Below, in pieces: positions 1 to 64,000 of a DNA stretch of 64,000 nt. Position numbers and translations under genes: made by a program. This stretch comes from a virus, in the IMG/VR virus record IMGVR_UViG_3300028364_000014, positions 62,001-126,000 of that record. The stretch is one strand, 5' to 3'. The notes beneath the pieces were generated by a model that was not told the origin of the DNA, did not search any database, and saw only the letters and a list, made by a program, of their open reading frames with translations. Positions within the stretch are counted from its first letter, which is position 1; every line of letters starts with the position of its first letter.

Positions 1-691
1 AGACAGTGCCAATACATTGCTGGCTTTCTTTAATACGGAAAGTTCAACAGGGATGAAGGATACTGTTAAAAAGTCAATTCAGCACATAGGACTTCCTATG
101 TACAAATTAGATTATGAAAGACTGCAACGTGTTATTGTATTGATTCGTGATACACACCGTATGCATCAAAACTTTAACCCTAATTGGTCTTTAACTAGAA
201 TTAAAGAAGAACATCAAATAACAATAAACGAGCAGTTTGCCTTAAGACACTCTAAAGAGAGGTTTAGTTGGTTAAACCTCATTACTCAGTACTTTGAGGC
301 TAATGGTAATAAAGCTGAACTCATGTGCTCAGCATATGATATAGCTATACTAGGTAAGGACCAAGGACATTACGTAGGTAATTATGCACGTTTCAGTAAA
401 GATGCTAACTACGTTGTATATAGAATTACTGACTGTGAGGGAACGATCTCTACATTAGGGATTAGGCACCCAGATGAAACAAATCACTTATGTGATCAAC
501 ACTACCTGAGATTTAATTATATAGTAGCTAATGAAGCTTGTTTATCCTTTGCAGCTAAAATTACCAGACAAGTAAAAAAGGAATTAGAGTTGATTGATAT
601 ATCCAAAAAACAGGAACCTTTAAAACCTATCACACAAGCTATCGATTTTCCTCAAATTGAAGCTGATGATCCAGAAGACACCCCATTCTAG
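1..691 (+). CDS. Partial protein with an SSB-like acidic C-terminal tip
   Basis: The frame is open from base 2, so the true start lies outside the window; the TTG at 17 is probably internal. About 229 residues are visible. I do not recognise the fold. The last ten residues, EADDPEDTPF, resemble the acidic D-x-x-D-x-P-F tip with which bacterial SSB recruits replication and repair partners. That resemblance is seen; the function is inference. The body is mixed charged and hydrophobic with no clear membrane segment. It could be a replication or recombination accessory protein that docks where SSB tips dock. Confidence 0.6.
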   Translation, partial: DSANTLLAFFNTESSTGMKDTVKKSIQHIGLPMYKLDYERLQRVIVLIRDTHRMHQNFNPNWSLTRIKEEHQITINEQFALRHSKERFSWLNLITQYFEANGNKAELMCSAYDIAILGKDQGHYVGNYARFSKDANYVVYRITDCEGTISTLGIRHPDETNHLCDQHYLRFNYIVANEACLSFAAKITRQVKKELELIDISKKQEPLKPITQAIDFPQIEADDPEDTPF

Positions 692-702
692 TCAATTATC
701 TG

Positions 703-757
703 TTTGAGCAGGTACACAGGCCTTAAGCTCAAAGCGTCGCCTCACTTCGGTGGGGCG
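703..757 (+). promoter_or_regulatory. Two stem-loops in the leader of the next gene
   Basis: TTTGAGC at 703-709 pairs perfectly with GCTCAAA at 727-733. Directly after it, 738-745 pairs with 750-757 in an 8-bp, GC-rich stem closed by a TTCG tetraloop. No T-run follows, so this looks like a structured 5' leader or an RNA processing or stability element rather than a terminator. Confidence 0.55.
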
Positions 758-814
758 GGTGGCAAAATGGACATTCCGTCCACAATTAAACCGTAATACA
801 TAGGAGATTACACC

Positions 815-1420
815 ATGACTAACATTATCAAAAAGAATGCTAAAGTACTTAACAATCGTGAACTTATAACTGGAATGGGCGCTAATGGTATTGTGCCCTC
901 TCTTAACAACAAAGGCACACTTATTTTTACTCATTGCCCTATGTGCGAAGCAGAGCTCCTTGCAGATAACCCTGGTTATACTAAAGCTATTCTTAGTAAT
1001 AAACCTTGGTATCAAGCTACGCCAGCTATTGTGTTCAAAATGCCTAATGGCTCTACTCTCAAGGCGTGCTGTTGTGGTTATAGAGAGCTAGTAATTATTA
1101 CACCTAAACCTAGGTGCTCTAACTGCGGTAGTGTTCTTAAGAACGAAGGGGACAGGTGCTATGGTCCTAACTGCCAGCCTCCTACACAACAGGAGCTGGA
1201 CTCCATTGCGACCGAGAAAAAGCAAGCTCAGGAGATAAAGGCTGCTGAATTGAAAGCCAAACAAGAGGCTAAGCAAAAAGCCACTAAACCTCCTGTCAAA
1301 CAGTGCGTAACTCCTGGATGTACAAACCCAGTGCCTGAGAGTCGTTTTGTTAGATGCGAGGCATGTCGTGCAACACGAAGAACCCCAAAGGAGGAGGCTT
1401 GTACTGAAGTTCAGATGTAA
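815..1420 (+). CDS. Zinc-binding protein of unknown function
   Basis: 201 residues. Three cysteine clusters are visible: CPMC near residue 42 with C-C-C near 85, a CSNC...CYGPNC ribbon around 100-118, and a C-terminal CVTPGC...CEAC ribbon around 165-185. A Lys/Ala/Glu-rich segment, probably helical (about 130-160), separates the last two. Zinc ribbons of this kind usually bind nucleic acid or protein; the actual role is unknown. The start is the ATG after an AGGAGA-type site. The next gene begins inside its 3' end. Confidence 0.75.
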   Translation: MTNIIKKNAKVLNNRELITGMGANGIVPSLNNKGTLIFTHCPMCEAELLADNPGYTKAILSNKPWYQATPAIVFKMPNGSTLKACCCGYRELVIITPKPRCSNCGSVLKNEGDRCYGPNCQPPTQQELDSIATEKKQAQEIKAAELKAKQEAKQKATKPPVKQCVTPGCTNPVPESRFVRCEACRATRRTPKEEACTEVQM

Positions 1421-1589
1421 TCTGCTGGCTACCGAAGATGAACTCATCTATCTCATGATAGATGGACTAACCTATATCTACTGCCTTGATAAAGCTAAGC
1501 ATCCATACTTCATTAAAACATTGAAGTATAAACCAGGCAAAGCTATTAACTATATCAAAGCAGAAGCCTATTGGACAGAGATGGGTTAA
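1404..1589 (+). CDS. Small protein, probable non-ATG start inside the preceding gene
   Basis: About 61 residues, unrecognised. The frame is open upstream to a TTG at 1347, but a strong AAAGGAGG site at 1387-1394 points to a start near 1404, where the in-frame codon is CTG. That would be translational coupling with the upstream zinc protein, whose stop lies at 1418-1420. The product is hydrophobic and basic, ending in a Lys/Tyr-rich stretch. The exact start is uncertain. Confidence 0.45.
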   Translation: MKFRCNLLATEDELIYLMIDGLTYIYCLDKAKHPYFIKTLKYKPGKAINYIKAEAYWTEMG

Positions 1590-1599
1590 ATTAAACCTG

Positions 1600-1623
1600 G
1601 GCACCTGAGTAATTAAGGTGTCC
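1600..1623 (+). repeat. Leader hairpin, GGCACCT/AGGTGTCC copy
   Basis: GGCACCT and AGGTGTCC pair around a 9-base loop with one bulged T. The hairpin sits just before the AAGGAG of the next gene and resembles those at 2226, 2572 and 3231. Confidence 0.5.
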
Positions 1624-1641
1624 AAATTAAGGAGAATTATC

Positions 1642-1980
1642 ATGCAAAAAGCACTAAAAACTGTTAAACGAGCTACCTATGCACAAAAACGACAAGAGGC
1701 TTTTGATATGTTGAACAACACATATGAGGAAGAAGGTGTTCTTCTGTGCAGTGGGGAATTTAAAATCAATTCTCTGATGGCTATGATGATGGCAAGATCT
1801 GCTTTTAAAGAGACTTATGGAGCACTCGCCCCAAGGTACTTCAACATACCGGCTGACGAGCTTCCAGGAACTGAAGTACACCCAGGTGTATATATTTCAC
1901 GAGATGAGAATTCTCATTATTCTTTGGAGTACGAAGACGGTTTCCAAATGGAGGAATTTATTCAACAATGGGTATGTTAA
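1642..1980 (+). CDS. Hypothetical protein
   Basis: 112 residues, not recognised. The start is the ATG that follows AAGGAGAATTATC; an in-frame TTG at 1618 has no ribosome binding site and lies within the leader hairpin. The N-terminal 30 residues are basic, and the C-terminal half is acidic and aromatic. No cysteine motif or membrane segment. It is one of a series of leader-hairpin-preceded genes. Confidence 0.65.
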   Translation: MQKALKTVKRATYAQKRQEAFDMLNNTYEEEGVLLCSGEFKINSLMAMMMARSAFKETYGALAPRYFNIPADELPGTEVHPGVYISRDENSHYSLEYEDGFQMEEFIQQWVC

Positions 1981-1992
1981 ATAAATAAACAA

Positions 1993-2011
1993 GGGGCTCT
2001 GTATGAGCCCC
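1993..2011 (+). promoter_or_regulatory. Perfect 7-bp hairpin before a ribosome binding site
   Basis: GGGGCTC and GAGCCCC pair around TGTAT, followed four bases later by AAGGAGG. The position matches the other leader hairpins although the sequence differs. It could double as a weak intrinsic terminator for the upstream gene, but no T-run follows. Confidence 0.5.
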
Positions 2012-2024
2012 ATAAGGAGGCAAT

Positions 2025-2216
2025 ATGGGTAATTTAGATAAAATAGGAATGTGTTCCCACTGTAAACAGCTTTGTACACCTGTTGAATTGGATGAAGATA
2101 AAACTGAAGAAGTGGATTTCTTTGGTGTGGATAGCCTGTCTGAAGTAGACCAGTATATACTGGAAGGTGGAATTTTGTGCGAAAAATGCTACTCAAAAGA
2201 AGGCGGCATAGTATAA
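2025..2216 (+). CDS. Small zinc-ribbon protein
   Basis: 63 residues with CSHC near residue 10 and CEKC near residue 54, a four-cysteine ribbon split by an acidic insert of about 35 residues. The start follows AAGGAGGCAAT. Likely a metal-binding regulator or adaptor; no family recognised. Confidence 0.65.
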   Translation: MGNLDKIGMCSHCKQLCTPVELDEDKTEEVDFFGVDSLSEVDQYILEGGILCEKCYSKEGGIV

Positions 2217-2225
2217 ACCAAACAC

Positions 2226-2250
2226 AGGTGTTTGAATAACTCAGACATCT
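2226..2250 (+). repeat. Leader hairpin, AGGTGT/ACATCT copy
   Basis: AGGTGT pairs with ACATCT through one G-T wobble. It lies just before the CAAGGAGAAG site of the following gene. Relative to the copy at 2572, the stem keeps pairing despite sequence change, which supports a selected RNA structure. Confidence 0.45.
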
Positions 2251-2268
2251 AAACCAAGGAGAAGTGAT

Positions 2269-2541
2269 ATGACACAGCGTACAGCAATGAACAACGACAA
2301 ACGAACAGAAGAGGCTACCACTGATTATACACTCCAATTTGAATTAAGGAAATTAGGTTATCGTCGCAAAGATAAACAAGTATGTGAAGCATGTATCGAA
2401 GAAATGGAATACAGCATGCAGTCCGTTGGTTATACAGGTACCAACCCTGCTTGGGCTAACCCAAGATGTGCATATAGATTCGAAAAAGAAGGGTCTTCTA
2501 TGATAGCCTGTAGGTGTGGTTGGAGAAAAACCATAGTTTAA
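2269..2541 (+). CDS. Small cysteine-containing protein, possible zinc ribbon
   Basis: 90 residues with CEAC near residue 39 and CRCGW near the C-terminus, the arrangement of a split zinc ribbon. The N-terminus is polar. Function unknown. Strong Shine-Dalgarno AAGGAGAAG. Confidence 0.65.
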   Translation: MTQRTAMNNDKRTEEATTDYTLQFELRKLGYRRKDKQVCEACIEEMEYSMQSVGYTGTNPAWANPRCAYRFEKEGSSMIACRCGWRKTIV

Positions 2542-2571
2542 ATAACACTATTTAATAGTTCCATAACTAAT

Positions 2572-2596
2572 AGGTGCCTGAATAACCAGGGCACCT
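2572..2596 (+). repeat. Leader hairpin, best-formed copy
   Basis: AGGTGCC and GGCACCT pair fully, extended by TG/CA after a bulged G, with loop AATAAC. It lies 8-9 bases before AAGGAG of the next gene. Confidence 0.6.
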
Positions 2597-2614
2597 AAAT
2601 CAAGGAGAATTACC

Positions 2615-3220
2615 ATGATAAACAATGCCACTTTTACCCCAAACACTCTTGAAATACTTCCTGAATTCTGTGAACTATCCACCTTAACCTCATCGTTATT
2701 TGGTGATAACAATAGCTTAAGCTTTCAAAGTATTAAACTTAGTGCTGCTATTACCGTAAAAAAAGAGTACTTGGATGATTACTCACTTTCACATGACTGT
2801 AAAGCGTCAATATTGCGACAAACCAGAGACAGGATATCTGTACCAATAATACATTCTAATTTTGACTATGCTCTCAGTCGTGCGAGAGAATTTGATGGTA
2901 AGCTGTATTGTGGTAGCACTAACACAGTACGTTGGCAAGTAGAGTGGATAGAGCTACTTAGTAATTCCACTGGTAATGTGTATAAATTAAAGAGAATTAA
3001 AGACGAGTTACTTTGGCGCATGATGCTTATACAAGTGAATGGTGTGTCTATAGAGGACTCAGGGTTATCCTCGGTTGATTTAGAGGCAGTTCGTATGGAG
3101 CTAATGGATATAATTTACGTAATGTGCTTTCGTTTAAAAGGACATAGAGATAAAGGTAAAGTCTGTCAATCAAGGAAGATGCTTGAAGCGCAGCTCGAAG
3201 ACTTAAATACAGAAGTATAA
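2615..3220 (+). CDS. Hypothetical protein
   Basis: 201 residues, unrecognised. Contains hydrophobic stretches but no clear transmembrane helix, cysteine motif or nucleotide-binding loop. Preceded by a leader hairpin and AAGGAGAATTACC. Confidence 0.65.
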   Translation: MINNATFTPNTLEILPEFCELSTLTSSLFGDNNSLSFQSIKLSAAITVKKEYLDDYSLSHDCKASILRQTRDRISVPIIHSNFDYALSRAREFDGKLYCGSTNTVRWQVEWIELLSNSTGNVYKLKRIKDELLWRMMLIQVNGVSIEDSGLSSVDLEAVRMELMDIIYVMCFRLKGHRDKGKVCQSRKMLEAQLEDLNTEV

Positions 3221-3230
3221 TTTAAATATG

Positions 3231-3253
3231 GGTGCTTGGATAATCCAGGCACC
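3231..3253 (+). repeat. Leader hairpin, GGTGC/GCACC copy
   Basis: GGTGC/GCACC plus TGGA/TCCA pair around ATAA, with one G-T pair. It is the fourth member of the family and is again followed by AAGGAG. Confidence 0.6.
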
Positions 3254-3273
3254 TAAAATCAAGGAGAATTATC

Positions 3274-3867
3274 ATGGGAGCAGATAGAACTCACCACAAC
3301 GCACACATGAAGAATGAGAATGCAGTAGCTGGAGTACGAATGACTGTTTGGGTTGCAGTGTATGATTTTTACAACCAGATGGGAATAAATTGGGACAATA
3401 TTGATGACTTGGTAAGCCCTTATGAGTATGGTAACACTAGATTCTCAGAAGCTTATCTTCTTCCTTTTTATTTCAAAAACCACTTTAATACGCGTAAAGC
3501 CACACAGATGATAGGATATGCTGGAAGCAATAACAGTCCTCTGGAGTTTCGACTCAAAAGGATGAACCTGCTGAACTTCATTGAGTTAGCCAGAGCACTG
3601 ATGCAAGCCAACATGATTACAAAAAAAGATATTCAAATTATTTTGGAAGCACCTTTCAAAAAGCGTAAAACAACAGGGAGAGGTCCGGAAAGCGGGGGAG
3701 TTTATAAATTCTACGCCAAAACACTTGTTGTTTCTTCCATCAATAAATGGGGAGGATTAAAGAACGCAGCAAGGCAGCTCGAAGTATCCTTGGATGTTGT
3801 TAAGTATTGGAGTACTTTAGTTGTTAAAGATATTAAAGTGAAACCCACCTCATCAGCAAGGAGATAA
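3274..3867 (+). CDS. Hypothetical protein with C-terminal helix-turn-helix-like segment
   Basis: 197 residues. Residues 160-180 (GGLKNAARQLEVSLDVVKYW) look like a helix-turn-helix of the kind seen in terminase small subunits and Fis-like regulators. The N-terminal two thirds are not recognised. The C-terminus is basic. Possibly a DNA-binding regulator; only the motif is seen. Confidence 0.6.
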   Translation: MGADRTHHNAHMKNENAVAGVRMTVWVAVYDFYNQMGINWDNIDDLVSPYEYGNTRFSEAYLLPFYFKNHFNTRKATQMIGYAGSNNSPLEFRLKRMNLLNFIELARALMQANMITKKDIQIILEAPFKKRKTTGRGPESGGVYKFYAKTLVVSSINKWGGLKNAARQLEVSLDVVKYWSTLVVKDIKVKPTSSARR

Positions 3868-3885
3868 TCATACAGGAGGTACAAC

Positions 3886-4467
3886 ATGTTTATTAAATCT
3901 AAGTACAATGATGGTGTGTGGAACAAATTGGAAAATTGGGAAATGTCAGAAAACTGTGAAATAACAGGTATTGGACCTATGGGACTTGAGGTATACGGAA
4001 TGATAAAGGCAGTAGCCCCATTCGAAAAACTTGAGGCTGGACAGAAGATAGGTATTATGGACTATGGTTGGTGGATACTTGGAGAACCCAAATCATTATC
4101 TAAACAACAGTTGCACACCATCTATACTGCACACTATCGATATCCTGGGTCAGACAGGGTGGATATTACTGTCAAAGGACAGGACCCTAATTGGAAAGAA
4201 TTTGCACCCACTTGGAAGATGGTAATGGGAGTAAAAAATGGTACTATGAGTGAACAGGAGTATGTTGATTTGTATGCGCCTACTGGTAGACAAATCACAG
4301 TCATAGGTAGCGTGTCTGAGGCTACTTGGGAAAGACTGTATCAAATGGAAACAGCGACATTTGTTTGTTTTTGTCCTGAAGGTGCGTTTTGCCACCGAAA
4401 TATCCTACTAAACTACATCCTTGAAATAATGGGAGGCAAAGTAGTCTATGGGGGTTGGAGAAAATAA
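3886..4467 (+). CDS. DUF488-like protein
   Basis: 193 residues. The C-terminal motif CFCPEGAFCHR (about 161-171) matches the cysteine-histidine signature of DUF488-family proteins, which are common in phages and of unknown biochemical role. The aromatic residues and the WK segment before it also fit. The start follows CAGGAGGTACAAC. The family call rests on the motif alone. Confidence 0.65.
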   Translation: MFIKSKYNDGVWNKLENWEMSENCEITGIGPMGLEVYGMIKAVAPFEKLEAGQKIGIMDYGWWILGEPKSLSKQQLHTIYTAHYRYPGSDRVDITVKGQDPNWKEFAPTWKMVMGVKNGTMSEQEYVDLYAPTGRQITVIGSVSEATWERLYQMETATFVCFCPEGAFCHRNILLNYILEIMGGKVVYGGWRK

Positions 4468-4834
4468 ATCGACATTTGTTATTATGATACTATTTTACGG
4501 TAACCGCTTATTTCGTGTTTTAAGTCAGTACAATAACTCGCCCAACTAATGAAACGCCAGAAAGTGCCTGTAAGCAATTTGGAGATGTTTGACGGTAAAT
4601 GCAATTTATACCTACACCTTGGGGGACTAGCTTTTAAAAGTTAGTTCCCCTTAGTGTTCTCGGAAGAGTGCCACCCACTGGCGCTGGCGCGTGTTCTCGG
4701 TATACTGAAAAACAAGCACCACTTCCGGGACAGTCCTGGATTCGGTAGCCTTCCCTGCTTGAAATCTCATATAGTCTGGAAGTCACGAGTACTGCCTAAG
4801 TATTAATCGTTCTACTAAACCAAAGGATTAAATT
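4468..4834 (+). other. 367-bp intergenic region rich in RNA-like structure
   Basis: No credible gene was seen. It holds a 15-bp palindrome at 4621-4650 and a direct repeat GTGTTCTCGG (about 4653 and 4691) flanking a GC-rich stretch. Bases about 4755-4796 resemble part of the following coding sequence (about 4938-4979): both contain GCTTGAAATC, then TATAGT, then GAGTACTG. The region may encode a small structured RNA or be a relic of a duplicated element. Confidence 0.4.
4621..4650 (+). terminator. Strong 15-bp hairpin, terminator-like without a T-run
   Basis: GGGGGACTAGCTTTT pairs with AAAAGTTAGTTCCCC over all 15 positions (two G-T). Only a short TTAGTG follows, so it may act as a processing site or barrier rather than a classical intrinsic terminator. 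Confidence 0.5.
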
Positions 4835-5035
4835 ATGAGCACTAAACAATGGGTGTGGATGATGGACTACTGCAAAAAACAAAGCATTCCACCCGCAGAA
4901 TCCTGGGCTTGGGGAGATGCCAAGAAAGCCTATGAACTTTCCCGCTTGAAATCCTCTATAGTAGGGAGGCCGGGAGTACTGGAGTACCAGGAGGTTCTCG
5001 GGAGACAGGAGTATGAGGGAGACATCAACCAATAA
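4835..5035 (+). CDS. Small protein with EVLGR C-terminal repeat
   Basis: 66 residues, tryptophan-rich N-terminus, no known family. Near the C-terminus the 16-base repeat at 4991-5006 is read as EVLGR. The region 4961-5020 carries a GGAG roughly every nine bases, unlike its neighbours. The start follows AAAGGATTAAATT. Confidence 0.6.
   Translation: MSTKQWVWMMDYCKKQSIPPAESWAWGDAKKAYELSRLKSSIVGRPGVLEYQEVLGRQEYEGDINQ
4991..5006 (+). repeat. 16-base dispersed repeat, copy 1 (EVLGR-coding)
   Basis: GAGGTTCTCGGGAGAC, identical to 7794-7809 and 35133-35148, and in the same reading phase in all three genes. A shorter relative, GGAGGTTC, lies at about 5105. Confidence 0.7.
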
Positions 5036-5153
5036 CCCTTTAGTAAGGAGAGTAGCACTAACAGGTAAGTAAAGTTGAGTATTAAAAACAGGAGAGGGAG
5101 CCAGGAGGTTCCTTCAATGTAGCATCAATCTATTAAATATAGGGAGTTTTAAC

Positions 5154-5354
5154 ATGGCTAAAATTATTCGTTTTGTAAAAGTTGATGGGTACCAGACAAG
5201 AGCCGGTATTACACAGTCCAACATCTTTAAGAATTCTTGCGAAAAAGCTGCTAAGATTCTCGGACTGGATGTTGTAACCCTCAATACCAAAAGGCAAGCC
5301 TCAAAATTCAAAAGAGGCACCGGTATCGTATTCAACACAGCAATCAACAAGTAA
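5154..5354 (+). CDS. Small basic hypothetical protein
   Basis: 66 residues, Lys/Arg-rich, unrecognised. Strong ribosome binding site GGGAG before ATG. The alternation of strands and one helix could suit a nucleic-acid binder, but this is a guess. Confidence 0.6.
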   Translation: MAKIIRFVKVDGYQTRAGITQSNIFKNSCEKAAKILGLDVVTLNTKRQASKFKRGTGIVFNTAINK

Positions 5355-5380
5355 TACCAACCAACCAAGGAGAAATACCC

Positions 5381-5551
5381 ATGGCAAGAAATCGAAAGTA
5401 CGGAGCATCCCCAGCAGTCGTGCATTTTTTCAGAGAATGTAATACAGAAGTTGTAAAAATGATAGATGCCCGTGCATCAAAGCCAAAAGCCTGTGGTAAG
5501 GTTACAAGGATTAGCGATAATGTTATTAAACGGAGGAAGCTATATGTTTGA
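5381..5551 (+). CDS. Small basic protein, 56 residues
   Basis: Opens at an ATG after AAGGAGAAATACCC and ends at TGA 5549-5551, overlapping the next gene. The composition is strongly basic (MARNRKYG at the start, IKRRKLYV at the end), suggesting nucleic-acid or ribosome contact. No family recognised. Confidence 0.6.
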   Translation: MARNRKYGASPAVVHFFRECNTEVVKMIDARASKPKACGKVTRISDNVIKRRKLYV

Positions 5552-5726
5552 AACCCAAAAACTGATTGTTGATGAAAAGGGAGTATGTAGTCCCCCATAT
5601 AAAGTCATCCCATTAGAGAGGCTCTATCGACATATTCCAACGGCACGTAAGCTGTTGAGGCACAGGAGTATGATGCGGTTGAGTGCACCACCAGTAATAA
5701 AATCATTACCCCTATATATAGGGTAA
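5544..5726 (+). CDS. Small hypothetical protein, 60 residues
   Basis: Starts at an ATG preceded by CGGAGGAAGC, inside the end of the previous gene, so it is probably translationally coupled. Basic middle (ARKLLRHRSMMR). Not recognised. Confidence 0.55.
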   Translation: MFETQKLIVDEKGVCSPPYKVIPLERLYRHIPTARKLLRHRSMMRLSAPPVIKSLPLYIG

Positions 5727-5739
5727 AATTGATCACAAA

Positions 5740-5759
5740 GGGGGGCCGTAAGGTTCCCC
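5740..5759 (+). promoter_or_regulatory. 8-bp hairpin with GTAA tetraloop
   Basis: GGGGGGCC pairs with GGTTCCCC (two G-T) around GTAA, a GNRA-type loop. It sits about 15 bases before the AAGGAG of the large gene at 5788 and continues the pattern of hairpins before ribosome binding sites. Confidence 0.5.
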
Positions 5760-5787
5760 ACAACTAACCAAAGTAAGGAGATACACC

Positions 5788-7512
5788 ATGACAGAAGCAC
5801 AAACTCAAACCAATGAAGTACCGGCAGAAGAAGTTATTGAAGTTCATCAAACAGCAGATGAAGCAGCAGTAAAAGATTCATTTGGTAAAAATTTGACACT
5901 CACTGGTATGCAGACTCGTCAGACAGATACTGGTGATATTACCTTCTTCAATACTGATTATGTATCACCACGAGTACTTGATATCATCCAATGGTACTGC
6001 AATACTCAAGTTAGTGGATTCAATGGTCTCTATTCAGTCATTTTCAGAATGGATGGTCTTCCAAAAGTGGATGTACCTAGCGACACTCCAACATCCTGGA
6101 TGTTCTTCCCTGACACCCTTACTGCAGTATGTAATATCCGTGGGTGTATCGATGTAGCTCTATTTGAGGTAATGTCTGGAGATGTTAAAGAGGCTGCATG
6201 CATTAACACGTGGGCTGTCATTTGGCGCGCAATTGTGCAAAACTTCTTTCACGAAGCACACCATGCACAAACTTTCCTCAACGATAGAGAATTGCTCGAT
6301 TCCAAAGGGCAAAAAGGCTCCAAAGCCAGAGACGATGAAGAACAAGCGGCAATTGTATATGCTCAAACAATGATGATTGAAGCCGCTAAAGCATTAAACA
6401 TAGAACCTGAATTCACGCCTGAAGTAGCCGATATTATTCAGGATCGAATTGCGGATGAGATGGAAGCTATTGATGATGAATCACCCAGCCATCACAAACT
6501 ATGGGCGTCTAACATGAAGTATATGTTGAAACATGGATTCATCGTACATATCAAAACCGATGAAGGATATGAGGATAAAAGCTATTCCACGCTCAAAGAG
6601 TTTATGCATTCACAAAGTGGAGATGCTGAAAATGACCCAGCATGGCTAATCCAACATCCAGATACTACTTGTGTTGGTACAACTACTAACACAATAAACC
6701 CTATAGCAGACTCACCAGCTCCTGTAACCCAAACCGGTGGATTTATGTCTCCTCCTAATAACAACAATGGTTATGTCATTGAGGACGACGATTATAATGA
6801 TGATGATATTGATTATGGGCAAGCACAAAGTCCAACCAATACTATTCATGCTAACAACGCATACCAAACCCCTAACGCAAACGGTATGCAGGGAGCTGCA
6901 AATGTAGCAAACGGTTATGCTGGACCAAACACTACACCGCAAAATCCTGTAGCCGGTCCGCCTGCGCAGTTTAATCAGCCTGCTGTTGTTGGTGGGCAAT
7001 CCGCACAACCATTGAATTGGGACACTGGATACCACCAGGCAATAGTAAAAGGACTCTACCAGAAATTGGCTAATAACATCTTTGGTAAATGTCAGTTTAT
7101 AGTAGGACAAACAGCGAACACCCCATTCTTCATGAATGTTCCGGGTATTGAAGCACCACTACCCCTCAGCCCTGAAGAAGCACAACTGGTGATTGCCCAA
7201 ACCATTACCCAGAACGGTAAGTTCATGAAAGACCAACCTATGCAGAACAACGCTATCGGTGGTTGTACCATTGGTAAAGCAAAACTCATGCCTGGTTATG
7301 AATTGGTATTGAACAACGGACAAGGTGGTCAAATTCGTCGTAAATTCATTCCCCAAAATCCTTGGAAAACTTCCAAAACAGCAGAATGGGCACGTAACGG
7401 ACATCAGATTGTCTGGATTATTGACCCCGACGCCGCTGATAAATCTCTAAGTATGAGAGTAATGGGTGGTATAGTTGAAAGTAATCGAAGTGGACAGTGG
7501 GCAGCAGTCTAA
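5788..7512 (+). CDS. Putative zincin-like protein with HExxH motif
   Basis: 574 residues. Residues 155-159 are HEAHH, an HExxH zinc-peptidase signature in a helix-like context, with an acidic DDEEQAA segment about 25 residues later that could supply a third ligand. Residues about 290-400 are low-complexity Asn/Gln/Pro/Gly linker. The C-terminal 180 residues form a separate domain. It overlaps the next gene by one base (TAATG) and shares an operon with ssb, so a replication-linked role is possible. A protease call rests on one motif only. Confidence 0.5.
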   Translation: MTEAQTQTNEVPAEEVIEVHQTADEAAVKDSFGKNLTLTGMQTRQTDTGDITFFNTDYVSPRVLDIIQWYCNTQVSGFNGLYSVIFRMDGLPKVDVPSDTPTSWMFFPDTLTAVCNIRGCIDVALFEVMSGDVKEAACINTWAVIWRAIVQNFFHEAHHAQTFLNDRELLDSKGQKGSKARDDEEQAAIVYAQTMMIEAAKALNIEPEFTPEVADIIQDRIADEMEAIDDESPSHHKLWASNMKYMLKHGFIVHIKTDEGYEDKSYSTLKEFMHSQSGDAENDPAWLIQHPDTTCVGTTTNTINPIADSPAPVTQTGGFMSPPNNNNGYVIEDDDYNDDDIDYGQAQSPTNTIHANNAYQTPNANGMQGAANVANGYAGPNTTPQNPVAGPPAQFNQPAVVGGQSAQPLNWDTGYHQAIVKGLYQKLANNIFGKCQFIVGQTANTPFFMNVPGIEAPLPLSPEEAQLVIAQTITQNGKFMKDQPMQNNAIGGCTIGKAKLMPGYELVLNNGQGGQIRRKFIPQNPWKTSKTAEWARNGHQIVWIIDPDAADKSLSMRVMGGIVESNRSGQWAAV

Positions 7513-7949
7513 TGTTGCATCGAACCCTTGGTGGTATTGTGCTCGCAAAAAGTAAAGGGTGCAGTACCATCAGACTCGAAACGGGCGAGACCAGGAAAAT
7601 ATTAATTCCTTGTTTATCTCGTATTGGGGATAGAATTCATGTGTATATTAATTGGTCTACTAATAAAGTGACCAAAGTAAGCACTGTAGGATGCCCAGAC
7701 CATTGGAACGGTGATGTGGAGCCGAAACCAGTGGATATCCCCGATGAGACTGAAGATATTCCACATTTAGAGTGCCAGTCACTTGAGGACCAGGAGGTTC
7801 TCGGGAGACCGAGGAGTGAGGGAGTAGGGAGCTTGGAGTTTCCTATGCCCATAAGCGAAGACGATTCTATATTAGATGATGTCTTCGAGGAAGATTATTA
7901 TACCCAGGCTGGAGAACCCAGTCACAAATTATTTAAGGAGCTATTATGA
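7512..7949 (+). CDS. Hypothetical protein between the zincin-like gene and ssb, with EVLGR repeat
   Basis: 145 residues. The N-terminal 60 residues look beta-rich and could be a small barrel. The middle is acidic and carries EVLGR from the 16-base repeat at 7794-7809, followed by a GGAG-rich stretch. The C-terminus is acidic. It is coupled by overlap to both neighbours (TAATG upstream, ATGA downstream). I do not recognise a family. Confidence 0.6.
   Translation: MLHRTLGGIVLAKSKGCSTIRLETGETRKILIPCLSRIGDRIHVYINWSTNKVTKVSTVGCPDHWNGDVEPKPVDIPDETEDIPHLECQSLEDQEVLGRPRSEGVGSLEFPMPISEDDSILDDVFEEDYYTQAGEPSHKLFKELL
7794..7809 (+). repeat. 16-base dispersed repeat, copy 2 (EVLGR-coding)
   Basis: Identical to 4991-5006 and 35133-35148 and read in the same phase. 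Both this copy and copy 1 are preceded by CAG, giving QEVLGR. Confidence 0.7.
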
Positions 7950-8860
7950 ACCGTTTATCCGTAGTTGGACGTATCGCTGGCATGCCCGTTTATACACCTT
8001 CAGTTGTTGTTAATGGCAAAACTATCAACGCCAAAACTGAACTCACAATCATTGAAAACGACGGTGAGAAGAAAAACTCATTCCGTATTACTGGTTGGGG
8101 CAAACAAGCAGAAAACTTGGCAAAGGGCGGAGCTGTTGGTAAAGCGATCACAATCTTTGGGCGTCTCTCTACATATAAGGGACGTGTATGGCTGGACATG
8201 GGTAATGGTAATCGTCAGCCTGTTCAAAGTCCTCAGGGTGGAGATTTGCTAATTACCAAAACAGGTATTACTCTTGAAAGACTGGATTGGGGAGCAGATT
8301 CAGGTAAAACAATTGCTCAGGAAATTCAGGACTTCCAGAATAGCGGTGGCTCAATGGGTCGTCCGCCAATGTGGCAAATTCCTGGGTCTCCTGATAACCA
8401 GACCTGGAAAAACATTTGTGCTGAGCGTAAAGCAACTGAATTTCAACCTGGAAGTACTCATTTTGGATATGCTGAAGTGCGTATTCCTAATGGTGCTCAG
8501 GTTGCTCCTCCTACACAAAGTGGTAATCAGTATGCAAATAATGGCGGTCATCAGGGTGGATTTCAAGCAGGGCAGCCGAATAATAACGGCGCTGCTCAGT
8601 ATGGTAATCCTCCTCAGCAACCAGCAACTCAGCAGGGCGGATTTCAGGGTGCAGCAAACAATCAACAAGTTCAGTATGGCGGACAGAATATGGGTCAGGC
8701 TATGTCAGGTTATACTGGTACTGGTCAGATGGCAGGTAATCCTGGGCAGGTTCAAGGTGGTTTTCAGGGGGCGCAGCAAGGTAATCCCCCAAACCAGGGT
8801 TATGCTCCTCAGACACAAGGGTACGCACCAAATCAGCAGGCAACTAACGTTCAGATGTAA
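7946..8860 (+). CDS. ssb: Single-stranded DNA-binding protein
   Basis: 304 residues. The N-terminal about 120 residues have the OB-fold pattern of SSB: MNRLSVVGRI, a KNSFRITGWGKQAENLA strand and helix, then TIFGRLSTYKGR. The rest is a long Gly/Gln/Asn linker with repeated GGFQ units. Unlike typical SSB it ends QATNVQM without the acidic D-D-x-P-F tip, so partner recruitment may differ or be supplied by another protein. It is the last gene of the operon, followed by a terminator. Confidence 0.85.
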   Translation: MNRLSVVGRIAGMPVYTPSVVVNGKTINAKTELTIIENDGEKKNSFRITGWGKQAENLAKGGAVGKAITIFGRLSTYKGRVWLDMGNGNRQPVQSPQGGDLLITKTGITLERLDWGADSGKTIAQEIQDFQNSGGSMGRPPMWQIPGSPDNQTWKNICAERKATEFQPGSTHFGYAEVRIPNGAQVAPPTQSGNQYANNGGHQGGFQAGQPNNNGAAQYGNPPQQPATQQGGFQGAANNQQVQYGGQNMGQAMSGYTGTGQMAGNPGQVQGGFQGAQQGNPPNQGYAPQTQGYAPNQQATNVQM

Positions 8861-8874
8861 TTAACCTTTAACTT

Positions 8875-8919
8875 ACCGGTAGGTCAGCTCAATAATGGGT
8901 TGGCTTACCGGGTTTTTTT
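8875..8919 (+). terminator. Rho-independent terminator after ssb
   Basis: Stem CCGGTAGGTCAGCTC against GGGTTGGCTTACCGG (with wobbles) and a run of seven T. It marks the end of the first, less AT-rich block. Confidence 0.85.
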
Positions 8920-9355
8920 CTACTTCCTATTAATGGAGGGTACAGAATTTGTTTACATCAATACCGACTTTTTTTGCTTTTAGTTTATTGTTTAATTATT
9001 ACTCTTGTATCTTATGTAGTACCGACTTTATTTGCTCTTCTTGATCCTGGTTCCCTGGAGTAAGGGGAAAATGATGATTAAGAACGGAACATCTATTTAT
9101 ACCCGCAAATATAAATATACAATAATAAATAATACTAGTAGACTAGATACTAACTAGTACTATATAGTTTAGTACTTAATCTATTGGTATTAAAGTACAC
9201 TAGTATCTATTATATGAGTATCCCTACTAGGACTAAAAAACATAAGATGTATAAAAGAATAAAAATGATTATTTATTGGGTACTGCTAGTTTTGATACTA
9301 GTAAAGTATACTATGAGAATTAAGTATTAATTATATAAAAAGTAAAGGAGTTATC
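8920..9355 (+). other. AT-rich intergenic region with ACTAGTA repeats
   Basis: Contains a direct repeat TACCGACTTT..TTTGCT at about 8962 and 9020, then (9115-9300) many copies of ACTAGTA/TAGTACT. Two tiny frames are possible: 9071-9157 (28 residues, after AAGGGGAAA) and 9247-9330 (27 residues, a hydrophobic LLVLILV core). Both are weak. The repeats may be regulatory or origin-associated. Confidence 0.35.
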
Positions 9356-9505
9356 ATGGATTTTGAAGAAGCAGTAGAGCAACTAGTAGATGAGTATGGA
9401 TGTCCTGAAAATCAAGCAGAAGATATTAAAGAATTTTTAATTGGCGCAGGAAATATGTATGGTATTGTTGAACTATACGAAGCCAGTCAAAAGGAGAATA
9501 AGTAA
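9356..9505 (+). CDS. Small acidic protein, 49 residues
   Basis: ATG after AAAGGAGTTATC; stop directly abuts the next start. Acidic and predicted helical (MDFEEAVEQLVDEYG), with no family recognised. Probably co-translated with the downstream acidic protein. Confidence 0.55.
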   Translation: MDFEEAVEQLVDEYGCPENQAEDIKEFLIGAGNMYGIVELYEASQKENK

Positions 9506-9787
9506 ATGAAAAATTATGAAGGTTTTATTAAAGTATGGCATCCAGGTAAAGAATTACCTATTAAATTTGAAGGGATGGTCAATCTAATAGTTGATCCAGC
9601 GTGCGACGACGACACCCTAACATTTGAATTTAGAGCTAATATACCTGATGCAAAAGTAACTATAGTATCCGTTCCTACCTATAAATTTATGGTACAATAC
9701 TATGAGGATAACGAACTCAGCGGCGAAGATGATATTATTGATTGTGATCCAGACGACTGGTCTGATGTTCTAGACCTAAAAGCATAA
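9506..9787 (+). CDS. Acidic hypothetical protein
   Basis: 93 residues, very acidic C-terminus (DDIIDCDPDDWSDVLD). Beta-rich N-terminal half. Such acidic small phage proteins are sometimes DNA mimics or inhibitors, but nothing here proves it. Good ribosome binding site (AAAGGAGAATAAGTAA). Confidence 0.6.
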   Translation: MKNYEGFIKVWHPGKELPIKFEGMVNLIVDPACDDDTLTFEFRANIPDAKVTIVSVPTYKFMVQYYEDNELSGEDDIIDCDPDDWSDVLDLKA

Positions 9788-9890
9788 TTTTTAAGTCTTT
9801 ATAATTAGATGAGACTATAAATATAATCTAATATACTTCTGGTTTAAACACCTAAGTATACGTGTTCTTTCATAGAGAACTCTCCTGAAT

Positions 9891-9940
9891 AATAGGGATT
9901 AGTGCTTATAGGTTAAGTACTAGTCCCTATTTCTCCTTTT
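9891..9940. terminator. Bidirectional terminator hairpin
   Basis: AATAGGGATTAGTGCTT pairs with AAGTACTAGTCCCTATT, followed by TTCTCCTTTT. It sits between convergent genes (9506 on + and the ribbon-helix-helix gene on -). The trailing CCCTATTTCTCCTTT also follows the hairpin at 38164. Confidence 0.65.
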
Positions 9941-10113
9941 TAATTTTCCCCTGTTCCTTGTTTATTAATCCAATTAGTAAGAAATCCATCCAGTATAAAT
10001 ACTATGGTATCTGTTTTATTAAGTCCTTTCTCTTTCATATACATCTCCAATAAGGACTTGGTTATATTGTTTATTCTAAATGTTACACTACCTACCGATT
10101 TTTTTTCACTCAT
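9940..10113 (-). CDS. Ribbon-helix-helix DNA-binding protein
   Basis: 57 residues on the minus strand; start at 10113 after AGGAGCAACATT. The pattern fits the ribbon-helix-helix (Arc/CopG/MetJ) fold: a short basic strand VTFRIN, helix KSLLEMYMKEKG, turn LNKTD, helix TIVFILDGFL. These proteins are dimeric repressors or partition-complex proteins. It is one of only three minus-strand genes, and its upstream region carries the TTACAGTG array, the obvious candidate operator. Antitoxin and ParR/ParG-like roles are alternatives; no toxin or ParA was seen. Confidence 0.7.
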   Translation of the reverse strand: MSEKKSVGSVTFRINNITKSLLEMYMKEKGLNKTDTIVFILDGFLTNWINKQGTGEN

Positions 10114-10158
10114 AATGTTGCTCCTATTATTACTACTATTATTAAATTACACCGTAAC

Positions 10159-10257
10159 TTACAGTGCATATTACAGTGTCTTACAGTGTATAACCCCCTA
10201 CCTATAGAAAAGTTAGTTAATTCAACTTACAGTGCTATTTACAGTGTAGATTACATT
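10159..10257. repeat. TTACAGTG direct-repeat array, candidate operator or centromere
   Basis: Exact TTACAGTG at 10159, 10171, 10181, 10227 and 10239, and a degenerate TTACATTT at 10251. Spacings of 10-12 bases put copies on one helix face in two clusters. A lone ACAGTGCATATT at 10596 matches the first copy and its flank. Iterated short direct repeats upstream of a ribbon-helix-helix gene are typical of autoregulatory operators or partition sites. Confidence 0.65.
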
Positions 10258-10712
10258 TACTCTAATTTACTCCCAGGGACTAAAACATGATACCCCCATA
10301 GGGGGGATTTGAGCCTTTTCTTACTCACTCACATCTACTGAAATCACTAATAGCTACCATTCATGGGGTTATACGCCTATCTGACCCAGGAGACCGCTTG
10401 TTCAGTATCTTAAACAAAAGAGGGTAAAGTAGAGCTTAGTGCCAGTATCTTTTGGCAAAAACACAAAAGGTGCCGTGATTAAGCTTCATTTTTTAACGAA
10501 ACTCATCGATTGACATCGAAAAGTATCGAATTCGACACAAAATCACTCATATTAGTTAAAAAGGGGGTATAATACCCTATATTGCCGTACTACCCACAGT
10601 GCATATTTGAGCCTTTTGCACACAGAGTTAAGTACTATAATCACTGTATCGCCGCTAATACCAGACCTCTTAGCCGTTTTTAGACAAACCGACAATTGAT
10701 TGAGGAAAAAGA
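10258..10712. other. 455-bp intergenic region with small palindromes
   Basis: No credible gene. It holds CCCCCATAGGGGG (about 10304), TGCCAGTATCTTTTGGCA (about 10441), GGGTATAATACCC (about 10565), several ATCGA repeats at 10506-10535, and two copies of ATTTGAGCCTTTT (about 10309 and 10605). Confidence 0.4.
10614..10641 (+). promoter_or_regulatory. Possible sigma70-type promoter
   Basis: TTTTGC, 16-base spacer, TATAAT. The -10 is consensus, the -35 is poor. It lies just downstream of the lone ACAGTGCATATT half-repeat and upstream of the membrane-peptide genes, which would allow control by the ribbon-helix-helix protein. Confidence 0.35.
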
Positions 10713-10874
10713 ATGAACTTAACCCACCAAATATCTATATCAACAATAACTATAATACTATCATGGATACTAGTAATAATAACCCTACTTCCATATACCA
10801 TTAATAGAGCTAAACCCTTAGTATTAGGCGCTATAGCTCTTGCAATCACTTCTTTCGGAGTACTTATCATATAA
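10713..10874 (+). CDS. Small two-helix membrane peptide, 53 residues
   Basis: ATG after TGAGGAAAAAGA. Hydrophobic segments at about 8-28 and 36-53 separated by the polar NRAK. Probably an inner-membrane peptide; family unknown. Confidence 0.5.
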   Translation: MNLTHQISISTITIILSWILVIITLLPYTINRAKPLVLGAIALAITSFGVLII

Positions 10875-10898
10875 GAAGAAAAAGAAAAGGAGAAGACA

Positions 10899-11192
10899 GT
10901 GAGGAATAGACTAAGAGTGTTGGTACTTAGGGCTTTAGCACTAGAAAGGTCTGAACTAAAGTTATTGATACTTAAACTAATAATACTAGTTTGTATGGTT
11001 TTTATAGTACTATTTAGTTCAATACTAGGTATAACTTATATTATCTATGATATCAAGAGTACCGAGAATAGGGGCTCTCAATCAACTATTGAAATGTGTC
11101 GAAAATTATTATCGAAAAATATTGAAATCGATGAAACGTCGAAAAGTGTGTATTTCGGGCACCTTATAGATGTTAATAGAGATATAAGATAA
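10899..11192 (+). CDS. Membrane-anchored hypothetical protein, GTG start
   Basis: 97 residues from GTG after AAAGGAGAAGACA. Basic N-terminus (MRNRLRVLVLRALALERSE), one strong transmembrane helix around 25-50, then a polar tail. Topology suggests N-in, C-out. Unrecognised. Confidence 0.55.
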   Translation: MRNRLRVLVLRALALERSELKLLILKLIILVCMVFIVLFSSILGITYIIYDIKSTENRGSQSTIEMCRKLLSKNIEIDETSKSVYFGHLIDVNRDIR

Positions 11193-11671
11193 AGATAAAC
11201 TAGTATTTATTATGATTAGTATTAGAGAGTATTAGATAGTATTATGATTGGTATTAAAGAATATTAGTATTTATTATGGTAGTATTGATAAGTATTAGTA
11301 TCAAATTAATTAGTATTATAAAACACTTAGTATTTATCGTGAAAGTGTTAGTACCTAATCAACTAGTATTAATGAAACCCTTACCAGTGCTTACTCTCAG
11401 AGTTCTAAAGAGTTCTTACCTTAACTCAATCAATTAACATAATCTTCTCTCTTGTTTCTATTGTACTACTTCTATTAGACTTAGAGTTAGTTGTATAGTC
11501 ATTATAACTCTTAGGGTTGATTGTGGAACTATTAGTGATGTTATGGGTTTAATTAAGGTTAGGGTTAGGGTTTGTTATTAAAGAGGAGTTAATGACCCAT
11601 TAATGGCGTTTAACGCTGATTGTCGATATTTAGCCCGCCGCCGTATTTTTTACTGTAACAAGGAGGTATAA
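11193..11671. other. AT-rich intergenic region with TAGTATT repeats
   Basis: Bases 11201-11370 contain about a dozen copies of AGTATT or TAGTATT with variable spacing. A GCGTTTAACGC palindrome lies near 11608. No credible coding sequence. The repeats resemble those at 9115-9300, so the two blocks may share a binding protein or an origin-like role. Confidence 0.4.
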
Positions 11672-11884
11672 ATGAGTAAAGTATTTAGTTGGCTAGTGTA
11701 CATCCTAATAGTATCGCCAAATAGGGCATACAGCAGATTAAGTATGTATAATACATTGCACAAATTTAGTGTAATTTTAAGTGTAACACTATTGGTCATA
11801 AATGTGGATAATTGTATAATACTGACTAGTTGTTTAATTGGGTTAATTGTATATAGAGCTATTTACTTTCAAATTGATTTTTAA
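11672..11884 (+). CDS. Small membrane protein
   Basis: 70 residues. Hydrophobic stretches around 5-15, 31-45 and 49-63; likely two membrane helices. Strong AAGGAGGTATAA site. Unrecognised. Confidence 0.5.
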   Translation: MSKVFSWLVYILIVSPNRAYSRLSMYNTLHKFSVILSVTLLVINVDNCIILTSCLIGLIVYRAIYFQIDF

Positions 11885-11893
11885 GGGGATAAT

Positions 11894-12121
11894 ATGAAAA
11901 AAATACTACTACTATGTTTAGTTGGTTTAATGCTCCTATTAATGTCTTGTGGCACTGATAGTAATAAGCCTACAGCTCTTCCAACTGAATCTACAAACAT
12001 AACCAACATTGGAAATGGATGGATTGAATTTGATTACGCAGATCAACGTTTTTTATACTATAAAGGTAGAAAAGGTTATTCAGGATATCAAGCATTAACA
12101 GTGGTTAAGAAAATAGAATAG
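11894..12121 (+). CDS. Small lipoprotein
   Basis: 75 residues with a signal peptide (MKKILLLCLVGLMLLL) and lipobox LMSC-G, predicting lipidation at Cys19. The mature part is about 57 residues, Ser/Thr-rich at first, then GWIEFDYADQRFLYYKG. Small phage lipoproteins can act in superinfection exclusion or as outer spanins; no inner-spanin partner was seen. Confidence 0.65.
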   Translation: MKKILLLCLVGLMLLLMSCGTDSNKPTALPTESTNITNIGNGWIEFDYADQRFLYYKGRKGYSGYQALTVVKKIE

Positions 12122-12122
12122 T

Positions 12123-12233
12123 ATGACTTTATTTATAAAATGTTTAATAATAACCTCTTTTATATTAATAATTATTGTTAATTTATTTATACAGAGTCAA
12201 CTAGTGTTTAATTTCTTATTCGATTTAATATAA
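12123..12233 (+). CDS. Tiny membrane peptide, 36 residues
   Basis: Starts one base after the lipoprotein stop. Almost entirely hydrophobic (LIITSFILIIIVNLFI). Coupling to the upstream gene supports translation, but conservation is unknown. Confidence 0.35.
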   Translation: MTLFIKCLIITSFILIIIVNLFIQSQLVFNFLFDLI

Positions 12234-12243
12234 GGAAAGTTAA

Positions 12244-12342
12244 ATGTATATATGGGCTAAATGTTTATTAAAAGTAGTAATATTAAATTACATAATTATA
12301 TGGGGATGGATTACTTTTAGTACTATAACTAGTATAATATAA
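12244..12342 (+). CDS. Tiny membrane peptide, 32 residues
   Basis: ATG after AAGGAAAGTTAA; hydrophobic with tryptophans (IIIWGWITF). The stop runs into the ribosome binding site of the next gene. Confidence 0.35.
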   Translation: MYIWAKCLLKVVILNYIIIWGWITFSTITSII

Positions 12343-12352
12343 GGAGAACAGC

Positions 12353-12547
12353 ATGCTTTTTGAAATAGTAACTCTAATAGGTTTAGTATCGATATTTATT
12401 GCATTTATTTATTGCGATGGCGGAGATCTTTTTATTATACTTAGAGTGTGGGCTTATTGCACTTTATTCTTATTTGCAGTGGTATTTATAACTATGTTAA
12501 TGGTGGAGATATGTAAATGGGTATTTACTTCTTTGGGCATTATTTAA
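12353..12547 (+). CDS. Small membrane protein
   Basis: 64 residues, two hydrophobic helices (about 3-20 and 28-52) split by YCDGGD. Ribosome binding site AAGGAGAACAGC. Unrecognised. Confidence 0.5.
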   Translation: MLFEIVTLIGLVSIFIAFIYCDGGDLFIILRVWAYCTLFLFAVVFITMLMVEICKWVFTSLGII

Positions 12548-12566
12548 AAATAAAAAGGAAACTATT

Positions 12567-12953
12567 ATGAAAAAATTATTTGTACTACTATCGTTATTGT
12601 TCATTACTATTATTGTTGGATGTGCTACGGATGCTGACATGGCATCACATAATTTATCTAAAGCGGCTGAAATGTTTGAAGTCAATAGACGTGTTGTATT
12701 TTATAATGGTATAACAGATGCTTATATTCTATCAATTGAGGGTAGATGTTCTGTAGAATTTTTTGTTGATAAATTCACTGTTACTGTAAAAACTGGACCT
12801 AATGAATATAAGAAACATTATTTAGGACGGGCCGATAATGTATTTCCGTTTGTTGAACAATTAGACAGTTCTCCTGTAGGTGTATATCATTACAGAGTTA
12901 TTTTTAAACCTAAAAGCATTATTCCAAATATTGAACTAAGAACAAGTAACTAA
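12567..12953 (+). CDS. Phage lipoprotein, beta-sandwich type
   Basis: 128 residues with signal peptide and lipobox IVGC-A (Cys19). The mature N-terminus ATDADMASHNLSKAAEMFEV followed by RRVVFYNGITDAYIL matches what I remember of a small lipoprotein family found in many phages of Gram-negative hosts, annotated as a beta-sandwich lipoprotein. Its role is not established; membrane-surface exclusion is one possibility. Confidence 0.7.
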   Translation: MKKLFVLLSLLFITIIVGCATDADMASHNLSKAAEMFEVNRRVVFYNGITDAYILSIEGRCSVEFFVDKFTVTVKTGPNEYKKHYLGRADNVFPFVEQLDSSPVGVYHYRVIFKPKSIIPNIELRTSN

Positions 12954-12999
12954 TAATTTTTAGCCGCCAAAAATAAAATCATAACATAAGAGAGAATTT

Positions 13000-13755
13000 A
13001 TGATAACTCATTCAAATTTATACGCGATAATTAAAGAGAATACTCTATATTCAATTGATAATTATTTGAAAACATGGACGGTATTTGAAAAAATTTGGCT
13101 TATCGTCTCAATAGCTCTCCTAACTTGGGCTTCTATTCTCTGGAAAAGCCCTTGGTACGGTTATGTTGCATCAATCAGTGGAATAATTTGTGTTGTATTA
13201 GCAGCAAAAGGAAAAATAGCTAATTATTGGTTTGGTATTATAAACTGTATTTTTTATGCTTATGTAGCGTATAGTTGGCAACTATACGGTGAAGTGATGC
13301 TTAATGCTTTATACTTCTTACCTATGCAGTTTGTTGGTTTATACTTCTGGAATTGTAAAGACAATAAGGACCCAGAAATTAAGGGTAGTATCAAAGTTAA
13401 ATTTTTAACAAACAATAGTAGAATTATACTAAGTATTGTATGTGTTATTAGTGTTTGTATTTATGCTCTGTTTTTGCAGTATTTAAAGGGTAATATACCT
13501 TGGATTGATGCCACTTCAACAGTATTATCAATTATAGCTATGGTATTAATGGCAAAAGTATACATGGAGCAATGGATTCTATGGATTATAGTTGATGTAG
13601 TCAGTATTATTATGTGGGCTATTGTAGTGTTTAAACAAGGATCTAATGATATAGGGTTATTTATTATGTGGTCTGCATTTCTAGTAAACGCTATCTATGG
13701 TTATTATAATTGGGTTAAAATGTATCATAAATCAATAGAAGACAAATATGTATAA
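13000..13755 (+). CDS. pnuC: Nicotinamide riboside transporter PnuC
   Basis: 251 residues, about seven membrane helices. Hallmarks of the family are present: WYGYVASISGIICVVLAAKG, WFGIINCIFYAYVAY, the LYGEVMLNALYFLPMQFVG helix, and repeated aromatic W/Y positions that line the substrate path. It imports nicotinamide riboside across the inner membrane. Its stop overlaps the start of nadR by 8 bases, forming a two-gene NAD salvage unit as in some T4-like phages. Confidence 0.85.
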   Translation: MITHSNLYAIIKENTLYSIDNYLKTWTVFEKIWLIVSIALLTWASILWKSPWYGYVASISGIICVVLAAKGKIANYWFGIINCIFYAYVAYSWQLYGEVMLNALYFLPMQFVGLYFWNCKDNKDPEIKGSIKVKFLTNNSRIILSIVCVISVCIYALFLQYLKGNIPWIDATSTVLSIIAMVLMAKVYMEQWILWIIVDVVSIIMWAIVVFKQGSNDIGLFIMWSAFLVNAIYGYYNWVKMYHKSIEDKYV

Positions 13756-14764
13756 AAAAATTGGATTTATGGGTGGAAAGTTCTTACCCTTCCATTTAGG
13801 TCATTTGTTTGCTGCTCTTGAAGCCCACAATCAGGTTGATAAACTTTACATTATTCTATCTTCTTCTAAAAAAAGAGATACTGAATTATGTGATCGTGAT
13901 GGTATTAAACACATGCCAGGAGACGTTAGAATGTCTTGGTTAGGTCAAGCATTTAATGATTTAGAAAATATTGAAATTATACATATTAAAGACGACCAGT
14001 GGGATAATGATTATGATTGGGAAGCTGGGGCTAGATTAATTACTACTGCGATACCAGAAAAAATTACCCATGTATTTAGTTCTGAACAAGAATATACACC
14101 TTTATTTAAAAAATTTTATCCTTTTGCTAAACACGTAATAGTAGACGATCAACGTAAAACTGTAACTATATCAGCTACTAAACTACGTAAAGATTTGTAT
14201 TCAAATTGGGATAAGTTACCTAATTTTGTAAAGTCTCATTTTGTTAAGAAAGTTCTTATTACAGGTACTGAAAGTGTGGGTAAATCTACTCTAACCACAA
14301 AACTGGCAAAGTTCTATAATACTTGCTTTGCACATGAGGTGGGAAGAGATTACTGTGAGCGTTATAAGAATCATTTAACTGTTCCTATGTTTAATTCCAT
14401 TACAATGGAACATTATATCCTTCAACAACAATTGCTTCCATATTGCGACAAATTACTCCTTGTAGACAGTGATGCAGTGATTACTAGTTATTATTTAAAT
14501 ATGTATTTTGACACCCAATCCAATGCTATTGATAGTATTATACAACTTCAACAATATGATTTATGTTTATACTTGGAACCTGATGTTAAATGGGTACCTG
14601 ATGGTTTTAGATTTGCTGGGGCTATGGATGAAAGAATTAACAATAACAAATGTCTTAAAGCCATGTATACCAAACACATGCAGGAAATGGTTTGTGTGTT
14701 TATTGAAGGTGATTACTCAACTAGGCTATTTAAAGCTAGACAAGAAATCAATAAGTTATTTTAA
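13748..14764 (+). CDS. nadR: NadR-like NMN adenylyltransferase / nicotinamide riboside kinase
   Basis: 338 residues. The N-terminal nucleotidyltransferase domain shows GGKFLPFHLGH (about 9-19), the HxGH signature, and later SATKLR. The C-terminal kinase domain begins with the P-loop GTESVGKST (about 174-182). Together they convert nicotinamide riboside to NMN and then NAD. Compared with enterobacterial NadR it lacks the N-terminal helix-turn-helix repressor domain, so it is purely enzymatic. The overlap with pnuC supports coupled uptake and conversion. Confidence 0.85.
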   Translation: MYKKIGFMGGKFLPFHLGHLFAALEAHNQVDKLYIILSSSKKRDTELCDRDGIKHMPGDVRMSWLGQAFNDLENIEIIHIKDDQWDNDYDWEAGARLITTAIPEKITHVFSSEQEYTPLFKKFYPFAKHVIVDDQRKTVTISATKLRKDLYSNWDKLPNFVKSHFVKKVLITGTESVGKSTLTTKLAKFYNTCFAHEVGRDYCERYKNHLTVPMFNSITMEHYILQQQLLPYCDKLLLVDSDAVITSYYLNMYFDTQSNAIDSIIQLQQYDLCLYLEPDVKWVPDGFRFAGAMDERINNNKCLKAMYTKHMQEMVCVFIEGDYSTRLFKARQEINKLF

Positions 14765-14775
14765 AGGGGTTAGTA

Positions 14776-15060
14776 ATGGCAAACAGTGACGATTTTTATC
14801 AATTTCTCAATTCTTATAATTGTTTTGAGAATTTCTGTGTAGCACTTGACGAACAACATGCTACAACTTTTAATGATTTAATGCGTGATTCAAAAGATTC
14901 AAAAGATTTAATTAAAATAATAGATTATTCGATAACTTGGGATGAAACACACGAAGGCAGTGATTATTGGTCAAGTATTAATTATGATTGGACTAATTCA
15001 TGTAAAACGGGTATATTTATTAAAACTGGACTAAATTGTAATAATATTTGGGAGCGATAA
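14776..15060 (+). CDS. Small paralogue family member A, ends CNNIWER
   Basis: 94 residues. It shares with the genes at 15063, 15351, 16979 and 20641 the layout FL..(C/Y)(F/Y)..(F/Y)C, TF, then W..T.EG.(D/F)(Y/F)W......W. Similar proteins are widespread, unnamed, in phages. It ends in the IW motif plus two extra residues (ER). Confidence 0.65.
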   Translation: MANSDDFYQFLNSYNCFENFCVALDEQHATTFNDLMRDSKDSKDLIKIIDYSITWDETHEGSDYWSSINYDWTNSCKTGIFIKTGLNCNNIWER

Positions 15061-15062
15061 AA

Positions 15063-15341
15063 ATGTCAGCTACATTAAAAGATATTACTAATTTTATTGC
15101 TTTTCTTGAACAAAAAGGAGCTTATCACGAATTTTGTGAGGAAAGTAATCGTCAAAAAAACAATTCTTTTACAAAAACAGTTAATGAGAATAAAAAGAAC
15201 CTCGATAGAATAATTGATCGTGCATTTACTTGGGAAAATACTATTAGTGGATCAAATTATTGGGCAAGTAAGTCTAGTGAATGGGAAATTGTTTTTGAGA
15301 AAGGTATTAGTCTTACAGAAGGTTGTAGAAGTATTTGGTAA
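15063..15341 (+). CDS. Small paralogue family member B, ends GCRSIW
   Basis: 92 residues from the ATG at 15063; an in-frame upstream start at 15048 lies inside the previous gene. The core keeps FTWENT..GSNYWAS......W, with SG replacing EG. C-terminus GCRSIW. Confidence 0.65.
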   Translation: MSATLKDITNFIAFLEQKGAYHEFCEESNRQKNNSFTKTVNENKKNLDRIIDRAFTWENTISGSNYWASKSSEWEIVFEKGISLTEGCRSIW

Positions 15342-15350
15342 GGAGATAAA

Positions 15351-15632
15351 ATGTCGGCAAGTAAAGAAAAATTTATATCTTTTCTAATTAATGAGGATTA
15401 CTATAAAAATTATTGTGATAATGTATTAATACAAAGGGGTTTAACTTTTACGGGTATACTTGCTCAAAATATAACATTTAATATGACAGACATGATAAGT
15501 ACTTCTTTTGAATGGGATAAAACACCGGAAGGTCAATATTTTTGGCAGAATATAAATAAAAAATGGCTTTGTGTATGTAATAATGATATAAAGCTCAATA
15601 CAGGTAATTTTAATTGTAAAAGTATATGGTAA
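15351..15632 (+). CDS. Small paralogue family member C, ends NCKSIW
   Basis: 93 residues after AAGGAGATAAA. Core FEWDKTPEGQYFWQNINKKW. Tandem with A and B, so probably a local duplication followed by strong divergence. C-terminus NCKSIW. Confidence 0.65.
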   Translation: MSASKEKFISFLINEDYYKNYCDNVLIQRGLTFTGILAQNITFNMTDMISTSFEWDKTPEGQYFWQNINKKWLCVCNNDIKLNTGNFNCKSIW

Positions 15633-15642
15633 GGAGGATCTT

Positions 15643-16650
15643 ATGGGTAAACTTACTATTATTGGTGGAACTAAGAATAGAAAATCAAGTGTTATTGATA
15701 AAATATATAATTCATTCATTGAAACAAACAGCTTTAAATATATTGAACTACATAATGGTAAGATTATCCCAAAAGATATAAGTAATAGTAATCTTACTAT
15801 TTGGATGCCGGACATTGCTAACGAAGAACCAAAACATTATCCCGTTAAAAAACAAGGTTCTGTACTTATATGTTCAAAAGTAATACACAATGATAGAACA
15901 AGAATTGACGCTATAACTCGTATATTTAGAATGCATGGAAATGCTGTTATAGCCATTAGAAAAATAATAAACAATAGTTTTGAATTTGAATTAATTGATG
16001 CGCTTGGAAATACTTGGTGTAGAACTATAGATATACTTGAATTAGTTCATACAATAAACTCTTTGTATAAATGGACCAAAGAATCAGTACGAAAAAGTCT
16101 TAAACATAATGAGCTTCCTGATAATGTTTTTAATGGCGTGGATTATAAAGAACTACAAATTTTTATGAATATTAATCAATTAATAGCACTTAAAGTAGCA
16201 GAAGGTTGTGGTAATAGGTTTTTTGGTAACTATAGTACTAGATGTACAAAATTATTTCCAAGTACAAGAAGGAATAAAAATTATTTTTTCTTTTCTCCAC
16301 GTAATACAGATAAAAGGTTTGTTACGATAAAAGATTTAGTACTTACAGATAACCAATATTATTATGGGAATAGAAAACCGTCTGTAGATACTCCAGCTCA
16401 AATAGAACTATATCAACAGATGCCAAAAATTAATTGGATAATTCATGGTCATGCCTATATTAAAAATGCCCCTATTACTGAAAAATATTTGCCTTGTGGT
16501 GATATGCGTGAAGTAGTTGAAGTTCATCGTGTAATAAGAAAAATTAATACTAATCGAATTAATTTAAAAAATCACGGGTTTTTACTTATAGGGAAAAATG
16601 TCGAAGATATGCAAAATCACCTCGACGATTGTAACTTTCATGCTTTATAA
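15643..16650 (+). CDS. Two-domain protein with class II aldolase-like C-terminus
   Basis: 335 residues. The C-terminal half (about 170-335) resembles the class II aldolase/adducin fold: IIHGHAYIKNAP holds an H-x-H metal site, and LKNHGFLLIGKNVEDM matches the NHG..(V/L)..G signature near the end. Class II aldolases cleave sugar phosphates with zinc, but substrate residues cannot be judged here. The N-terminal 150 residues (LTIIGGTKNRKSS, then GSVLICSKV) are an unknown domain. Strong AAGGAGG site. Confidence 0.5.
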   Translation: MGKLTIIGGTKNRKSSVIDKIYNSFIETNSFKYIELHNGKIIPKDISNSNLTIWMPDIANEEPKHYPVKKQGSVLICSKVIHNDRTRIDAITRIFRMHGNAVIAIRKIINNSFEFELIDALGNTWCRTIDILELVHTINSLYKWTKESVRKSLKHNELPDNVFNGVDYKELQIFMNINQLIALKVAEGCGNRFFGNYSTRCTKLFPSTRRNKNYFFFSPRNTDKRFVTIKDLVLTDNQYYYGNRKPSVDTPAQIELYQQMPKINWIIHGHAYIKNAPITEKYLPCGDMREVVEVHRVIRKINTNRINLKNHGFLLIGKNVEDMQNHLDDCNFHAL

Positions 16651-16671
16651 TAGTAGAGAGGAGAATTGAAA

Positions 16672-16887
16672 ATGCTTATTGCATTTAGTGTAGTATTATC
16701 ATTAATTCTTACTGTATTAGCTTCAACATCAGTTCTTATTAAATTTATTTCGTTTCTTAATTACAGTGAGCTTGATAAAGAAATTGATAACTACAAAGGT
16801 ATCAAAAAAAATTATAACTCAGTAAAAGAATTATATATTTTTATAATTTGTGGAAGTTGGTTAATAACTGTATTTTTTTTTAATTAA
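16672..16887 (+). CDS. Small two-helix membrane protein
   Basis: 71 residues from the ATG at 16672, which has GAGAGGAG at good spacing; an in-frame TTG at 16666 is less likely. Hydrophobic helices at about 3-23 and 52-69 flank a Lys/Tyr-rich linker. Unrecognised. Confidence 0.5.
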   Translation: MLIAFSVVLSLILTVLASTSVLIKFISFLNYSELDKEIDNYKGIKKNYNSVKELYIFIICGSWLITVFFFN

Positions 16888-16978
16888 AAGATATAAAAAC
16901 ATAGTATAATGTGATACTCAAAAATATTATTTTCTAAAGGAATACTAAATCCAGTTAGACCAGGTATAAAGGCATATT

Positions 16979-17245
16979 ATGGATACTAAAACTAATTTTA
17001 AAAATTTCTTAATTCAAAAAGATTACTTTGAAAAATATTGTTTGAATTTAAAAAAACAAAAAAATAAAACATTTGATGAGTTTATAAGTACTCAACAAAG
17101 ACCACTATTAGGCGTAATAAATAGCTCATTTACTTGGTATAAAGCCCTAGAAGGGGGAGATTTTTGGAGAAATGTTAATGATGAATGGGATTCAGCACTA
17201 ATGAATAAAGTAATTTTTAATCTTAAATATAGGAGTATTTGGTAA
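16979..17245 (+). CDS. Small paralogue family member D, ends KYRSIW
   Basis: 88 residues. Core FTWYKALEGGDFWRNVNDEW; C-terminus KYRSIW, with Tyr in place of Cys. No clear Shine-Dalgarno directly before the ATG, unlike its paralogues. Confidence 0.6.
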   Translation: MDTKTNFKNFLIQKDYFEKYCLNLKKQKNKTFDEFISTQQRPLLGVINSSFTWYKALEGGDFWRNVNDEWDSALMNKVIFNLKYRSIW

Positions 17246-17318
17246 AGTAAATACTATATTTAAAAATTATTTTAATAATCATAGAAAATTTAATAAAGGT
17301 TTTAATTTAAAATTTGCT

Positions 17319-17474
17319 ATGAACAAAGCACTAGAGCTTGCGCAAATTATACTTATGTATGAAGATTTAGAAGAATGTGTAATTACACATAAATTTATAT
17401 GTCCACATAAAATTATTAGTGGTAAACATTGTATTTATTGTAAAATACCAGACTTATTTCCTTTAGGGAGGTAA
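17319..17474 (+). CDS. Small protein with C-x-H / C-x-x-C motif
   Basis: 51 residues from ATG 17319; the frame stays open further upstream without ATG. The C-terminal half, CPHKIISGKHCIYCKI, could hold a zinc. The ribosome binding site is weak, so start and expression are uncertain. Confidence 0.35.
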   Translation: MNKALELAQIILMYEDLEECVITHKFICPHKIISGKHCIYCKIPDLFPLGR

Positions 17475-17476
17475 TT

Positions 17477-17728
17477 ATGTCAAAAGAGCTTGAAATAATT
17501 GAAATGTATAAAACCCATCATAGATCTTTTAGAATAACTATTAAATATGAAGATATTGATGATTATTATAATTCTACTACTGAAAAAGTATTCAAGAATG
17601 TTTGTCTTTGGGGTGGACCAGATGGATATGATATTAAAGAAAAAACTATATCTTATGAAATGGATGCTCTAATTATGCCATGGATAAAGAAAAGATTTTC
17701 TATGTATATTAGTGATAAATTATTATGA
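17477..17728 (+). CDS. Hypothetical protein
   Basis: 83 residues after AGGGAGGTAATT. Mixed charge, no motif recognised. Confidence 0.55.
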   Translation: MSKELEIIEMYKTHHRSFRITIKYEDIDDYYNSTTEKVFKNVCLWGGPDGYDIKEKTISYEMDALIMPWIKKRFSMYISDKLL

Positions 17729-17796
17729 GATAGATATATTACTAGAAACTTAGATAATAAAAGAATTTTATCTTCTAAAAGAATTAAGGATTAATT

Positions 17797-18132
17797 ATGC
17801 AGTTTAAAAATTTTATAGGTAAAACAATACTAGATATAGATGAAACTAGTGTTAATTGTATTGGTGTTATATTTACAGATGGTACTTGTAAGAATATTTT
17901 TGCTGAGCCTGTGAATAATATACCTGAACTATATGTAGAAAAAGCTGACTCAATTTCTATGCATGTAGTAAATATTTTTAATTTTAGTAAAGATTTTGAT
18001 AGAATCATGACTATAGCTAAAAGTATTGGTAATATTACTACAGAAAGTACAATATACAGAACAGTGGAGTTTAAAGATAGAAGTAAAATATGTATAAATA
18101 AAAAGAAAAGGCTTATTATAGAGGATTTTTAA
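17797..18132 (+). CDS. Hypothetical protein
   Basis: 111 residues. Beta-rich N-terminus (GKTILDIDETSVNCIGVIFTDG) and basic C-terminus. Weak AAGGATTAATT site. Unrecognised. Confidence 0.5.
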   Translation: MQFKNFIGKTILDIDETSVNCIGVIFTDGTCKNIFAEPVNNIPELYVEKADSISMHVVNIFNFSKDFDRIMTIAKSIGNITTESTIYRTVEFKDRSKICINKKKRLIIEDF

Positions 18133-18150
18133 ATTAAGGAGATATAAATA

Positions 18151-18249
18151 ATGTCTAGAAAAGAACTAAACAATATTTTAAATCAAATTGATGCAGAAAG
18201 AAAAAAAGAAGAATTAAAAAAACAAAGTGAGAATGAAAATAAAAAATAA
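18151..18249 (+). CDS. Tiny charged helical peptide, 32 residues
   Basis: ATG after AAGGAGATATAAATA. Lys/Glu-rich, likely a single helix (DAERKKEELKKQ). The good ribosome binding site is the main support. Confidence 0.4.
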   Translation: MSRKELNNILNQIDAERKKEELKKQSENENKK

Positions 18250-18307
18250 TCTTTCTAGAAAACTATCACGTGTAAACTAATATACATAAATAGGTGAAAT
18301 AAATTAC

Positions 18308-18487
18308 ATGACAAAAAAGAAAGTATATAAAAATAATTTTATTAATGATGGAGAAACAGTGTCAGTATTGCCTACTATTTGCAGAACTTGTTACGGTTTT
18401 AGTAATTGGAACGGTGATCGAAGTAAGGTTATATATGAAGATCGAGATTGTGTAAATTGTAAAAATAAAAGAACAATAATATGTTAA
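18308..18487 (+). CDS. Small zinc-ribbon protein, 59 residues
   Basis: CRTC around residue 25 and CVNC near 48 form a four-cysteine ribbon. It ends KRTIIC, slightly reminiscent of the RTIW endings nearby. Ribosome binding site weak (AGGTGAAATAAATTAC). Confidence 0.5.
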   Translation: MTKKKVYKNNFINDGETVSVLPTICRTCYGFSNWNGDRSKVIYEDRDCVNCKNKRTIIC

Positions 18488-18510
18488 TAATTAATACAGG
18501 AGTAAATTAG

Positions 18511-18615
18511 ATGTATAAGTTTTTTATATTTATTATGGTAGTACTAATATATATATTTTCTGTAGGAACAGCAATATTTGGTATTCATTGTTTAATGCAG
18601 TCATTAATGATATAG
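18511..18615 (+). CDS. Tiny membrane peptide, 34 residues
   Basis: ATG after AGGAGTAAATTAG. One hydrophobic helix (FIFIMVVLIYIFSVGTAIFG). Supported by the ribosome binding site and spacing. Confidence 0.4.
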   Translation: MYKFFIFIMVVLIYIFSVGTAIFGIHCLMQSLMI

Positions 18616-18634
18616 GTATTCTTAAAGGATTGTA

Positions 18635-19012
18635 ATGAAAAATAAAGTATATGGTATAGTGAATAATGATAAAAAATCTGTAGGTATCGTACATAATAAT
18701 AATTACAGTGAAATTTTATTACTAACTAATTTTTCGCCCAAAAATAAAGCATTGGAAATTATCAGTGAGTATTGTAGAAAGAAAAATATAAGTTATTTTT
18801 ATTTTACATGTACATATACAAAAGACAATGAAACTATTTATAAATCCTGTGATACTTGTGGAACATATGGTCCTATAATTGCATTTAAATATTTATTTAA
18901 TCCTTATGCTTGTAATGAATATAATTTTACTTGTGAGTATTGTATGAATATACTAAAATTAGAAAGAGAAGAGTTGAATTATATAGAGTATGAAAATTAT
19001 TATTATGATTAA
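18635..19012 (+). CDS. Zinc-ribbon protein
   Basis: 125 residues. CDTC near residue 73 and CEYC near 100 make a zinc ribbon; the N-terminal 65 residues start KVYGIVNNDKKSVGIVHNNN, a beta-rich region. Acidic tyrosine-rich C-terminus. Unknown function. Confidence 0.55.
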   Translation: MKNKVYGIVNNDKKSVGIVHNNNYSEILLLTNFSPKNKALEIISEYCRKKNISYFYFTCTYTKDNETIYKSCDTCGTYGPIIAFKYLFNPYACNEYNFTCEYCMNILKLEREELNYIEYENYYYD

Positions 19013-19038
19013 AAAAAATAAAAGGAGGAGAAAGTAAA

Positions 19039-19332
19039 ATGGATTTTGAAAACGATGATATAGTCGTTAAATTAAAAGATTTTAAATGCGCAGAAAAAGG
19101 ATATAATATAGGAAAAAGTAATCCAGCAATTAATACTAAATACGAGTGTTGTGGTAAAATTATAGATTTAGAAGACCATAATATAACAAGAGAAGAAACG
19201 ATTAATGTTATAGAAAAAGGAAAAATAATTGATAATTATGGATTTGAAGTACAATGGGAAAATGAAAGTATTAATTCATATGAACTAGATGATTTAGTTT
19301 TAGTGTATAAAAAATACAGAACAATATGGTAA
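19039..19332 (+). CDS. SH3-like small protein, ends KYRTIW
   Basis: 97 residues. Resembles the protein at 25886: both have G..KSNP....KY/EYxC.G.I and then (V/I)QW.N...NSY..DDL, a pattern like a small SH3/KOW barrel. C-terminus KKYRTIW. Excellent ribosome binding site (AAAGGAGGAGAAAG). Confidence 0.6.
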   Translation: MDFENDDIVVKLKDFKCAEKGYNIGKSNPAINTKYECCGKIIDLEDHNITREETINVIEKGKIIDNYGFEVQWENESINSYELDDLVLVYKKYRTIW

Positions 19333-19346
19333 TAAGGAGAAATAAA

Positions 19347-19463
19347 ATGAATGAACATCAAGACGATGATAAACTTGATATTATAGACACACAAACGTGT
19401 ACATGTGGTTATCCATTAGATGAGTGTGGTTCTTGTACTGATGGTATGTGCGAGGAAGATTAA
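19347..19463 (+). CDS. Tiny cysteine-rich acidic peptide, 38 residues
   Basis: ATG after AAGGAGAAATAAA; stop directly abuts the RNA ligase start. Five cysteines in CTCGYPLDECGSCTDGMC suggest metal binding. Confidence 0.5.
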   Translation: MNEHQDDDKLDIIDTQTCTCGYPLDECGSCTDGMCEED

Positions 19464-20609
19464 ATGGCTGAACATAGATTAGTAACAATTGAAAAAATAA
19501 CTAAAGTTACTGAACATCCAAACGCGGACAAACTTGATATTGTAGATATACAAGGATGGCAATGTGTCACACAAAAAGGAGTATATAAAAAAAATGAAAT
19601 TGTAATATATTTTCATATTGATTCTATATTACCAGTAGACATCGAAAAAAGAATATTTGGTCCCGACGCAAAAATAACATTAAATAAACATAGAATACGT
19701 GCTATAAAAATACGCAGTATGCTTTCTTATGGACTAGTAGTACCGATAAGTCTTTTTAGTGATTTAATTAAAGATGAAAAAGTCAATGATGATGTTACAA
19801 ATATCTTTAAAGTTACAAAATACGAACCTATAATAAATAAAAAGAACATTTTATATGTAAATAGACAGAAAAAAAGATATGAAAATCCAAACTTTAAAAA
19901 AGTAAGAAAACCAGAAAGACTTTCAAACTATAAAGGGTGTTTTGATGGCAAAGAAGTAATGATAACTGAAAAAATCCATGGAACATCATGTAAAGTAGGC
20001 TGGGTTCTAAGACCTAACAATACTTGGAAAGAAAAACTTATTGTTAAACTTTTTGGTAATTATCAATTTGTATATAGAACTATGAAAGTACAATTACAAA
20101 AACATGACACGATCATGGATAAAATTTTAACTAAAATAGGAATAAGAAAATATAAAGGGTATTATAAAGATATAAATCATGGTAATGTTTATGCAAAAAT
20201 GGTTAATCAATATGAATTAAAAGAAATTATTTCATCTGGTTATGAAATAGCGTTTGAAATATATGGGAGTAGAATTCAAAAAAATTATACTTATGGATTA
20301 AAGCATAATGAACATAAAATGGTAGTATATGCAGTAATAAAAGATGGTAAATATTTACCTCCACATGATGCGTATGCTTTCTGTGAAATTCATAAATTAC
20401 CACATGTTCCTATATTATATATAGGCATATTCTCTAATGACGAACTGAATAGATGTACAGTTGGAGTAAGTGTATTAGATCCAAATACAAAAGTAAGAGA
20501 AGGATGTTGTATTGTACCACTAGACGGAAAACCATTATGGATGGGAAAAGAAGTAATGAAATCAATCAATCCATACTATGAACTTAAAAATCAAACAGAA
20601 TATAATTAA
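19464..20609 (+). CDS. ATP-dependent RNA ligase with N-terminal OB-like domain
   Basis: 381 residues. Nucleotidyltransferase motif I is EKIHGTS, with Lys170 as the expected AMP acceptor (K-x-x-G), followed by motif IIIa FEIYGSR and the motif IV-like MVVYAVIKDG. The N-terminal 110 residues begin with a HPNADKLDIVDIQGWQCV OB-like domain, as in the Deinococcus-type RNA ligase. Such ligases seal nicks in RNA or RNA-DNA hybrids and can repair tRNAs cut by host anticodon nucleases. No dedicated partner kinase-phosphatase was seen in the window. Confidence 0.85.
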   Translation: MAEHRLVTIEKITKVTEHPNADKLDIVDIQGWQCVTQKGVYKKNEIVIYFHIDSILPVDIEKRIFGPDAKITLNKHRIRAIKIRSMLSYGLVVPISLFSDLIKDEKVNDDVTNIFKVTKYEPIINKKNILYVNRQKKRYENPNFKKVRKPERLSNYKGCFDGKEVMITEKIHGTSCKVGWVLRPNNTWKEKLIVKLFGNYQFVYRTMKVQLQKHDTIMDKILTKIGIRKYKGYYKDINHGNVYAKMVNQYELKEIISSGYEIAFEIYGSRIQKNYTYGLKHNEHKMVVYAVIKDGKYLPPHDAYAFCEIHKLPHVPILYIGIFSNDELNRCTVGVSVLDPNTKVREGCCIVPLDGKPLWMGKEVMKSINPYYELKNQTEYN

Positions 20610-20640
20610 CAATATGAAAAATTTTAAAAGATAGTAAATT

Positions 20641-20910
20641 ATGACCAAAAATCAAATAAAAAGACTCTATGATTTTCTTATTCAAAATAATTGCTATAAT
20701 GAGTATTGTATAGCCTTAGTAAAAGCAAAAGACACAACATTTGAGCAATTTACAAACAACCATTACTCGGCTCCTGCGGCATTAAGTTCACCATTTTCTT
20801 GGGCAAATACAAATGAAGGATTTAATTTTTGGATAAAATTAAGTCGTTTATGGCATGATGAGTGCGAATTGACTAAAAAAGCACATTCAATTTGTAAAAG
20901 TATTTGGTAA
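20641..20910 (+). CDS. Small paralogue family member E, ends CKSIW
   Basis: 89 residues. Core FSWANTNEGFNFWIKLSRLW; C-terminus ICKSIW. Separated from its four relatives by more than 3 kb, so the family is not only a tandem array. Confidence 0.65.
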   Translation: MTKNQIKRLYDFLIQNNCYNEYCIALVKAKDTTFEQFTNNHYSAPAALSSPFSWANTNEGFNFWIKLSRLWHDECELTKKAHSICKSIW

Positions 20911-20945
20911 TTAATTATAATTTATAATCAATGAGGAGAATTAAA

Positions 20946-21128
20946 ATGGAAAAACAAATTGAAAATCAAAAAAAAATCTTTAGTGTAGTTAAATGTTTAA
21001 ATAAACTAGATAATTGTGATAAAAAATGTCATGTTTGTGCAGTACAAGAAGGATGTGATAATCTATGTAGTTATGCAGTAAAAAACAATATAAATGAAAA
21101 AACCCAATGTATTTATTGGGAAAAATAA
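20946..21128 (+). CDS. Small cysteine-rich protein, 60 residues
   Basis: Starts at the ATG after GAGGAGAATTAAA. Seven cysteines, with C...CHVCAVQEGCDNLC at the centre, suggest a zinc knuckle or cluster. Unknown role; located directly before rtcB. Confidence 0.55.
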   Translation: MEKQIENQKKIFSVVKCLNKLDNCDKKCHVCAVQEGCDNLCSYAVKNNINEKTQCIYWEK

Positions 21129-21168
21129 CAAAAAGAATTTAAAAATACCAGAGACAAAGGAAATTATT

Positions 21169-22557
21169 ATGTTTAATAGTAAAAAATTAGTACTATCTCT
21201 ACCAGCACACGAAATAGAATCTGGTGCAGTACAACAAATATCTCAATGTATTGGGGTAGACGTACTTGAAAAATTAGTAATACTACCAGATGTACATCAA
21301 GGATACGATATTCCAATTGGGTCTGTAGCCTTAATAGATGGGTATGTTTGGCCAGGAGCTGTTGGAGTTGATATCGGATGCGGGATGGGAAGTATAAATA
21401 CCCATCACACATTAGAAGAATTGAGTATGTTTAATAAAAATGATCGTATTGAGGTTTTTAAGGAAATACAAAAAATTATTCCTACAGGATATAGCACAGG
21501 AAATGGATATGATTTTAAATCATTTACTAATTATATAAATGATAAAGACTTCAACACTAATGTTATGAGTAGAATGAATATATCTATTGGTACTCTTGGG
21601 GGTGGTAAAATGGTTGCTTCCAGCCCAAGAGGATAATATAAATATACTGAAATCTTTTCTAATTGACTTGGAATCCCACTATAGTAATTATATTGTGGGA
21701 GACAGGGGCGAACCCGAAAGGGACGTTGAGAGACTAAACGAAAAGATATCATCGAAATGGTAAAGCGATAGTCCGAACATCCGGTATAAGGTTTTCCGAA
21801 GCCGGAGAGATAGGCAGAAATGACCTATCCTTTATTTAGATCTATTAAATAAAGTAACAAATAACTGAATCATTTTCAAAATATTGGAATAAATAATAAA
21901 GGGGAAGTAGGAGTTACTTTACATACAGGAAGTCGTAATCCTGGTAATATAGTAGGTAAATATTGGATGAATAGAGCAAAAAAGGACGGTATAAATTTTA
22001 ATGGTCTATATATGTATCCAATAAACTCTGAACTTGGTCAAGCTTATTATAATGATATGCTATGGGCAATTGATTACGCAGAGTTCAATAGATTTATTAT
22101 TATGAAAAACACTCTTAAACTATTGGGTCTTGATATAAAAAATTATATTAAAGATATGATAAATGAAACTCATAATCATGCAATTCTACTTCCCAATAAT
22201 AAACTTCTCCATAGAAAAGGAGCTACTCAAGCTGAAAAAGGTATAATGGGGGTAATTCCTGCTAATATGAGAGATGGTGTGTATATTACTAAAGGATTGG
22301 GTAATGCAGAATTTCTATCGTCAGCTAGTCACGGCGCTGGTAGAAAATTTTCAAGAACACAAGCAAAAAAGGTTGTGGATTTTGATGCTGTAGTAAATGA
22401 ATTAGAAGAACTAGATATTATTGTTAATATTACTCCTAAAAATAGTGATGAAAATCCAGGAGCATACAAAGACATTAAACACGTATTAAAATTACAAGAT
22501 GGTATTGTTGTAGATATTATTGATCATTTTATACCTAAAATAGTACATATAGGTTAA
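21169..22557 (+). CDS. rtcB: RtcB RNA ligase, gene split by a group I intron (join 21169-21606, 21868-22557)
   Basis: Joining the exons gives about 375 residues. Exon 1 carries LPDVHQGYDIPIGSV and GAVGVDIGCGM, the conserved metal-binding region; exon 2 carries LHTGSR and SASHGAGR, whose His is the GMP-accepting residue. The splice restores GTLGGGNHF at the family's conserved G-x-G-N-H site. RtcB joins 2',3'-cyclic phosphate (or 3'-phosphate) and 5'-OH RNA ends using GTP and manganese, as in tRNA repair. Without splicing, translation stops at about 21636, soon after the exon boundary. Confidence 0.9.
21607..21867 (+). other. Group I self-splicing intron without endonuclease ORF
   Basis: 261 bases. 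The 5' exon ends in T (21606) and the intron ends in G (21867), as required. An internal guide at 21616-21629 pairs with the exon end CTTGGG...GGTGGT with a terminal T-G pair. P7 strands are AGACTA (21731) and TAGTCC (21769). A P9-type hairpin GATAGG/CCTATC lies at 21809-21829, and GGGGCGAACCC lies upstream. No open frame of useful size is present, so mobility, if any, depends on a factor in trans. Confidence 0.85.
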
Positions 22558-22581
22558 TTATTAAGATGGAGATATAATATC

Positions 22582-22710
22582 ATGCATATTTCAGAAGCAC
22601 TAAAATTAAAACCAGGACAAAAAGTTCTTAGAGAAAAAGGTCGTAAAGAAGAACATGATGACTATATAAAAGATATGGAATATATGATGTCTTATGATGA
22701 TGATCATTAA
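22582..22710 (+). CDS. Small charged protein, 42 residues
   Basis: ATG after ATGGAGATATAATATC. N-terminus MHISEALKLKPGQKVL, acidic C-terminus YDDDH. No family recognised. Confidence 0.45.
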   Translation: MHISEALKLKPGQKVLREKGRKEEHDDYIKDMEYMMSYDDDH

Positions 22711-22727
22711 TTAAAGGAGTACAAAAT

Positions 22728-23207
22728 ATGTTTTATACTGGTGTAGGAAGTAGAAAAACTCCTCATAATATACTTACATTAATGACTTCAATTGCCCGTA
22801 AAATGAACTGGATGGGATATACTCTTAGAAGCGGTGGGGCAGAAGGTGCCGATAAAGCGTTTGAAGCAGGAGCAGATAATAATAAAAGTATATTTTATGC
22901 AAAAGATGCCACGTCAGAGGCAATGACAATAGCTGGTTCATTTCATCCAGCATGGCACAAATGTAGTAATTTTGCTAAGAAATTACATGGTAGAAACGCA
23001 TTTCAAGTACTAGGCTCACAATTAAACCACCCGTCTATATACTGTATATGTTGGACACCTGATGGGTGTAATAGTCATGCAACTAGACAATTTAGTACTG
23101 GAGGTACAGGTACAGCAATCAGTATCGCTGATGCCCGTGGTATCTATGTAACTAATCTCCAACGACCTGAAGAGTTTAAGAAATGGGCTGACTGGGTAAG
23201 GAAATAG
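22728..23207 (+). CDS. SLOG (DprA/LOG-like) Rossmann protein
   Basis: 159 residues. YTGVGSRKTP at the N-terminus, LRSGGAEGADKAFE (about 33-46) and GGTGTAISIADARGI near the end are the nucleotide-binding signatures of the SLOG superfamily, which binds nucleotides or nucleotide-derived ligands. Phage members are common and mostly uncharacterised. The nearby NADAR-like and macro proteins make an NAD- or ADP-ribose-related ligand plausible, but this is inference. Confidence 0.7.
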   Translation: MFYTGVGSRKTPHNILTLMTSIARKMNWMGYTLRSGGAEGADKAFEAGADNNKSIFYAKDATSEAMTIAGSFHPAWHKCSNFAKKLHGRNAFQVLGSQLNHPSIYCICWTPDGCNSHATRQFSTGGTGTAISIADARGIYVTNLQRPEEFKKWADWVRK

Positions 23208-23208
23208 T

Positions 23209-23307
23209 ATGATAGCACTAAACATCGTTAACTTATTGTGGTATCTTTTTGTATGGCTGCTTATACAGGTCAGTAAGGTGAATATATACACATTGAATTT
23301 AAGCTAA
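23209..23307 (+). CDS. Possible tiny membrane peptide, 32 residues
   Basis: Starts one base after the SLOG gene stop, with GTAAGGAAATAGT before the ATG. One hydrophobic helix (LLWYLFVWLLI). Weakly supported. Confidence 0.3.
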   Translation: MIALNIVNLLWYLFVWLLIQVSKVNIYTLNLS

Positions 23308-23335
23308 TAAGTTGTAAGAGTGCCTGGAGGGCTTA

Positions 23336-23587
23336 ATGAAACGCGGTAATAACTATGTATGGACTAGAACTATAGGTAACAAAAAAATAGGTTCAGTAAG
23401 ATTATTTGATATGGAGGATATTTATTTAAGTAATTGCTTAGATTATGTTTATCGGCAAGTAAGGAGTGATGGTAAATATATAAAAGATAGTATTACTGGA
23501 TATATGTGGATACGATCTATTAAAAATGAATTAAAATGGAGGCATACTTCTAAGAAAACCAGTGGTTGTGATAGTATTTGGAGATAA
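23336..23587 (+). CDS. Small basic protein, ends CDSIWR
   Basis: 83 residues after TGGAGGGCTTA. Basic, tryptophan-containing, no known fold. Ends SGCDSIWR, the IW motif plus one residue. Not related in its body to the other IW proteins. Confidence 0.6.
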   Translation: MKRGNNYVWTRTIGNKKIGSVRLFDMEDIYLSNCLDYVYRQVRSDGKYIKDSITGYMWIRSIKNELKWRHTSKKTSGCDSIWR

Positions 23588-23608
23588 TTTAAAAGAGGTA
23601 TATAATTA

Positions 23609-23899
23609 ATGGAGTCCTTACGATTACTTATTGTTATTTTAACAACCATTGCTCTTTTATTTATAATAATTATCTCAGTGTATAACATAGGAAATTTAAC
23701 TATAAAAAAAACACAAAATGAATTAGATAAAAATTCTAAAGATAATTACAAATTACTTTTAGAAATTAAAAAACTTAGAGATGAATTGGAAAAAGATATA
23801 AAAAAAGCTCATTTAGTAGAACAAAACATTCAAGAACAAGAATTAACTTTATTTAATAAAAACAACACAGATAGTTTTGAATATAGAAGCATTTGGTAA
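23609..23899 (+). CDS. Membrane-anchored coiled-coil protein, ends EYRSIW
   Basis: 96 residues: an N-terminal transmembrane helix (about 5-27) followed by a charged, probably coiled-coil region (KKLRDELEKDIKKAH). Ends FEYRSIW. It shows that the IW ending occurs on membrane proteins too. Confidence 0.6.
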   Translation: MESLRLLIVILTTIALLFIIIISVYNIGNLTIKKTQNELDKNSKDNYKLLLEIKKLRDELEKDIKKAHLVEQNIQEQELTLFNKNNTDSFEYRSIW

Positions 23900-23917
23900 A
23901 ATCAAAGGGAATAAATA

Positions 23918-24202
23918 ATGAAACCTAAACTTATTGGTATGTATAAATCAATTTTTGATGAGAAAGAAATAGAAATGCAAGTATTAGATTTAGTTTATAC
24001 TTTAAGTAAAGAAAGACTTTATTTAACTAATTCAAATACTATATTTGATTTAATTATGTCTAGTAACAAATTCTATTCTAAAAAATATAATCTTTTTTGT
24101 ATGTCTGTTAAAACTGGTAATACTACTATAACTTCATTACATTCTTTAGATAATTTGAAATTTATTAATATCGATAAGAAAGGATGTAAAACTATTTGGT
24201 AA
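23918..24202 (+). CDS. Hypothetical protein, ends GCKTIW
   Basis: 94 residues, unrelated to its neighbours in sequence. Ends KKGCKTIW. Modest ribosome binding site. Confidence 0.6.
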   Translation: MKPKLIGMYKSIFDEKEIEMQVLDLVYTLSKERLYLTNSNTIFDLIMSSNKFYSKKYNLFCMSVKTGNTTITSLHSLDNLKFINIDKKGCKTIW

Positions 24203-24212
24203 AAGGAAAATT

Positions 24213-24476
24213 ATGAAATCGTATTATAGTAATACAAAAATTTATTTAACTAATTACACAAAAAATTCAATAATATCTAAAATTATTATTATTATACTAT
24301 TATGGGTTGTTGCTACTATTCCTTGTTGGATAGCTATCGGTATCAGTTCTCTACTTGGTGTTACCTCAGGAATAACCGCAGTAATTGCTTTTGGTATATT
24401 TATATTTTTTGCTGGGTCATTTCAAATACTTTTATGGGTATTGGCTATATTTTTAACAGTAACTATATTTCATTAA
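24213..24476 (+). CDS. Small membrane protein
   Basis: 87 residues with hydrophobic segments at about 19-48 and 51-87, probably two or three helices rich in Ile and Gly. Unrecognised. Confidence 0.5.
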   Translation: MKSYYSNTKIYLTNYTKNSIISKIIIIILLWVVATIPCWIAIGISSLLGVTSGITAVIAFGIFIFFAGSFQILLWVLAIFLTVTIFH

Positions 24477-24510
24477 TTAAAAATAATACTGATTAGTGCA
24501 AGGAAATCTT

Positions 24511-24960
24511 ATGCTTGGTTATGAAAATATAATAAAAATAAAATTATTTGCACAAATATCTTCTGCAATATTAATAATGTTTATATCATTAGTTTATGTG
24601 TTAATTATACCTTTTTTAAAAAAAATACACAATTCCATAAAACTAGAATCTTTTGATTATACACCTAAACTTAATGAGCTGAATACAGGGAATAGTATTA
24701 TGTTTAGAAATTGGGGACAAAATAACATGGAGATACCAGTTAGAACTTATACTTTACTAGATAATAAATTATCAGTAGAGTTTACTAAAGGAGATTACCC
24801 ATATGTTAGCGGCGGTCCAAGTCCAGAATACTCATGGGTTTGGATATCTGAAAAAAATAGAATGGGATGGTCTAATAAAGAACCAAATTCAGTTGTTACG
24901 TTAATATTAAGTGATGGATTTGGTGATATTTGTGATAAAATATGCAAAGGTGTGTTATGA
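24511..24960 (+). CDS. Membrane-anchored hypothetical protein
   Basis: 149 residues from the ATG after CAAGGAAATCTT; an in-frame GTG at 24496 is upstream of that site. A transmembrane helix at about 14-34 is followed by a soluble domain with EYSWVWISEKNRMGW. Its stop overlaps the next start (ATGA). Confidence 0.5.
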   Translation: MLGYENIIKIKLFAQISSAILIMFISLVYVLIIPFLKKIHNSIKLESFDYTPKLNELNTGNSIMFRNWGQNNMEIPVRTYTLLDNKLSVEFTKGDYPYVSGGPSPEYSWVWISEKNRMGWSNKEPNSVVTLILSDGFGDICDKICKGVL

Positions 24961-25883
24961 AATTTGATGTAACAAATTTAGGAATACGTGTTATAGCAAA
25001 TTCGGCAATGTCTAGGTATCCGTCATTATATCGTCCACAAGGAATAGAAGGTACTGTTTTATTTATAAAAAGTAATTTAGATTATTATGAAAAAATACGT
25101 TATATGGTTAAAATGGGCATGGTAATAGAATTAGCTTGTGCTCCTGAAATCGATGTTATAGCAGAAATAAAAGTACGTTGGGATAATAACAGATGTGCTT
25201 GGCATAATCAAGGATCGCTTGTTTATAGATACAGTAAAGGACCCAGATGTAATAGAATATGGTTTAATAATAAATTTCTAATTTCTGAAAGTAATGTACC
25301 GATAAGTATGTTAAAAATTAAAACTATTAATAGAATCCCAAGAAAATTTAAAACTGACTGGGAAGAAAAAGAATACTCATCTTCGATACGAAATATTAGT
25401 ACTTTAACATATTCAAAGTCCAGAGGAACATCTCCTAGTTACTTAGAACGTGGTTTAAAAACCACATATCAACTTAATAGACCTAATAAAAAATACACTT
25501 GCTACCTTGAGGACGAATCTACAGTATCACATAAAAAGCTAGCTAGTTCAAATTTTTTTAAAAAGTATGCAATAAAAAAAGAACCTAATCCATGTATAGA
25601 GATTAATGAATTAGACTTTTCAAAAGAATTAGAATCAATAGTTGAACCAGAATTACCTCATTACTCTTTAAAGAAAGAAACTTTTAATCCGTTTATTACT
25701 GCTACTAAAGATTCTAAAAATTCTAAGAAAATCAAGTCTACTTTAGAGATCAATAAACTTATAAAAAAACCAGTAATTAATCCAATCTCTCCTGAAGAAA
25801 TGAGGAAAATTAAGAAAGCAAACAGTACTTCTTTACGTGAATTTTTAAATAAAAAAGAGAAAAAAAGGAGACGTAAAGTATAA
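24957..25883 (+). CDS. Protein with N-terminal SH3-like domain and basic tail
   Basis: 308 residues. The first about 90 residues contain GIEGTVLFIKS and EIKVRWDNNRCAWHNQGSL, like an SH3/KOW barrel and similar in style to the proteins at 19039 and 25886. The remainder is polar and Lys-rich, ending KKEKKRRRKV, suggesting nucleic-acid binding. No IW ending. Confidence 0.5.
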   Translation: MKFDVTNLGIRVIANSAMSRYPSLYRPQGIEGTVLFIKSNLDYYEKIRYMVKMGMVIELACAPEIDVIAEIKVRWDNNRCAWHNQGSLVYRYSKGPRCNRIWFNNKFLISESNVPISMLKIKTINRIPRKFKTDWEEKEYSSSIRNISTLTYSKSRGTSPSYLERGLKTTYQLNRPNKKYTCYLEDESTVSHKKLASSNFFKKYAIKKEPNPCIEINELDFSKELESIVEPELPHYSLKKETFNPFITATKDSKNSKKIKSTLEINKLIKKPVINPISPEEMRKIKKANSTSLREFLNKKEKKRRRKV

Positions 25884-25885
25884 TC

Positions 25886-26176
25886 ATGTTTAAAGTAATA
25901 TTAAATACTCGTCGACATGGAATTTCTAAAAGTAATCCAGTATTTGGATCTGAGTATCAATGCGAAGGTATTATAGACAGTTATTACACAAGCGGTTCTG
26001 GTAGAAACATTGGTTGTCCTACCTTAAAAGAATTTATAGATTTAAATACTGAAGGGACTATTAAAGGACTTAACATTCAATGGGATAATGGTACTAATAA
26101 TTCATATAGAATTGATGATTTAACTATTTCAACCACTGATGAATCCGTGACAGGTATATGTAATACTATTTGGTAA
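25886..26176 (+). CDS. SH3-like small protein, ends CNTIW
   Basis: 96 residues, paralogue of the protein at 19039 (shared KSNP...EYQCEGII and IQWDNGTNNSYRIDDL). Ends GICNTIW. Directly follows the larger SH3-like gene. Confidence 0.6.
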   Translation: MFKVILNTRRHGISKSNPVFGSEYQCEGIIDSYYTSGSGRNIGCPTLKEFIDLNTEGTIKGLNIQWDNGTNNSYRIDDLTISTTDESVTGICNTIW

Positions 26177-26186
26177 AGAGGATAAT

Positions 26187-26636
26187 ATGGACTGGAAACC
26201 AGAACAAGATGGATATACACATATTAATATATACTCTAAAGGAAAAACTGTATTAGGATGTTTTTTAACTAACTTTTCTTTTTCTCCTATAATTACTAAT
26301 GATGGTAATTTTCAATCTATTGAAGGTTATTGGTATTGGCTAAGTACTCATGATGAAAGATTACGTACTCTTGTTGGTTGGGATGCCAAAAAACGAGGAA
26401 GAGCGTTGGATAGGCACTTTGAATTTACTGATATAGAATTTCAACAAAAAATAAGAGAAGCGTGTTGGATTAAAATTCACTCTAATCAAGCAATGTTTAA
26501 TTTATTCAAAGAATCTACTATACCATTTACTCATTATTACGTATTCCATAATGGTTTTGCTAAAACTGTTGGGTTTGAATGGCAAGTTGAAATGTGGGAA
26601 CAATTTAGAGTCTATATAAGGAATGGTTATCAATGA
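26187..26636 (+). CDS. NADAR/YbiA-like protein
   Basis: 149 residues. CFLTNFSFSPI, then a QSIEGYWYWL segment, resembles the F-L-S-N-F...E-x-Y-Y core of the NADAR (YbiA) superfamily, and the C-terminal W.(V)E.W pattern fits. NADAR proteins remove ADP-ribose from modified guanine or act on related N-glycosides. In a phage this could reverse ADP-ribosylating defence. The call rests on remembered motif similarity. Confidence 0.55.
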   Translation: MDWKPEQDGYTHINIYSKGKTVLGCFLTNFSFSPIITNDGNFQSIEGYWYWLSTHDERLRTLVGWDAKKRGRALDRHFEFTDIEFQQKIREACWIKIHSNQAMFNLFKESTIPFTHYYVFHNGFAKTVGFEWQVEMWEQFRVYIRNGYQ

Positions 26637-26872
26637 GTTATTTAATTAAAAAAACATTTAGCTCAATGATAGTTCTCAAGTACGGTGAAAAAGAACGAAA
26701 AATACTAGATGATGTGGTTGCTTTCGATATAATACATTGTATAGAATTAACTTTCTCTTCACTTAATGAATATAATAATAGTAAACATATTAAGGAATTA
26801 AAATTATTTTTACCTGATTATTTTACAATTTTGAATATTAAAAACAAATTAAAGGATAAATTAATAGAATGA
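26633..26872 (+). CDS. Small hypothetical protein, beta-alpha-beta type
   Basis: 79 residues, ATGA overlap with the previous gene and with the next. It shares with the protein at 37501 the segment IIHCI followed by a basic linker and a strand ending in LP. Unknown function. Confidence 0.5.
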   Translation: MSYLIKKTFSSMIVLKYGEKERKILDDVVAFDIIHCIELTFSSLNEYNNSKHIKELKLFLPDYFTILNIKNKLKDKLIE

Positions 26873-27798
26873 CTAAAGATATATCAAAACTACCACTAAA
26901 AAAAGTAAAAATTGGGGTAAGTCAGCCAAGTTATAAGGTTAAATGGGCTTTATATCATGATCCTGTGACGGTATTTGAAAATCAAGAATTATCTTTCCCT
27001 AAAGCCATTAATGATGGCACAGAAATACATGATTCAGTGTGTTACTCGTCTGTAATTCATCATTACAAATCACTTAGTAAAGAAAAAAATATACCTAATA
27101 GAATTTACACAGAATTAGATTTAAATCCAGATCCAACCAATAAAAACCTTCCTTATCTTTTAAGAAAAGAGATGAGGGAATGGCTTGAGATTTGTATAGC
27201 CAATTTTACACTCCCAAAAAATATAAACCCTATTAAATCCGTACCTTCTACTAAAAAAGGTATAATGGTTCTTGACTTGGAAACTGCAGATAGTACTTTT
27301 ACTTATCTTTATTTAGCTATGTTCAGACATATTAGAGAATCACCGTCATTAGTAAAATCTGTATTATTTCTTCATAAAGAACATAAATTAGACTTTTATA
27401 TTGCTTATGTTTTAGCGTCCTCTTTTAATGTCACCGGTGAAGGGCATCATCCTATAAAGGTTAATAATAGTCCTTATTGTCATAATAAACCTATACCAAA
27501 ACAGATGTCAGATAACATTAACCTTAAAGCTGCTTGTAGTTTATATAGGGCAGTAAATGAAGAAGGTTTGGTAGATGTAGTTCCTTTAAGTGATGCTACT
27601 AACTGGCTTTGTGGTAATAAAATCAGTGAACTATGTAAAAAAGATTTTATAGTACCAATTTCTGATTTACTAGATGAAGAACTTATTAAAGTAGTTCATT
27701 CTTCTAATGATGAGGAAGCTATTAAACACTTTGAACTTTATAGTCAATTACCCAAACCTAAAGGATTTGGGCTTGCAGTTAATCGCAAGCTGATTTAA
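26869..27798 (+). CDS. Hypothetical protein upstream of the IscB element
   Basis: 309 residues, not recognised. The ATG overlaps the previous stop. Its stop codon (27796-27798) lies about 14 bases before the inferred left boundary of the IscB element, so the gene seems intact and its 3' end appears to supply the omega-RNA guide. Confidence 0.55.
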   Translation: MTKDISKLPLKKVKIGVSQPSYKVKWALYHDPVTVFENQELSFPKAINDGTEIHDSVCYSSVIHHYKSLSKEKNIPNRIYTELDLNPDPTNKNLPYLLRKEMREWLEICIANFTLPKNINPIKSVPSTKKGIMVLDLETADSTFTYLYLAMFRHIRESPSLVKSVLFLHKEHKLDFYIAYVLASSFNVTGEGHHPIKVNNSPYCHNKPIPKQMSDNINLKAACSLYRAVNEEGLVDVVPLSDATNWLCGNKISELCKKDFIVPISDLLDEELIKVVHSSNDEEAIKHFELYSQLPKPKGFGLAVNRKLI

Positions 27799-28008
27799 TT
27801 CAGGATTGAACAGACGTTTAATCAAAGGCTCACCTACGGATGCCACTCCCAGTCCGTAGCAATGGAGGTAAGCGGAGCATTACAAGTCCTCATTGCTGAT
27901 TAGTAGGTAACGAAGATCAGTATTACTTTTGATTAAGTCGGGGGAGACGAACCGAACTATTGAACTATTCTTAGTTTGCCCGATCAATGGGTTTTTATTA
28001 AGAGGTAA
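27797..28008 (+). ncRNA. Omega RNA (HEARO-type) of the IscB element
   Basis: About 210 bases of strong structure directly upstream of iscB. Elements seen: a long-range stem GAC.TTAATCAAA (27813-27827) with CTTTTGATTAAGTC (27926-27939); CTACGGA/TCCGTAG (27834-27859); CAATGGAGG/CCTCATTG (27860-27895). Conserved-looking pieces GGCTCACC, GCCACTC, GGTAAGCGGAG and GAACCGAA match my memory of IscB-associated omega RNAs. The expected guide is the about 16 bases before the long stem (27797-27812), which is flanking phage sequence. Confidence 0.8.
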
Positions 28009-28010
28009 AA

Positions 28011-29501
28011 ATGATTTACATTATAGACGCAAGGAACAAGATAGGTCACCCGACCAAGAAACATGATATGATAGGTCGATTGATCCGAAACGAGAAAGCA
28101 AAGATTATTAAGAGATTGAACAAGGATGTTATGATCGTTCAATTATTAACAAAGGTTTTTTCTAAAAGTGAAACAATTGATTGTGAATTTAGGATAGGTA
28201 TTGATCCTGGATATGCAAATATTGGATTTGCTGTGTTTAAAATACATGGCAACATTATCACTAAACTTATTAATGGAGAGGCATATTTACGAACAAAAAA
28301 AATCAAAGAAGGGCTTGATGCTAAGAGAATGTATCGCCGTAATCGAAGATATATAGCTCGAAAGAATATTAAAAAGAAACATGGAATAGGTCAAGCCAAA
28401 TTCAAACATCCTGTTTGGAAAAATCGAAACAAACATAAGTTTCAACCTACTCATCTTCATTTAATTCAATCGCATGAAAATGTGCTGGCAAAATTGTTGA
28501 AACTAATTCCAATCGAACAAGTTAAAATTCATTTGGAATATAATAACTTTGATTTTCATAAAATGATTAATCCTAAGATACAATCTTTTTGGTATCAAAA
28601 AGGGTTACAGTTTGGTTTTGAGAATATAAAAAGTTATGTGAGGAATCGAGACAACTATCAATGTCAAATTTGCAAAAAGGATGTTGGTAATATCAGGAAT
28701 GAAGTTCACCATATCAAATGGAAAAGTAATGGTGGATCAGATCGACCTGAAAATTTAATATTGTTGTGTGAAGGCTGCCACAACAAGGTCCATAAAAAAG
28801 GATTGAGTTGTCCAGATAGATCTATTTCAGTAAATGGATACCGTAATGCTGGAGTTTTAAATTCAGTTATGGAAACAATATGGAGTAAGTTTGAAGATCA
28901 ATGTCCAGTTCAAGACACCTATGGTTATATCACAAGTGGTGTTCGGAACCGAGACAACATTATTAAATCTCACGACAATGACGCAAGCGTTATTGCCTTC
29001 AACGATAGCTTGGGAAGTCAAAACTTTGAGGATTGTTCTTGGAAGGATTATAGCTCTAAATTAAATATGAATCAGTTCCCCAAGCATACCCGATCATTCA
29101 CATTAAGACATACTGACCGTAGATATGTAATTTTAAATTCTAAATTGCCTGAAAAGAAGAGAACTATAGTGGCTTGGAATCGCAAACGAAGGGCGGGCCA
29201 AGATCCTAAGAAGCAAAGCCTTGCCGAGTTGAAGCAATCTCTTATGATTGATGGAAGATTGAATTCAACGGTTATTGTTGTAATCCCAGGGCAGAAGGTA
29301 ATGAGAAGTTTGATCACTGATTACAAAATTCGAAAAGGTGATGTTGTCAATGTGGAATCAACAATACGAGTCTGTAAAGGTGTGCAAAACAAAGGTACGG
29401 TTGTTACTTTTGAAAATGATTTAAACCCAAAGAAATTAGATACATTTGGAACTAAAAAATGTCATAAAATGATAAACAATTGTGGATTGGTGACTTATTA
29501 A
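28011..29501 (+). CDS. iscB: IscB RNA-guided nuclease
   Basis: 496 residues. A PLMP-like N-terminal domain (residues 1-50, with GHPTKKH replacing PLMP) is followed by RuvC-I IGIDPGYANIGFAV (Asp65), an Arg-rich bridge helix RMYRRNRRYIARKNIKKKHG, RuvC-II IHLEYNNFD (Glu176), an inserted HNH domain (CQIC 218-221, HH 233-234, Asn248, CEGC 253-256) and RuvC-III SHDNDASVIA (His321, Asp324). All catalytic residues are present, so it should cut both DNA strands guided by the upstream omega RNA. No TnpA transposase is encoded nearby. Confidence 0.9.
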   Translation: MIYIIDARNKIGHPTKKHDMIGRLIRNEKAKIIKRLNKDVMIVQLLTKVFSKSETIDCEFRIGIDPGYANIGFAVFKIHGNIITKLINGEAYLRTKKIKEGLDAKRMYRRNRRYIARKNIKKKHGIGQAKFKHPVWKNRNKHKFQPTHLHLIQSHENVLAKLLKLIPIEQVKIHLEYNNFDFHKMINPKIQSFWYQKGLQFGFENIKSYVRNRDNYQCQICKKDVGNIRNEVHHIKWKSNGGSDRPENLILLCEGCHNKVHKKGLSCPDRSISVNGYRNAGVLNSVMETIWSKFEDQCPVQDTYGYITSGVRNRDNIIKSHDNDASVIAFNDSLGSQNFEDCSWKDYSSKLNMNQFPKHTRSFTLRHTDRRYVILNSKLPEKKRTIVAWNRKRRAGQDPKKQSLAELKQSLMIDGRLNSTVIVVIPGQKVMRSLITDYKIRKGDVVNVESTIRVCKGVQNKGTVVTFENDLNPKKLDTFGTKKCHKMINNCGLVTY

Positions 29502-29659
29502 TACTCTTATTACGGTAAATAAATCATATCTAACAAAAACTGCTAAAGCAAAGGCTTATATCCCAAAGCTGAAGCATTGGGTTTTACGGCCTAAAGGCCG
29601 AACCGATAAAAACAATGAAAACAAAGATTTGTAATTTTAAATAAAAAAGGTGGGGTTTA
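29502..29659 (+). mobile_element. Candidate right end of the IscB element
   Basis: Non-coding. It contains the short palindrome CGGCCTAAAGGCCG (29587-29600) and GCTAAAGCAAAGGC upstream. IS200/IS605-type ends carry small hairpins, so the boundary may lie here, but the exact end cannot be read without an empty-site relative. Confidence 0.35.
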
Positions 29660-30205
29660 ATGAACACAATTTTCGCAATAGAAAAAATTAATAAAACAAG
29701 AGAATATCTTGATAGCATCGAAAAACATATTCTAAATGTAAAAAAAGCATTTGAAATTGTTAAAAACAAATGTTCAGATTTGCCTTTTATGGATAATCTT
29801 TTTTTGCATCATCTTAATATAGAAGTTAGATGTCAAGACAGCACAAAACTTTCTGAGGATGTCTTTATTAAAGATCGTCAAACTTTATATCCAACAAGCT
29901 ATGAGAATTTTCCTGATATAATTGACAACTTAAACGAAATTGATTATCATTATACAAAAGTATGGCCTAAAACTTGTGAAAAACATCCTAAGAGTAAAGA
30001 TATGTATAAACTATATTGCACTCATATGGTTATTAATTGGATGGCAAAAGGATTTGAAAGTAATGAGTCTATTCAAGAATATTATTTAAGAAATCAATCA
30101 GAGATAGAAATTCCCACATATGCAAAAAAATTTGTAGACGAATTAATTTTTCATATCGAATCTCAAATCGAAGAAGACCTCGAAACTTATAGACCGTCTA
30201 TGTAG
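29660..30205 (+). CDS. Hypothetical protein, possibly DUF5662-like
   Basis: 181 residues, helical. H-H-L...D.TKLSEDVF and MVINWMAKGFE recall the His/Asp arrangement of DUF5662 phage proteins, whose function is unknown. First gene after the IscB element. Confidence 0.4.
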   Translation: MNTIFAIEKINKTREYLDSIEKHILNVKKAFEIVKNKCSDLPFMDNLFLHHLNIEVRCQDSTKLSEDVFIKDRQTLYPTSYENFPDIIDNLNEIDYHYTKVWPKTCEKHPKSKDMYKLYCTHMVINWMAKGFESNESIQEYYLRNQSEIEIPTYAKKFVDELIFHIESQIEEDLETYRPSM

Positions 30206-30249
30206 TTTTTATTATTGATATTAAACGAAGTGTTTTTATAGGAAGGTCA

Positions 30250-30392
30250 ATGGGCGTTAATTATATTATCAAAGATATTGAATCAAAAGAGGTCAACGGC
30301 ATAAAATGTCCACTAGTAACAATAAAGTTTATTTTATGCCATTAGAAGCAATGAGAAATCCAGCTATACTTATTGGTGCTATGCAAAAGTGA
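30250..30392 (+). pseudogene. Small gene apparently frameshifted
   Basis: From ATG 30250 (after AGGAAGGTCA) 31 residues are read to TAG at 30345. The -1 frame continues as YFMPLEAMRNPAILIGAMQK to TGA at 30392. One extra T in the TTTT run near 30334 would join them into a plausible 47-residue protein. It may be a mutation, a sequencing error or programmed slippage. Confidence 0.4.
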
Positions 30393-30400
30393 GGTAAAAT

Positions 30401-30790
30401 ATGTTTGATTTGAATTCTTTTATTATTGACGGTATAAAACTCTTTATTCTTGCAATTTTTATTTTTTCATTCATGTCTTTTTGTTTTAAACTTAAAATTT
30501 CTATAGAAAATAATGATTCAGGTAATTTTAGCAGGATTATTTGGAATAAGCGATGGTATATATTTATTATTATAATTTCACTTATTAGTATGATTTCTGT
30601 TTTTAATTTAGAACAAGCGTATCGACCTAAGAATATTTTAACCACTAACACTTCTCCTACAATTATGGGATCAAATGAGTCTCGTAAAATACCTATTAAA
30701 AATATAGAACCAATAAATCGTGAATTAATTTATAAAAAAAATAAACAACAAGGAGAATACGCCAAAAAGATTTTTAAAGACCTTAAATAA
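30401..30790 (+). CDS. Two-helix membrane protein
   Basis: 129 residues; helices at about 10-32 and 51-70, then a polar Lys-rich tail of 60 residues. Ribosome binding site GAGGTAAAAT. Unrecognised. Confidence 0.5.
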   Translation: MFDLNSFIIDGIKLFILAIFIFSFMSFCFKLKISIENNDSGNFSRIIWNKRWYIFIIIISLISMISVFNLEQAYRPKNILTTNTSPTIMGSNESRKIPIKNIEPINRELIYKKNKQQGEYAKKIFKDLK

Positions 30791-30829
30791 TTAAATTAAA
30801 AAATTAAAATTTTATTACAGGAGTTAATT

Positions 30830-31276
30830 ATGAAAGGTAATTTAATAGATTTTGCAGAACAAGGTGTTTTTAATGTAATTATACACGGTTGTAATTGTTT
30901 TCATGTTATGGGGGCAGGCATAGCAAAAGAAATCAAATGCAGGTATCCTAAAGCATATGAAGCTGACATTACACACACCATTAAAGGAGATGAAACAAAA
31001 TTAGGGCATTATTCTTACGCACTTATTGAAACTGTAGATAGACCTTTTACTATAATTAATGGTTATACTCAATATGCTTATGGAAAAGGGGGACCACATA
31101 TAAACTATAAAGCTATTCAATCAGTATTTCGTCGTGTAGCAAAACAGTATTTTACTTCTGTTATAGGATACCCTTATATCGGGGCTGGACTGGGTGGAGG
31201 AGATTGGTCAATAATCCAAAAAATTATAAATGAAGAATTAAAAAATATATCTCATCATCTAGTAACATTTAAATAG
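30830..31276 (+). CDS. Macro-domain protein
   Basis: 148 residues, a single macro domain. IIHGCNCFHVMGAGIAKEI near the N-terminus and YPYIGAGLGGGDW near residue 125 are the ADP-ribose-binding loops. Family members hydrolyse ADP-ribose-1''-phosphate (a by-product of yeast-type tRNA splicing) or remove ADP-ribose from proteins. Company with RNA ligases, NadR and a NADAR-like protein supports ADP-ribose handling. Confidence 0.85.
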   Translation: MKGNLIDFAEQGVFNVIIHGCNCFHVMGAGIAKEIKCRYPKAYEADITHTIKGDETKLGHYSYALIETVDRPFTIINGYTQYAYGKGGPHINYKAIQSVFRRVAKQYFTSVIGYPYIGAGLGGGDWSIIQKIINEELKNISHHLVTFK

Positions 31277-31318
31277 GAATAATGTAATTAATACTTTATA
31301 TTAAAATTGGTGATTATA

Positions 31319-31594
31319 ATGGGTGATGTCTTTATCGATGTATTTTTCTATGACGATGACTCTGAGGATGAAATCTCAGAATGTGTAGCAGAGTACAATA
31401 AGGTAGATTGGAAGCGTATTGAAAAAAGAATAGTAGTAACTATAGCTGAAGATGGGGATTTTCCTATTAATACAATAAATAGGATTGAAATATACTCAGA
31501 AGATGCTAGTGATGTAATTAAAGTGTATGAATATAGAAACTTAATGAGTTTATTAAAATATGGTTTAGAAAAATGTAACTCTATTTGGCGCTAA
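31319..31594 (+). CDS. Acidic protein, ends CNSIWR
   Basis: 91 residues from ATG 31319 (weak site; TTG at 31307 also possible). Very acidic N-terminal third (FYDDDSEDEISE). Ends EKCNSIWR; here the motif serine is TCT rather than AGT. Confidence 0.55.
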   Translation: MGDVFIDVFFYDDDSEDEISECVAEYNKVDWKRIEKRIVVTIAEDGDFPINTINRIEIYSEDASDVIKVYEYRNLMSLLKYGLEKCNSIWR

Positions 31595-31605
31595 AGGGGA
31601 TAAGT

Positions 31606-32058
31606 GTGAAAAACAACTCAGTATATGATGATAGTTGGGTAAGTAAGTTTATAGGTACTATAATTTTTGTTTGTATTACATCAATCATAGCTTTTTATGT
31701 AATTAATGGTTTATATTATAAAAATAACCCAACTGTTAAAAAACAAATAAATTATCACGCAAATTCAGTATTAATTAAAACTTTGGTAGAAATACCACCG
31801 GGAGCTTTTATTCATAGATTTATAGATTATGATTTAGAAAGGGTATGTTATATTAATAGTGCTGGTGGAGGCATTTGGTGTGAACCATTAAATCGTATTT
31901 TAGAAAATAAAGATCCAGAATTAATAGAAGATGTTCTCTCAGATGTTAGATCATTATATACTAGTAAAAATGTACCAAAATGGGAACATAATACGAAAAA
32001 GTATTATCCTAAAGATTATAAATTTCAAGTAGAAACGTACAATTATCGTCACAAATAG
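31606..32058 (+). CDS. Membrane-anchored hypothetical protein, GTG start
   Basis: 150 residues from GTG after AAAGGGGATAAGT. One transmembrane helix at about 14-34, then a soluble domain with a PPGAFIHRFIDYDLE segment. Unrecognised. Confidence 0.5.
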   Translation: MKNNSVYDDSWVSKFIGTIIFVCITSIIAFYVINGLYYKNNPTVKKQINYHANSVLIKTLVEIPPGAFIHRFIDYDLERVCYINSAGGGIWCEPLNRILENKDPELIEDVLSDVRSLYTSKNVPKWEHNTKKYYPKDYKFQVETYNYRHK

Positions 32059-32104
32059 TTAAAATTATACAAAATCAAACAATAAATAAATTAATGAGGA
32101 AAAC

Positions 32105-32413
32105 ATGACACAATCATTAAAACAAACAGTAGAACTGGTTATAACAGAGATTAAAATTAACTATTCCAATGATAAAGTATCAATTAATGTAGTGGGATCT
32201 ACTAAACTAAAAGAAGAAAATCTATTAGTAAAATTTTTTTGGACTACAGATTTAGGAGCATCAACATTAACTATAACTAACGATGTGTGTATTGATAAAT
32301 ATTTTAAAAACGCTTTACAAACTGTTCTTTCAGGATATACCAATGGTATACTTCATAGTACTAAAATAGGTTTTACATTTAACACCTCCGAAAATGGACA
32401 ACTAGAAAGGTAG
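32105..32413 (+). CDS. Hypothetical beta-rich protein
   Basis: 102 residues, alternating strands, no motif. Ribosome binding site TGAGGAAAAC. Unrecognised. Confidence 0.5.
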   Translation: MTQSLKQTVELVITEIKINYSNDKVSINVVGSTKLKEENLLVKFFWTTDLGASTLTITNDVCIDKYFKNALQTVLSGYTNGILHSTKIGFTFNTSENGQLER

Positions 32414-32417
32414 GATA

Positions 32418-32774
32418 ATGGATATTGTATCAATTTTTATTGTATATTTTATAATCATAAGTCATAGTATAATGGGTATTATTACATTTGGTAGAGTAAG
32501 AATAATTTTATCTCAGGAATCTTCAAATAAAACTAATTATCAAAAATGGTACATAGATATGGCTATAGCTTTACTACTAGCTGTATTTTTACCTATACCT
32601 TTTATTATTTTTCATGAATTTATAGAAGAGTATGGAAATTTTAAAGGAATAAATTTTAAGATAAAAAGACCGGCATTTGATGACATAGCTTGGCAAGAAT
32701 GTAATACAGCCTCTATTAACACAATTTGGCCTAATATTAATTACAATATGGAAATTTATTTAAGGACATTATAA
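32418..32774 (+). CDS. Membrane protein with internal INTIW
   Basis: 118 residues; helices at about 3-26 and 51-72. The segment ASINTIW lies 14 residues before the end, as if an ancestral C-terminal IW ending had been extended by read-through. Its final base is shared with the start of the deformylase gene. Confidence 0.5.
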   Translation: MDIVSIFIVYFIIISHSIMGIITFGRVRIILSQESSNKTNYQKWYIDMAIALLLAVFLPIPFIIFHEFIEEYGNFKGINFKIKRPAFDDIAWQECNTASINTIWPNINYNMEIYLRTL

Positions 32775-33214
32775 TGAAAATACTAACAATAACTTCTGGA
32801 TTACCAACAACTCCTGCAATACCTGTAAAATTACCACTATCAGAAGAAATGAAGTTTTTAATTGATGAGATGATATTAACTAGTAAAGAGGTTGGCGGGT
32901 ATGGTCTTGCAGCTCCTCAAATAGGTATCAATAAACAACTGTTTGTATGTCGTACATCCTCTGATGGAGAGAATTATACAGTAATCATTAACCCAACAAT
33001 CACAGCATCATCTGGAAAAATAATATCAAAATCAGAAGGGTGTTTAAGTGTTCCTGGAGTTAGAAAAAATATTAAACGATCAAAAGTGTTTAATCTTTCT
33101 TATATTGATGAAAATGGTAAATTTTCTAAAATTAGACCAATTACTAAAAAATTAGCTATCATACTTCAACATGAGTTTGATCACTTGTTTGGAAAAACAA
33201 TACTTGATAAATAA
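32774..33214 (+). CDS. def: Peptide deformylase
   Basis: 146 residues, within family length. All three motifs are present: GYGLAAPQIG (Gln49), EGCLSVPG (Cys90) and HEFDH (His133, Glu134, His137), so metal binding and catalysis should be intact. It removes the formyl group from nascent proteins; phage copies may support heavy late translation or repurposed plant-type activity. The ATG shares the last A of the previous stop. Confidence 0.9.
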   Translation: MKILTITSGLPTTPAIPVKLPLSEEMKFLIDEMILTSKEVGGYGLAAPQIGINKQLFVCRTSSDGENYTVIINPTITASSGKIISKSEGCLSVPGVRKNIKRSKVFNLSYIDENGKFSKIRPITKKLAIILQHEFDHLFGKTILDK

Positions 33215-33223
33215 GGATTTATT

Positions 33224-33646
33224 ATGCCATTTAGAATTCTTAGAGAATCTCCATTAGAAATTGAGGATAAAACCAGTAAAGTAGAAGAATTAATTAAAGG
33301 AGGTTATTGGAGTGAAAAAATTACACGTAATGAATTAATAGCTGGTTTATTAGAATTTTTTGTCGTTATTCCAATACTTATAACTGGTATTTATATTGTA
33401 GTCAAATGTGTTATTATATTAAATGTAAGGTATACCATTAATATTATTGGATGTTTTTTAAATATTGGCCTATTAGGTATTATTGGAATTGGTATTTTAT
33501 TTCTAATAATGTATTATAGAAGACTTCTTACTTTAATATATTTTAGTTGTATAAAAATTAAATTTTATCATTTAAAAGATAATAATACAACAAAAGAAGT
33601 TAAGAATTTATTAAATCAGTATATTCGAATAGAATGGGATTACTAA
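33224..33646 (+). CDS. Two-helix membrane protein
   Basis: 140 residues; hydrophobic helices at about 43-67 and 74-102, polar ends. Unrecognised. Confidence 0.5.
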   Translation: MPFRILRESPLEIEDKTSKVEELIKGGYWSEKITRNELIAGLLEFFVVIPILITGIYIVVKCVIILNVRYTINIIGCFLNIGLLGIIGIGILFLIMYYRRLLTLIYFSCIKIKFYHLKDNNTTKEVKNLLNQYIRIEWDY

Positions 33647-33672
33647 AATAATTTATTGAGGATACAAAAAAC

Positions 33673-33891
33673 ATGACAAAATTAAATAGTAAATATTCTG
33701 TATCTTTATTATTAAAATTAATGATTGGTTCTATTATAATAAGTATTATTGTTCCTATAATAGTTAGTGCTTGTTATACTATTCCACCAATAATTAGAAT
33801 ATATATTAGTGCTGGATTTGTAATATTAAGTATACTAAGTTATATCACTTCTTTTTTTTCAATTGTATATTTAACTATTAGGAAACAATAA
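33673..33891 (+). CDS. Small two-helix membrane protein
   Basis: 72 residues, helices at about 14-35 and 43-66 separated by a short Pro-containing turn. Unrecognised. Confidence 0.5.
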   Translation: MTKLNSKYSVSLLLKLMIGSIIISIIVPIIVSACYTIPPIIRIYISAGFVILSILSYITSFFSIVYLTIRKQ

Positions 33892-33893
33892 AA

Positions 33894-34109
33894 ATGATAA
33901 GAATAGGAGCTTGGCTTACTAATAGAACTATAAATAAATCAACAAGTAAACCTATACTTACTTATAAATGCTCATTTTGTGGTAATGAGGATATTGCAAT
34001 GACAAATACAAAATTTTGTGGCAAATGTTATGAATTAGTTCCAAACATAGACCTATTATTTGAAGATGGGGATATGAGAGTACTTTATCATATTTACGGA
34101 GAATATTAA
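33894..34109 (+). CDS. Zinc-ribbon protein 1 of a tandem set
   Basis: 71 residues. KCSFCGNEDIAMTN and FCGKC form a CxxC...CxxC ribbon about 20 residues apart. First of four consecutive ribbon genes. Confidence 0.6.
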   Translation: MIRIGAWLTNRTINKSTSKPILTYKCSFCGNEDIAMTNTKFCGKCYELVPNIDLLFEDGDMRVLYHIYGEY

Positions 34110-34304
34110 ATGATAGTATTTATGAAACCAGTCAATTTTCTTCTTACACAAGTAATTTGTCCAGATTGTGGGCAAGTAGTCACTTTAACTGTGGCAAAAG
34201 AAGTAACATGTAAATGTTGCAATGCGTTAATGTATCCTGAAATGGCTTATATGTCCCACAGAATATTTTTTCGACAACAATACTATAATGAAAAAAGTAC
34301 TTAA
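34110..34304 (+). CDS. Zinc-ribbon protein 2 of a tandem set
   Basis: 64 residues. CPDCGQVVTLTV and CKCC form the ribbon. Starts directly after the previous stop, so probably coupled. Confidence 0.6.
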   Translation: MIVFMKPVNFLLTQVICPDCGQVVTLTVAKEVTCKCCNALMYPEMAYMSHRIFFRQQYYNEKST

Positions 34305-34356
34305 TTAAAAATATAATTTATACACGTATACCTCCATAGGAGCAAAGAATTAAACT

Positions 34357-34620
34357 ATGCTAATGTTTAAAAGAGATATTTATGGTAATAATTCAAATTC
34401 TAAAATACTAAATAACATACCATGGGAATTTATGTGTCCTGGTTGTGGTAAAATTGTATACATAATGGAAGAAATTCCTTACGAGTCTTGTTGGAGATGT
34501 GGTACTGTACTTACTATCGGAACTAAAATTATAGATACTAAGACTTCACTAGCACGTATTAATTACTACAGTACTGGATGGTCATTAAATGATAGACAGA
34601 TTAACGAGATGGTATCATGA
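34357..34620 (+). CDS. Zinc-ribbon protein 3 of a tandem set
   Basis: 87 residues. CPGCGKIVYI and CWRCGTVLTI form the ribbon, followed by TRI/SLARINYYSTGW. ATGA overlap with the next gene. Confidence 0.6.
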   Translation: MLMFKRDIYGNNSNSKILNNIPWEFMCPGCGKIVYIMEEIPYESCWRCGTVLTIGTKIIDTKTSLARINYYSTGWSLNDRQINEMVS

Positions 34621-34880
34621 TTACAGTACTAAAAAATAACAACAGGCAATATATAACTTGCTCATGTGGAATAAAAAATCAAATAGTGTCTTCTATTTAT
34701 GGAAGATGTCCAAGTTGTAGGGTCGATTTAAAATTCTCTAATTCTTTTATTCAAAAAAGAAGTTGTAGAACTGGAGTAATGGCGTATTACAAATTTGGAT
34801 TTTATGATTATGACAGTGTAGATCAAAATAAAGCAACAAAGTTGATTTACAATAAATTACTTAAAAATAACTTGTTATAG
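34617..34880 (+). CDS. Zinc-ribbon protein 4 of a tandem set
   Basis: 87 residues. CSCG and CPSC form the ribbon, then SFIQKRSCRTGVMAYYKFG, which parallels the C-terminal YY segment of gene 3, so 3 and 4 are probable paralogues. Confidence 0.6.
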   Translation: MITVLKNNNRQYITCSCGIKNQIVSSIYGRCPSCRVDLKFSNSFIQKRSCRTGVMAYYKFGFYDYDSVDQNKATKLIYNKLLKNNLL

Positions 34881-34926
34881 TTTATATTCAGTGCTGACTT
34901 AATTATAACAAGAAATTTAGAATAAA

Positions 34927-34951
34927 GAGGTTGGTATCCCAAACTGACCTC
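34927..34951 (+). promoter_or_regulatory. Hairpin close to a start codon
   Basis: GAGGT/ACCTC with inner TGG/CCA. It sits 13 bases before ATG 34965; the 5' arm GAGGT could hide a ribosome binding site. Confidence 0.35.
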
Positions 34952-34964
34952 AAATGGTGATATA

Positions 34965-35168
34965 ATGAGACAAATAAGAATAACTATAAATGACGGTACA
35001 TGTATGTTGTCACTAACAAAATTTGTAGTGGATTTAGCTTCCTGTATTGAAAGTGCTTTTACAGAAGAGAATCAATTAAATAAAAGAACAACAAGAAATA
35101 CACAAAATATAAAATTAGAATTTAAAGATGGGGAGGTTCTCGGGAGACTGGGGTGGGAAGGAGTTTAG
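34965..35168 (+). CDS. Small protein with EVLGR repeat at the C-terminus
   Basis: 67 residues. The body (RITINDG..., helix LASCIESAF, then NIKLEF) resembles other small beta-alpha-beta proteins in the window. The last 12 residues, DGEVLGRLGWEGV, come from the 16-base repeat and following G-rich DNA, as if a foreign tail had been appended. Confidence 0.55.
   Translation: MRQIRITINDGTCMLSLTKFVVDLASCIESAFTEENQLNKRTTRNTQNIKLEFKDGEVLGRLGWEGV
35133..35148 (+). repeat. 16-base dispersed repeat, copy 3 (EVLGR-coding)
   Basis: Identical to 4991-5006 and 7794-7809, about 28 kb away and in a much more AT-rich setting, which makes chance or codon bias unlikely. Confidence 0.7.
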
Positions 35169-35204
35169 AAATATAAATCTTAAAATATAAAAGAGAGTAC
35201 GAGT

Positions 35205-35588
35205 ATGAATAAGTTTTTTGTATACGGAACATTAAAAATTGGTGGTGGATTTGCAAAACAGTTTGATTCAGTAAGAAAGTCCTCTACTAAAGCTGTCCTC
35301 AAAGGATTTGATCTTTATGGTATCGGTGCTTCAGGAAGCGCAAGTTTTCCTGGGATAGTACCAGGAGACGGTGAAGTTCATGGAGAAGTTCATGAATTTT
35401 CAAAAGATAAACTAGCTATGGTAACAAGAACTATGGATTACATTGAAGGAGAAGGTAGTCTCTACCATCGTAGAAAACATTTAGTAACTTACGCAGATGG
35501 GACAGAAGAGTTAGTCAATGTCTACGTATTCGGCCCAAAAATGCACTCTGAATACCCAAAGATTGAATCAGGGGTCTGGGAGATTTAA
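35205..35588 (+). CDS. Gamma-glutamylcyclotransferase-like (AIG2-like) protein
   Basis: 127 residues. FVYGTLKIGGGF at the N-terminus is the substrate-loop signature; DYIEGEGSLYHRR carries the expected acidic catalytic position, and YVFG lies near the end. Family members release 5-oxoproline from gamma-glutamyl amines or peptides. Its presence fits the amide-forming enzymes further right. Good AGAGAG-type site. Confidence 0.8.
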   Translation: MNKFFVYGTLKIGGGFAKQFDSVRKSSTKAVLKGFDLYGIGASGSASFPGIVPGDGEVHGEVHEFSKDKLAMVTRTMDYIEGEGSLYHRRKHLVTYADGTEELVNVYVFGPKMHSEYPKIESGVWEI

Positions 35589-35715
35589 GTTAATGCGGCA
35601 CTTTGGTATAGAGGGTTACATATACCCTTTCTAATCTACTTGTCTATAAAGACCTACTTGGGAAGATTATAAAAGTTAGATTAATATAAACTTGTTCTTA
35701 AAAGGAGAACCGAAA
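35589..35715 (+). ncRNA. Candidate structured RNA next to the Ro60 gene
   Basis: 127-bp gap. GGTAT/ATACC (about 35605-35628) and a long-range TAATCT/AGATTA pairing (about 35632-35685) enclosing CTTGTCTATAAAGAC suggest folding. Bacterial Ro proteins are often encoded beside a Y RNA, so this is the natural place to look. No diagnostic Y-RNA motif was confirmed. Confidence 0.25.
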
Positions 35716-37338
35716 ATGGATTACACCAAACATTTTTCAGCTAAGAAAACACCACAAACACAAGCAATCCCTGGTAAAAAGATGATTAAAAACGCAGCAG
35801 GGGGCTTTGGTTTTAAAGTCTCGCCCATGCATCAATTGGAAAGATTTTTAATTCTTGGTACAGAGGGAGGCTCTTATTATGCTGGTGAACATGAGATGAC
35901 TATTGACAACGCAACTAACCTTGTTGCTACCATTAAAAATGAAGGAGTTAGGGTTGTAGATAAAATATTGGAAATTTCTGATTCAGGTAGAGCCCCAAAG
36001 AATAATGCAGCTCTTTTTGCATTGGCTGTATGTACATCACCAGAGATTGCTGATGTAGAAACAAGAAGAGCCGCTTTTAAAGCGTTACCTAAGATAGCTA
36101 GGATAAGTACCCATCTTTTTCAATTCATTGATTATATGAAACATTTCAGAGGATTTGGGAAGCTAGCACAACAAGGAGTACAGGATTGGTATCAGCTAAA
36201 AGATGCAAAACAGTTAGAATTTCAGATGGTTAAATATCGTCAACGCTTAGGGTGGACACATAATGACGTACTACGCCTTGCTAAGCCAGTACCAATCTCC
36301 CATGAACATGATCAATTATATGAGTTTGCAAAGAATGGTGTTATTGAAAGTGAACACCAATTCAATTTGATTGAAGGATTCATTAGAATCCAACAAGCAG
36401 AGACAGTAAAGGAGGCTGTAAAGCTTATTAGTGACTTTAGGCTACCGATGGAAACTGTTCCAACACAATTCAAAAAAGATCCTGCAATATGGGAAGCATT
36501 GTTGCCACAACTACCAATTACTGCCACCATCCGTAACTTGAGAAACATGGCTAAATCTGGATTTCTTACTCAATTTAGTGATGCTTCTAAGACAGTTGCA
36601 GATAGAATTGCTAGTCCTGAAGGCATTAGAAAAGGTAGAGTACACCCAATTCAGTTTCTTAATGCTATTTTAAATTACCCTATAGGTAAAGTAAGACTTG
36701 TAGGTTCTGCCTTTGGGAATATTGGACATGCTGTTGATAGTGAGTTCCCTGTATGTACTAATGTAACTGAAGCATTAAATGAAGGATTTCATCTTGGTTT
36801 TGGTAATGTAACACCATCCAACAAAAATACTATGTTGGCTTTGGATATTTCAGGGTCAATGGGTTGGAATTGGGCTATCGGTATGAAAGGAATAACACCA
36901 GCCGAAGCTTCTGCTGCTATGGCTTTAATTACAGTTAATGTTGAGCCTAATCATATGATAGGGGTATTTGAGGGAACTTTTAAACCATTTAATAAAATAA
37001 AAAAGGGTATGCAAGTTGATGCTGCTGTAAAAGCGCTAAAAGGGTTACCTTTTGGAGGTACTGATTTAGCATCCCCGATTTATTGGGCTTTAGCGAATAA
37101 AGTACCTGTTGATATGTTTCAATGTTATACAGATAATGAAACTTGGGCTGGTAGTATACATCCATCACAAGCTCTTGATAATTTTTGTGTTAAAATGGGA
37201 CGTCCTGCAAAATTTGCATCAGTCGCTATGACAGCCACTGAAAATTCAGTTGCAGACCCTAATAACCCTCAAATGCTGGATATAATAGGCTTCGATACAG
37301 CTACCCCTGAGATATTATCACGTTTTGCAGAAATGTAA
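35716..37338 (+). CDS. Ro60/TROVE-domain RNA-binding protein (Rsr-like)
   Basis: 540 residues from the ATG after AAAGGAGAACCGAAA. The N-terminal two thirds are TROVE HEAT-like repeats (QLERFLILGTEGGSYY, NNAALFALAVC, FGKLAQQGVQDWY are typical). The C-terminal part is a von Willebrand A-like domain with MIDAS motif DISGSM. Ro60 rings bind Y RNAs and the 3' ends of misfolded RNAs; bacterial versions tether PNPase. In this phage, with two RNA ligases nearby, a role in RNA surveillance is likely. Confidence 0.9.
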   Translation: MDYTKHFSAKKTPQTQAIPGKKMIKNAAGGFGFKVSPMHQLERFLILGTEGGSYYAGEHEMTIDNATNLVATIKNEGVRVVDKILEISDSGRAPKNNAALFALAVCTSPEIADVETRRAAFKALPKIARISTHLFQFIDYMKHFRGFGKLAQQGVQDWYQLKDAKQLEFQMVKYRQRLGWTHNDVLRLAKPVPISHEHDQLYEFAKNGVIESEHQFNLIEGFIRIQQAETVKEAVKLISDFRLPMETVPTQFKKDPAIWEALLPQLPITATIRNLRNMAKSGFLTQFSDASKTVADRIASPEGIRKGRVHPIQFLNAILNYPIGKVRLVGSAFGNIGHAVDSEFPVCTNVTEALNEGFHLGFGNVTPSNKNTMLALDISGSMGWNWAIGMKGITPAEASAAMALITVNVEPNHMIGVFEGTFKPFNKIKKGMQVDAAVKALKGLPFGGTDLASPIYWALANKVPVDMFQCYTDNETWAGSIHPSQALDNFCVKMGRPAKFASVAMTATENSVADPNNPQMLDIIGFDTATPEILSRFAEM

Positions 37339-37354
37339 ATATAAAACACGAAGG

Positions 37355-37540
37355 ATGGTTTATAAGGAGATTGATATATATTATTCTTATTATAAACCCC
37401 TTCGTAAGCGTTATTTACTTACTTTATTTCGTAATGATTTTGAAACAATACCTGAAATAGAAAAGCTTTCTTCCGTAATAGAAAAAGCATTGGAGGAACC
37501 ATTTGTATCAAATATTCAAAATATAAAGATAACCATTTAA
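37355..37540 (+). CDS. Small hypothetical protein
   Basis: 61 residues from ATG 37355; an in-frame TTG at 37325 is inside the Ro60 gene. Ends IEKALEEPFVSNIQNIKITI, similar in style to the tails at 34965 and 46660. Confidence 0.45.
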   Translation: MVYKEIDIYYSYYKPLRKRYLLTLFRNDFETIPEIEKLSSVIEKALEEPFVSNIQNIKITI

Positions 37541-37755
37541 ATAACTTTAAAGTATCACGTTTTCCAGTAAATATTAGATTTAAAGCAAATGGTTATGAAC
37601 ATTCACATTCTTCCTCTTCTTGGCATGATGCCACATCAATAATACATTGTATAAAAGATACACTTGTAAGAGAATCAGTGGCACAAACTATTTATGATGT
37701 TGAACAAGTATCAATAACTTTACCAAAGGAGTTGCGTTTTGATGGGCAAAGTTAG
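37501..37755 (+). CDS. Small hypothetical protein with probable non-ATG start
   Basis: The frame is open to TAG 37753-37755 and codes up to 84 residues including GYEHSHSSSSWHDATSIIHCI. No ATG/GTG/TTG begins it; the best-placed codon is ATT 37501 after GGAGGAACC. Resemblance to the protein at 26633 (IIHCI... then a strand ending in LP) supports it being real. Confidence 0.4.
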   Translation: MCIKYSKYKDNHLNNFKVSRFPVNIRFKANGYEHSHSSSSWHDATSIIHCIKDTLVRESVAQTIYDVEQVSITLPKELRFDGQS

Positions 37756-37936
37756 TACAGAATTAATTACCATTGATTCTATAACTAAAACAATACGTTA
37801 TAAATACCACAAAATACAAATAATGCCTTTAGAAGAAATATTGTCTAAATTATTAGAACATACTGATAAAGGGCATAAAGTAATGTCATTAAAAATAACC
37901 TCAAAAATTAGTCTATTAAATGAATTTAACAACTAA
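37742..37936 (+). CDS. Small hypothetical protein
   Basis: 64 residues, AAAGGAG upstream of ATG; overlaps the previous frame. Basic, alternating strands and one helix (LEEILSKLLEHTDKG). Unrecognised. Confidence 0.45.
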   Translation: MGKVSTELITIDSITKTIRYKYHKIQIMPLEEILSKLLEHTDKGHKVMSLKITSKISLLNEFNN

Positions 37937-37948
37937 GGAGTATTAGTA

Positions 37949-38149
37949 GTGAAAGAAAATTGGACGTCAGCACAGTTAACAAAAACGGATATTATTAGGT
38001 CTTTGGTATTGAATCTTAAACAAGTTTCTTTTGAATCTGATAATATAGATCTTGTATTTGTAACTAATACTAAAGGCACAAAGACTGGAGTTATAGTTGA
38101 GTGTACTGATGGAACTAAAATTGCTTTAGATATAAAAAATATTAATTAG
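37949..38149 (+). CDS. Small hypothetical protein, GTG start
   Basis: 66 residues from GTG after TAAGGAGTATTA. Contains TDIIRSLVLNLKQ helix and two strands (VFVTNTKGTKTGVIVE). Unrecognised. Confidence 0.45.
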   Translation: MKENWTSAQLTKTDIIRSLVLNLKQVSFESDNIDLVFVTNTKGTKTGVIVECTDGTKIALDIKNIN

Positions 38150-38163
38150 TTAATCAATACAAA

Positions 38164-38202
38164 GGGAAGAAGCTTTTACTGGTTCTTCCCTATTTCTCCT
38201 TT
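38164..38202 (+). terminator. Terminator-like hairpin
   Basis: GGGAAGAA pairs with TTCTTCCC around an 11-base loop, followed by TATTTCTCCTTT, the same tail as the hairpin at 9891. Confidence 0.55.
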
Positions 38203-38214
38203 AAGGGTATTATT

Positions 38215-38964
38215 ATGAAAGAAAATAAGGATATTATAGTTTGTGGAGATATCCATGGAATGTGGAGATATCTAAACACTTTAATAAATAAAAAAAAGCC
38301 AGAACTTATTCTTCAAGTAGGAGATTTTGGTTGGTTTCCTAATTTGGATGGACATACAGCACGTCTTTCTTATGGTATGCATGGTGTTAAAAAAATACCT
38401 TGGAAACTTAAAGGAATTAAAAATCCAAACACAGAAATTCTTTGGTGTGACGGAAATCATGAAGATCATGAAGAATTGGCTCTACGTAGTAAATATTCAG
38501 AAGTAATGCCTCGTGTATATTATATGCCAAGAGGAACTACACATACTTTACCTGATGGACGTGTTGTATTATTTATGGGAGGTGCTGCTTCAATAGATAA
38601 AGATTCACGAACTCAAGGAATAGATTGGTTCCCACAAGAAATGATTTCTATAAATGAACTATATAAACTTGAAAAACGTGAATTAAAACATGTTGATATT
38701 ATTATTAGTCATACTTGCCCGCAAGAATTTAATCCACTGCTTAATCCAAAAAAACCGTACTCTGGGTGGGAATATAAATTTTGGGACTCAAGTCAAGAAG
38801 TATTATCGGAGTTACTTTATATGTACAAACCCAGTCTTTGGTATTTTGGACACTTCCATGTGTATACCAAAGGATTTTTTAAAGAAACAAATACTAAATG
38901 GGCATGTTTAAACATGATTCCAGAGACTAATTGGTGGAAATACTTATCAAATTATGGCACGTAA
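38215..38964 (+). CDS. Calcineurin-like metallophosphoesterase
   Basis: 249 residues with all family motifs in order: GDIHG (Asp12, His14), GDFG (Asp37), GNHED (about 81-85), ISHTCP (about 161) and GHFHVY near residue 216. Two metals would be bound. Substrates in the family include nucleotides, nucleic acids and phosphoproteins; nothing visible decides between them. Near RNA-repair genes, an RNA end-processing role is possible. Confidence 0.85.
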   Translation: MKENKDIIVCGDIHGMWRYLNTLINKKKPELILQVGDFGWFPNLDGHTARLSYGMHGVKKIPWKLKGIKNPNTEILWCDGNHEDHEELALRSKYSEVMPRVYYMPRGTTHTLPDGRVVLFMGGAASIDKDSRTQGIDWFPQEMISINELYKLEKRELKHVDIIISHTCPQEFNPLLNPKKPYSGWEYKFWDSSQEVLSELLYMYKPSLWYFGHFHVYTKGFFKETNTKWACLNMIPETNWWKYLSNYGT

Positions 38965-39118
38965 AAAAAATAAAAAATCATCTAGAAAGAGAAGAAAAGA
39001 TCGTAAAGATGCTATTCCTATGAGTCATGTAAGAAAACAAATTCCTCCTCCAGGAGGACCAATGGAAGATAAAACAATCTATAAACGAACTTCAAAATAC
39101 AAAAAGGATTGGAAATAA
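38954..39118 (+). CDS. Small highly basic protein, 54 residues
   Basis: ATG lies inside the end of the phosphoesterase gene. N-terminus MARKKNKKSSRKRRKDRKD is extremely basic, then PPPGGPMEDK. Likely binds nucleic acid or the ribosome. Its stop overlaps the next start (TAATG). Confidence 0.5.
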   Translation: MARKKNKKSSRKRRKDRKDAIPMSHVRKQIPPPGGPMEDKTIYKRTSKYKKDWK

Positions 39119-39567
39119 TGCATTATGCACCTACCAATACAAGGATTGAAGATCTTAGTAAAGTATTTAATGTTAATTTAGAAGAATTTCCAACCGCAGA
39201 ATCAGGAAATGCAGCCAAATCCTACCACTTTGTTGCAAGAGTTAGAGAAAGACCAGTACTATCAAGAAAAGTATTTAAATGTAATATTCATACCTTGAAT
39301 AGTAGTAAAACATTGGCTATTATGAAATTTAAACCGTATGAAGATGCTCAATTTACAGATGACCGAGAAAAAGAAGCATACATGTGTTTAGCTATAAAAA
39401 CTGCAGAACAAGTAGCTATAAATAAAGGGTTTAATATACTAAGAGTATCAAGCCCTATTAGAATGATAGAAGATGTTATGTTAGACAATGGGTTTTTTAC
39501 TGTAACTAAAAATAGTATCCCTGGAAGTGATGAATTTGTTTATCGCGGATGCAAAAAATTAAATTAG
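39118..39567 (+). CDS. Hypothetical protein, possible acetyltransferase-like fold
   Basis: 149 residues. The segment EKEAYMCLAIKTAEQVAINKGFNILRV, then a DNGFF segment, resembles the helix and the late strand of GNAT acetyltransferases, but the acetyl-CoA loop is not obvious. Treat as unknown. Confidence 0.45.
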   Translation: MHYAPTNTRIEDLSKVFNVNLEEFPTAESGNAAKSYHFVARVRERPVLSRKVFKCNIHTLNSSKTLAIMKFKPYEDAQFTDDREKEAYMCLAIKTAEQVAINKGFNILRVSSPIRMIEDVMLDNGFFTVTKNSIPGSDEFVYRGCKKLN

Positions 39568-39587
39568 AGGAGAGAATAAATAATTAA

Positions 39588-40388
39588 ATGAGAACTATAG
39601 AGATTATAAGCAGTAGATATATAGGAAGAAATAATTTTCCAACAACTAATTTTAAAGATAGTCAATTTCAATTAGGCATTCCTTCAGAATTCAATAAGTT
39701 TGGAAATATAACAAAAATAATGGGAACTTTAAAGTGTAGAGAATCTATAACTCATCATTTTGTAAATACAGTAAATAGCAGCAAGGCTTTTGTAAAAACA
39801 TTAAATAAAGCTAGAGTAATAATAACAGGATTTAATGTAGAAGAAGCAAAAGTATTAAGATTGAAGAAAACCTTAAATTTTATTCATAGAATTGAGAAGG
39901 AATCTAATATATCTCCTCTTACTAGTATAAAAGAGGTTATTACTCCATGGAAATTACCATACAAAGTATTTATGTTTGAAGGTTCAAATAAATGGTATCG
40001 TTCTTCCCACACCATGTCACTTTGGCATTTAATTTTAAGATCTTGTTCTAGAGATGAAGGACTTGCTTCAACAACTACAAAAGAGGAGGTTCTAAAATAC
40101 ATAAATAAGTGGAAAGCAGAAGTTAAAACTAATGGGCAGTTTTGGGAAAAAGAAGATCAAGCACATATTAAAAGTACTTATAATAATTGGGTAAATTTGA
40201 TGAAAAATATTAATGAAATATTTCCTAAAAATGTGCATTGGGCAAATAGATACAAGGCAGATAAAACATTTAATAAACCTTCTGCCGATTGTTACTATCC
40301 TTCAACACATAGGGATGGAATAAGAAATTTTATAACCGGAAATTCTCCACATAAAGCTTTAAAAGCGTTTGAAAAATTTAAGGAGTAA
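39588..40388 (+). CDS. Paralogue trio member 1, unknown function
   Basis: 266 residues. Shares with genes at 42340 and 43154 a KC/TCRE segment in the first third, a hydrophobic helix near the middle, and KW(Y/T/M)..(S/P)(H/Q).(M/I)SL..L(I/L)(L/I)R. No known family. Poor ribosome binding site (AGGAGAGAATAAATAATTAA). Confidence 0.5.
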   Translation: MRTIEIISSRYIGRNNFPTTNFKDSQFQLGIPSEFNKFGNITKIMGTLKCRESITHHFVNTVNSSKAFVKTLNKARVIITGFNVEEAKVLRLKKTLNFIHRIEKESNISPLTSIKEVITPWKLPYKVFMFEGSNKWYRSSHTMSLWHLILRSCSRDEGLASTTTKEEVLKYINKWKAEVKTNGQFWEKEDQAHIKSTYNNWVNLMKNINEIFPKNVHWANRYKADKTFNKPSADCYYPSTHRDGIRNFITGNSPHKALKAFEKFKE

Positions 40389-40391
40389 TAA

Positions 40392-41165
40392 ATGAAATCA
40401 TTAAATCCACTAATAACAATGTTTCTAATAGTTATTTTAATAGGATCTGCAACAATTGCATTAATTCATTTTATTATCGTACCATTCTCCTCGGAATATT
40501 CAAAACTTCAACTTAAATACGAAGAACAAACCAATGACCTTCAATCTATGACTAAGCAATACCAATTGGCTAAAGTACTTGTACAAAATAAACAAGATGA
40601 ATTAAGTTTATTAAGTTTAAAAGCATATATTGAAGATACAGTGGATAATCTCTCATTAAATGCAATAGAGCTAGTTTCTAAAGCTATTACAGGATATCAT
40701 CGTGAATTTGGTATACCTATTAGTATATTAGTAGGTATGATTGAAGTAGAAAGTATGTTTAATACCACTGCGTATAATAAGTCAGGTGCTAGGGGACTAA
40801 TGCAAGTTATACTCCGATACCATGAAGAAACTTTGAACGGGGTTGTAAAGATAGGAAAAGAACTACACGATCCTTCCATAGGAATTAGAGCAGGCATAAC
40901 AGTACTTAATAATTATTTATCTATAGAAGAGAATAATTTAGAAAAAGCTCTTCATAGGTATAATGGATTAAATGGCGAAAAGGGAGTATACTCATCAAAG
41001 GTGTATGCTGTAGCTTGTAAATATGAAATGTTTAGAACCAAGTACTTTTTCCGTAATGACCACACTCTTAATACTGCAAATATAATGAAAGAACTACAAG
41101 AAAATAACACTGAAGTAAAAACTTCTAGCGAAGAGGAAATGTTTAAGGAGGATGAAATTGAATGA
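40392..41165 (+). CDS. Membrane-anchored lytic transglycosylase (SLT domain)
   Basis: 257 residues. An N-terminal transmembrane helix (about 8-30) and a coiled-coil linker (to about 80) precede an SLT domain: IEVESMFNTTAYNKSGARGL holds the catalytic Glu, followed by LMQV and ALHRYNG. It would cleave peptidoglycan glycan strands from the membrane, in lysis or entry. It overlaps the next gene by four bases. Confidence 0.85.
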   Translation: MKSLNPLITMFLIVILIGSATIALIHFIIVPFSSEYSKLQLKYEEQTNDLQSMTKQYQLAKVLVQNKQDELSLLSLKAYIEDTVDNLSLNAIELVSKAITGYHREFGIPISILVGMIEVESMFNTTAYNKSGARGLMQVILRYHEETLNGVVKIGKELHDPSIGIRAGITVLNNYLSIEENNLEKALHRYNGLNGEKGVYSSKVYAVACKYEMFRTKYFFRNDHTLNTANIMKELQENNTEVKTSSEEEMFKEDEIE

Positions 41166-42358
41166 GGGCTATACAAAAAGTAGCTAAAAATTTTAGTGGT
41201 TTAACTTCTTTAGCTGGAGAATTACGAAATCATTATGGCTTATCTGCTAAATTTAATAGCTTTAATGGAGAAGAAATACTACACGTTTCTATAAATTCAG
41301 ATATAACACCAAAACTTCCCGCATCAGATGACGCTAATCCAATAATATTCAATAGTAAAGCAAAAATTATTGCAGTAGGACTTCCTAAAATACATCAGTT
41401 ACTATCAGACAATTCTAAAATGTGGTTTGATGCCGGAATGTCTGGTGCTACTATTGAAAAAATGTATAAAGGCACTAAAGTAATAGCCTCACAAGACAAT
41501 GATAAACTTATTGTTTGTACTAAATTAGATCCTCATGGTTGTAACATGATTCCAGAAACAAACATTTCGGTATATTCATTATTTACCTATCTTATAGATC
41601 AAAGTGAAGGTAGTATACAGGATTTGTTTGATAGTAATTATCGATATAATAACCTTAGTTGGGAATTTATGGCAGTAAAGAAAGAATTCATGCCGCCAAA
41701 TTCTAAATTAAGTTACGAATTATTTTTAATTGGCGCAATCAATAAAGCAACTACAAACCCACTTCCTTCCCTTAGACTAGATTATGTGGCTGAAAATATA
41801 GGAATACGTAGACCAGAAAGAAAAATAGTTTCTTCCTATGAAGAAGCCCATACTATTTTTAAAAAGTGGACTTTAGAAAATAAAAATCTTAAAGGTGTAG
41901 TGATATCTGACTCAATAGGTAATGTGGCTTCTATTTTAACTAAAAAACATAACAAGTCCTATGGCTATTGTAAAGCTCCTGCAAGACATAACTTACTAAA
42001 AATATTAGAATGGATGATGGAAGGGGAGGAGGACAAGGCTGTTTGCTTTGACCTTAGGTATAGGGTACTAGTAAACTCAATGAGGTATGTGTTCGAAAAA
42101 GCAATAAAAGAATTGATAGTATTACAGGGTGATTACGGTAAAGCAAGAACTAGGAAACATTTAGCCTCTAAAATCGCAAATCATGATTTAGCAGTTGTTT
42201 TATTTGCTCTGCACTCAAATAAAATTGAATCATTTAATGATATTAGTAAAGTACTTAAACCACATTACTTATTAAAAGTAATAGAAAATAGGGATAAATT
42301 AAGAATGCAAGGAGTGCTTAATTTAAGTAAAGGAGTTTTATGTCAGAAAAAATTGTAA
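41162..42358 (+). CDS. RNA-ligase-like protein with degenerate active site
   Basis: 398 residues. The layout follows T4 Rnl1-type ligases: KIIAVGLPKIHQL before the active site, YELFLIGAINKATTNPLPS (like motif IIIa and following), then GIRRPERKIVSSYEEA and KGVVISDSIGN (like motif IV). But the motif I region reads MSGATIEKMYKG where K-x-D-G is expected, so the AMP-accepting lysine seems missing. It may be a regulatory or RNA-binding relic. The family call is by pattern only. Confidence 0.45.
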   Translation: MRAIQKVAKNFSGLTSLAGELRNHYGLSAKFNSFNGEEILHVSINSDITPKLPASDDANPIIFNSKAKIIAVGLPKIHQLLSDNSKMWFDAGMSGATIEKMYKGTKVIASQDNDKLIVCTKLDPHGCNMIPETNISVYSLFTYLIDQSEGSIQDLFDSNYRYNNLSWEFMAVKKEFMPPNSKLSYELFLIGAINKATTNPLPSLRLDYVAENIGIRRPERKIVSSYEEAHTIFKKWTLENKNLKGVVISDSIGNVASILTKKHNKSYGYCKAPARHNLLKILEWMMEGEEDKAVCFDLRYRVLVNSMRYVFEKAIKELIVLQGDYGKARTRKHLASKIANHDLAVVLFALHSNKIESFNDISKVLKPHYLLKVIENRDKLRMQGVLNLSKGVLCQKKL

Positions 42359-43194
42359 ATTGGTTTACACGTAATTATGGTGGATTTTTAAATGAAGACT
42401 ACCAACCAACTGGAATGAAATTTTCTTTTTACACAGAAAAGGATAATAAATTAACACAATGTCATGAATGGGTAAAGTGTAAAGATTATTTACATGATGT
42501 GATAAGAACTTCTTTAACCGGAGAAGATACAAAAATATACGGATTTCAATTTTCTAAAGAAAACAACCCCTGCATTGATCTTACTAAAACTAGAATGCTT
42601 GTCTCCTGGGCTGGTTTTAAAGACGCTAATCTTGTAGAGCCAAGTCTTATCAATGGGGTGAAATTACTTAATCATCTAGAAAAGATAGCTAATGTCAAAC
42701 TAAGTAAATTTGAAAAAGTTATGGGGGACAAGGAGAACTCATTTTATCATGTTTGGGCGATTGAAAGTCCAAAGTTTTGGATGACACACCCACACCTTAT
42801 TTCATTATATTCTTTTTTGTTAAGGTTAGGAGATAAAAAACTTGAATTTACTGATGAGAAATCTTTTGATGAAGTCATTAATGGGTTATTTATTAAATAT
42901 AAAAATCAGCCCGAAAAAGATGTAGATTATTTAATAGAAATTTATGAAAACATGCATAATTCTATTACTAAAAAAGAAATACTATCTAATGTAAATAAGA
43001 ATGGTTTTTCAGTAATGTATTCAGAGTTAATGAGTATTAATGCATTTCATAATAGATCTGGTATTGTAAGTACCTGTCAAGGAATTACTGGATCTGAAAA
43101 TTTAAATTTATTAGTAAAAAAACATTTTAAAAACACTTTAAGGAGTAGTACACATGACAAAAGAAGTAAAGAAAGAAAAGAAAAAACTTATTAG
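42340..43194 (+). CDS. Paralogue trio member 2, unknown function
   Basis: 284 residues, overlapping both neighbours. Shared features with 39588 and 43154: WVKCKDYLHDVI, then YHVWAIESPKFWMTHPHLISL and FLLRLG. Function unknown. Confidence 0.5.
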   Translation: MSEKIVNWFTRNYGGFLNEDYQPTGMKFSFYTEKDNKLTQCHEWVKCKDYLHDVIRTSLTGEDTKIYGFQFSKENNPCIDLTKTRMLVSWAGFKDANLVEPSLINGVKLLNHLEKIANVKLSKFEKVMGDKENSFYHVWAIESPKFWMTHPHLISLYSFLLRLGDKKLEFTDEKSFDEVINGLFIKYKNQPEKDVDYLIEIYENMHNSITKKEILSNVNKNGFSVMYSELMSINAFHNRSGIVSTCQGITGSENLNLLVKKHFKNTLRSSTHDKRSKERKEKTY

Positions 43195-43957
43195 AGTAAG
43201 AATGGCTCCTGCTTTAATAAAAGCTAATCCATATCGGTCAAGTATAACTGACCATAACTTGCATTTTTCTTTAGTAGGACCTCAGGTTTTGAAAAAAGAC
43301 GATATTCAATTTAGGCATCAAATAAGTAAATTTGTTACTTGTCGAGAAGAATTGTGCTGCATGCCTAGGCAGTATATAAACAAAACTAGTAAATATGTTG
43401 CTAGTGAAAAAGAAGATCATCTAGATTTGGAAAAATTTCGTCTACTAATGGCTAGTAAAGGAAATAAAGAAGTTAGAAAACGTGGTATTTTTTCAGCAAA
43501 GCGAGTTTTAAATATTCTAGAAGAAAAAGCGGGCTGGGAAAAAAGTGTTATTACTACCGTTATATATGAACCAGCAAAAGACGCTAACGTGTATCTTTTA
43601 ACTGGAGATAAACGATGGACAATGGCTCCGCAAATGATGTCTTTAGCTACTTTAATCATACGTATTGGGTGGAAAGGGTTAGGGTTTTCTTCAGAAAATA
43701 TTGAAGAAGTACAAACGGAATTTGCAAAAATTTCAGAAGATGAAGAAGAAAATGATAATCGTTATATGAAATCCTGTCAGAAATACATAATCCCTTTAAT
43801 GGCTAATGTAGAAAAAGTTTTTTCTGGAGAAATTAACCAATATTTTCCAGAAGACGCTGATTTCGGATTTAGAGGGCATGGCGGTATATACACCTTTTTT
43901 ACAGAACGTAGTGGTAATGAAAAATTAGATGAACGTCTAACAAAGTATGTTAAATAA
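43154..43957 (+). CDS. Paralogue trio member 3, unknown function
   Basis: 267 residues, starting inside gene 42340 after AAGGAGTAGTACAC. Basic N-terminus (TKEVKKEKKKLIRVR). Contains KRWTMAPQMMSLATLIIRIG. Adjacent to the COOH-NH2 ligase gene. Confidence 0.5.
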   Translation: MTKEVKKEKKKLIRVRMAPALIKANPYRSSITDHNLHFSLVGPQVLKKDDIQFRHQISKFVTCREELCCMPRQYINKTSKYVASEKEDHLDLEKFRLLMASKGNKEVRKRGIFSAKRVLNILEEKAGWEKSVITTVIYEPAKDANVYLLTGDKRWTMAPQMMSLATLIIRIGWKGLGFSSENIEEVQTEFAKISEDEEENDNRYMKSCQKYIIPLMANVEKVFSGEINQYFPEDADFGFRGHGGIYTFFTERSGNEKLDERLTKYVK

Positions 43958-43969
43958 GGATTAAAAAAA

Positions 43970-44899
43970 ATGACATCAAAAATTATGATGGGAACCGATC
44001 CAGAGTTTTTCATGAGAAGACTAGAAGACAACAAACTTATTTCAGCAGTACCATTTATTGCTGGAGGTAAACATGACCCTATTAAGTTAGAAAAATCTGG
44101 AGGAACACTTCAACATGACAATGTAGCAGTAGAGTTTTCAACAGTTCCAGCAAATTCTCCGCAAACTTTTGTTGACATTCTCCGCGCTACTCTACAAGAA
44201 ACGATTTCTAAGTTGCCTCCTGGTCATGAACTATTGGCTTCAGCTTCTGCTGTATTTGATGATAATCAGCTTAATACTCCTGAAGCGCAGGAGTTTGGAT
44301 GTACACCTGATTATGATGCGTGGGAAGTAAAAGAGAATGACTCACCGACCCATCCAAACGCTAAATTTAGGTCATGTGGTGGACATTTACATATTGGATG
44401 TCTTGATATGGAAGGTAAACTTACACATGAGGATGCAAAATTTCTATTAACTTTTGAAGGTAAGCTCGATATGGTAAAAGGTATGGACCTATTTTTAGGC
44501 ATTATCTCTACTGTACTCGATAGTTCACCTGAAGCAGTTGAGCGCAAGAAGCTTTATGGTAGAGCTGGGTGTCATCGAGGTACACTATATGGTGTAGAAT
44601 ATAGGGCATTGAGTAACTTTTGGACTAAATCACCCATGCTATCCATGCTAATGACTTCTCTTTCGGAAGATGTAGTAGAAGTTATTATCAACGAAAAACT
44701 TGAAGCTTTAATTGAAGAAGTAGGCGCTGAGGATATCCAACGAATCATTAACACTGGTGCAGTAAAAGATGCTGAAAAGATCATAGAAAATGTTCTAACA
44801 GCGTATCTTAGCGAAGATTCAAAGTTCTATCTAGAAGAATGTCTTATTAAATTAGATAAAACAGATACAATTGAGAAGGAATGGTCAATTGGGGCTTAA
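43970..44899 (+). CDS. COOH-NH2 ligase-type 2 family protein
   Basis: 309 residues. GTDPEFFM (about 8-15), HDNVAVEFSTVPA (about 49) and CGGHLHIGC (about 139) match the glutamine-synthetase-fold COOH-NH2 ligases of phages, where acidic and His residues bind Mg-ATP and the carboxylate. They are predicted to form amide bonds between an amine and a carboxylate on a peptide or metabolite. Glutamine amidotransferase genes lie just downstream. The minus-strand HNH gene abuts it, with overlapping stop codons. Confidence 0.8.
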   Translation: MTSKIMMGTDPEFFMRRLEDNKLISAVPFIAGGKHDPIKLEKSGGTLQHDNVAVEFSTVPANSPQTFVDILRATLQETISKLPPGHELLASASAVFDDNQLNTPEAQEFGCTPDYDAWEVKENDSPTHPNAKFRSCGGHLHIGCLDMEGKLTHEDAKFLLTFEGKLDMVKGMDLFLGIISTVLDSSPEAVERKKLYGRAGCHRGTLYGVEYRALSNFWTKSPMLSMLMTSLSEDVVEVIINEKLEALIEEVGAEDIQRIINTGAVKDAEKIIENVLTAYLSEDSKFYLEECLIKLDKTDTIEKEWSIGA

Positions 44900-45639
44900 T
44901 TTTTACACCTAAGCTCATAATACCCACATCCTGGAAGCTTGTGTGCCTTCTTATGACATGTTTTGCATAAAGTAATGGTGTTAGCCACATCATTTCCTAA
45001 ACGTGGATTCTGGGTGTATCCTTCGATGTGATGGCAATGTAGTGGAGCTTCATTTTGAGTTGCTCCACAGATTTGGCACGTCCAGTTATCTTTTTCAAAA
45101 CACATTTGTCTAACTAGTGGATTTACTTCGCGAGAAGATGCAGGTTTGAATCCTTTAGGGTATTTAATTTGTTTGTACACAGGGCAAGCCTCTTTACAGT
45201 TATTTGAGCAGTAAAGAAAATGGTCTTTACCTATAGAGTCTAAAGCCTTTACTCTACTATTAACACTGCATCTATTAGGGATAAAGTATTTTCCGCAATA
45301 CCTACATTTTACTTCTAAAGAAACACCGTCATTAGCTAATCTAGGGAATTCTTCTTTAGTTAATTCACCAATAAATAATTTATATTTTGCATTAGAGTTT
45401 TGGTATGATTTACATCTTATAGAAGTACTAATTTTATTTTCCTTATAGTACTTTTTATATTGTTTTTTATGTTTATTTTTATTTTTTAATCGGTAATTAA
45501 TGATATAATTTTTATTATTCTCACGATCAATTTTTATACATTTTTTACAATAACTAGTTACTCCATCCTTAGTGTTTTTATTTTTATTAAATTCACTATA
45601 ACTTTTTAATTCTTTACATTTACTACACATTTTTTTCAT
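44896..45639 (-). CDS. HNH homing endonuclease, free-standing (copy 1)
   Basis: 247 residues on the minus strand, against the local operon. N-terminal CSKC...CKKC zinc finger (about 4-34), a Lys/Asn/Tyr-rich linker, a KCRYCGKYFIPN finger, and a C-terminal HNH nuclease (CQICGA, LHCHHIEGYTQNP, ITLCKTCHKKAH). The C-terminal 100 residues are nearly identical in pattern to the gene at 54546. Its stop overlaps the stop of the COOH-NH2 ligase gene. Confidence 0.85.
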   Translation of the reverse strand: MKKMCSKCKELKSYSEFNKNKNTKDGVTSYCKKCIKIDRENNKNYIINYRLKNKNKHKKQYKKYYKENKISTSIRCKSYQNSNAKYKLFIGELTKEEFPRLANDGVSLEVKCRYCGKYFIPNRCSVNSRVKALDSIGKDHFLYCSNNCKEACPVYKQIKYPKGFKPASSREVNPLVRQMCFEKDNWTCQICGATQNEAPLHCHHIEGYTQNPRLGNDVANTITLCKTCHKKAHKLPGCGYYELRCKN

Positions 45640-45680
45640 AATTAATTTCCAAATAAGTTTTTTTTATTTATGTGATTAAA

Positions 45681-45741
45681 TGATTGTATCTTAATTACAA
45701 TCAAGTTACATTAAATATAATAACTTTATTGAATAAGTCAA
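45681..45741 (-). promoter_or_regulatory. Promoter and inverted repeat of HNH copy 1
   Basis: Read on the minus strand: TTGACT (45741-45736), 16-base spacer, TATATT (45719-45714), then a perfect 8-bp inverted repeat TGATTGTA-N7-TACAATCA (45703-45681) between the transcription start and the gene. The same arrangement occurs at 55510-55586. Confidence 0.75.
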
Positions 45742-45781
45742 TAGATTAATTAATTGATAAATAAAACGGAGAAATAAACAC

Positions 45782-46660
45782 ATGATTATTGCTATACCCA
45801 CAAATAACGGAGATACCTACAAAGAAGTACCAGTAAGAAAACAAAACGCTTCTTATTGCAAACACGTAGAAAATGCTGGATTTGATCCAATCCTCATTCC
45901 TATGGAGTGTTCTATTGAAGCAGTAGCAGACATGTCCGATGGGCTTCTACTGGCAGGAGGGCTAGATATAAGTCCAATGTATTATGGTTTTAGTAATTTG
46001 GCGTCATTTGGTGTAGACCCTGACAAAGACGCACATGAAAGAGCTCTACTACATGCTTTTATTGCGCTAGGTAAACCAGTGTTTGGAATATGTAGAGGAC
46101 ATCAGCTTATTTTAAGGGAGTTTATGCATGTTACTAATGACATGGATAATATCCTTGAATATGAAGAACATATTAAATATCACGCACAAACAGGTGAGTT
46201 AAATATGGGAAGAAAACACCCTTCTCATATGACGCAGACAGTAATTAATTCTTTATTTACTGAGTCTATAGTAGATAATGATGAAGCTATAGAAAATTTT
46301 CCAGTAAATAGTATGCACCATCAAGCTGTAACCGCAAATATTGTAAAAATGGCAGTCGGTAATGGGAATGTTCCACATGATTTTCAGTATAATATTCCTC
46401 CAGTAAAGGTATATGAGAATTTTGAACTAATTTCCTGGACTAAAAGAGGATATACACAGCCTGATGTACATTCTAAAAATTTCGATAGAACTGATCATAG
46501 AGTAGTTGTTGAGGCAATGAAAATTGATTGGAATAACTCAAAAATTATGGGAGTACAATGGCATCCAGAATGTCTTGGTGATGTTCGTATTATACGTAAT
46601 TTCTTTTTAAATGCTGTTGAAAACATAAATGATGATGCAGCAATTGCAGCTCTAGGCTAA
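45782..46660 (+). CDS. Class I glutamine amidotransferase-like (peptidase C26) protein
   Basis: 292 residues. DGLLLAGGLDISPMYYG, FGICRGHQL (nucleophile Cys) and GVQWHPE (His and Glu) give a complete catalytic triad of the PuuD-like C26 family, which hydrolyses gamma-glutamyl amides. Beside amide ligases it may supply ammonia or trim gamma-glutamyl groups. ATG after ACGGAGAAATAAACAC. Confidence 0.85.
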   Translation: MIIAIPTNNGDTYKEVPVRKQNASYCKHVENAGFDPILIPMECSIEAVADMSDGLLLAGGLDISPMYYGFSNLASFGVDPDKDAHERALLHAFIALGKPVFGICRGHQLILREFMHVTNDMDNILEYEEHIKYHAQTGELNMGRKHPSHMTQTVINSLFTESIVDNDEAIENFPVNSMHHQAVTANIVKMAVGNGNVPHDFQYNIPPVKVYENFELISWTKRGYTQPDVHSKNFDRTDHRVVVEAMKIDWNNSKIMGVQWHPECLGDVRIIRNFFLNAVENINDDAAIAALG

Positions 46661-46911
46661 TGGTACGTGGTTGGTCTACTAAAATTACTACTACTTATGG
46701 AACTCAACTACACCATTATATAACTTTAAAAGCATTAAAAAATACCATTAAACGATTAAAAAACAGCAGAATTAGTCCTTTAGCCATAAGATTTTATAGA
46801 CCAATGCTTCCATGGTTAATAGAAAATGTAACAGAAGATTCAGCTGTTTCTGGCGATATATCAAATATTAAAATAGAAGTTTCATTGTTAAATATAGGAG
46901 AAATAAAATGA
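46660..46911 (+). CDS. Small hypothetical protein
   Basis: 83 residues, TAATG overlap with the previous gene. Basic helix (LKNTIKRLKNS) then a tail NIKIEVSLL similar to other small proteins in this genome. Unknown. Confidence 0.5.
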   Translation: MVRGWSTKITTTYGTQLHHYITLKALKNTIKRLKNSRISPLAIRFYRPMLPWLIENVTEDSAVSGDISNIKIEVSLLNIGEIK

Positions 46912-47216
46912 GTAAAAAATCAATAATTACGTCAATTCTTATGGATAATACAAAAATTCCCGCAATAGCTGCTGTACATTACGGTGTAGGGGATGTTCCT
47001 AAAACGAGTACTGGGGATGACGCTGGACAGCATGCAGTTACTTCAATTAAATTTGCAAGAAAATGTTTTGGTCAGGGGGCAGTAATAGATATTCCTTGTT
47101 ATGTAATTGAATTTGAAGATGTAGATGAAAAAGTAATTCTTGCAACTAATAGTATTGCTAGATGGACAATTGGAAACGAAGAAATAGATGCCGTTCCCCC
47201 TTTGGCTGCAGAATAA
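46908..47216 (+). CDS. Hypothetical protein
   Basis: 102 residues, ATGA overlap. Contains IPAIAAVHYGVGDVPKTS and ARKCFGQGAVIDIPCYVIEF. It sits between two amidotransferase-like genes; function unknown. Confidence 0.5.
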   Translation: MSKKSIITSILMDNTKIPAIAAVHYGVGDVPKTSTGDDAGQHAVTSIKFARKCFGQGAVIDIPCYVIEFEDVDEKVILATNSIARWTIGNEEIDAVPPLAAE

Positions 47217-47223
47217 GGAAATA

Positions 47224-47931
47224 ATGAATAATAAAATACTCGTGTTAAATGGTTCTTCTTACGCAACACCTTTTAAGGGGTTGGGTGAAATTGTTATCGA
47301 TATTGATGTGTTTTTGGAAAATCCAGGTGATTTTAAATTAGTGATGTTTACTGGAGGAGAAGACGTTACTCCTTCTTGGTATGGTGAAACAAGCCCTAAT
47401 CATGTATGCTATTATAATGAGCGAAGAGATAAAGAAGAAGCTATTGTATTTAAGTTAGCAGAAAGACGTGGAATACCTATGATGGGTATTTGTAGGGGAA
47501 TTCAATTTCTAAATGTTATGCATGGTGGAAAAATATTCCATAATGTTACTAATCACGCTGGTCCTAGACACATGATGACTCTTGGTAATGGTGAGGAATT
47601 TGTTGTGAATTCTTTTCATCATCAAATGGTAATACCTCCTGAAGATTCAATTGTAATAGCCTACTCGTCTACCCGTAAATCTACAAGCTATATAGGAGAT
47701 AAAGATCTAGAAGTATCTCCTCCTAATGTAGAGGTAGAAGCAGTAGCTTATCCTAATACCAAAAGTGTGGCAGTCCAATATCATCCTGAAATGATGGATA
47801 CGACTTCTAAAGGGTTTCTTTGGTTTAGAGAACTAGCGACTACCCTATTAACAGAAGAAGGTTTCGCTGAAATTATTGAAAAATATTCCTCGGTGAATAA
47901 ATGTCTAAAACAAAGTACGCATCAGCTATAA
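47224..47931 (+). CDS. Second class I glutamine amidotransferase-like protein
   Basis: 235 residues from ATG 47224. FTGGEDVTPSWYG, MGICRGIQF (nucleophile Cys) and VQYHPEM (His, Glu) give the triad. Shorter than the copy at 45782 and only distantly related to it, so not a recent duplication. Confidence 0.8.
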   Translation: MNNKILVLNGSSYATPFKGLGEIVIDIDVFLENPGDFKLVMFTGGEDVTPSWYGETSPNHVCYYNERRDKEEAIVFKLAERRGIPMMGICRGIQFLNVMHGGKIFHNVTNHAGPRHMMTLGNGEEFVVNSFHHQMVIPPEDSIVIAYSSTRKSTSYIGDKDLEVSPPNVEVEAVAYPNTKSVAVQYHPEMMDTTSKGFLWFRELATTLLTEEGFAEIIEKYSSVNKCLKQSTHQL

Positions 47932-48353
47932 TTATACTACCTGACTCCCGGCTATTGATACACTCTCTAGCTGGGAGTTACTACGAGCAAAGTAACAAAT
48001 CAGAATTAACAGTAGAGACGCATGTTACTGCGGAAGAAGTTCCTTATATAGAAATAATACACCAATTAAAAGAAACTCTTGGTATTGAATATATAAATAA
48101 GTACTTTAATCTTAGATATAGTTTTAAAATGGATACGAAAACAAAATTAGGATTAGATAGAGAAGTACACTTATTTTTTTTGCAACAAAAAGCACAATGC
48201 CAATTTAAAGTTAAAAAACCAAACGCATTAGATATATTAACAATAGAACATGCTTTTATAGAAAAAAATAATGGTAGATTAAAACTTGGTTTAATAGGTT
48301 CAATGGCGTTAAAGGTAGTAAAAAACATGTTTGATAATAATCTATCTAATTAA
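47901..48353 (+). CDS. Hypothetical protein, possibly degenerate Nudix fold
   Basis: 150 residues. EIIHQLKETLGIEY recalls the R-E-x-x-E-E-x-G part of a Nudix box, but the leading glycine and several Glu are missing, so hydrolase activity is doubtful. Starts inside the previous gene. Confidence 0.4.
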   Translation: MSKTKYASAIIILPDSRLLIHSLAGSYYEQSNKSELTVETHVTAEEVPYIEIIHQLKETLGIEYINKYFNLRYSFKMDTKTKLGLDREVHLFFLQQKAQCQFKVKKPNALDILTIEHAFIEKNNGRLKLGLIGSMALKVVKNMFDNNLSN

Positions 48354-48363
48354 GGACAAAAAA

Positions 48364-48870
48364 ATGCCAATTTTTTCAAAAGAAGTTTTTGTTATTGTCT
48401 CGGATGCCTCTGGGGATGAGATAATTAAAGATATATATGTATATGAAGGAATAGAGGAGGTTAACAGTTGTTTAGAGGACTTAACTTTTGCTAATCTTGA
48501 TCCTGAAGGTAATAAAATTTATCATGGGGCTTTAATACCTGGACATACTATTCCTGAAAGTTTTCAAGGCTGCACTCCTTATATAATAATAAAAAACCCT
48601 GAGCGATATCATATTTCTGTACTTGAAAATGAAGCTATGTTTTTAAAAGAAGAGTGTTCACCTGATAAGGTAGCTAATACTATTACATCGCTTTTAACAG
48701 GTAGTAATGTTTTTAGTGATGACTCTATCAAATTAGATATTGAGGATATATATATATTTTTTGGAAGAGAAGTGCTTCCTGTATTACAAATTACTGAAGA
48801 TTCAGTTTTTGAAGATGAGGAATTTGCTGATAGAGTTACTAATATGGTAGAAAAATTTAAACAAATGTAA
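48364..48870 (+). CDS. Acidic hypothetical protein
   Basis: 168 residues from ATG 48364 after TAAGGACAAAAA. Acidic, no motif recognised. Confidence 0.5.
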   Translation: MPIFSKEVFVIVSDASGDEIIKDIYVYEGIEEVNSCLEDLTFANLDPEGNKIYHGALIPGHTIPESFQGCTPYIIIKNPERYHISVLENEAMFLKEECSPDKVANTITSLLTGSNVFSDDSIKLDIEDIYIFFGREVLPVLQITEDSVFEDEEFADRVTNMVEKFKQM

Positions 48871-48881
48871 AGGAGTAATTA

Positions 48882-49304
48882 ATGGGAAAAAGAACAGTAA
48901 CTCTAAAATTTTGGGAAATTGATAACCCGGATTCTAAAAAACCTAGTCAAGCTATGAAAGCACGTTTACTAGGAGTTCTTTCTAGTGAAGAAGTTGCTGC
49001 AACTCTCGCTAATTTTGAAATAGCAGAAAAATTATTTACTAAACCTACTATTAATTTGGATGAAGCAGTGCAAGCGATAGAGGAATTAAATAGTACAAAA
49101 AATAGTACTAATTACGGCCACTTGTTATTTGCAGCCAAGGAATTCAATGAAGTTGAATCATATGGAAAAAGACTGTGTATAACGGGTGCTGTTGACATAC
49201 TTAATCAAACTAGATTTGATAAACTTACCAGACTTATGGATTTAGATGCTACACTTATGGATGGTACGCTTATAAATGTAAAGGAATATAGAAAAGATGA
49301 ATAA
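48882..49304 (+). CDS. Hypothetical protein
   Basis: 140 residues after AAAGGAGTAATTA. Predicted mostly helical. Overlaps the next start by 8 bases. Unrecognised. Confidence 0.5.
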   Translation: MGKRTVTLKFWEIDNPDSKKPSQAMKARLLGVLSSEEVAATLANFEIAEKLFTKPTINLDEAVQAIEELNSTKNSTNYGHLLFAAKEFNEVESYGKRLCITGAVDILNQTRFDKLTRLMDLDATLMDGTLINVKEYRKDE

Positions 49305-50160
49305 AAACTTACTAACATGTAGCCTACATGCCCCAGGTACCCCATTCACAGTTAAAGAAACTATTAAAGACAATACATTTATTCCAGGTACTTATGGTTT
49401 CATTTCTCTTTTGAGTGGTCCAGACTACACACTGCATAATATTGGTTTTTTAAAAGTTATAATTCTCAGAAAAGGTAAAAAAGGAAAGGCTCGTATAAAT
49501 ACTAATAATATTCTTACTCCTTTGTTTCAGTTACCGGAAGATAAATACCCAGAAAAACTAATTCCAACTGAAGAAGAATTAAAATACCTAGTAGGTATTG
49601 AAACGGAAGAAAATCGTGTTATAAATATGTGTGATAAAAATACTTCAGACGATGAGTTTTTAGGGTGGTTATTGGCGCGTACTTTATTTGCTTATGAGTT
49701 AAGTAAAGTCACCTATCCAAGCGATAATAAGATTATGCGGGTATTAGGCATTAATGGTGGACAACGTATGGTTGCATGGTGCAATAAAGGCGCACTTCTT
49801 GAAAAATTCCGTAAAGAAATAGAAAATCGTTTTAATGATGGTGAAATGGATAGAATGTATGGTAAGTATTGTACTCAAGAGGCTAAATTTGAATTACTAA
49901 CGCAATTAAGAAAAGTAGAAGCAAGACTTATTATTCCAAGACTTGAGTATCAAAGACGGGTTAATGAGGTGTTAATGGGCGCACTTAAAATGATGGAGGT
50001 TACAATCCAAGAAGAAAAGGATTTTAATAATAAAGAAAATACCGTAGAAAAAATCATAGCCACCAAAGAATGGGTTAAAACTAATGGTGATGTTATTAAA
50101 TCCGCTATTTATCAGCGTGTTGGATTAATTTCTAAAAACAGAGAAATTTTAAATTTTTAG
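49297..50160 (+). CDS. Hypothetical protein, paralogue of the next gene
   Basis: 287 residues. The N-terminal 75 residues look like a small beta barrel (PGTYGFISLLSG, IGFLKVIILRKG); DDEFLGWLLARTLF in the middle matches SNEFNSWLRCVLYS in the next protein. The equal length and tandem position support duplication. It lies two genes before the RNA polymerase; a transcription role is possible. Confidence 0.5.
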   Translation: MNKNLLTCSLHAPGTPFTVKETIKDNTFIPGTYGFISLLSGPDYTLHNIGFLKVIILRKGKKGKARINTNNILTPLFQLPEDKYPEKLIPTEEELKYLVGIETEENRVINMCDKNTSDDEFLGWLLARTLFAYELSKVTYPSDNKIMRVLGINGGQRMVAWCNKGALLEKFRKEIENRFNDGEMDRMYGKYCTQEAKFELLTQLRKVEARLIIPRLEYQRRVNEVLMGALKMMEVTIQEEKDFNNKENTVEKIIATKEWVKTNGDVIKSAIYQRVGLISKNREILNF

Positions 50161-50169
50161 GAGAAAATT

Positions 50170-51033
50170 ATGCTTATGACTGTTGGGACTAAAGTAGAAG
50201 TAATTGCTTCTACTATTAAAAAAAAGGGAGCTAAACCAAGGGCTGGCAGTCAAGGGTATTGTATAACGAGTGATAAACTTTGTCATATAAATGGACCTAA
50301 TGTAATAGCGGTACCTGCTTCTATTGTTTTTACAAAATTTGGACATCAAACTAAACGTAGAAGTGAATTAAAAAATGTATGCCTTATATACCCTAAAGAT
50401 AAAAGACCAATAAAAAATGTTAAACCATACTTAAATAAATTATTAAAAAACACAAAAGACTATGCATCAATAAATTTTATTATGCGTTCCCTTTGTAATA
50501 AAAAAATGACATCAGCAACAGACTTAATGATAATTAAACCAATAGTAACTTCAGAGAATATCAAAAATTCATCAAACGAATTTAATTCTTGGTTAAGATG
50601 TGTTCTTTATAGTACTAAAGTACGTCAACTATTTATAAGTAAATATAAGGATGAAAGAGCCCTTGTAAGTAAAAATTTTCTAAAAGGATTACCCTTTTCT
50701 ACTGATGTTTTAATAGATATAATTCGCAATAAACATAAATTTATAAAATTAGCAAGTTTTCTATTTAAACACCCGTATAATAAAGTATTAATGAAAAATA
50801 TCGCAGGACTAAATCAATATTTGTTACAAGACGCCATTAATAAAGCAGTATACCAATTAACCGTTACATGGAAAACTGAACAAAATGTAATTAATTCGGC
50901 ATTAACATTAGGTAATTTAGATAGACACTTAACTCAGAAGGAGATAGAGAAATTTAAAGTTCGGTTAAGTCCATCGGCACTTCATGCCTATGAGACTGTA
51001 TGGAACTGGTTAGACGTATTAAAAACATTATAA
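50170..51033 (+). CDS. Hypothetical protein, paralogue of the previous gene
   Basis: 287 residues after TAGGAGAAAATT. Basic; N-terminal barrel-like segment GTKVEVIASTIKKKGAKPRA, then SNEFNSWLRCVLYSTKV. Immediately upstream of the RNA polymerase gene. Confidence 0.5.
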   Translation: MLMTVGTKVEVIASTIKKKGAKPRAGSQGYCITSDKLCHINGPNVIAVPASIVFTKFGHQTKRRSELKNVCLIYPKDKRPIKNVKPYLNKLLKNTKDYASINFIMRSLCNKKMTSATDLMIIKPIVTSENIKNSSNEFNSWLRCVLYSTKVRQLFISKYKDERALVSKNFLKGLPFSTDVLIDIIRNKHKFIKLASFLFKHPYNKVLMKNIAGLNQYLLQDAINKAVYQLTVTWKTEQNVINSALTLGNLDRHLTQKEIEKFKVRLSPSALHAYETVWNWLDVLKTL

Positions 51034-51068
51034 AATCAGTAAATGCTATTAAAGGGAGATCAATATCC

Positions 51069-54000
51069 ATGACCAGTATTGAAATAACTACACAAGTAGA
51101 AACTATGGCAAATTTGATTAGAGACCAATTTACTTCTAGAACAGAGATTGAAGGTCGTAGGACTGGTAAAGATTTTCGTGGTGCTAAAATGGATATCACT
51201 TTTACTAATGGTCAAATGTGGATTACTGTTGTATTAGAAGATGAAGCACATACTATTACTGTGCCCATTCCTTATATCGAAAATGGGGTTGAATTAATTA
51301 AATCCAATGAAGTTAAACGATCAATATGCAAACATTTTGACGTTACGAATAATATTGAAATTTCATATCTGGATGTTATTCAAAAAATCTTCATTGGTGA
51401 CCCTATTGGGCTTGTTACTAATATAAAAGTAAAGAAAAGTTCCTTTGTTCAACAAATTGCTTATTCAATTTTAAATAAAAATACCTCCATTATCATATAT
51501 AATCTTCAAAAAGCAATCAGTGAAATTGTTAATAAAATGCCTTTACATGAGACATTTATGAACAGTTATATCATGAACCAAAGACTTATGATGGTAGATC
51601 CGGTATTTAATCGTATGTCTTCTCCACAAGATCTTTTAGATTATCAAATCGATAAAAATAAGTATTATTTCAATAACGGATGGACATCTGTTGGATTATC
51701 GGATGGAACTCTTGCGAATAAGAATTATATTTTAAAGAAAGATATCAAAGCTTTAACGGTGTTTGGTATACATCACCATAACCCGCAAAGAAATCTATTT
51801 TCAACCCTTGGTATGAGAGGAGATGAGCTCCCACAATTAAGGTCAGCTTCTGCACAAGAGTTGATTGAATCAGGCATTACACGCACAGGTTGGAATCTGT
51901 TTACTCTTTTTGCGGATGTTCCAGATAATTTTGAGGATCAAGTATTAGTGGATATTTCTCACAAAGATAAAGCTATTATTTCTGAACGGAGATTCCAATG
52001 CTTTGGAGAGATTCTGGTAAAAGAAGGGCAAAGAATTAAATTAGGTGATTCATTAGTTAAATGTTCAGATGGTGAAATTACTTCTTATCAAGTAAAAGCT
52101 GACGAGTCCTGGATACACAAGATTATTAAATCTCACACAGTAGTTGGAGGTGTTAAAACTGAGGTTTATAATGTACTTATAAAATTTAAAAGATTTCTTA
52201 AAGATGCGACTAAACTTACCAACACTCATGGTAATAAGGGTGTAATTAGATTATTTGATCTTGGGTATGCAATTGATCCGGCTACAGGTAAACCCCGTAA
52301 GATAGATGTTATTGTGTCAGCTAAATCTGTAAAGAGACGTAAAAATTATGGTCAAATATTTGAAGCTTTAGTAAATGTAGTACATGAACGTAATACTGCT
52401 GAAGTAAATACACCAGAAATAAGTTCTATCAGTAATTGGTCAAAAAGAGGAGTTGCAGTTACTTCTAAAATTACCTCTAAAGTATTACCAATTAAACCGT
52501 TAATATATGCAGACAATTATACATTCGATGATGAAAAAGAAGCGCAGCTTAAACAAAACTTGATAGATTCTGGTATACCCGAGGATGGTACTTGGAGATG
52601 TGATACTTATGTTGGAGAAATCTACGGAGTTTGTGGTACGGTATTCTGGGGGGTTACCAAAGAACCTGAAGATCAATTGTGGGCAGAGGGGGCTACTGAA
52701 AGAACCAATGGTAAAGATCTTAGAGTTGCTGGTTTAAAATTTTCAACTGTAGAATTTAAAGCACTGGAAACACATTTTGGTATTGACAATGCTGTGTCAA
52801 GAGAAGTTCTTTCTTATACACAAGGTATTGAAAATATTGATGAAACTCTACAGATTCTTAGAAGTCAGTTTGGAATTATTACCAAAAATGTACCAACAAA
52901 GAAAGTATATGAAATAAAATCCGTTGATCAGAGTAACGGTACTATTTTTACTAAAGAATCTTTACTAGATACAGTAGCAGATGAAAATATGTTGAGGGAT
53001 GGGTTTATTTTACATTTACCTGTACAATTTCAAACTGCTGTAGGAATAAAGAACAGTGATTCTTATGAAGGTGCTCCAGTATTTGATCCCGCTATGATGG
53101 ACTGGTCTGTGTTTAAAGTATTATATACTACCGATAAGATATACATTCCAGAAGGCAGTATGCGTAGAAATTGGCGACATAGTACTGGTATGTACGGCAT
53201 GAGTGAAATAGCTGTATTAATAAATAATATTATTATGTTTTCTAATAATTATCTTGCAGAGCCGAATGAGGCCCATCATATTAGAATGTTGTATAACGCA
53301 CTTAGAAATTATTTCTTTAGAATGTCTAGTTCTGTAGGTACAAAGAAAGGAGATGTATCTAGTTATGCGATGTCAGTAAGATATCCTTATTCAGCTAAAG
53401 CTGTTGCAACACTATCTACTACAATACCACCACAAACAATCCAAATTCATAGTGATATGGCAAATTCTCTTAAAGTGACTGAAGGAGATGTAGTAATAGT
53501 TGAAAGGTTCCCTTGTCTTGGTTTTATGGGAATACGTCCTCAAAAAGTAACAATAACAGATGATCCAATGTGTAAATACACAATCAGAGCATCAGGCAAT
53601 AGTTTAGTATCTACTAATTTAGATTTTGATGGTGATGTGATTTATATTGCGGCTTTTCATACACCAGAGGCAGTGGCATTACTACAAAAAGAGTGGCTTA
53701 CTCCTAATCCCGAAACTTGGAAATATATCGATCAATTGAATAAACGAAAGGGAGAACCTTGCATTAATCTTTTAAGTCTCCCTGAGTACGAAATGACTCC
53801 TTTTACAGCCCTAACTTGTGAGGACCAAGCAGGTATTGTTAGAAAATTAACAGGAGTTAAAGCACAAACAGGTCCTGTAATTGCAATGGCCTATAATATC
53901 ATGCGTATTATGGAAAATTCAGGTAATGAGTTAACTAATGCCCAGCAAGCATCTATCGAAATGTTTATTGAAAAGACAGGACAATCTGTATTTGAGCAAA

Positions 54001-54536
54001 AACATGGTGGCATTTCATTGTGTGAAATTGTACTTGAAGCTGTATGTACGGGTGATATTGACACACTAGTAAAAGAAGGTTATGATGCAGAAGTAACTAC
54101 TCTTATCTGTAAAACCATTGATAGAAAAGCCAAGAGTATAGGAATCAATGACCTTAAAGATTATCATTACAAAATAGGTATCCACGGTTCCAATATTGTA
54201 AATCGCATTGTGAAAACTGAAAATAAAGTCTATTTTGCGAGCCGTTCAGATTTAGATACCTATAGTCTTTTAGAATGCCTTTCTTCACCGGTTGTGGATC
54301 TCCCTAGTCGTATATTTGCACTTACTATGTCTGGTAAATACAATAACGAACGTAATTTCTTGATTGAGGAAAAAGAAAGAAAGATGTTATCAGCAATTAA
54401 AGATGATGATTTGAGAAAAGGTTGTACAGATTTGTTTGGACTTATTGATAAAATGATGGGTAATGTTAAAAAAGGAGCAACAATTAGCAATAATGTTAGG
54501 CTAGGTTCTTGCTTGTTGAAAAAAAGTATAAAATAA
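51069..54536 (+). CDS. Single-chain multisubunit-type (two-barrel) RNA polymerase
   Basis: 1155 residues from ATG 51069. It carries hallmarks of both large RNA polymerase subunits in one chain: a beta-type barrel with K382 and NTHGNKG (385-391), as in the beta K..NRHGNKG site, and a beta'-type barrel with LDFDGD (Asp852, 854, 856), the Mg-binding motif. The beta'-like GDVVIVERFPCLGF precedes it. The size and fusion recall YonO of SPbeta and crAss-like phage polymerases rather than the split polymerases of phiKZ-like phages. It would transcribe phage genes independently of host RNA polymerase. Confidence 0.8.
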   Translation: MTSIEITTQVETMANLIRDQFTSRTEIEGRRTGKDFRGAKMDITFTNGQMWITVVLEDEAHTITVPIPYIENGVELIKSNEVKRSICKHFDVTNNIEISYLDVIQKIFIGDPIGLVTNIKVKKSSFVQQIAYSILNKNTSIIIYNLQKAISEIVNKMPLHETFMNSYIMNQRLMMVDPVFNRMSSPQDLLDYQIDKNKYYFNNGWTSVGLSDGTLANKNYILKKDIKALTVFGIHHHNPQRNLFSTLGMRGDELPQLRSASAQELIESGITRTGWNLFTLFADVPDNFEDQVLVDISHKDKAIISERRFQCFGEILVKEGQRIKLGDSLVKCSDGEITSYQVKADESWIHKIIKSHTVVGGVKTEVYNVLIKFKRFLKDATKLTNTHGNKGVIRLFDLGYAIDPATGKPRKIDVIVSAKSVKRRKNYGQIFEALVNVVHERNTAEVNTPEISSISNWSKRGVAVTSKITSKVLPIKPLIYADNYTFDDEKEAQLKQNLIDSGIPEDGTWRCDTYVGEIYGVCGTVFWGVTKEPEDQLWAEGATERTNGKDLRVAGLKFSTVEFKALETHFGIDNAVSREVLSYTQGIENIDETLQILRSQFGIITKNVPTKKVYEIKSVDQSNGTIFTKESLLDTVADENMLRDGFILHLPVQFQTAVGIKNSDSYEGAPVFDPAMMDWSVFKVLYTTDKIYIPEGSMRRNWRHSTGMYGMSEIAVLINNIIMFSNNYLAEPNEAHHIRMLYNALRNYFFRMSSSVGTKKGDVSSYAMSVRYPYSAKAVATLSTTIPPQTIQIHSDMANSLKVTEGDVVIVERFPCLGFMGIRPQKVTITDDPMCKYTIRASGNSLVSTNLDFDGDVIYIAAFHTPEAVALLQKEWLTPNPETWKYIDQLNKRKGEPCINLLSLPEYEMTPFTALTCEDQAGIVRKLTGVKAQTGPVIAMAYNIMRIMENSGNELTNAQQASIEMFIEKTGQSVFEQKHGGISLCEIVLEAVCTGDIDTLVKEGYDAEVTTLICKTIDRKAKSIGINDLKDYHYKIGIHGSNIVNRIVKTENKVYFASRSDLDTYSLLECLSSPVVDLPSRIFALTMSGKYNNERNFLIEEKERKMLSAIKDDDLRKGCTDLFGLIDKMMGNVKKGATISNNVRLGSCLLKKSIK

Positions 54537-54545
54537 TTAATTTAA

Positions 54546-55475
54546 CTAATCTCTGATGCATTGAAGTTCGTGATAATTGCATCCTGGGAGCTTATGTACC
54601 TCTTTATGACATGTTTTGCATAAAGTAATGGTGTTAGTCACATCATTTCCTAAACGTGGATTCTGGGCGTATCCTTCGATGTGATGGCAATGAAGTGGAG
54701 CTTCCTTTTGGGTGGCTCCGCAAATTTGACATCTCCAATTATCTCGCTCGAAACACATTTGTCTAACTAGAGGATTAACCTCACGGGAGGATGCGGGTTT
54801 GAATCCTTTAGGATAAAGTACTTTTTTATAAATTGGACAAGCTTGTTTGCAGTGGTCAGAGCAATATAAAGACTGTTCTCCAAGTACTTGACCTAATAGT
54901 GATTGAATTCTACGATAAGTTTGTGCCATATAAGGAATAAAATATTTACCGCAGTATCTGCACTTGACTTCTAAAGAAGTACCATTTTTAGCAAGCCTTG
55001 GTGCTTCATCAGTAGTTAATTTATCTTTAAATACTTCATATGTAGCATTAATATTATTACGTTGCTTGCTACGGATAGATATTTCTTCTTTATTATTAAT
55101 TCGATATTGTTTATCTCTTATAGCTATTCTTTCTTTATTATCTTGATAATATTGATCCATTTGTGCTTTTCTTTTTTTTCTCACTAAAGTGAATTTTTCT
55201 GTGTTATCGTCATAATATTGTTTTCGTTGCTTTGCAATTTTTTCCTTATTATCAATGTTATATTGTTTAGCCTTTTTTGCAATACTTTCTTTGTTACTAA
55301 TTTGATATTGTCGTTTTCGTTTAGTTATTTTTTCTTTATTATCAATTTGATATTGTTTTCTTTTTATAAGTATACATTCCTTACATTCTTTTCTATAATC
55401 ATCGATACTATTTTTTCTTTTATAAAACTCGCTTAAATCTTTTAACTCTTTACATTTAGTGCAAATTTTTTTCAT
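54546..55475 (-). CDS. HNH homing endonuclease, free-standing (copy 2) with tandem repeats
   Basis: 309 residues, minus strand. Same plan as copy 1: CTKC...CKEC finger, linker, KCRYCGKYFIP finger, C-terminal HNH (CQICGA, LHCHHIEGYAQNP, CKTCHKEVH). The linker has about six to seven repeats of roughly 15-17 residues on the theme KQY.(I/D)(D/N)NKE.I..(R/K), which accounts for the extra length. Inserted just after the RNA polymerase gene. Confidence 0.85.
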   Translation of the reverse strand: MKKICTKCKELKDLSEFYKRKNSIDDYRKECKECILIKRKQYQIDNKEKITKRKRQYQISNKESIAKKAKQYNIDNKEKIAKQRKQYYDDNTEKFTLVRKKRKAQMDQYYQDNKERIAIRDKQYRINNKEEISIRSKQRNNINATYEVFKDKLTTDEAPRLAKNGTSLEVKCRYCGKYFIPYMAQTYRRIQSLLGQVLGEQSLYCSDHCKQACPIYKKVLYPKGFKPASSREVNPLVRQMCFERDNWRCQICGATQKEAPLHCHHIEGYAQNPRLGNDVTNTITLCKTCHKEVHKLPGCNYHELQCIRD

Positions 55476-55509
55476 AATAATCTCCTTAATAGATTTTTAA
55501 TTGGAGGGA

Positions 55510-55586
55510 TGATTGTAATTAAGGTACAATCAAATTACGCCGATCAAACGACCTCTTAAATATAAGGAGGTTAATTAAAAAGTCAA
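55510..55586 (-). promoter_or_regulatory. Promoter and inverted repeat of HNH copy 2
   Basis: Minus strand: TTGACT (55586-55581), 16-base spacer, TATATT (55564-55559), then TGATTGTA-N7-TACAATCA (55532-55510). The boxes and arms are identical to those of copy 1 although the bases between differ. Confidence 0.75.
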
Positions 55587-55656
55587 TAGACATAGTATAA
55601 TAACTAATTAAGTTGTTGTACAAAGAATAAACTTATAACTAATAAATAGGAGAATT

Positions 55657-56040
55657 ATGGCAGTACTTTTAAACATTAATATTTTGAGTGGTACGGTTAT
55701 GGAAGATCCAGTCATCGTAGGTGAGGGTGACGGGGCTTGGGGGTTTTTAAAGCTCATGACTAATTATGTTGGCAGAACACCGGATGGCGGCTATACAGAC
55801 GTGGATCAGATTATTCCACTAGTAGCGGATGAATCTCGTCATGTAAATACAATTAGGAATTATGTCAAGAAAGGCAAAGCTTTGACGGTAGAGACTTATT
55901 ATAGAAGCTGGGTGTCTAATGGACAGGATCAGCATGGATTCTTTATAAAGAAACTCACATTTTCTAAAGCGAATTGGGGATCTGAAAACAACAATAACAA
56001 CCAACGAGGTGGAAATCACCCAGGACTACCGAACAATTAA
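55657..56040 (+). CDS. Second SSB-like OB-fold protein
   Basis: 127 residues. LNINILSGTVMEDPVIV, then FLKLMTNYVGRTPDG and IRNYVKKGKALTVETYYRSW, follow the strand order of an SSB OB fold; a short Asn/Gly tail follows. No acidic tip. A second SSB may serve a different DNA pool or stage than the one at 7946. Confidence 0.7.
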   Translation: MAVLLNINILSGTVMEDPVIVGEGDGAWGFLKLMTNYVGRTPDGGYTDVDQIIPLVADESRHVNTIRNYVKKGKALTVETYYRSWVSNGQDQHGFFIKKLTFSKANWGSENNNNNQRGGNHPGLPNN

Positions 56041-56104
56041 CTAGTATTCTATGGGGTTATTACTTATAGCCCCATAGTATAATAATATACAGGATTAGGT
56101 TTGT

Positions 56105-56572
56105 ATGAAAAAACTTATTATTACCGCATTGAATAGTGCAATAATTAAACTTGATAGTATAATACCTAAAACTAAAAAAGAAACAAAAAGCGTAGATATC
56201 TCTGATATAAATCCTTGGGATATTGTTGGCTACACGCAGATAAATAATATTCCCAAAAATGTAGCTTTTCACCACGGTATGCAGAGTCCAATTGAGGAGA
56301 GTGCGTTTTGGAACACATACGGTGCCTGCCTGGTTTGGGAAATTGATGTACCTACTACAGACAGAGACACGTTAAAGTACAAGAGAAAAAAATTCTCTAA
56401 TCTAGCTTGGGTAGCGTTATATGACACTCTTATTAACAACGAATATAAAAGGGTTGGGTTTAATAGTGGATTATTAGAAGAATTTAATAATACTACGATT
56501 TATGACATGTACTGTAATAAAGAGTTTGATAGGCTTATTAAATATTATTCACTTTATTTTATAAAAGTATAG
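56105..56572 (+). CDS. Hypothetical protein
   Basis: 155 residues, tryptophan-rich middle (AFHHGMQSPIEESAFWNTYG). ATG without a strong ribosome binding site (AGGATTAGGTTTGT). Unrecognised. Confidence 0.5.
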   Translation: MKKLIITALNSAIIKLDSIIPKTKKETKSVDISDINPWDIVGYTQINNIPKNVAFHHGMQSPIEESAFWNTYGACLVWEIDVPTTDRDTLKYKRKKFSNLAWVALYDTLINNEYKRVGFNSGLLEEFNNTTIYDMYCNKEFDRLIKYYSLYFIKV

Positions 56573-56604
56573 ATAGAAAAAATTATTTAGAGTTAAAGGA
56601 AGTT

Positions 56605-56955
56605 ATGTCAGAAATAAGGAAGTTAAGTGATACATTGATGATTGTTACTGAAGCCTTAGGTGACGTTAATGCAAGACTAAAAAAGCTTGAGAACCCAGAT
56701 AAGAAAAATAAACATGGTTTGCCAATAGGGATGGAGATATTTGGAAAAACACAAGATGATCAAAAAGTGTCTCTTATTGTAAATCCTGAAAGTTATCAGA
56801 TTGTATCATTAGGCGAACAACATATATTAAATGGGAAAGAATTTAACTCACTATCTAAAGCAGCTGAATTTTTTAGTGGAATAAAAAGAAAAAGTGGTTG
56901 GGTTTTCTGGAAAGATGCTAACGGCATTAAGTTAAAAGAAACATTTAAAGGATAA
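56605..56955 (+). CDS. Hypothetical protein with DUF-like small domain
   Basis: 116 residues. A coiled-coil-like N-terminus (LMIVTEALGDVNARLKKLE) precedes GLPIGMEIFGKTQDD and FNSLSKAAEFFSGIKRKSGWVFWKDANG, which resembles small phage domains (DUF2924-like or SAWADEE-type KSGW...FW). Family not certain. Probably binds DNA. Confidence 0.45.
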   Translation: MSEIRKLSDTLMIVTEALGDVNARLKKLENPDKKNKHGLPIGMEIFGKTQDDQKVSLIVNPESYQIVSLGEQHILNGKEFNSLSKAAEFFSGIKRKSGWVFWKDANGIKLKETFKG

Positions 56956-56958
56956 CCC

Positions 56959-57510
56959 ATGTATAAAAACAATAGACGTAAGAAAAAGAAACAAAAACTA
57001 TTACATAAAGCTAAATTTAAACAGATGTTTTGTACTAAATGCGGTATTTGTCCTATCGGAAGTAACCCGAAATTTTGTTATGGTGTATTGTATAAAAACA
57101 ATCCAGAACAATTTACTAATGTAGTTTTTCCTAAAATGATGGAGAATCATGATATATTAAAAGATCAGATAGTTCCAGATTTTGAGGGAAATACACTTTT
57201 AATTACCGCATTTTTTAATAATATACTGTGTGATGACGAAATATGTACAAAGTGTACAAAAAACAAAGATACGGATAAAATATTAAATTGTTTAGCTAAA
57301 TTCAGATTACAGTGTAAACCGGGGTATCAAACTGTACAAGAAATTAAGAATCAATCAAAAAAGGAACGAAAAGCTCAAAATAAAATTAAACAGGCAAATA
57401 ATTTAAAACTTAAAGCTAATGCTACGGTTACTGTATTAATGAGTACTGACGCAGAGTTCCTTGAAGCGGTGGAAAAAATACTTGGAAATAATAATAAGCA
57501 ACAAAATTAA
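56959..57510 (+). CDS. Zinc-binding hypothetical protein
   Basis: 183 residues. Basic N-terminus (NNRRKKKKQKLLHKAKFK), a CTKCGICPIG motif near 31 and CDDEICTKC near 92. The C-terminus overlaps the helicase start region. Function unknown. Confidence 0.5.
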   Translation: MYKNNRRKKKKQKLLHKAKFKQMFCTKCGICPIGSNPKFCYGVLYKNNPEQFTNVVFPKMMENHDILKDQIVPDFEGNTLLITAFFNNILCDDEICTKCTKNKDTDKILNCLAKFRLQCKPGYQTVQEIKNQSKKERKAQNKIKQANNLKLKANATVTVLMSTDAEFLEAVEKILGNNNKQQN

Positions 57511-59962
57511 AATTAAAGATCCGCACCCAGTCATAAAAGAAATTCTTCTTGAACAATTAAAGCACAATAATCCTAAGTATGTAGACGCAGAGAAAATGGG
57601 CAAAAGTACTTATAAGATTGATGAATTTCTATGCAATTATGAATTTGACGAGGATAGTAGCATGTACATACCAAGAGGTATGCGAGGTCCTTTATTAGAG
57701 CATTTAAATGCTTTAGGACTACCGACTCAAATAAGTGATGAACGTGCTATGAACTTTATAGGGTATCTAGACGGATCTAAAATAAATTATCGTAAATACC
57801 AACAACCTGCTATAGAAAAATTGTTACATGAAGGGCCAGAAGGAGTTTTAGTGGCTCCACCAGGGAGTGGTAAAACTGTTATGGGATTAAGTTTAATTCC
57901 TGTACTATTACAAAATACATTATGGTTAACTCATACAGATAGACTATTTAAACAAACTTATGAAAGGTGTTTAGAATTTTTACCAGGACTTAAAGAAGAT
58001 GATATCGGTATGATTGGAGGAGGAAAATGGAAAATTGGTAAAGTACTTACTATAGGAATGATTCCTACACTAGTAAGAAACATTGAAAAATTAAGTGAAT
58101 TAAAAAATCACTTTGGTCTTGTTGTCTTGGATGAGTGTTTAATAGCTGGTACTAAAATAACCATGCTTGATGGTACTTCTTGTAATATAGAAAATGTAAA
58201 AAATGGAGATGTTACGACCTTTGGAAAAGTAACTAATAAATTTGAAAGAAAAACAGATTCGTTAGTAAAACTGAGATGTTCTATAGAAGAACTCGTTGGT
58301 ACGCCTACACATCAATTACCTTTTATATCGAGAAATAAAGTATCAATTAATAAACATACTAATTCGTGGGAGCCTTTCAATGAAAAAGATGTAACTTTTG
58401 AAGAAATAAAAAATATAAATAAAAATGATTATTTATTAGTGAAGGAAGATGCACCACATACAGAGAGATTTAATATAGGAAAAAGAAAAGCAAGATTACT
58501 GTCTTTAATAGCGTGTGATGGACACATAGAAAAGAATTTAAGGTGTCTTCAGGTAGGTATTACAAAAGATAAAGATTGGTTCTTATCCGAAATGTGGCAA
58601 AACACTTTAATCTATAATGATCATAACATACACTTTAGCGACTGTGCTAGAGGAGATTTAATAATAAGAAGTTATTCAAAGAAGTCTATTGCAGATATGC
58701 ATCATTATATTCCAAAAGGTAACAAATCAAAAAACATTCGAGTTCCTCATATAATAATGAATGGAAGTTACGAAGATATAATTAATTACTTACAAGTAGC
58801 TTTTGATTGTGAAGGCAGTGTGACAGACCAAATAACAATAACTATGGCAGGTAAAGATTTTATTAAAGATATACAGTCCTTATTACGTAAATTTGGTATT
58901 ATAGGTAGATTAATTCCTATACCATCTAAAGACCATTTAAGACTGGCAATGACTGGTTATGATGCGTTTTTATTTTGGAAAAAAATAGGATTTTCCATGC
59001 CAAGAAAACAACAAAAATTAAAAGAGCTGTTAAACAAAGCTAGTAAATATCGAAAAATAATAAAATTTCGTGGCATTTCGTATAGATGTGTAAGAGTACT
59101 AAACAAAGAAATAATAAACAAAAGTACAACAGTATATGATTTCACCACGGAACAGCACTTATTTATTGCTAATGGGATATTAAGTTCAAATTGTCATCAT
59201 TGTCCAGCTTCAACATTTTTATCGGTTATCTCGCAATTAAACCCTTATTTCTTGTATGGACTAACAGCTACTGCTTATCGAAGAGACAAGTTAGAGTCTA
59301 TGATGTTTCAATGTCTAGGTCCTATAAGATCAAAAATTACTAAAGATACAGTTGCTGCACATAAGGGTATTATATCTCCTAAAATTATATACACAGCTAT
59401 TAAGCATTTACATAAAGTAGATGGTAATGATATTCCAACTATCTTTAAAAATCATATTATATATAATCATAAGCGTAATGCTCAAATAGTGAAGGATGTA
59501 GTAAGAGAAGCTAAATTAGGTAATTTTTGTATCATAGCTTCTGGGAGGAAAGTCCATTGTGATTTGCTACATGAAATGATTAAAAAAGAGTGGAGTAGGA
59601 CAGGGGTTGCTACTGGAAATTATAGTAAGAAAATAATTGATGGTCAAATTGAGGCATTTAACAACAACGAAATAACGGTACTAATAACAACCTCAGAATT
59701 ACTTGGAGAAGGTTTTGATGTTGATTTTTTAAATAGGTTATTTATTACAACACCCTTTAGAACAGAAGCTAGGGTAGAACAGTTAGTAGGCAGAATTCAG
59801 CGTTTTCACAAAGATAAAAAGGACGCAATTGTTTATGATTATGTCGATGAAGGCATAGGTGTATTAGTTAATCAATTCTATTCTAAGTACGGAGAATGTA
59901 GGAGTAAAGTTTATAAGAGATTGGGACTCGAAATGCTATCCTACGATCAACACGTATTATAA
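57482..59962 (+). CDS. SF2 helicase (UvsW/ComF-like) interrupted by an intein
   Basis: 826-residue precursor if translation starts at TTG 57482 (TTG 57461 also possible; no ATG fits). Motif I APPGSGKT, motif Ia WLTHTDRLFKQ, motif II VVLDE-CHH (DECH, split by the intein), motif III GLTATAYRRD and motif VI QLVGRIQR are all present. After splicing, about 474 residues remain, typical for a compact DNA helicase for branch migration or origin melting. The nearest relative by motif is the UvsW type. Confidence 0.85.
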   Translation: MEIIISNKIKIKDPHPVIKEILLEQLKHNNPKYVDAEKMGKSTYKIDEFLCNYEFDEDSSMYIPRGMRGPLLEHLNALGLPTQISDERAMNFIGYLDGSKINYRKYQQPAIEKLLHEGPEGVLVAPPGSGKTVMGLSLIPVLLQNTLWLTHTDRLFKQTYERCLEFLPGLKEDDIGMIGGGKWKIGKVLTIGMIPTLVRNIEKLSELKNHFGLVVLDECLIAGTKITMLDGTSCNIENVKNGDVTTFGKVTNKFERKTDSLVKLRCSIEELVGTPTHQLPFISRNKVSINKHTNSWEPFNEKDVTFEEIKNINKNDYLLVKEDAPHTERFNIGKRKARLLSLIACDGHIEKNLRCLQVGITKDKDWFLSEMWQNTLIYNDHNIHFSDCARGDLIIRSYSKKSIADMHHYIPKGNKSKNIRVPHIIMNGSYEDIINYLQVAFDCEGSVTDQITITMAGKDFIKDIQSLLRKFGIIGRLIPIPSKDHLRLAMTGYDAFLFWKKIGFSMPRKQQKLKELLNKASKYRKIIKFRGISYRCVRVLNKEIINKSTTVYDFTTEQHLFIANGILSSNCHHCPASTFLSVISQLNPYFLYGLTATAYRRDKLESMMFQCLGPIRSKITKDTVAAHKGIISPKIIYTAIKHLHKVDGNDIPTIFKNHIIYNHKRNAQIVKDVVREAKLGNFCIIASGRKVHCDLLHEMIKKEWSRTGVATGNYSKKIIDGQIEAFNNNEITVLITTSELLGEGFDVDFLNRLFITTPFRTEARVEQLVGRIQRFHKDKKDAIVYDYVDEGIGVLVNQFYSKYGECRSKVYKRLGLEMLSYDQHVL
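58136..59191 (+). mobile_element. Intein with LAGLIDADG-type endonuclease
   Basis: 352 residues inserted between Glu and Cys of the helicase DECH box. Block A CLIAGTKITM begins with Cys1; block B is GTPTHQL; block F/G is VYDFTTEQHLFIANGILSSN ending in Asn, followed by Cys+1 of the host protein. Endonuclease blocks LSLIACDGHIE and YLQVAFDCEGSV are LAGLIDADG-like. The penultimate residue is Ser instead of the common His, which occurs in some active inteins. Confidence 0.9.
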
Positions 59963-59996
59963 AACAGAAGTCAGCACAAAAATAAAGGACTTCAAT

Positions 59997-61193
59997 TTGG
60001 ATAATTTTAAAATAAAAATTTCAAACACAATGACAGAACAAATGGGTTTATATGGTAATGAGAATCATATGATCCGAATACCTAAGGTTTTACGTACTAA
60101 TTTACAACGCAATCTAGGAGAACGTATCCCATTTACCTGTGTTCAAGGTAAGCCTGTGGTATTAGAAATATCAGAAGCATTTAAACATGACTCAGAGCAA
60201 GATAGTAGTGTTTGTTATGTAACTGAAGAAACATTTAATACAATAAATATTGAACGTACTCCGATATACATACCTAAGCAAATAGAAACTATAACTTTGG
60301 GATGTGACCCAGAATTCTTTTTATTGGATAGACAATCGAAAAAATTACTTAGGGCTTATATGTTTTTTAAGAAATTTGGTGAAGTTGGTAATGATGGAAT
60401 ATTAGCAGAATTTAGACCTAAACCAACATTAACCCCACAAGATCTTACTAATAATATTTACAAACTAATTGTGAAAACAAAAAAGCTTTTAAGTACAAAT
60501 TCAATACATAATCCTGATGATATTATACTACATGCAGCTTCAAGTTATGAAGGATATACTGCGGGATTTCATTTACACTACGGATTACCTAAAGAGATGC
60601 TGGGTAGAAAATCAGATAGACTAGTGGTTATTAAAAAAATAATGAGAGCTCTAGATTATTATATAGGTATTCCAGCTATTATGGCGGAAGAAGTAACTGA
60701 TTTTAAACGAAGAGTGAATACATATGTGTCTTATGGTAAACCCAGTGATTTTAGAATTGATCATAGAACTTTAGAATATCGAGTTCCAGGAGGAAGTCTT
60801 TTAAGACATCCTGATCTAACATTAGGATTAATTGCTTTAGGATCTACTGTAATTACTGACCTCATGATTAAAGTGAAGTCTATAACTAATGAATTTAAAC
60901 ACTTAAGTTTTATGAATAATGATGATCGTTTGCAAGAAATATACCCGAATACACCAAGAATAATGACTATGTATGAAATTATATGCTCTCCAAACACAGA
61001 TAGAGCTAAAACATATTTGGATAGTATATATAATGATATAACTAGAATGATTGATTTTAATAAAAACAGCAAGGCAATTAATAAATTATTTACTATTTTG
61101 TCTAATAATAAAGAACTAATTGACCAAGGAATGGAATTAAACTGGAGGAATACCTATGAACAACGACATCACTTTCACCAAACATCCAATTAG
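59997..61193 (+). CDS. COOH-NH2 ligase-type 2 family protein, TTG start
   Basis: 398 residues from TTG 59997 after AAAGGACTTCAAT. An N-terminal domain of about 95 residues is followed by LGCDPEFFLL (about 101), DGILAEFRPKPTLTP and GFHLHYGLP, matching the ligase core of the protein at 43970. The second copy has a different N-terminus, suggesting another substrate or partner. It overlaps the amidoligase gene by 38 bases. Confidence 0.75.
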   Translation: MDNFKIKISNTMTEQMGLYGNENHMIRIPKVLRTNLQRNLGERIPFTCVQGKPVVLEISEAFKHDSEQDSSVCYVTEETFNTINIERTPIYIPKQIETITLGCDPEFFLLDRQSKKLLRAYMFFKKFGEVGNDGILAEFRPKPTLTPQDLTNNIYKLIVKTKKLLSTNSIHNPDDIILHAASSYEGYTAGFHLHYGLPKEMLGRKSDRLVVIKKIMRALDYYIGIPAIMAEEVTDFKRRVNTYVSYGKPSDFRIDHRTLEYRVPGGSLLRHPDLTLGLIALGSTVITDLMIKVKSITNEFKHLSFMNNDDRLQEIYPNTPRIMTMYEIICSPNTDRAKTYLDSIYNDITRMIDFNKNSKAINKLFTILSNNKELIDQGMELNWRNTYEQRHHFHQTSN

Positions 61194-62844
61194 AGACTGT
61201 CTTAACGCCGCAGATGTTGCTTATTGGCGAAGGTCTTTACCCAGACTACTAAAAGTTGGTTTGGAATTTGAATTTAATCTACCAGACAAAGATAACGGTA
61301 CTTGTAAAGGTAAAAGTTTTACTTGTCCTTGTGTAAGTTTTGGTAAAGAAGAACTAACTTGTTGGCAAAAATGTTTGAGAGAGAAAACATGTAGCGCAGA
61401 CAAAAATACTACAAAGTGTAAAAATTTTGATTCTTCTGTATGCACCGATGAAATGTGTGCTGCTTGTGATAAGTATGATTTTCTATGTTCTACATATAGT
61501 TGTTCAAATTACGTATCAGCGTGTAGTACATGTACTGATTTTAAAATGAATTGTAACGATTGCCAGTACCGATTTGATCCAAATAAAAACCCTGAAGCAA
61601 TTAGATCCGCGTGCATTAATGAATTTAATCCTAGTGGAACTTATGGTAAAATTGCAAAATCAGGAGTACATAAAGTTGTAACAGACGGATCTTTGTTAGG
61701 TGGAAAAGGAATGGAAGTTATAACTACTGGAAGAAGAGTAGACTATTGGGAATTTTTCAAGATGTCTGATAAAATTATTAATAATGCTGTTGCTCGTGGT
61801 GCTTATGTAAATGAAAGATGTAGTATTCATATGCATGGATTAGCATCTTATTATGGGCAAGTCAAAGGATTGGACCCTTCTTCTAATTCAAAAATTGATG
61901 AACTAGAAAGATCTGTTCCTGAAATTGTATTGGCTAATTTCCATCAATTGATTAGACGTTACCAAAACGCCATGACTTGGATGTCGGTTGGTTTAGATGA
62001 CCCAGCACATATTACTAGATGGGAAAAATTTAGAATGTCTGTTCTTGATGTCCCGGCTGTAACAGAACATATGAGAAAAGTTAAAGATGCTATTGTTCAA
62101 AAAAGTGGTGGAACCAAGTATGGGCTAGCTAATTATAAATTTTGTGGATTTGACAGTAGTGGACAAGTTAATAGACTACATGTTGAATTACGAGTAATGG
62201 ATGGGTTATTGTCTCCAAGTGCTGTAGCCGCTTTTTCATGTCTATATTATGCACTATTCATAAAAGCTGTGGAATTATCTAGGTATGGTGTAATGGATGC
62301 AGGTAACGAGGCTTGGCTAAAACAATCTACTATTATCAAGAATGCAATAATGAATGGTGCGTCTTCTTGGGATGAAGCGCGGGATACAGGAAGGTTTAGT
62401 GATACTTCCGAATTACATAAATACACAGATATTTTAGTAGCTGAATCGTACGAGATGATTTCAATGCTTAAGCACATACTAAGTTCGATTGGTCCAGCTT
62501 ATGAGGTTCTTGAAAAATTGGCAGAGGCTCCTTGTGGTATTAGAAGATGTGAAGGCAAATCTTGGGAGGATATTGAAAAAGATCTTGCTGTGGAGCTTAC
62601 TGAAGAAGGAGCTACTGAGTATGAGATACAAAAAATTATTGCTACACGCGCAGTTATAAAATCCGCATCTCTTGAAGAGTGGACAAAATGTGTAGCTAAG
62701 CTTCTTAAAGAAAAAAATGAGTTAGAAATTTCAAAGGAATCTGAAGAAGAAATAGCTGATAGAGTCGCTATACATATTGAAGATAGTTATGCTAATGGAA
62801 ATATGTTGTGGGCTGATAAAATTGGTTCAGTTATAGCAGTTTAA
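61156..62844 (+). CDS. Amidoligase-family protein with Cys-rich insertion
   Basis: 562 residues after TGGAGGAATACCT. VGLEFEFNLP (about 31-40) is the conserved first strand of the amidoligase (glutamine-synthetase-like) family; SIHMHGLASYYG and LHVELRVMDG supply later His/Glu positions. Residues about 50-155 contain about 16 cysteines and look like a metal-binding insertion. The C-terminal 150 residues are helical and charged. It should form amide bonds, substrate unknown. Confidence 0.75.
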   Translation: MNNDITFTKHPIRDCLNAADVAYWRRSLPRLLKVGLEFEFNLPDKDNGTCKGKSFTCPCVSFGKEELTCWQKCLREKTCSADKNTTKCKNFDSSVCTDEMCAACDKYDFLCSTYSCSNYVSACSTCTDFKMNCNDCQYRFDPNKNPEAIRSACINEFNPSGTYGKIAKSGVHKVVTDGSLLGGKGMEVITTGRRVDYWEFFKMSDKIINNAVARGAYVNERCSIHMHGLASYYGQVKGLDPSSNSKIDELERSVPEIVLANFHQLIRRYQNAMTWMSVGLDDPAHITRWEKFRMSVLDVPAVTEHMRKVKDAIVQKSGGTKYGLANYKFCGFDSSGQVNRLHVELRVMDGLLSPSAVAAFSCLYYALFIKAVELSRYGVMDAGNEAWLKQSTIIKNAIMNGASSWDEARDTGRFSDTSELHKYTDILVAESYEMISMLKHILSSIGPAYEVLEKLAEAPCGIRRCEGKSWEDIEKDLAVELTEEGATEYEIQKIIATRAVIKSASLEEWTKCVAKLLKEKNELEISKESEEEIADRVAIHIEDSYANGNMLWADKIGSVIAV

Positions 62845-62864
62845 ATAATAAATAAAGGAATTAT

Positions 62865-63719
62865 ATGTGTTCAATATTTGGAATGGGGTTTTTCAAGAAA
62901 GATAGGATAAACTCCTTTTTACTAAGAAATGCACTAAAGTCATTAACTTTGAATGCTCAAGCTCGTGGTAGAGATGCGACTGGCTTAGCATTCACTACTA
63001 AAACATCAACTGATGTTTTTAAACATAATGTGTCAGCTAAAAAATTCATTGAATTGGAAAATTATCGCGAAGTAGTACGAAAACATACCAAAGATAACAT
63101 ACCCCTTTATTCAATTCTTGGGCACTGCAGAGCTAAGACTTTAGGTACACAATTAAACCCTCTTAATAATCACCCGATCACTACCAATAATATAGTTGGT
63201 GTACATAACGGTGTAATAAGTAACCATGATGGTGTATTTACTACATTAGAAGCAACAGCAGCTAATTATGATGTCAAAAGAGCTGGGCAAGTAGATAGTG
63301 AGGCTATTTTTAGAGCCATTGACCTTTATGCTCATCAGTATAAAAACCCTACTGACTCAGCAGGAAAAGTATTACTTGGGCATATTGCTAATCCGGTAAC
63401 TAAAGCCATACAGTCCGCAACTAGACTACTGAATGGATCGTTTACTTGTGCTATAGTAGATATCGAAAATCCAGAGTGTTTATGGGTATTTAAGCACTCT
63501 AACCCAGTTACTATTTATTTGTATAAAAAAGAAGGATTTTTAGTATTTGCTTCTCTTGAAAATTTTTTAGAAGCTTCTTTAGGGTCTATAGGCTTATCAG
63601 TACCAGAAAAAATAGAACTTACTAATGATACTGGGATTTGTTTTAATTTAATGAAAGGGGTATTTAGTAAATTTAATTTAGCAGAAAGTAGTAATGACTC
63701 AAAAGTCTTAAGTAAATAA
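62865..63719 (+). CDS. Class II glutamine amidotransferase
   Basis: 284 residues. MCSIFGMGF puts the nucleophile Cys at position 2; LGHCRAKTLG and GVHNGVISNHDGVF are the glutamine-binding and oxyanion loops of the Ntn-type GATase II fold (as in asparagine synthase, GlmS). There is no attached synthetase domain, so it should deliver ammonia to, or act with, the neighbouring ligases. Confidence 0.85.
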   Translation: MCSIFGMGFFKKDRINSFLLRNALKSLTLNAQARGRDATGLAFTTKTSTDVFKHNVSAKKFIELENYREVVRKHTKDNIPLYSILGHCRAKTLGTQLNPLNNHPITTNNIVGVHNGVISNHDGVFTTLEATAANYDVKRAGQVDSEAIFRAIDLYAHQYKNPTDSAGKVLLGHIANPVTKAIQSATRLLNGSFTCAIVDIENPECLWVFKHSNPVTIYLYKKEGFLVFASLENFLEASLGSIGLSVPEKIELTNDTGICFNLMKGVFSKFNLAESSNDSKVLSK

Positions 63720-63751
63720 ATAAACACTTTGGGTTATTAGGGAGTATTAAA

Positions 63752-64000
63752 ATGGAAATTAATAGATTATTAGGTATTAACGAGTCTTTAGTTGAGGTAT
63801 TCACAGCAGTAGAGTCTGGCATTGTAATTGATGATTTAGGTACTGGAATTCGAACCGGAACTCCTTGTTTAATTCTAACAACTGGCTCAGATAAAGATGG
63901 TGGGGAGATAAAGTCTTTAGGTAATAAAGCTGCGTTGTTTATAGGACCGCATTGTCCAGGGGCTCCTCCAAGGCATATATTTGATATCAATCCAGGCTGC
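63752..64000 (+). CDS. Partial gene at the window end
   Basis: ATG after AGGGAGTATTAAA; 83 residues are visible and the frame is open to the window edge. Begins MEINRLLGINESLVEVF; includes IGPHCPGAPPRHIFDINPGC. Family not recognised. Confidence 0.5.
   Translation, partial: MEINRLLGINESLVEVFTAVESGIVIDDLGTGIRTGTPCLILTTGSDKDGGEIKSLGNKAALFIGPHCPGAPPRHIFDINPGC

Follow-up and report, generated by a model that had tools for sequence, protein, structure and literature searches.

Eleven genes with a common C-terminal pentapeptide

The window, a stretch of 64,000 nucleotides (positions 62,001 to 126,000 of IMG/VR virus record IMGVR_UViG_3300028364_000014), contains a set of small genes whose products end in [CY]-x-[STN]-I-W, hereafter the CxSIW tag, with zero to two further residues. 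An earlier note on this DNA had named eleven such genes between 14776 and 31594, and all eleven indeed bear this ending. The tagged genes, together with two near-copies of the tag, are as follows:

14776..15060, plus strand: EG-FW family, 94 aa; tag CNNIW at 15037-15051, then ER
15063..15341, plus strand: EG-FW family, 92 aa counted from the ATG (a TTG at 15048 opens the listed ORF); CRSIW at 15324-15338
15351..15632, plus strand: EG-FW family, 93 aa; tag CKSIW at 15615-15629
16979..17245, plus strand: EG-FW family, 88 aa; tag YRSIW at 17228-17242; the member modelled with AF2
19039..19332, plus strand: SH3-like family, 97 aa; tag YRTIW at 19315-19329
20641..20910, plus strand: EG-FW family, 89 aa; tag CKSIW at 20893-20907
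23336..23587, plus strand: basic singleton, 83 aa, net charge +9; tag CDSIW at 23567-23581, then R
23609..23899, plus strand: N-terminal hydrophobic helix and charged heptad-like stretch, 96 aa, topology inferred from sequence; YRSIW at 23882-23896
23918..24202, plus strand: singleton, 94 aa, no PHROG or Pfam match; tag CKTIW at 24185-24199
25886..26176, plus strand: SH3-like family, 96 aa; tag CNTIW at 26159-26173
31307..31594, plus strand: acidic singleton, 95 aa, net charge -10; tag CNSIW at 31574-31588, then R
25248..25262, plus strand: near-copy CNRIW inside the 24942-25883 gene, at residue ~102, with a long extension after it
32715..32729, plus strand: degenerate near-copy INTIW, 14 residues from the end of the 32418-32774 gene

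Scanning the whole genome for [CY].[STN]IW (316 greedy genes, 67,884 residues) yielded 11 terminal matches and no internal ones, where ~0.012 terminal matches are expected by chance. The corresponding Poisson P is ~1e-29 when all 11 genes are counted and ~5e-15 when only the six families are. All tagged genes lie within 17 kb of the 238-kb genome of this uncultured giant phage. Zero to two residues follow the IW in every full match (11/11); in three of these proteins R or ER is appended, leaving no constant last residue, and Tyr replaces Cys at the first tag position in 3/11. The 32418-32774 gene had also been put forward as a carrier, with the peptide 14 residues from its end; the position is right, but INTIW has Ile in place of C/Y and can count only as degenerate. 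The CNRIW near-copy sits downstream of an SH3-like-looking segment of its gene.

The tagged proteins are also uniform in size, a feature that the earlier note had missed: all eleven measure 83-97 aa, and the tag Trp falls at residue 82-104 with the two internal near-copies included. For six genes drawn at random from the untagged small ones, a spread of at most 14 aa has P ~5e-4, a post hoc estimate. The structural proteins of the phage, which include a major head protein (L002:2885-3958) and a putative scaffold (L002:4690-5397), do not carry the tag.

As had been proposed, it is the peptide and not a DNA repeat that is conserved. Information content is at background just outside the 15 coding nucleotides, stop codon excepted, and both borders are codon borders. 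Within these 15 nucleotides the codons vary (Ser AGT/AGC/TCT, Thr ACA/ACT, Ile ATT/ATA), and no out-of-frame copy of the DNA motif was found within two mismatches, all copies being in the same frame. Conservation confined to 15 nucleotides, varied codons and the lack of out-of-frame copies therefore indicate that the peptide is under selection. Codon usage nevertheless leans to AGY for Ser (6/7) and to ATT for Ile (9/11), so the 3' ends may partly share recent ancestry.

Protein bodies and distribution of the tag

We grouped the carriers by phmmer and hmmsearch against their own set, which separated an EG-FW family of five members (within-family E 1e-9 to 1e-15), an SH3-like pair (E 2e-9) and four singletons; no cross-family match was better than E 0.015. 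In a pair alignment, the SH3-like proteins 19039-19332 and 25886-26176 were 44% identical. These six groups agree with the at least five unrelated body types noted earlier; with one family of five and another of two, the independent bodies number six and not eleven. A single family with a shared last strand, the counter-explanation that the earlier note had itself raised, did not emerge from these searches.

An AF2 model of the EG-FW member 16979-17245 consists of five helices up to residue 75, followed by a tail in which residues 81-88 have pLDDT <50, such that the last eight residues are predicted to be disordered; this single model speaks for the tails of the EG-FW family only. A fold search with the model against the PDB gave no match, and against BFVD it recovered uncharacterised phage proteins (best E 0.03). 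EG-FW homologues elsewhere, in LR756501, in Microviridae and in a weak Vibrio phage match, stop at or shortly after the domain and have no CxSIW tag.

Among the phages and genomes that we searched, the tag occurs only in this phage and in one contig near-identical to it. Enrichment in related phages, which the earlier note had looked to, did not materialize: the terminase relatives have the common core, without the accessory segment and without the tag. Across 79 loci of such relatives, the pattern matched in 44 records and coincided with real gene ends only in the near-identical contig. A scan of IMG/VR with TGTARRAGTATHTGGTAA (at least 120 stretches) gave the same picture, in that among the matches listed real tagged genes occurred only in the near-identical contig 3300028361_000028, and tandem-tag patterns searched in IMG/VR and GTDB genomes were again positive in that contig alone. 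No C-terminal triplet was over-represented above control in G021 and G025. Searching phages with the tagged proteins by tblastn returned only weak or untagged domain relatives, and the relatives found for the accessory neighbours (a class II aldolase-like protein, the 548-aa protein at 35692 and a helicase) were confined to the near-identical contig. Several candidates were discarded on inspection: a tagged gene in L025, whose ORF is antisense to a long gene; L012, a chance 38-residue match; and GTDB pattern matches in Chloroflexi, Anaerolineales MAGs and others, which lacked tagged proteins, those in Chloroflexi resembling DNA repeats.

A probable docking tag and its alternatives

We consider it probable that [CY]-x-[STN]-I-W, borne on a flexible C-terminal tail, is a linear docking tag of short length by which about eleven small, otherwise unrelated accessory proteins are brought to one common receptor. 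That a single, putative receptor reads the tag is our inference. The peptide would bind in a beta-strand-like form, with Cys/Tyr, Ser/Thr and Trp buried on one face and the variable second residue, mostly charged or polar, facing solvent; a free carboxylate would not be necessary. The PDZ-type reader of a free C-terminus suggested earlier is disfavoured because of the R and ER extensions in three of the eleven proteins and the internal CNRIW. Cysteine chemistry (lipidation or a disulfide) was rejected in view of the Tyr found in place of Cys.

The candidate receptor could be the prohead core or shell, in which case these ~10-kDa proteins would be taken up into the virion and delivered along with the DNA. 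Such loading is our leading but tentative guess; the remaining probability is divided among docking to another hub, docking to the membrane and transfer to an unfoldase. The 23609-23899 protein counts against capsid loading, its predicted N-terminal transmembrane helix being awkward for packaging.

The main rival to a docking tag, which we regard as unlikely, is a C-terminal degron by which early proteins are handed to an AAA+ protease, most simply a phage ClpC-like unfoldase with host ClpP, and cleared together. The phage does encode a ClpC-D2-like unfoldase (L007:1339-4491, minus strand, with an intein inside; E 5e-45 to ClpC), which has a GYIGH pore loop and an IGFGD segment aligned with the GFG of ClpC, and the tag lies no more than two residues from the C-terminus in all full matches. 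This unfoldase is not among the genes in common with G021 or G025, both of which lack the tag; the co-absence is weak, however, as unfoldase and tag belong to the same large segment missing from relatives. Against a degron stand the trailing R and ER residues and the near-copies inside genes; moreover, C-degrons ending in Trp are not known to be typical for ClpX or ClpA. Far less probable still is that the tag serves as the substrate site of a phage amide ligase, to be extended or modified post-translationally. A COOH-NH2 ligase (PF14395) is indeed encoded further right, as the earlier note had it, at 43970-44899, and shares the accessory segment with the tagged genes. The C-terminal residue is nevertheless inconstant (W, R after W, or ER), no linked operon is seen, and such ligases are widespread in phages without the CxSIW tag.

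The two remaining explanations bear on the origin of the ending. A DNA element common to the 3' ends, such as a recombination or cassette junction or a promoter or RNA signal, of which the peptide would be a by-product, seems improbable: the tags do end beside the stop codon, often beside the next ribosome-binding site, and their Ser codons are biased to AGY, but conservation halts at codon borders on both sides, a single frame is kept throughout, and TCT/AGT and ACA/ACT alternate. We give very little credence to one diverged family of eleven proteins with the tag as its last strand. Uniform size and the five plus two true paralogues would fit such a family; the contrast between a five-helix domain and membrane-helix, acidic and basic singletons, the cross-family E values and the disordered tail of the EG-FW model would not.

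Comparable labels in other systems

Phage T4 packages its diverse small internal proteins IPI-III by a terminal capsid targeting sequence for which the first 10 residues are sufficient, and which has been described as a means of bringing various proteins into the head (PMC9026906). Like CxSIW, it is a short terminal peptide on small, divergent accessory proteins; unlike CxSIW, it is N-terminal and cleaved by gp21, whereas the tag is C-terminal, shows no cleavage site and includes one carrier with a predicted membrane helix. Encapsulin cargo-loading peptides are likewise short and C-terminal and suffice for loading into an HK97-fold shell (PMC7355545). They too are common to unrelated carriers, but comprise ~10 residues with the shell gene beside the cargo, compared with five residues and a putative shell partner here. 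In ssrA-type and other C-degrons of ClpX, ClpA and ClpC, a few C-terminal residues commit unrelated proteins to one machine, and this phage has a ClpC-like unfoldase; CxSIW differs in its Trp at or near the end and in allowing a trailing R or ER.

A second label, DPYGEE[DN]W, was found on 38 sequence clusters of huge-phage proteins; in most cases two residues separate it from the stop. Its carriers range from ~40 to 480 aa and include membrane proteins as well as EG-FW proteins (L375:6044-6385, in a variant form, and L396:9242-10207). Our literature search found no paper on this label. It resembles CxSIW in that many unrelated accessory proteins, membrane and EG-FW carriers among them, have a Trp 0-4 residues from the stop, and differs in its acidic sequence, its occurrence near the N-terminus and internally, and its wider range of carrier sizes. 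The comparison suggests that both are short linear docking tags, DPYGEE[DN]W being an independent parallel. It is conceivable, if short of likely, that giant phages put lineage-specific Trp peptides as "address labels" on unrelated accessory proteins (CxSIW here, DPYGEExW in 735-kb-class phages), which a putative phage-encoded receptor gathers into the virion, a membrane site or a protease.

Few small accessory genes of giant phages have been assigned a function, and a common tag groups them beforehand into one functional set, turning their study into a testable binding-partner problem. If the address-label reading is true, new genes could be recruited by gaining just a tail. The second, unrelated label suggests a general strategy that homology annotation misses, and CxSIW could serve phage engineering as a new means of directing proteins. 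An N-terminal motif of the K-x-Y-x-x-Y-I-N-E-A type, common to the EG-FW protein of LR756501 and several of its neighbours, may resemble a T4-type capsid targeting sequence.

The tag and the proteins that carry it

The pattern [CY]-x-[STN]-I-W closes eleven plus-strand genes between 14776 and 31594 in the window, with nothing after the Trp in eight of them, R in two and ER in one. The earlier note's claim of eleven proteins with a common C-terminal pentapeptide was borne out: across the 316 proteins (67,884 residues) of a greedy gene set, we counted 11 terminal and 0 internal matches, against approximately 0.012 terminal matches expected by composition. Counting each family once leaves six carriers (P ~5e-15). 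The full virus record spans 237,910 bases, of which the window covers 62001-126000, and scanning the rest in pieces revealed no further tagged gene.

The conserved entity is the peptide and not a DNA repeat, as had been proposed. In an alignment on the TGG codon, information content was high across the five tag codons, excepting the free second residue, and fell outside them, excepting the stop, without reaching into the linker or the next gene. Synonymous codons vary (Ser AGT/AGC/TCT, Thr ACA/ACT, Ile ATT/ATA). At up to two mismatches the DNA motif was confined to these gene ends, and at three mismatches 20 sites were seen versus 9.25 expected, an excess close to the number of tags. Relative to codon use in the genome there is a mild preference for AGY and ATT, and one copy may therefore have given rise to another in some cases. 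Tyr replaces Cys in 3 of 11 tags, indicating that the mechanism needs no thiol.

Once the tags were removed, phmmer linked five EG-FW proteins to one another (E 1e-9 to 1e-15) and likewise a pair of SH3-like proteins (2e-9); the remaining four joined no group at a meaningful level. These six groups agree with the at least five unrelated body types claimed previously, as judged by sequence only, and the singletons could still have folds in common. Across a W-x-x-T-x-E-G-x-x-F-W stretch, the EG-FW proteins hit several PHROG families whose function is unknown, several matches stopping at or near the profile ends. Homologues in LR756501, Microviridae and, by a weak match, Vibrio stop soon after this stretch, without the tag. 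An AlphaFold2 model of the EG-FW protein 16979-17245 has five helices up to residue 75, then a disordered tail (pLDDT below 50 at residues 81-88). Together, the untagged homologues and the disordered tail show that in this family the tag forms a flexible extension outside the fold. Every tagged protein is 83-97 aa long, a narrow range versus untagged small genes, assessed post hoc with the data already seen. One of them, 23609-23899, starts with a hydrophobic helix, and its charge pattern makes a cytoplasmic C-terminus likely.

Two near-copies were found:
25248-25262, CNRIW, at about residue 102 of the 24942-25883 protein
32418-32774, protein with INTIW 14 residues from its end

The segment before CNRIW aligns loosely with the SH3-like pair. 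For 32418-32774, the position noted earlier was correct, but the sequence is a near-copy. These near-copies and the R/ER tails argue that a free carboxylate at the Trp is not required.

An accessory segment

A terminase search retrieved 79 loci from a clade of uncultured phages. Two long members, contigs G021 (189 kb) and G025 (144 kb), have the structural module in common with the tagged phage, G021 also shares the replication genes, and the common genes of both are mostly 40-90% identical to those of the tagged phage. Both, the two longest terminase relatives, are without the segment housing the tagged genes, and the tag is absent from them. Among the matches listed in pattern scans of IMG/VR and GTDB genomes, there was no carrier apart from a near-identical contig, G002. 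This contig holds both the terminase and the PnuC-like gene adjoining the first tagged genes, confirming the left junction; the segment is thus genuinely contiguous with the phage core. It comprises ~110 kb, mostly plus strand, at ~58-171 kb of the genome, including the whole window. GC drops to 27% at window 16-24 kb, the site of most tagged genes.

A second label in huge phages

An EG-FW homologue in LR756501 led us to a second label. Within 50 kb of this 735-kb genome, more than 12 distinct proteins have DPYGEE[ND]W, or a variant of it with one residue changed, at the C-terminus, followed by 0-4 residues. Scanning IMG/VR for DPYGEE[DN]W returned 71 stretches, in which 45 C-terminally labelled proteins of at least 60 aa formed 38 BLASTP clusters, tails removed. 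Most C-terminal copies have exactly two residues past the Trp, further copies are internal or near the N-terminus, and the N-terminus of several carriers is hydrophobic. DPY[GD]EExW occurs in 159 of 926 genes of these loci and is C-terminal in 82, figures from loci picked for the motif rather than a genome-wide rate. Eight ORFs in these loci match the EG-FW profile; two bear the label, and the N-terminus of several is of the K-x-[FY]-x-x-[FY] type.

L330 (LR756501 520000-569990) and L334-L404: stretches with the DPYGEE[DN]W label
L330:26038-26583 and neighbours, L343, L375 and L396: sites of an M-x-K-x-Y-x-x-Y-I-N-E-A type N-terminal motif

The latter motif recurs on numerous proteins of these huge phages, is often borne by EG-FW proteins, and appears reminiscent of T4 capsid targeting sequences. 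In the open literature, the sole paper with the letters DPYGEE concerns yeast peptides, and no paper on the phage label was found. This independent parallel suggests that giant phages repeatedly mark large sets of unrelated accessory proteins with labels at or near a terminus. DPYGEE[DN]W, borne by dozens of unrelated proteins, merits separate study.

Possible receptors and other genes

The tag is known from one phage and its near-identical contig. Its layout is that expected of a short linear docking motif. Virion loading, whereby the tag would direct its carriers into the virion, is the leading but tentative candidate, with known parallels: T4 loads several small divergent proteins into its head via a 10-residue terminal sequence (PMC9026906), and encapsulins use C-terminal peptides (PMC7355545); the P1 DarB signal is N-terminal (PMC9024508). 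The uniform small size and the link between EG-FW and the N-terminal motif in LR756501 support it; the membrane-helix protein weakens it, as does the fact that no structural protein of the phage is tagged. A degradation signal for the phage's own ClpC-D2-like unfoldase, whose pore loop and ClpP loop look intact, is rather improbable; the trailing R or ER speaks against it. The phage also encodes a PF14395 amide ligase, of which the tag would be a putative substrate, but nothing links the two. Most of the remaining weight falls on other docking; a site at the membrane or a replication hub agrees with all the observations, yet none of them points to it in particular.

The unfoldase (L007:1339-4491, minus strand) has an intein between its Walker A region and pore-loop segment, and an unknown N-terminal region of 300 residues. 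The terminase large subunit has 996 aa (L002:10829-13819, minus strand); many relatives match in split or shorter segments, the pattern that would result if some copies held an intein and others did not. An RtcB-like RNA ligase coding region (window 21094-22557) consists of two ORFs, 21094-21636 and 21967-22557, with another frame between, reflecting either an intervening element or a frameshift. Two similar RRXRR-HNH (IscB-type) proteins, at window 28011-29501 and L003:9926-11413 (minus strand), start with the same N-terminal sequence, and a TnpB-like protein lies at L006:10608-11813.

Follow-up and report, generated by a model that had tools for sequence, protein, structure and literature searches.

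The compact polymerase gene and its neighbors

The window analyzed here is a stretch of 64,000 nucleotides corresponding to bases 62001-126000 of G000, a virus record of 237,910 bases. On its plus strand lies a gene for a single chain of 1155 amino acid residues, P0001 (Table 1), whose ATG at 51069 is preceded by a AAAGGGAG ribosome-binding site; an alternative, longer reading from ATG 51000 would overlap the upstream gene. A first-pass annotation had noticed NTHGNKG with an upstream lysine, and LDFDGD about 460 residues away, in one 1155-residue protein, and this is confirmed: the lysine is K382, NTHGNKG occupies residues 385-391 and LDFDGD residues 851-856, and the starts of the two motifs are 466 residues apart. 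P0001 also matches Pfam Rpb2_6 at residues 337-449 (E 1e-4) and Rpb1_2 at residues 793-868 (E 3e-4), both slightly under the gathering scores, and the two domains were both matched in each of the six family members scanned (best E 1e-8 and 2e-6). Because both Pfam domains are matched, and the same order is kept in 12 diverged relatives, the barrel motifs of P0001 are not a matter of chance.

Table 1. Features of the polymerase locus (positions in the window; residues of P0001)
Feature	Position	Strand	Evidence or remark
287-residue protein, family F10	49297..50160	+	conserved upstream neighbor
287-residue protein, family F9	50170..51033	+	directly upstream of the polymerase; weak N-terminal homology to F10
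Single-chain two-barrel RNA polymerase P0001, 1155 residues	51069..54536	+	Pfam, family conservation, fold, profiles, ribosome-binding site
Beta-type double-psi barrel region, residues 274-434, with FEDQ (288-291), K382, HGNKG (387-391), and GQxxEAL (428-434)	51888..52370	+	hhalign to D181, Arash, and E. coli beta; AF2 strand pattern
Compact flap-like insert between beta-barrel halves, about residues 302-376	51972..52196	+	alignment to D181; AF2 strands
K382 to G391, including NTHGNKG and the catalytic-type lysines K382 and K390	52212..52241	+	both lysines invariant in 13/13 aligned members
Beta'-type double-psi barrel, residues 770-861	53376..53651	+	Pfam Rpb1_2; hhalign to fused beta-beta' chains and P23-45 gp96
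ERFPCLGFM motif, counterpart of beta' NRAPTL	53502..53528	+	invariant in 12/12 full-length members; aligned by hhalign
LDFDGD metal-binding motif (D852, D854, D856)	53619..53636	+	three aspartates invariant in 12/12 full-length members
SVFEQKHGG element, candidate trigger-helix region	53985..54011	+	inferred; F975, K978, and H979 invariant in 12/12
Small conserved neighbor, family F11	55657..56040	+	single-strand-binding-like by eye
SF2 helicase with intein	57461..59962	+	

HGNKG is replaced by SANKG or AANKG in three relatives (L032, L034, and L036) and DFDGD by DHDGD in one (L035), with the catalytic-type lysines and aspartates kept in every case. Such substitutions could speak for a degenerate or non-transcribing relative of the polymerases, for example a primase-like or regulatory protein, but this is highly improbable given that all five predicted catalytic residues (Table 1) are invariant down to 35% identity. 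The flap-like insert is very short, with about 98 residues from ED to HGNKG; it contains strands in the predicted model and was aligned by hhalign to the Vibrio phage D181 chain as VKEGQRIKLGDSL / AKVGKKLHYGDPI. The KHGG of the candidate trigger-helix element is also present in the giant RNA polymerase of contig G009 (see below). The order along P0001 would be a beta barrel of multisubunit type, with two lysines and a short flap-like insert, then a connector region, and then a beta' barrel with Mg-binding aspartates.

Structure prediction agrees with a polymerase fold. In the AF2 model built from 13 sequences (mean pLDDT 79.7, pTM 0.74), the best 50 PDB fold matches are all second-largest (beta-type) subunits of multisubunit RNA polymerases, with E values from 5e-13; an earlier 6-sequence model (pLDDT 52), which this run replaced, had matched mainly beta' subunits, AR9 first. 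In a viral fold library a minor tail protein ranked first (E 1.6e-17), its alignment spanning the full length of P0001; a phage ME3 protein came second, with giant-virus RNA polymerases next. Fold alignments of P0001 with cellular RNA polymerase show 10-16% identity, and full-chain Foldseek TM-scores are low (0.2-0.5), so that homology of the clamp and C-terminal regions is uncertain. Sequence, family conservation, and predicted fold together support P0001 as an RNA polymerase with both barrels in one chain, for which catalytic activity is predicted.

Such an enzyme had been called unusual beside PnuC and NadR-type genes, a view we do not share, the context being an ordinary jumbo-phage one. 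Gene order in the nearer subgroup of relatives is GATase/C26-like genes, F8, F14, F10, F9, RNA polymerase, F11, F6, F12, SF2 helicase, and amidoligase-type genes. The F10 and F9 proteins had been taken for a pair of 287-residue paralogs; both reading frames are real, but pairwise BLAST between the two proteins found nothing significant (E 0.86), and their equal length is a coincidence, since F9 and F10 range from 235 to 328 residues among the relatives. We therefore reject them as equal-length paralogs, and what stays is a weak homology between the family profiles over ~115 residues at the N-terminus (hhalign E 3.6e-5, 71% probability). F9 and F10, neighbors conserved in one subgroup only, could be polymerase-associated factors; the F11 protein had no match in a Pfam scan.

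P0001 could conceivably be one subunit of a larger phage polymerase that needs F9/F10, F18, F11, and the SF2 helicase for promoter recognition or elongation: F9 or F10 immediately precedes the polymerase in one subgroup, as F18 does in another, the helicase family is found downstream in all 12 loci extending far enough, and a Rad25-type SF2 helicase tracks the RNA polymerase genes of group 1 jumbo phages (PMC7824862). We hold this somewhat doubtful, as F9/F10 went undetected by similarity in the distant subgroup, F18 has no similarity to F9/F10, and the gp64 and gp96 fragments of phage P23-45 are active alone (PMC10770324).

Genes for COOH-NH2 ligases (phiEco32-like) and glutamine amidotransferases, at 43970-44899, 45782-46660, 47188-47931, 59997-62844, and 62865-63716 of the window, are conserved around the polymerase in nearly all family loci. 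Inteins with LAGLIDADG domains occur in at least five phage enzymes, including the window helicase and, elsewhere in G000, terminase, a ClpB-like ATPase, ribonucleotide reductase, and DNA polymerase A. Two related HNH proteins, probably homing endonucleases, are encoded on the minus strand, opposite to the module, at 44896-45639 and, directly after the polymerase gene, at 54546-55475. A protein with RRXRR and HNH, IscB-like by eye, lies at 28011-29501 of the window; G000:49929-51485 holds a similar frame, and G000:156611-157834 a TnpB-like one. The window also holds an RNA-repair/NAD-related set (35692-37338, 21094-22557, 19464-20609, 30830-31276, and 13000-14764) whose members are a Ro60/TROVE protein, a two-piece RtcB, an RNA ligase-like protein, a macro domain, and PnuC and NadR-like genes.

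Relatives and lineage of the compact enzyme

The family comprises 13 distinct members including P0001, of which 12 are full length, on contigs of up to 298 kb. The 12 relatives, all on other contigs, are 35-52% identical to P0001, and each of the 12 full-length members is one chain rather than separate beta and beta' subunits, the arrangement by which multisubunit enzymes are defined, although fused derivatives are on record for that clade. Two of the family contigs had been binned into MAGs, under the labels Stahlbacteria and Altiarchaeales, and are probably phage contigs. A plain single-protein search of viral contigs with P0001 found no relative; a barrel fragment recovered one, four were added by a DNA motif scan, and the remainder came from alignment-based scans. 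Since an additional motif scan gave zero new contigs, the set looks saturated in IMG/VR. Tblastn of P0001 against phage records yielded nothing except short, weak barrel matches, and a PF04997 match is absent from the whole G000 record.

Sequence trees of two-barrel RNA polymerases have been judged unreliable outside the DxDxD region (PMC10770324), and we therefore replaced cross-family trees by hhalign comparisons with the family profile, for which reversed decoys reach E 0.03 at best. Specifically, i) a fused or concatenated beta-beta' set of four chains (D181, Arash, E. coli, and MT836236) matched with E 3e-10 over 212 beta' columns, and on the beta side GWNLFTLFADVPDNFEDQ was aligned against NMQVGYMAYKGFNNEDG, followed by a short flap-like stretch and then by KRFLKDATKLTNTHGNKG against EKTLGMGDKITGLHGNKG; ii) the beta barrel matched the single chains of E. 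coli (E 1e-6) and D181 (E 1e-9), the latter being its best known-sequence match, and the ED(Q/S), short flap-like region, and HGNKG barrel of the family align with cellular-type beta; iii) the beta' barrel matched P23-45 gp96 (E 2e-5) and a 4967-residue giant protein of L041 (E 4e-7), and P23-45 gp64 matched weakly (E 0.009); and iv) five YonO-like proteins matched over only 16 columns at DxDGD (E 0.02, near the decoy level), and four crAss-type RNA polymerases gave no match (E 0.08, at decoy level). Similarity to beta and beta' extends outside the DxDGD box in these profiles. The giant protein of L041 (L041:3926-18826) carries NLDFDGD and is another giant phage RNA polymerase; a PHROG tape-measure match is absent from it.

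The first-pass annotation had assigned P0001 to the minimal architecture of YonO and crAss-like phages. P0001 does share with this second clade (YonO/crAss/RNAi-type) a single chain with both barrels, DFDGD, and a phage context, and its beta' barrel matches both gp96, an enzyme associated with that clade, and the L041 giant. Membership of the clade is nonetheless quite improbable: the crAss-type and YonO-like scores stand at or near the decoy level, against E 3e-10 for the beta-beta' chains; the HGNKG barrel, FEDQ, and flap-like insert align to multisubunit beta, to which the best PDB fold matches also belong; and a flap is reported in a review to be absent from YonO/RDR enzymes (PMC7824862). 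A YonO-like enzyme would lack a trigger loop as well, for which P0001 has a candidate motif. As judged from the profiles, the YonO/crAss comparison suits the layout of P0001 and not its ancestry; the beta barrel groups with those of multisubunit polymerases, and for the beta' barrel there is an additional resemblance to the virion-type enzymes of phages.

Had host-type rpoB and rpoC been fused recently, as in Salmonella phage Arash and Vibrio phage D181, HGNKG and a DxDGD motif (DYDGD in both phages) would likewise stand in one chain, and among known sequences the Arash and D181 chains match the beta barrel best. Such a fusion is an unlikely origin for P0001, given that D181 shares 28-30% identity with bacterial beta and beta' whereas P0001 gives only short, weak barrel matches, that the nearest profile relatives are the phages' own giant RNA polymerases, and that the motif spacing is 466 residues as against ~638. 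The Arash and D181 fusions themselves (L013:5667-10244 and L014:7236-10256) are annotated merely as "beta" or "hypothetical".

A giant second polymerase and possible transcription zones

Outside the window, on the minus strand of G000 at 1-9975 (L001:1-9975), a reading frame at least 3325 codons long is cut by the contig end; it carries FEDQ, TTRYGMKG, and LDFDGD, and sits among portal, terminase, and head genes. Its orthologue in G006 (228 kb) has 7488 residues and is 39% identical, and further giant RNA polymerases of 4651 and 4562 residues are encoded by G009 (296 kb) and G008 (298 kb), so that a giant second polymerase is present in G000 and in every other family contig of 228 kb or more, three in all. 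In the giants of G006, G008, and G009 the polymerase part is followed by tape-measure domains (PHROG E 5e-80, 1e-81, and 3e-79; Pfam PhageMin_Tail E 3e-25 in G006 and 2e-25 in G009). The giant frame of G000, where the contig ends before that point, would by comparison with its orthologue also have a tape-measure part. Compared profile to profile, compact and giant enzymes match with E 7e-9 over 307 columns and E 1.6e-14 over 346, so that their homology reaches far outside the barrels; it exceeds that of either giant set to the other known families tested. G006, G008, and G009 each have the pairing known from phage P23-45, a compact RNA polymerase and an RNA polymerase N-terminal to the tape-measure protein.

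Near-identical, perfect TTGACA-N16/17-TATA(A/T)T sites (TACTTGACAAA-N-TATATTAT) number ~20 in G000. Almost all are minus-strand sites within two intervals, 43-54 kb (43.7-53.6 kb) and 158-231 kb; the window, its plus-strand block, and the structural arm at 0-40 kb have none. A motif search of the plus-strand block returned ribosome-binding sites and tRNA-arm-like words only, with no recurrent phage promoter, and sigma-70 region 4 is absent from the whole G000 record. The distribution of sites fits transcription of one genome part by the host polymerase and of the rest by phage polymerases, the absence of such sites being in itself no proof of a phage enzyme.

Since a compact and a giant RNA polymerase occur in one virus, part of the genome is probably transcribed without host machinery. 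We think it probable, from the sequences and by analogy, that P0001 serves as non-virion counterpart to a virion RNA polymerase fused to the tape measure, the strategy of P23-45 carried out with a putatively flap-bearing, multisubunit-type single-chain enzyme. The giant polymerase, tape-measure-fused in the relatives, would be delivered into the cell together with the DNA and begin transcription; P0001, produced inside the cell, would take over the later phage genes as non-virion polymerase; and a separate part of the genome would be served by the host polymerase through ordinary sigma-70-type promoters. The non-virion role of P0001, drawn by analogy with P23-45, is the most likely one; activity, template type, virion packaging, division of labour, and promoter specificity are features that we infer.

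More tentatively, the family may bridge, in evolutionary terms, the two clades into which two-barrel RNA polymerases have been divided, with a multisubunit-like beta barrel (flap-like insert, HGNKG) and a beta' barrel nearest the tape-measure-fused phage enzymes. Were this possibility true, the compact and tape-measure-fused forms would descend from one ancestral single-chain, multisubunit-type phage enzyme, and tape-measure-fused polymerases would either have arisen more than once or derive from multisubunit-type enzymes.

Comparison with known polymerases

Single-chain two-barrel RNA polymerases feature in the debate on the origin of cellular RNA polymerase, and P23-45 provides the sole well-studied tape-measure-fused virion RNA polymerase that we found in the literature. 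To this can be added a jumbo-phage family of 13; in its near-complete members a compact enzyme is accompanied by a giant one, which is tape-measure-fused where the gene is complete (up to 7488 residues). With compact-giant homology visible in sequence and a multisubunit-type barrel, both the duplication idea and the two-clade scheme become testable, and the P0001 family would offer biochemistry a compact, single-chain, cellular-type enzyme.

In P23-45, gp96 is the tape-measure-fused virion RNA polymerase and gp64 the non-virion RNA polymerase, and an ancient duplication has been proposed (PMC10770324). The phages described here resemble P23-45 in having two single-chain two-barrel RNA polymerases, a compact one and another that forms the N-terminal part of the tape-measure protein; but gp64 has 616 residues against the 1155 of P0001, P23-45 has 84 kb whereas these are jumbo phages, and the polymerase part of gp96 lacks HGNKG and has no beta-barrel match to the family. 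Arash gp206 and D181_0267 share the single chain with HGNKG and then DxDGD, but are much closer to bacterial RpoB/RpoC (28-30% identity), have the longer spacing, and showed no detected link to a tape-measure polymerase. P0001 has the flap-like insert, ED(Q/S), two lysines, R-x-P-x-L, and DFDGD of cellular beta and beta', but as two cores fused within 1155 residues and very diverged. The group 1 jumbo-phage RNA polymerases of phiKZ and AR9 are comparable in their multisubunit-type barrels, their virion and non-virion pair, and their SF2 helicase association, but are split over several proteins, in contrast to the one chain per enzyme found here. YonO of SPbeta and gp66 of crAss-like phages are, like P0001, single-chain two-barrel phage RNA polymerases, but P0001 differs in its flap-like insert and has no profile relation to them beyond the DxDGD box. 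We did not find the combination of a multisubunit-type single chain, jumbo phages, and a tape-measure-fused homologue in the literature searched, outside which lay subscription papers and supplements. The kind of enzyme is already known; what may be new is the occurrence of these three features together.
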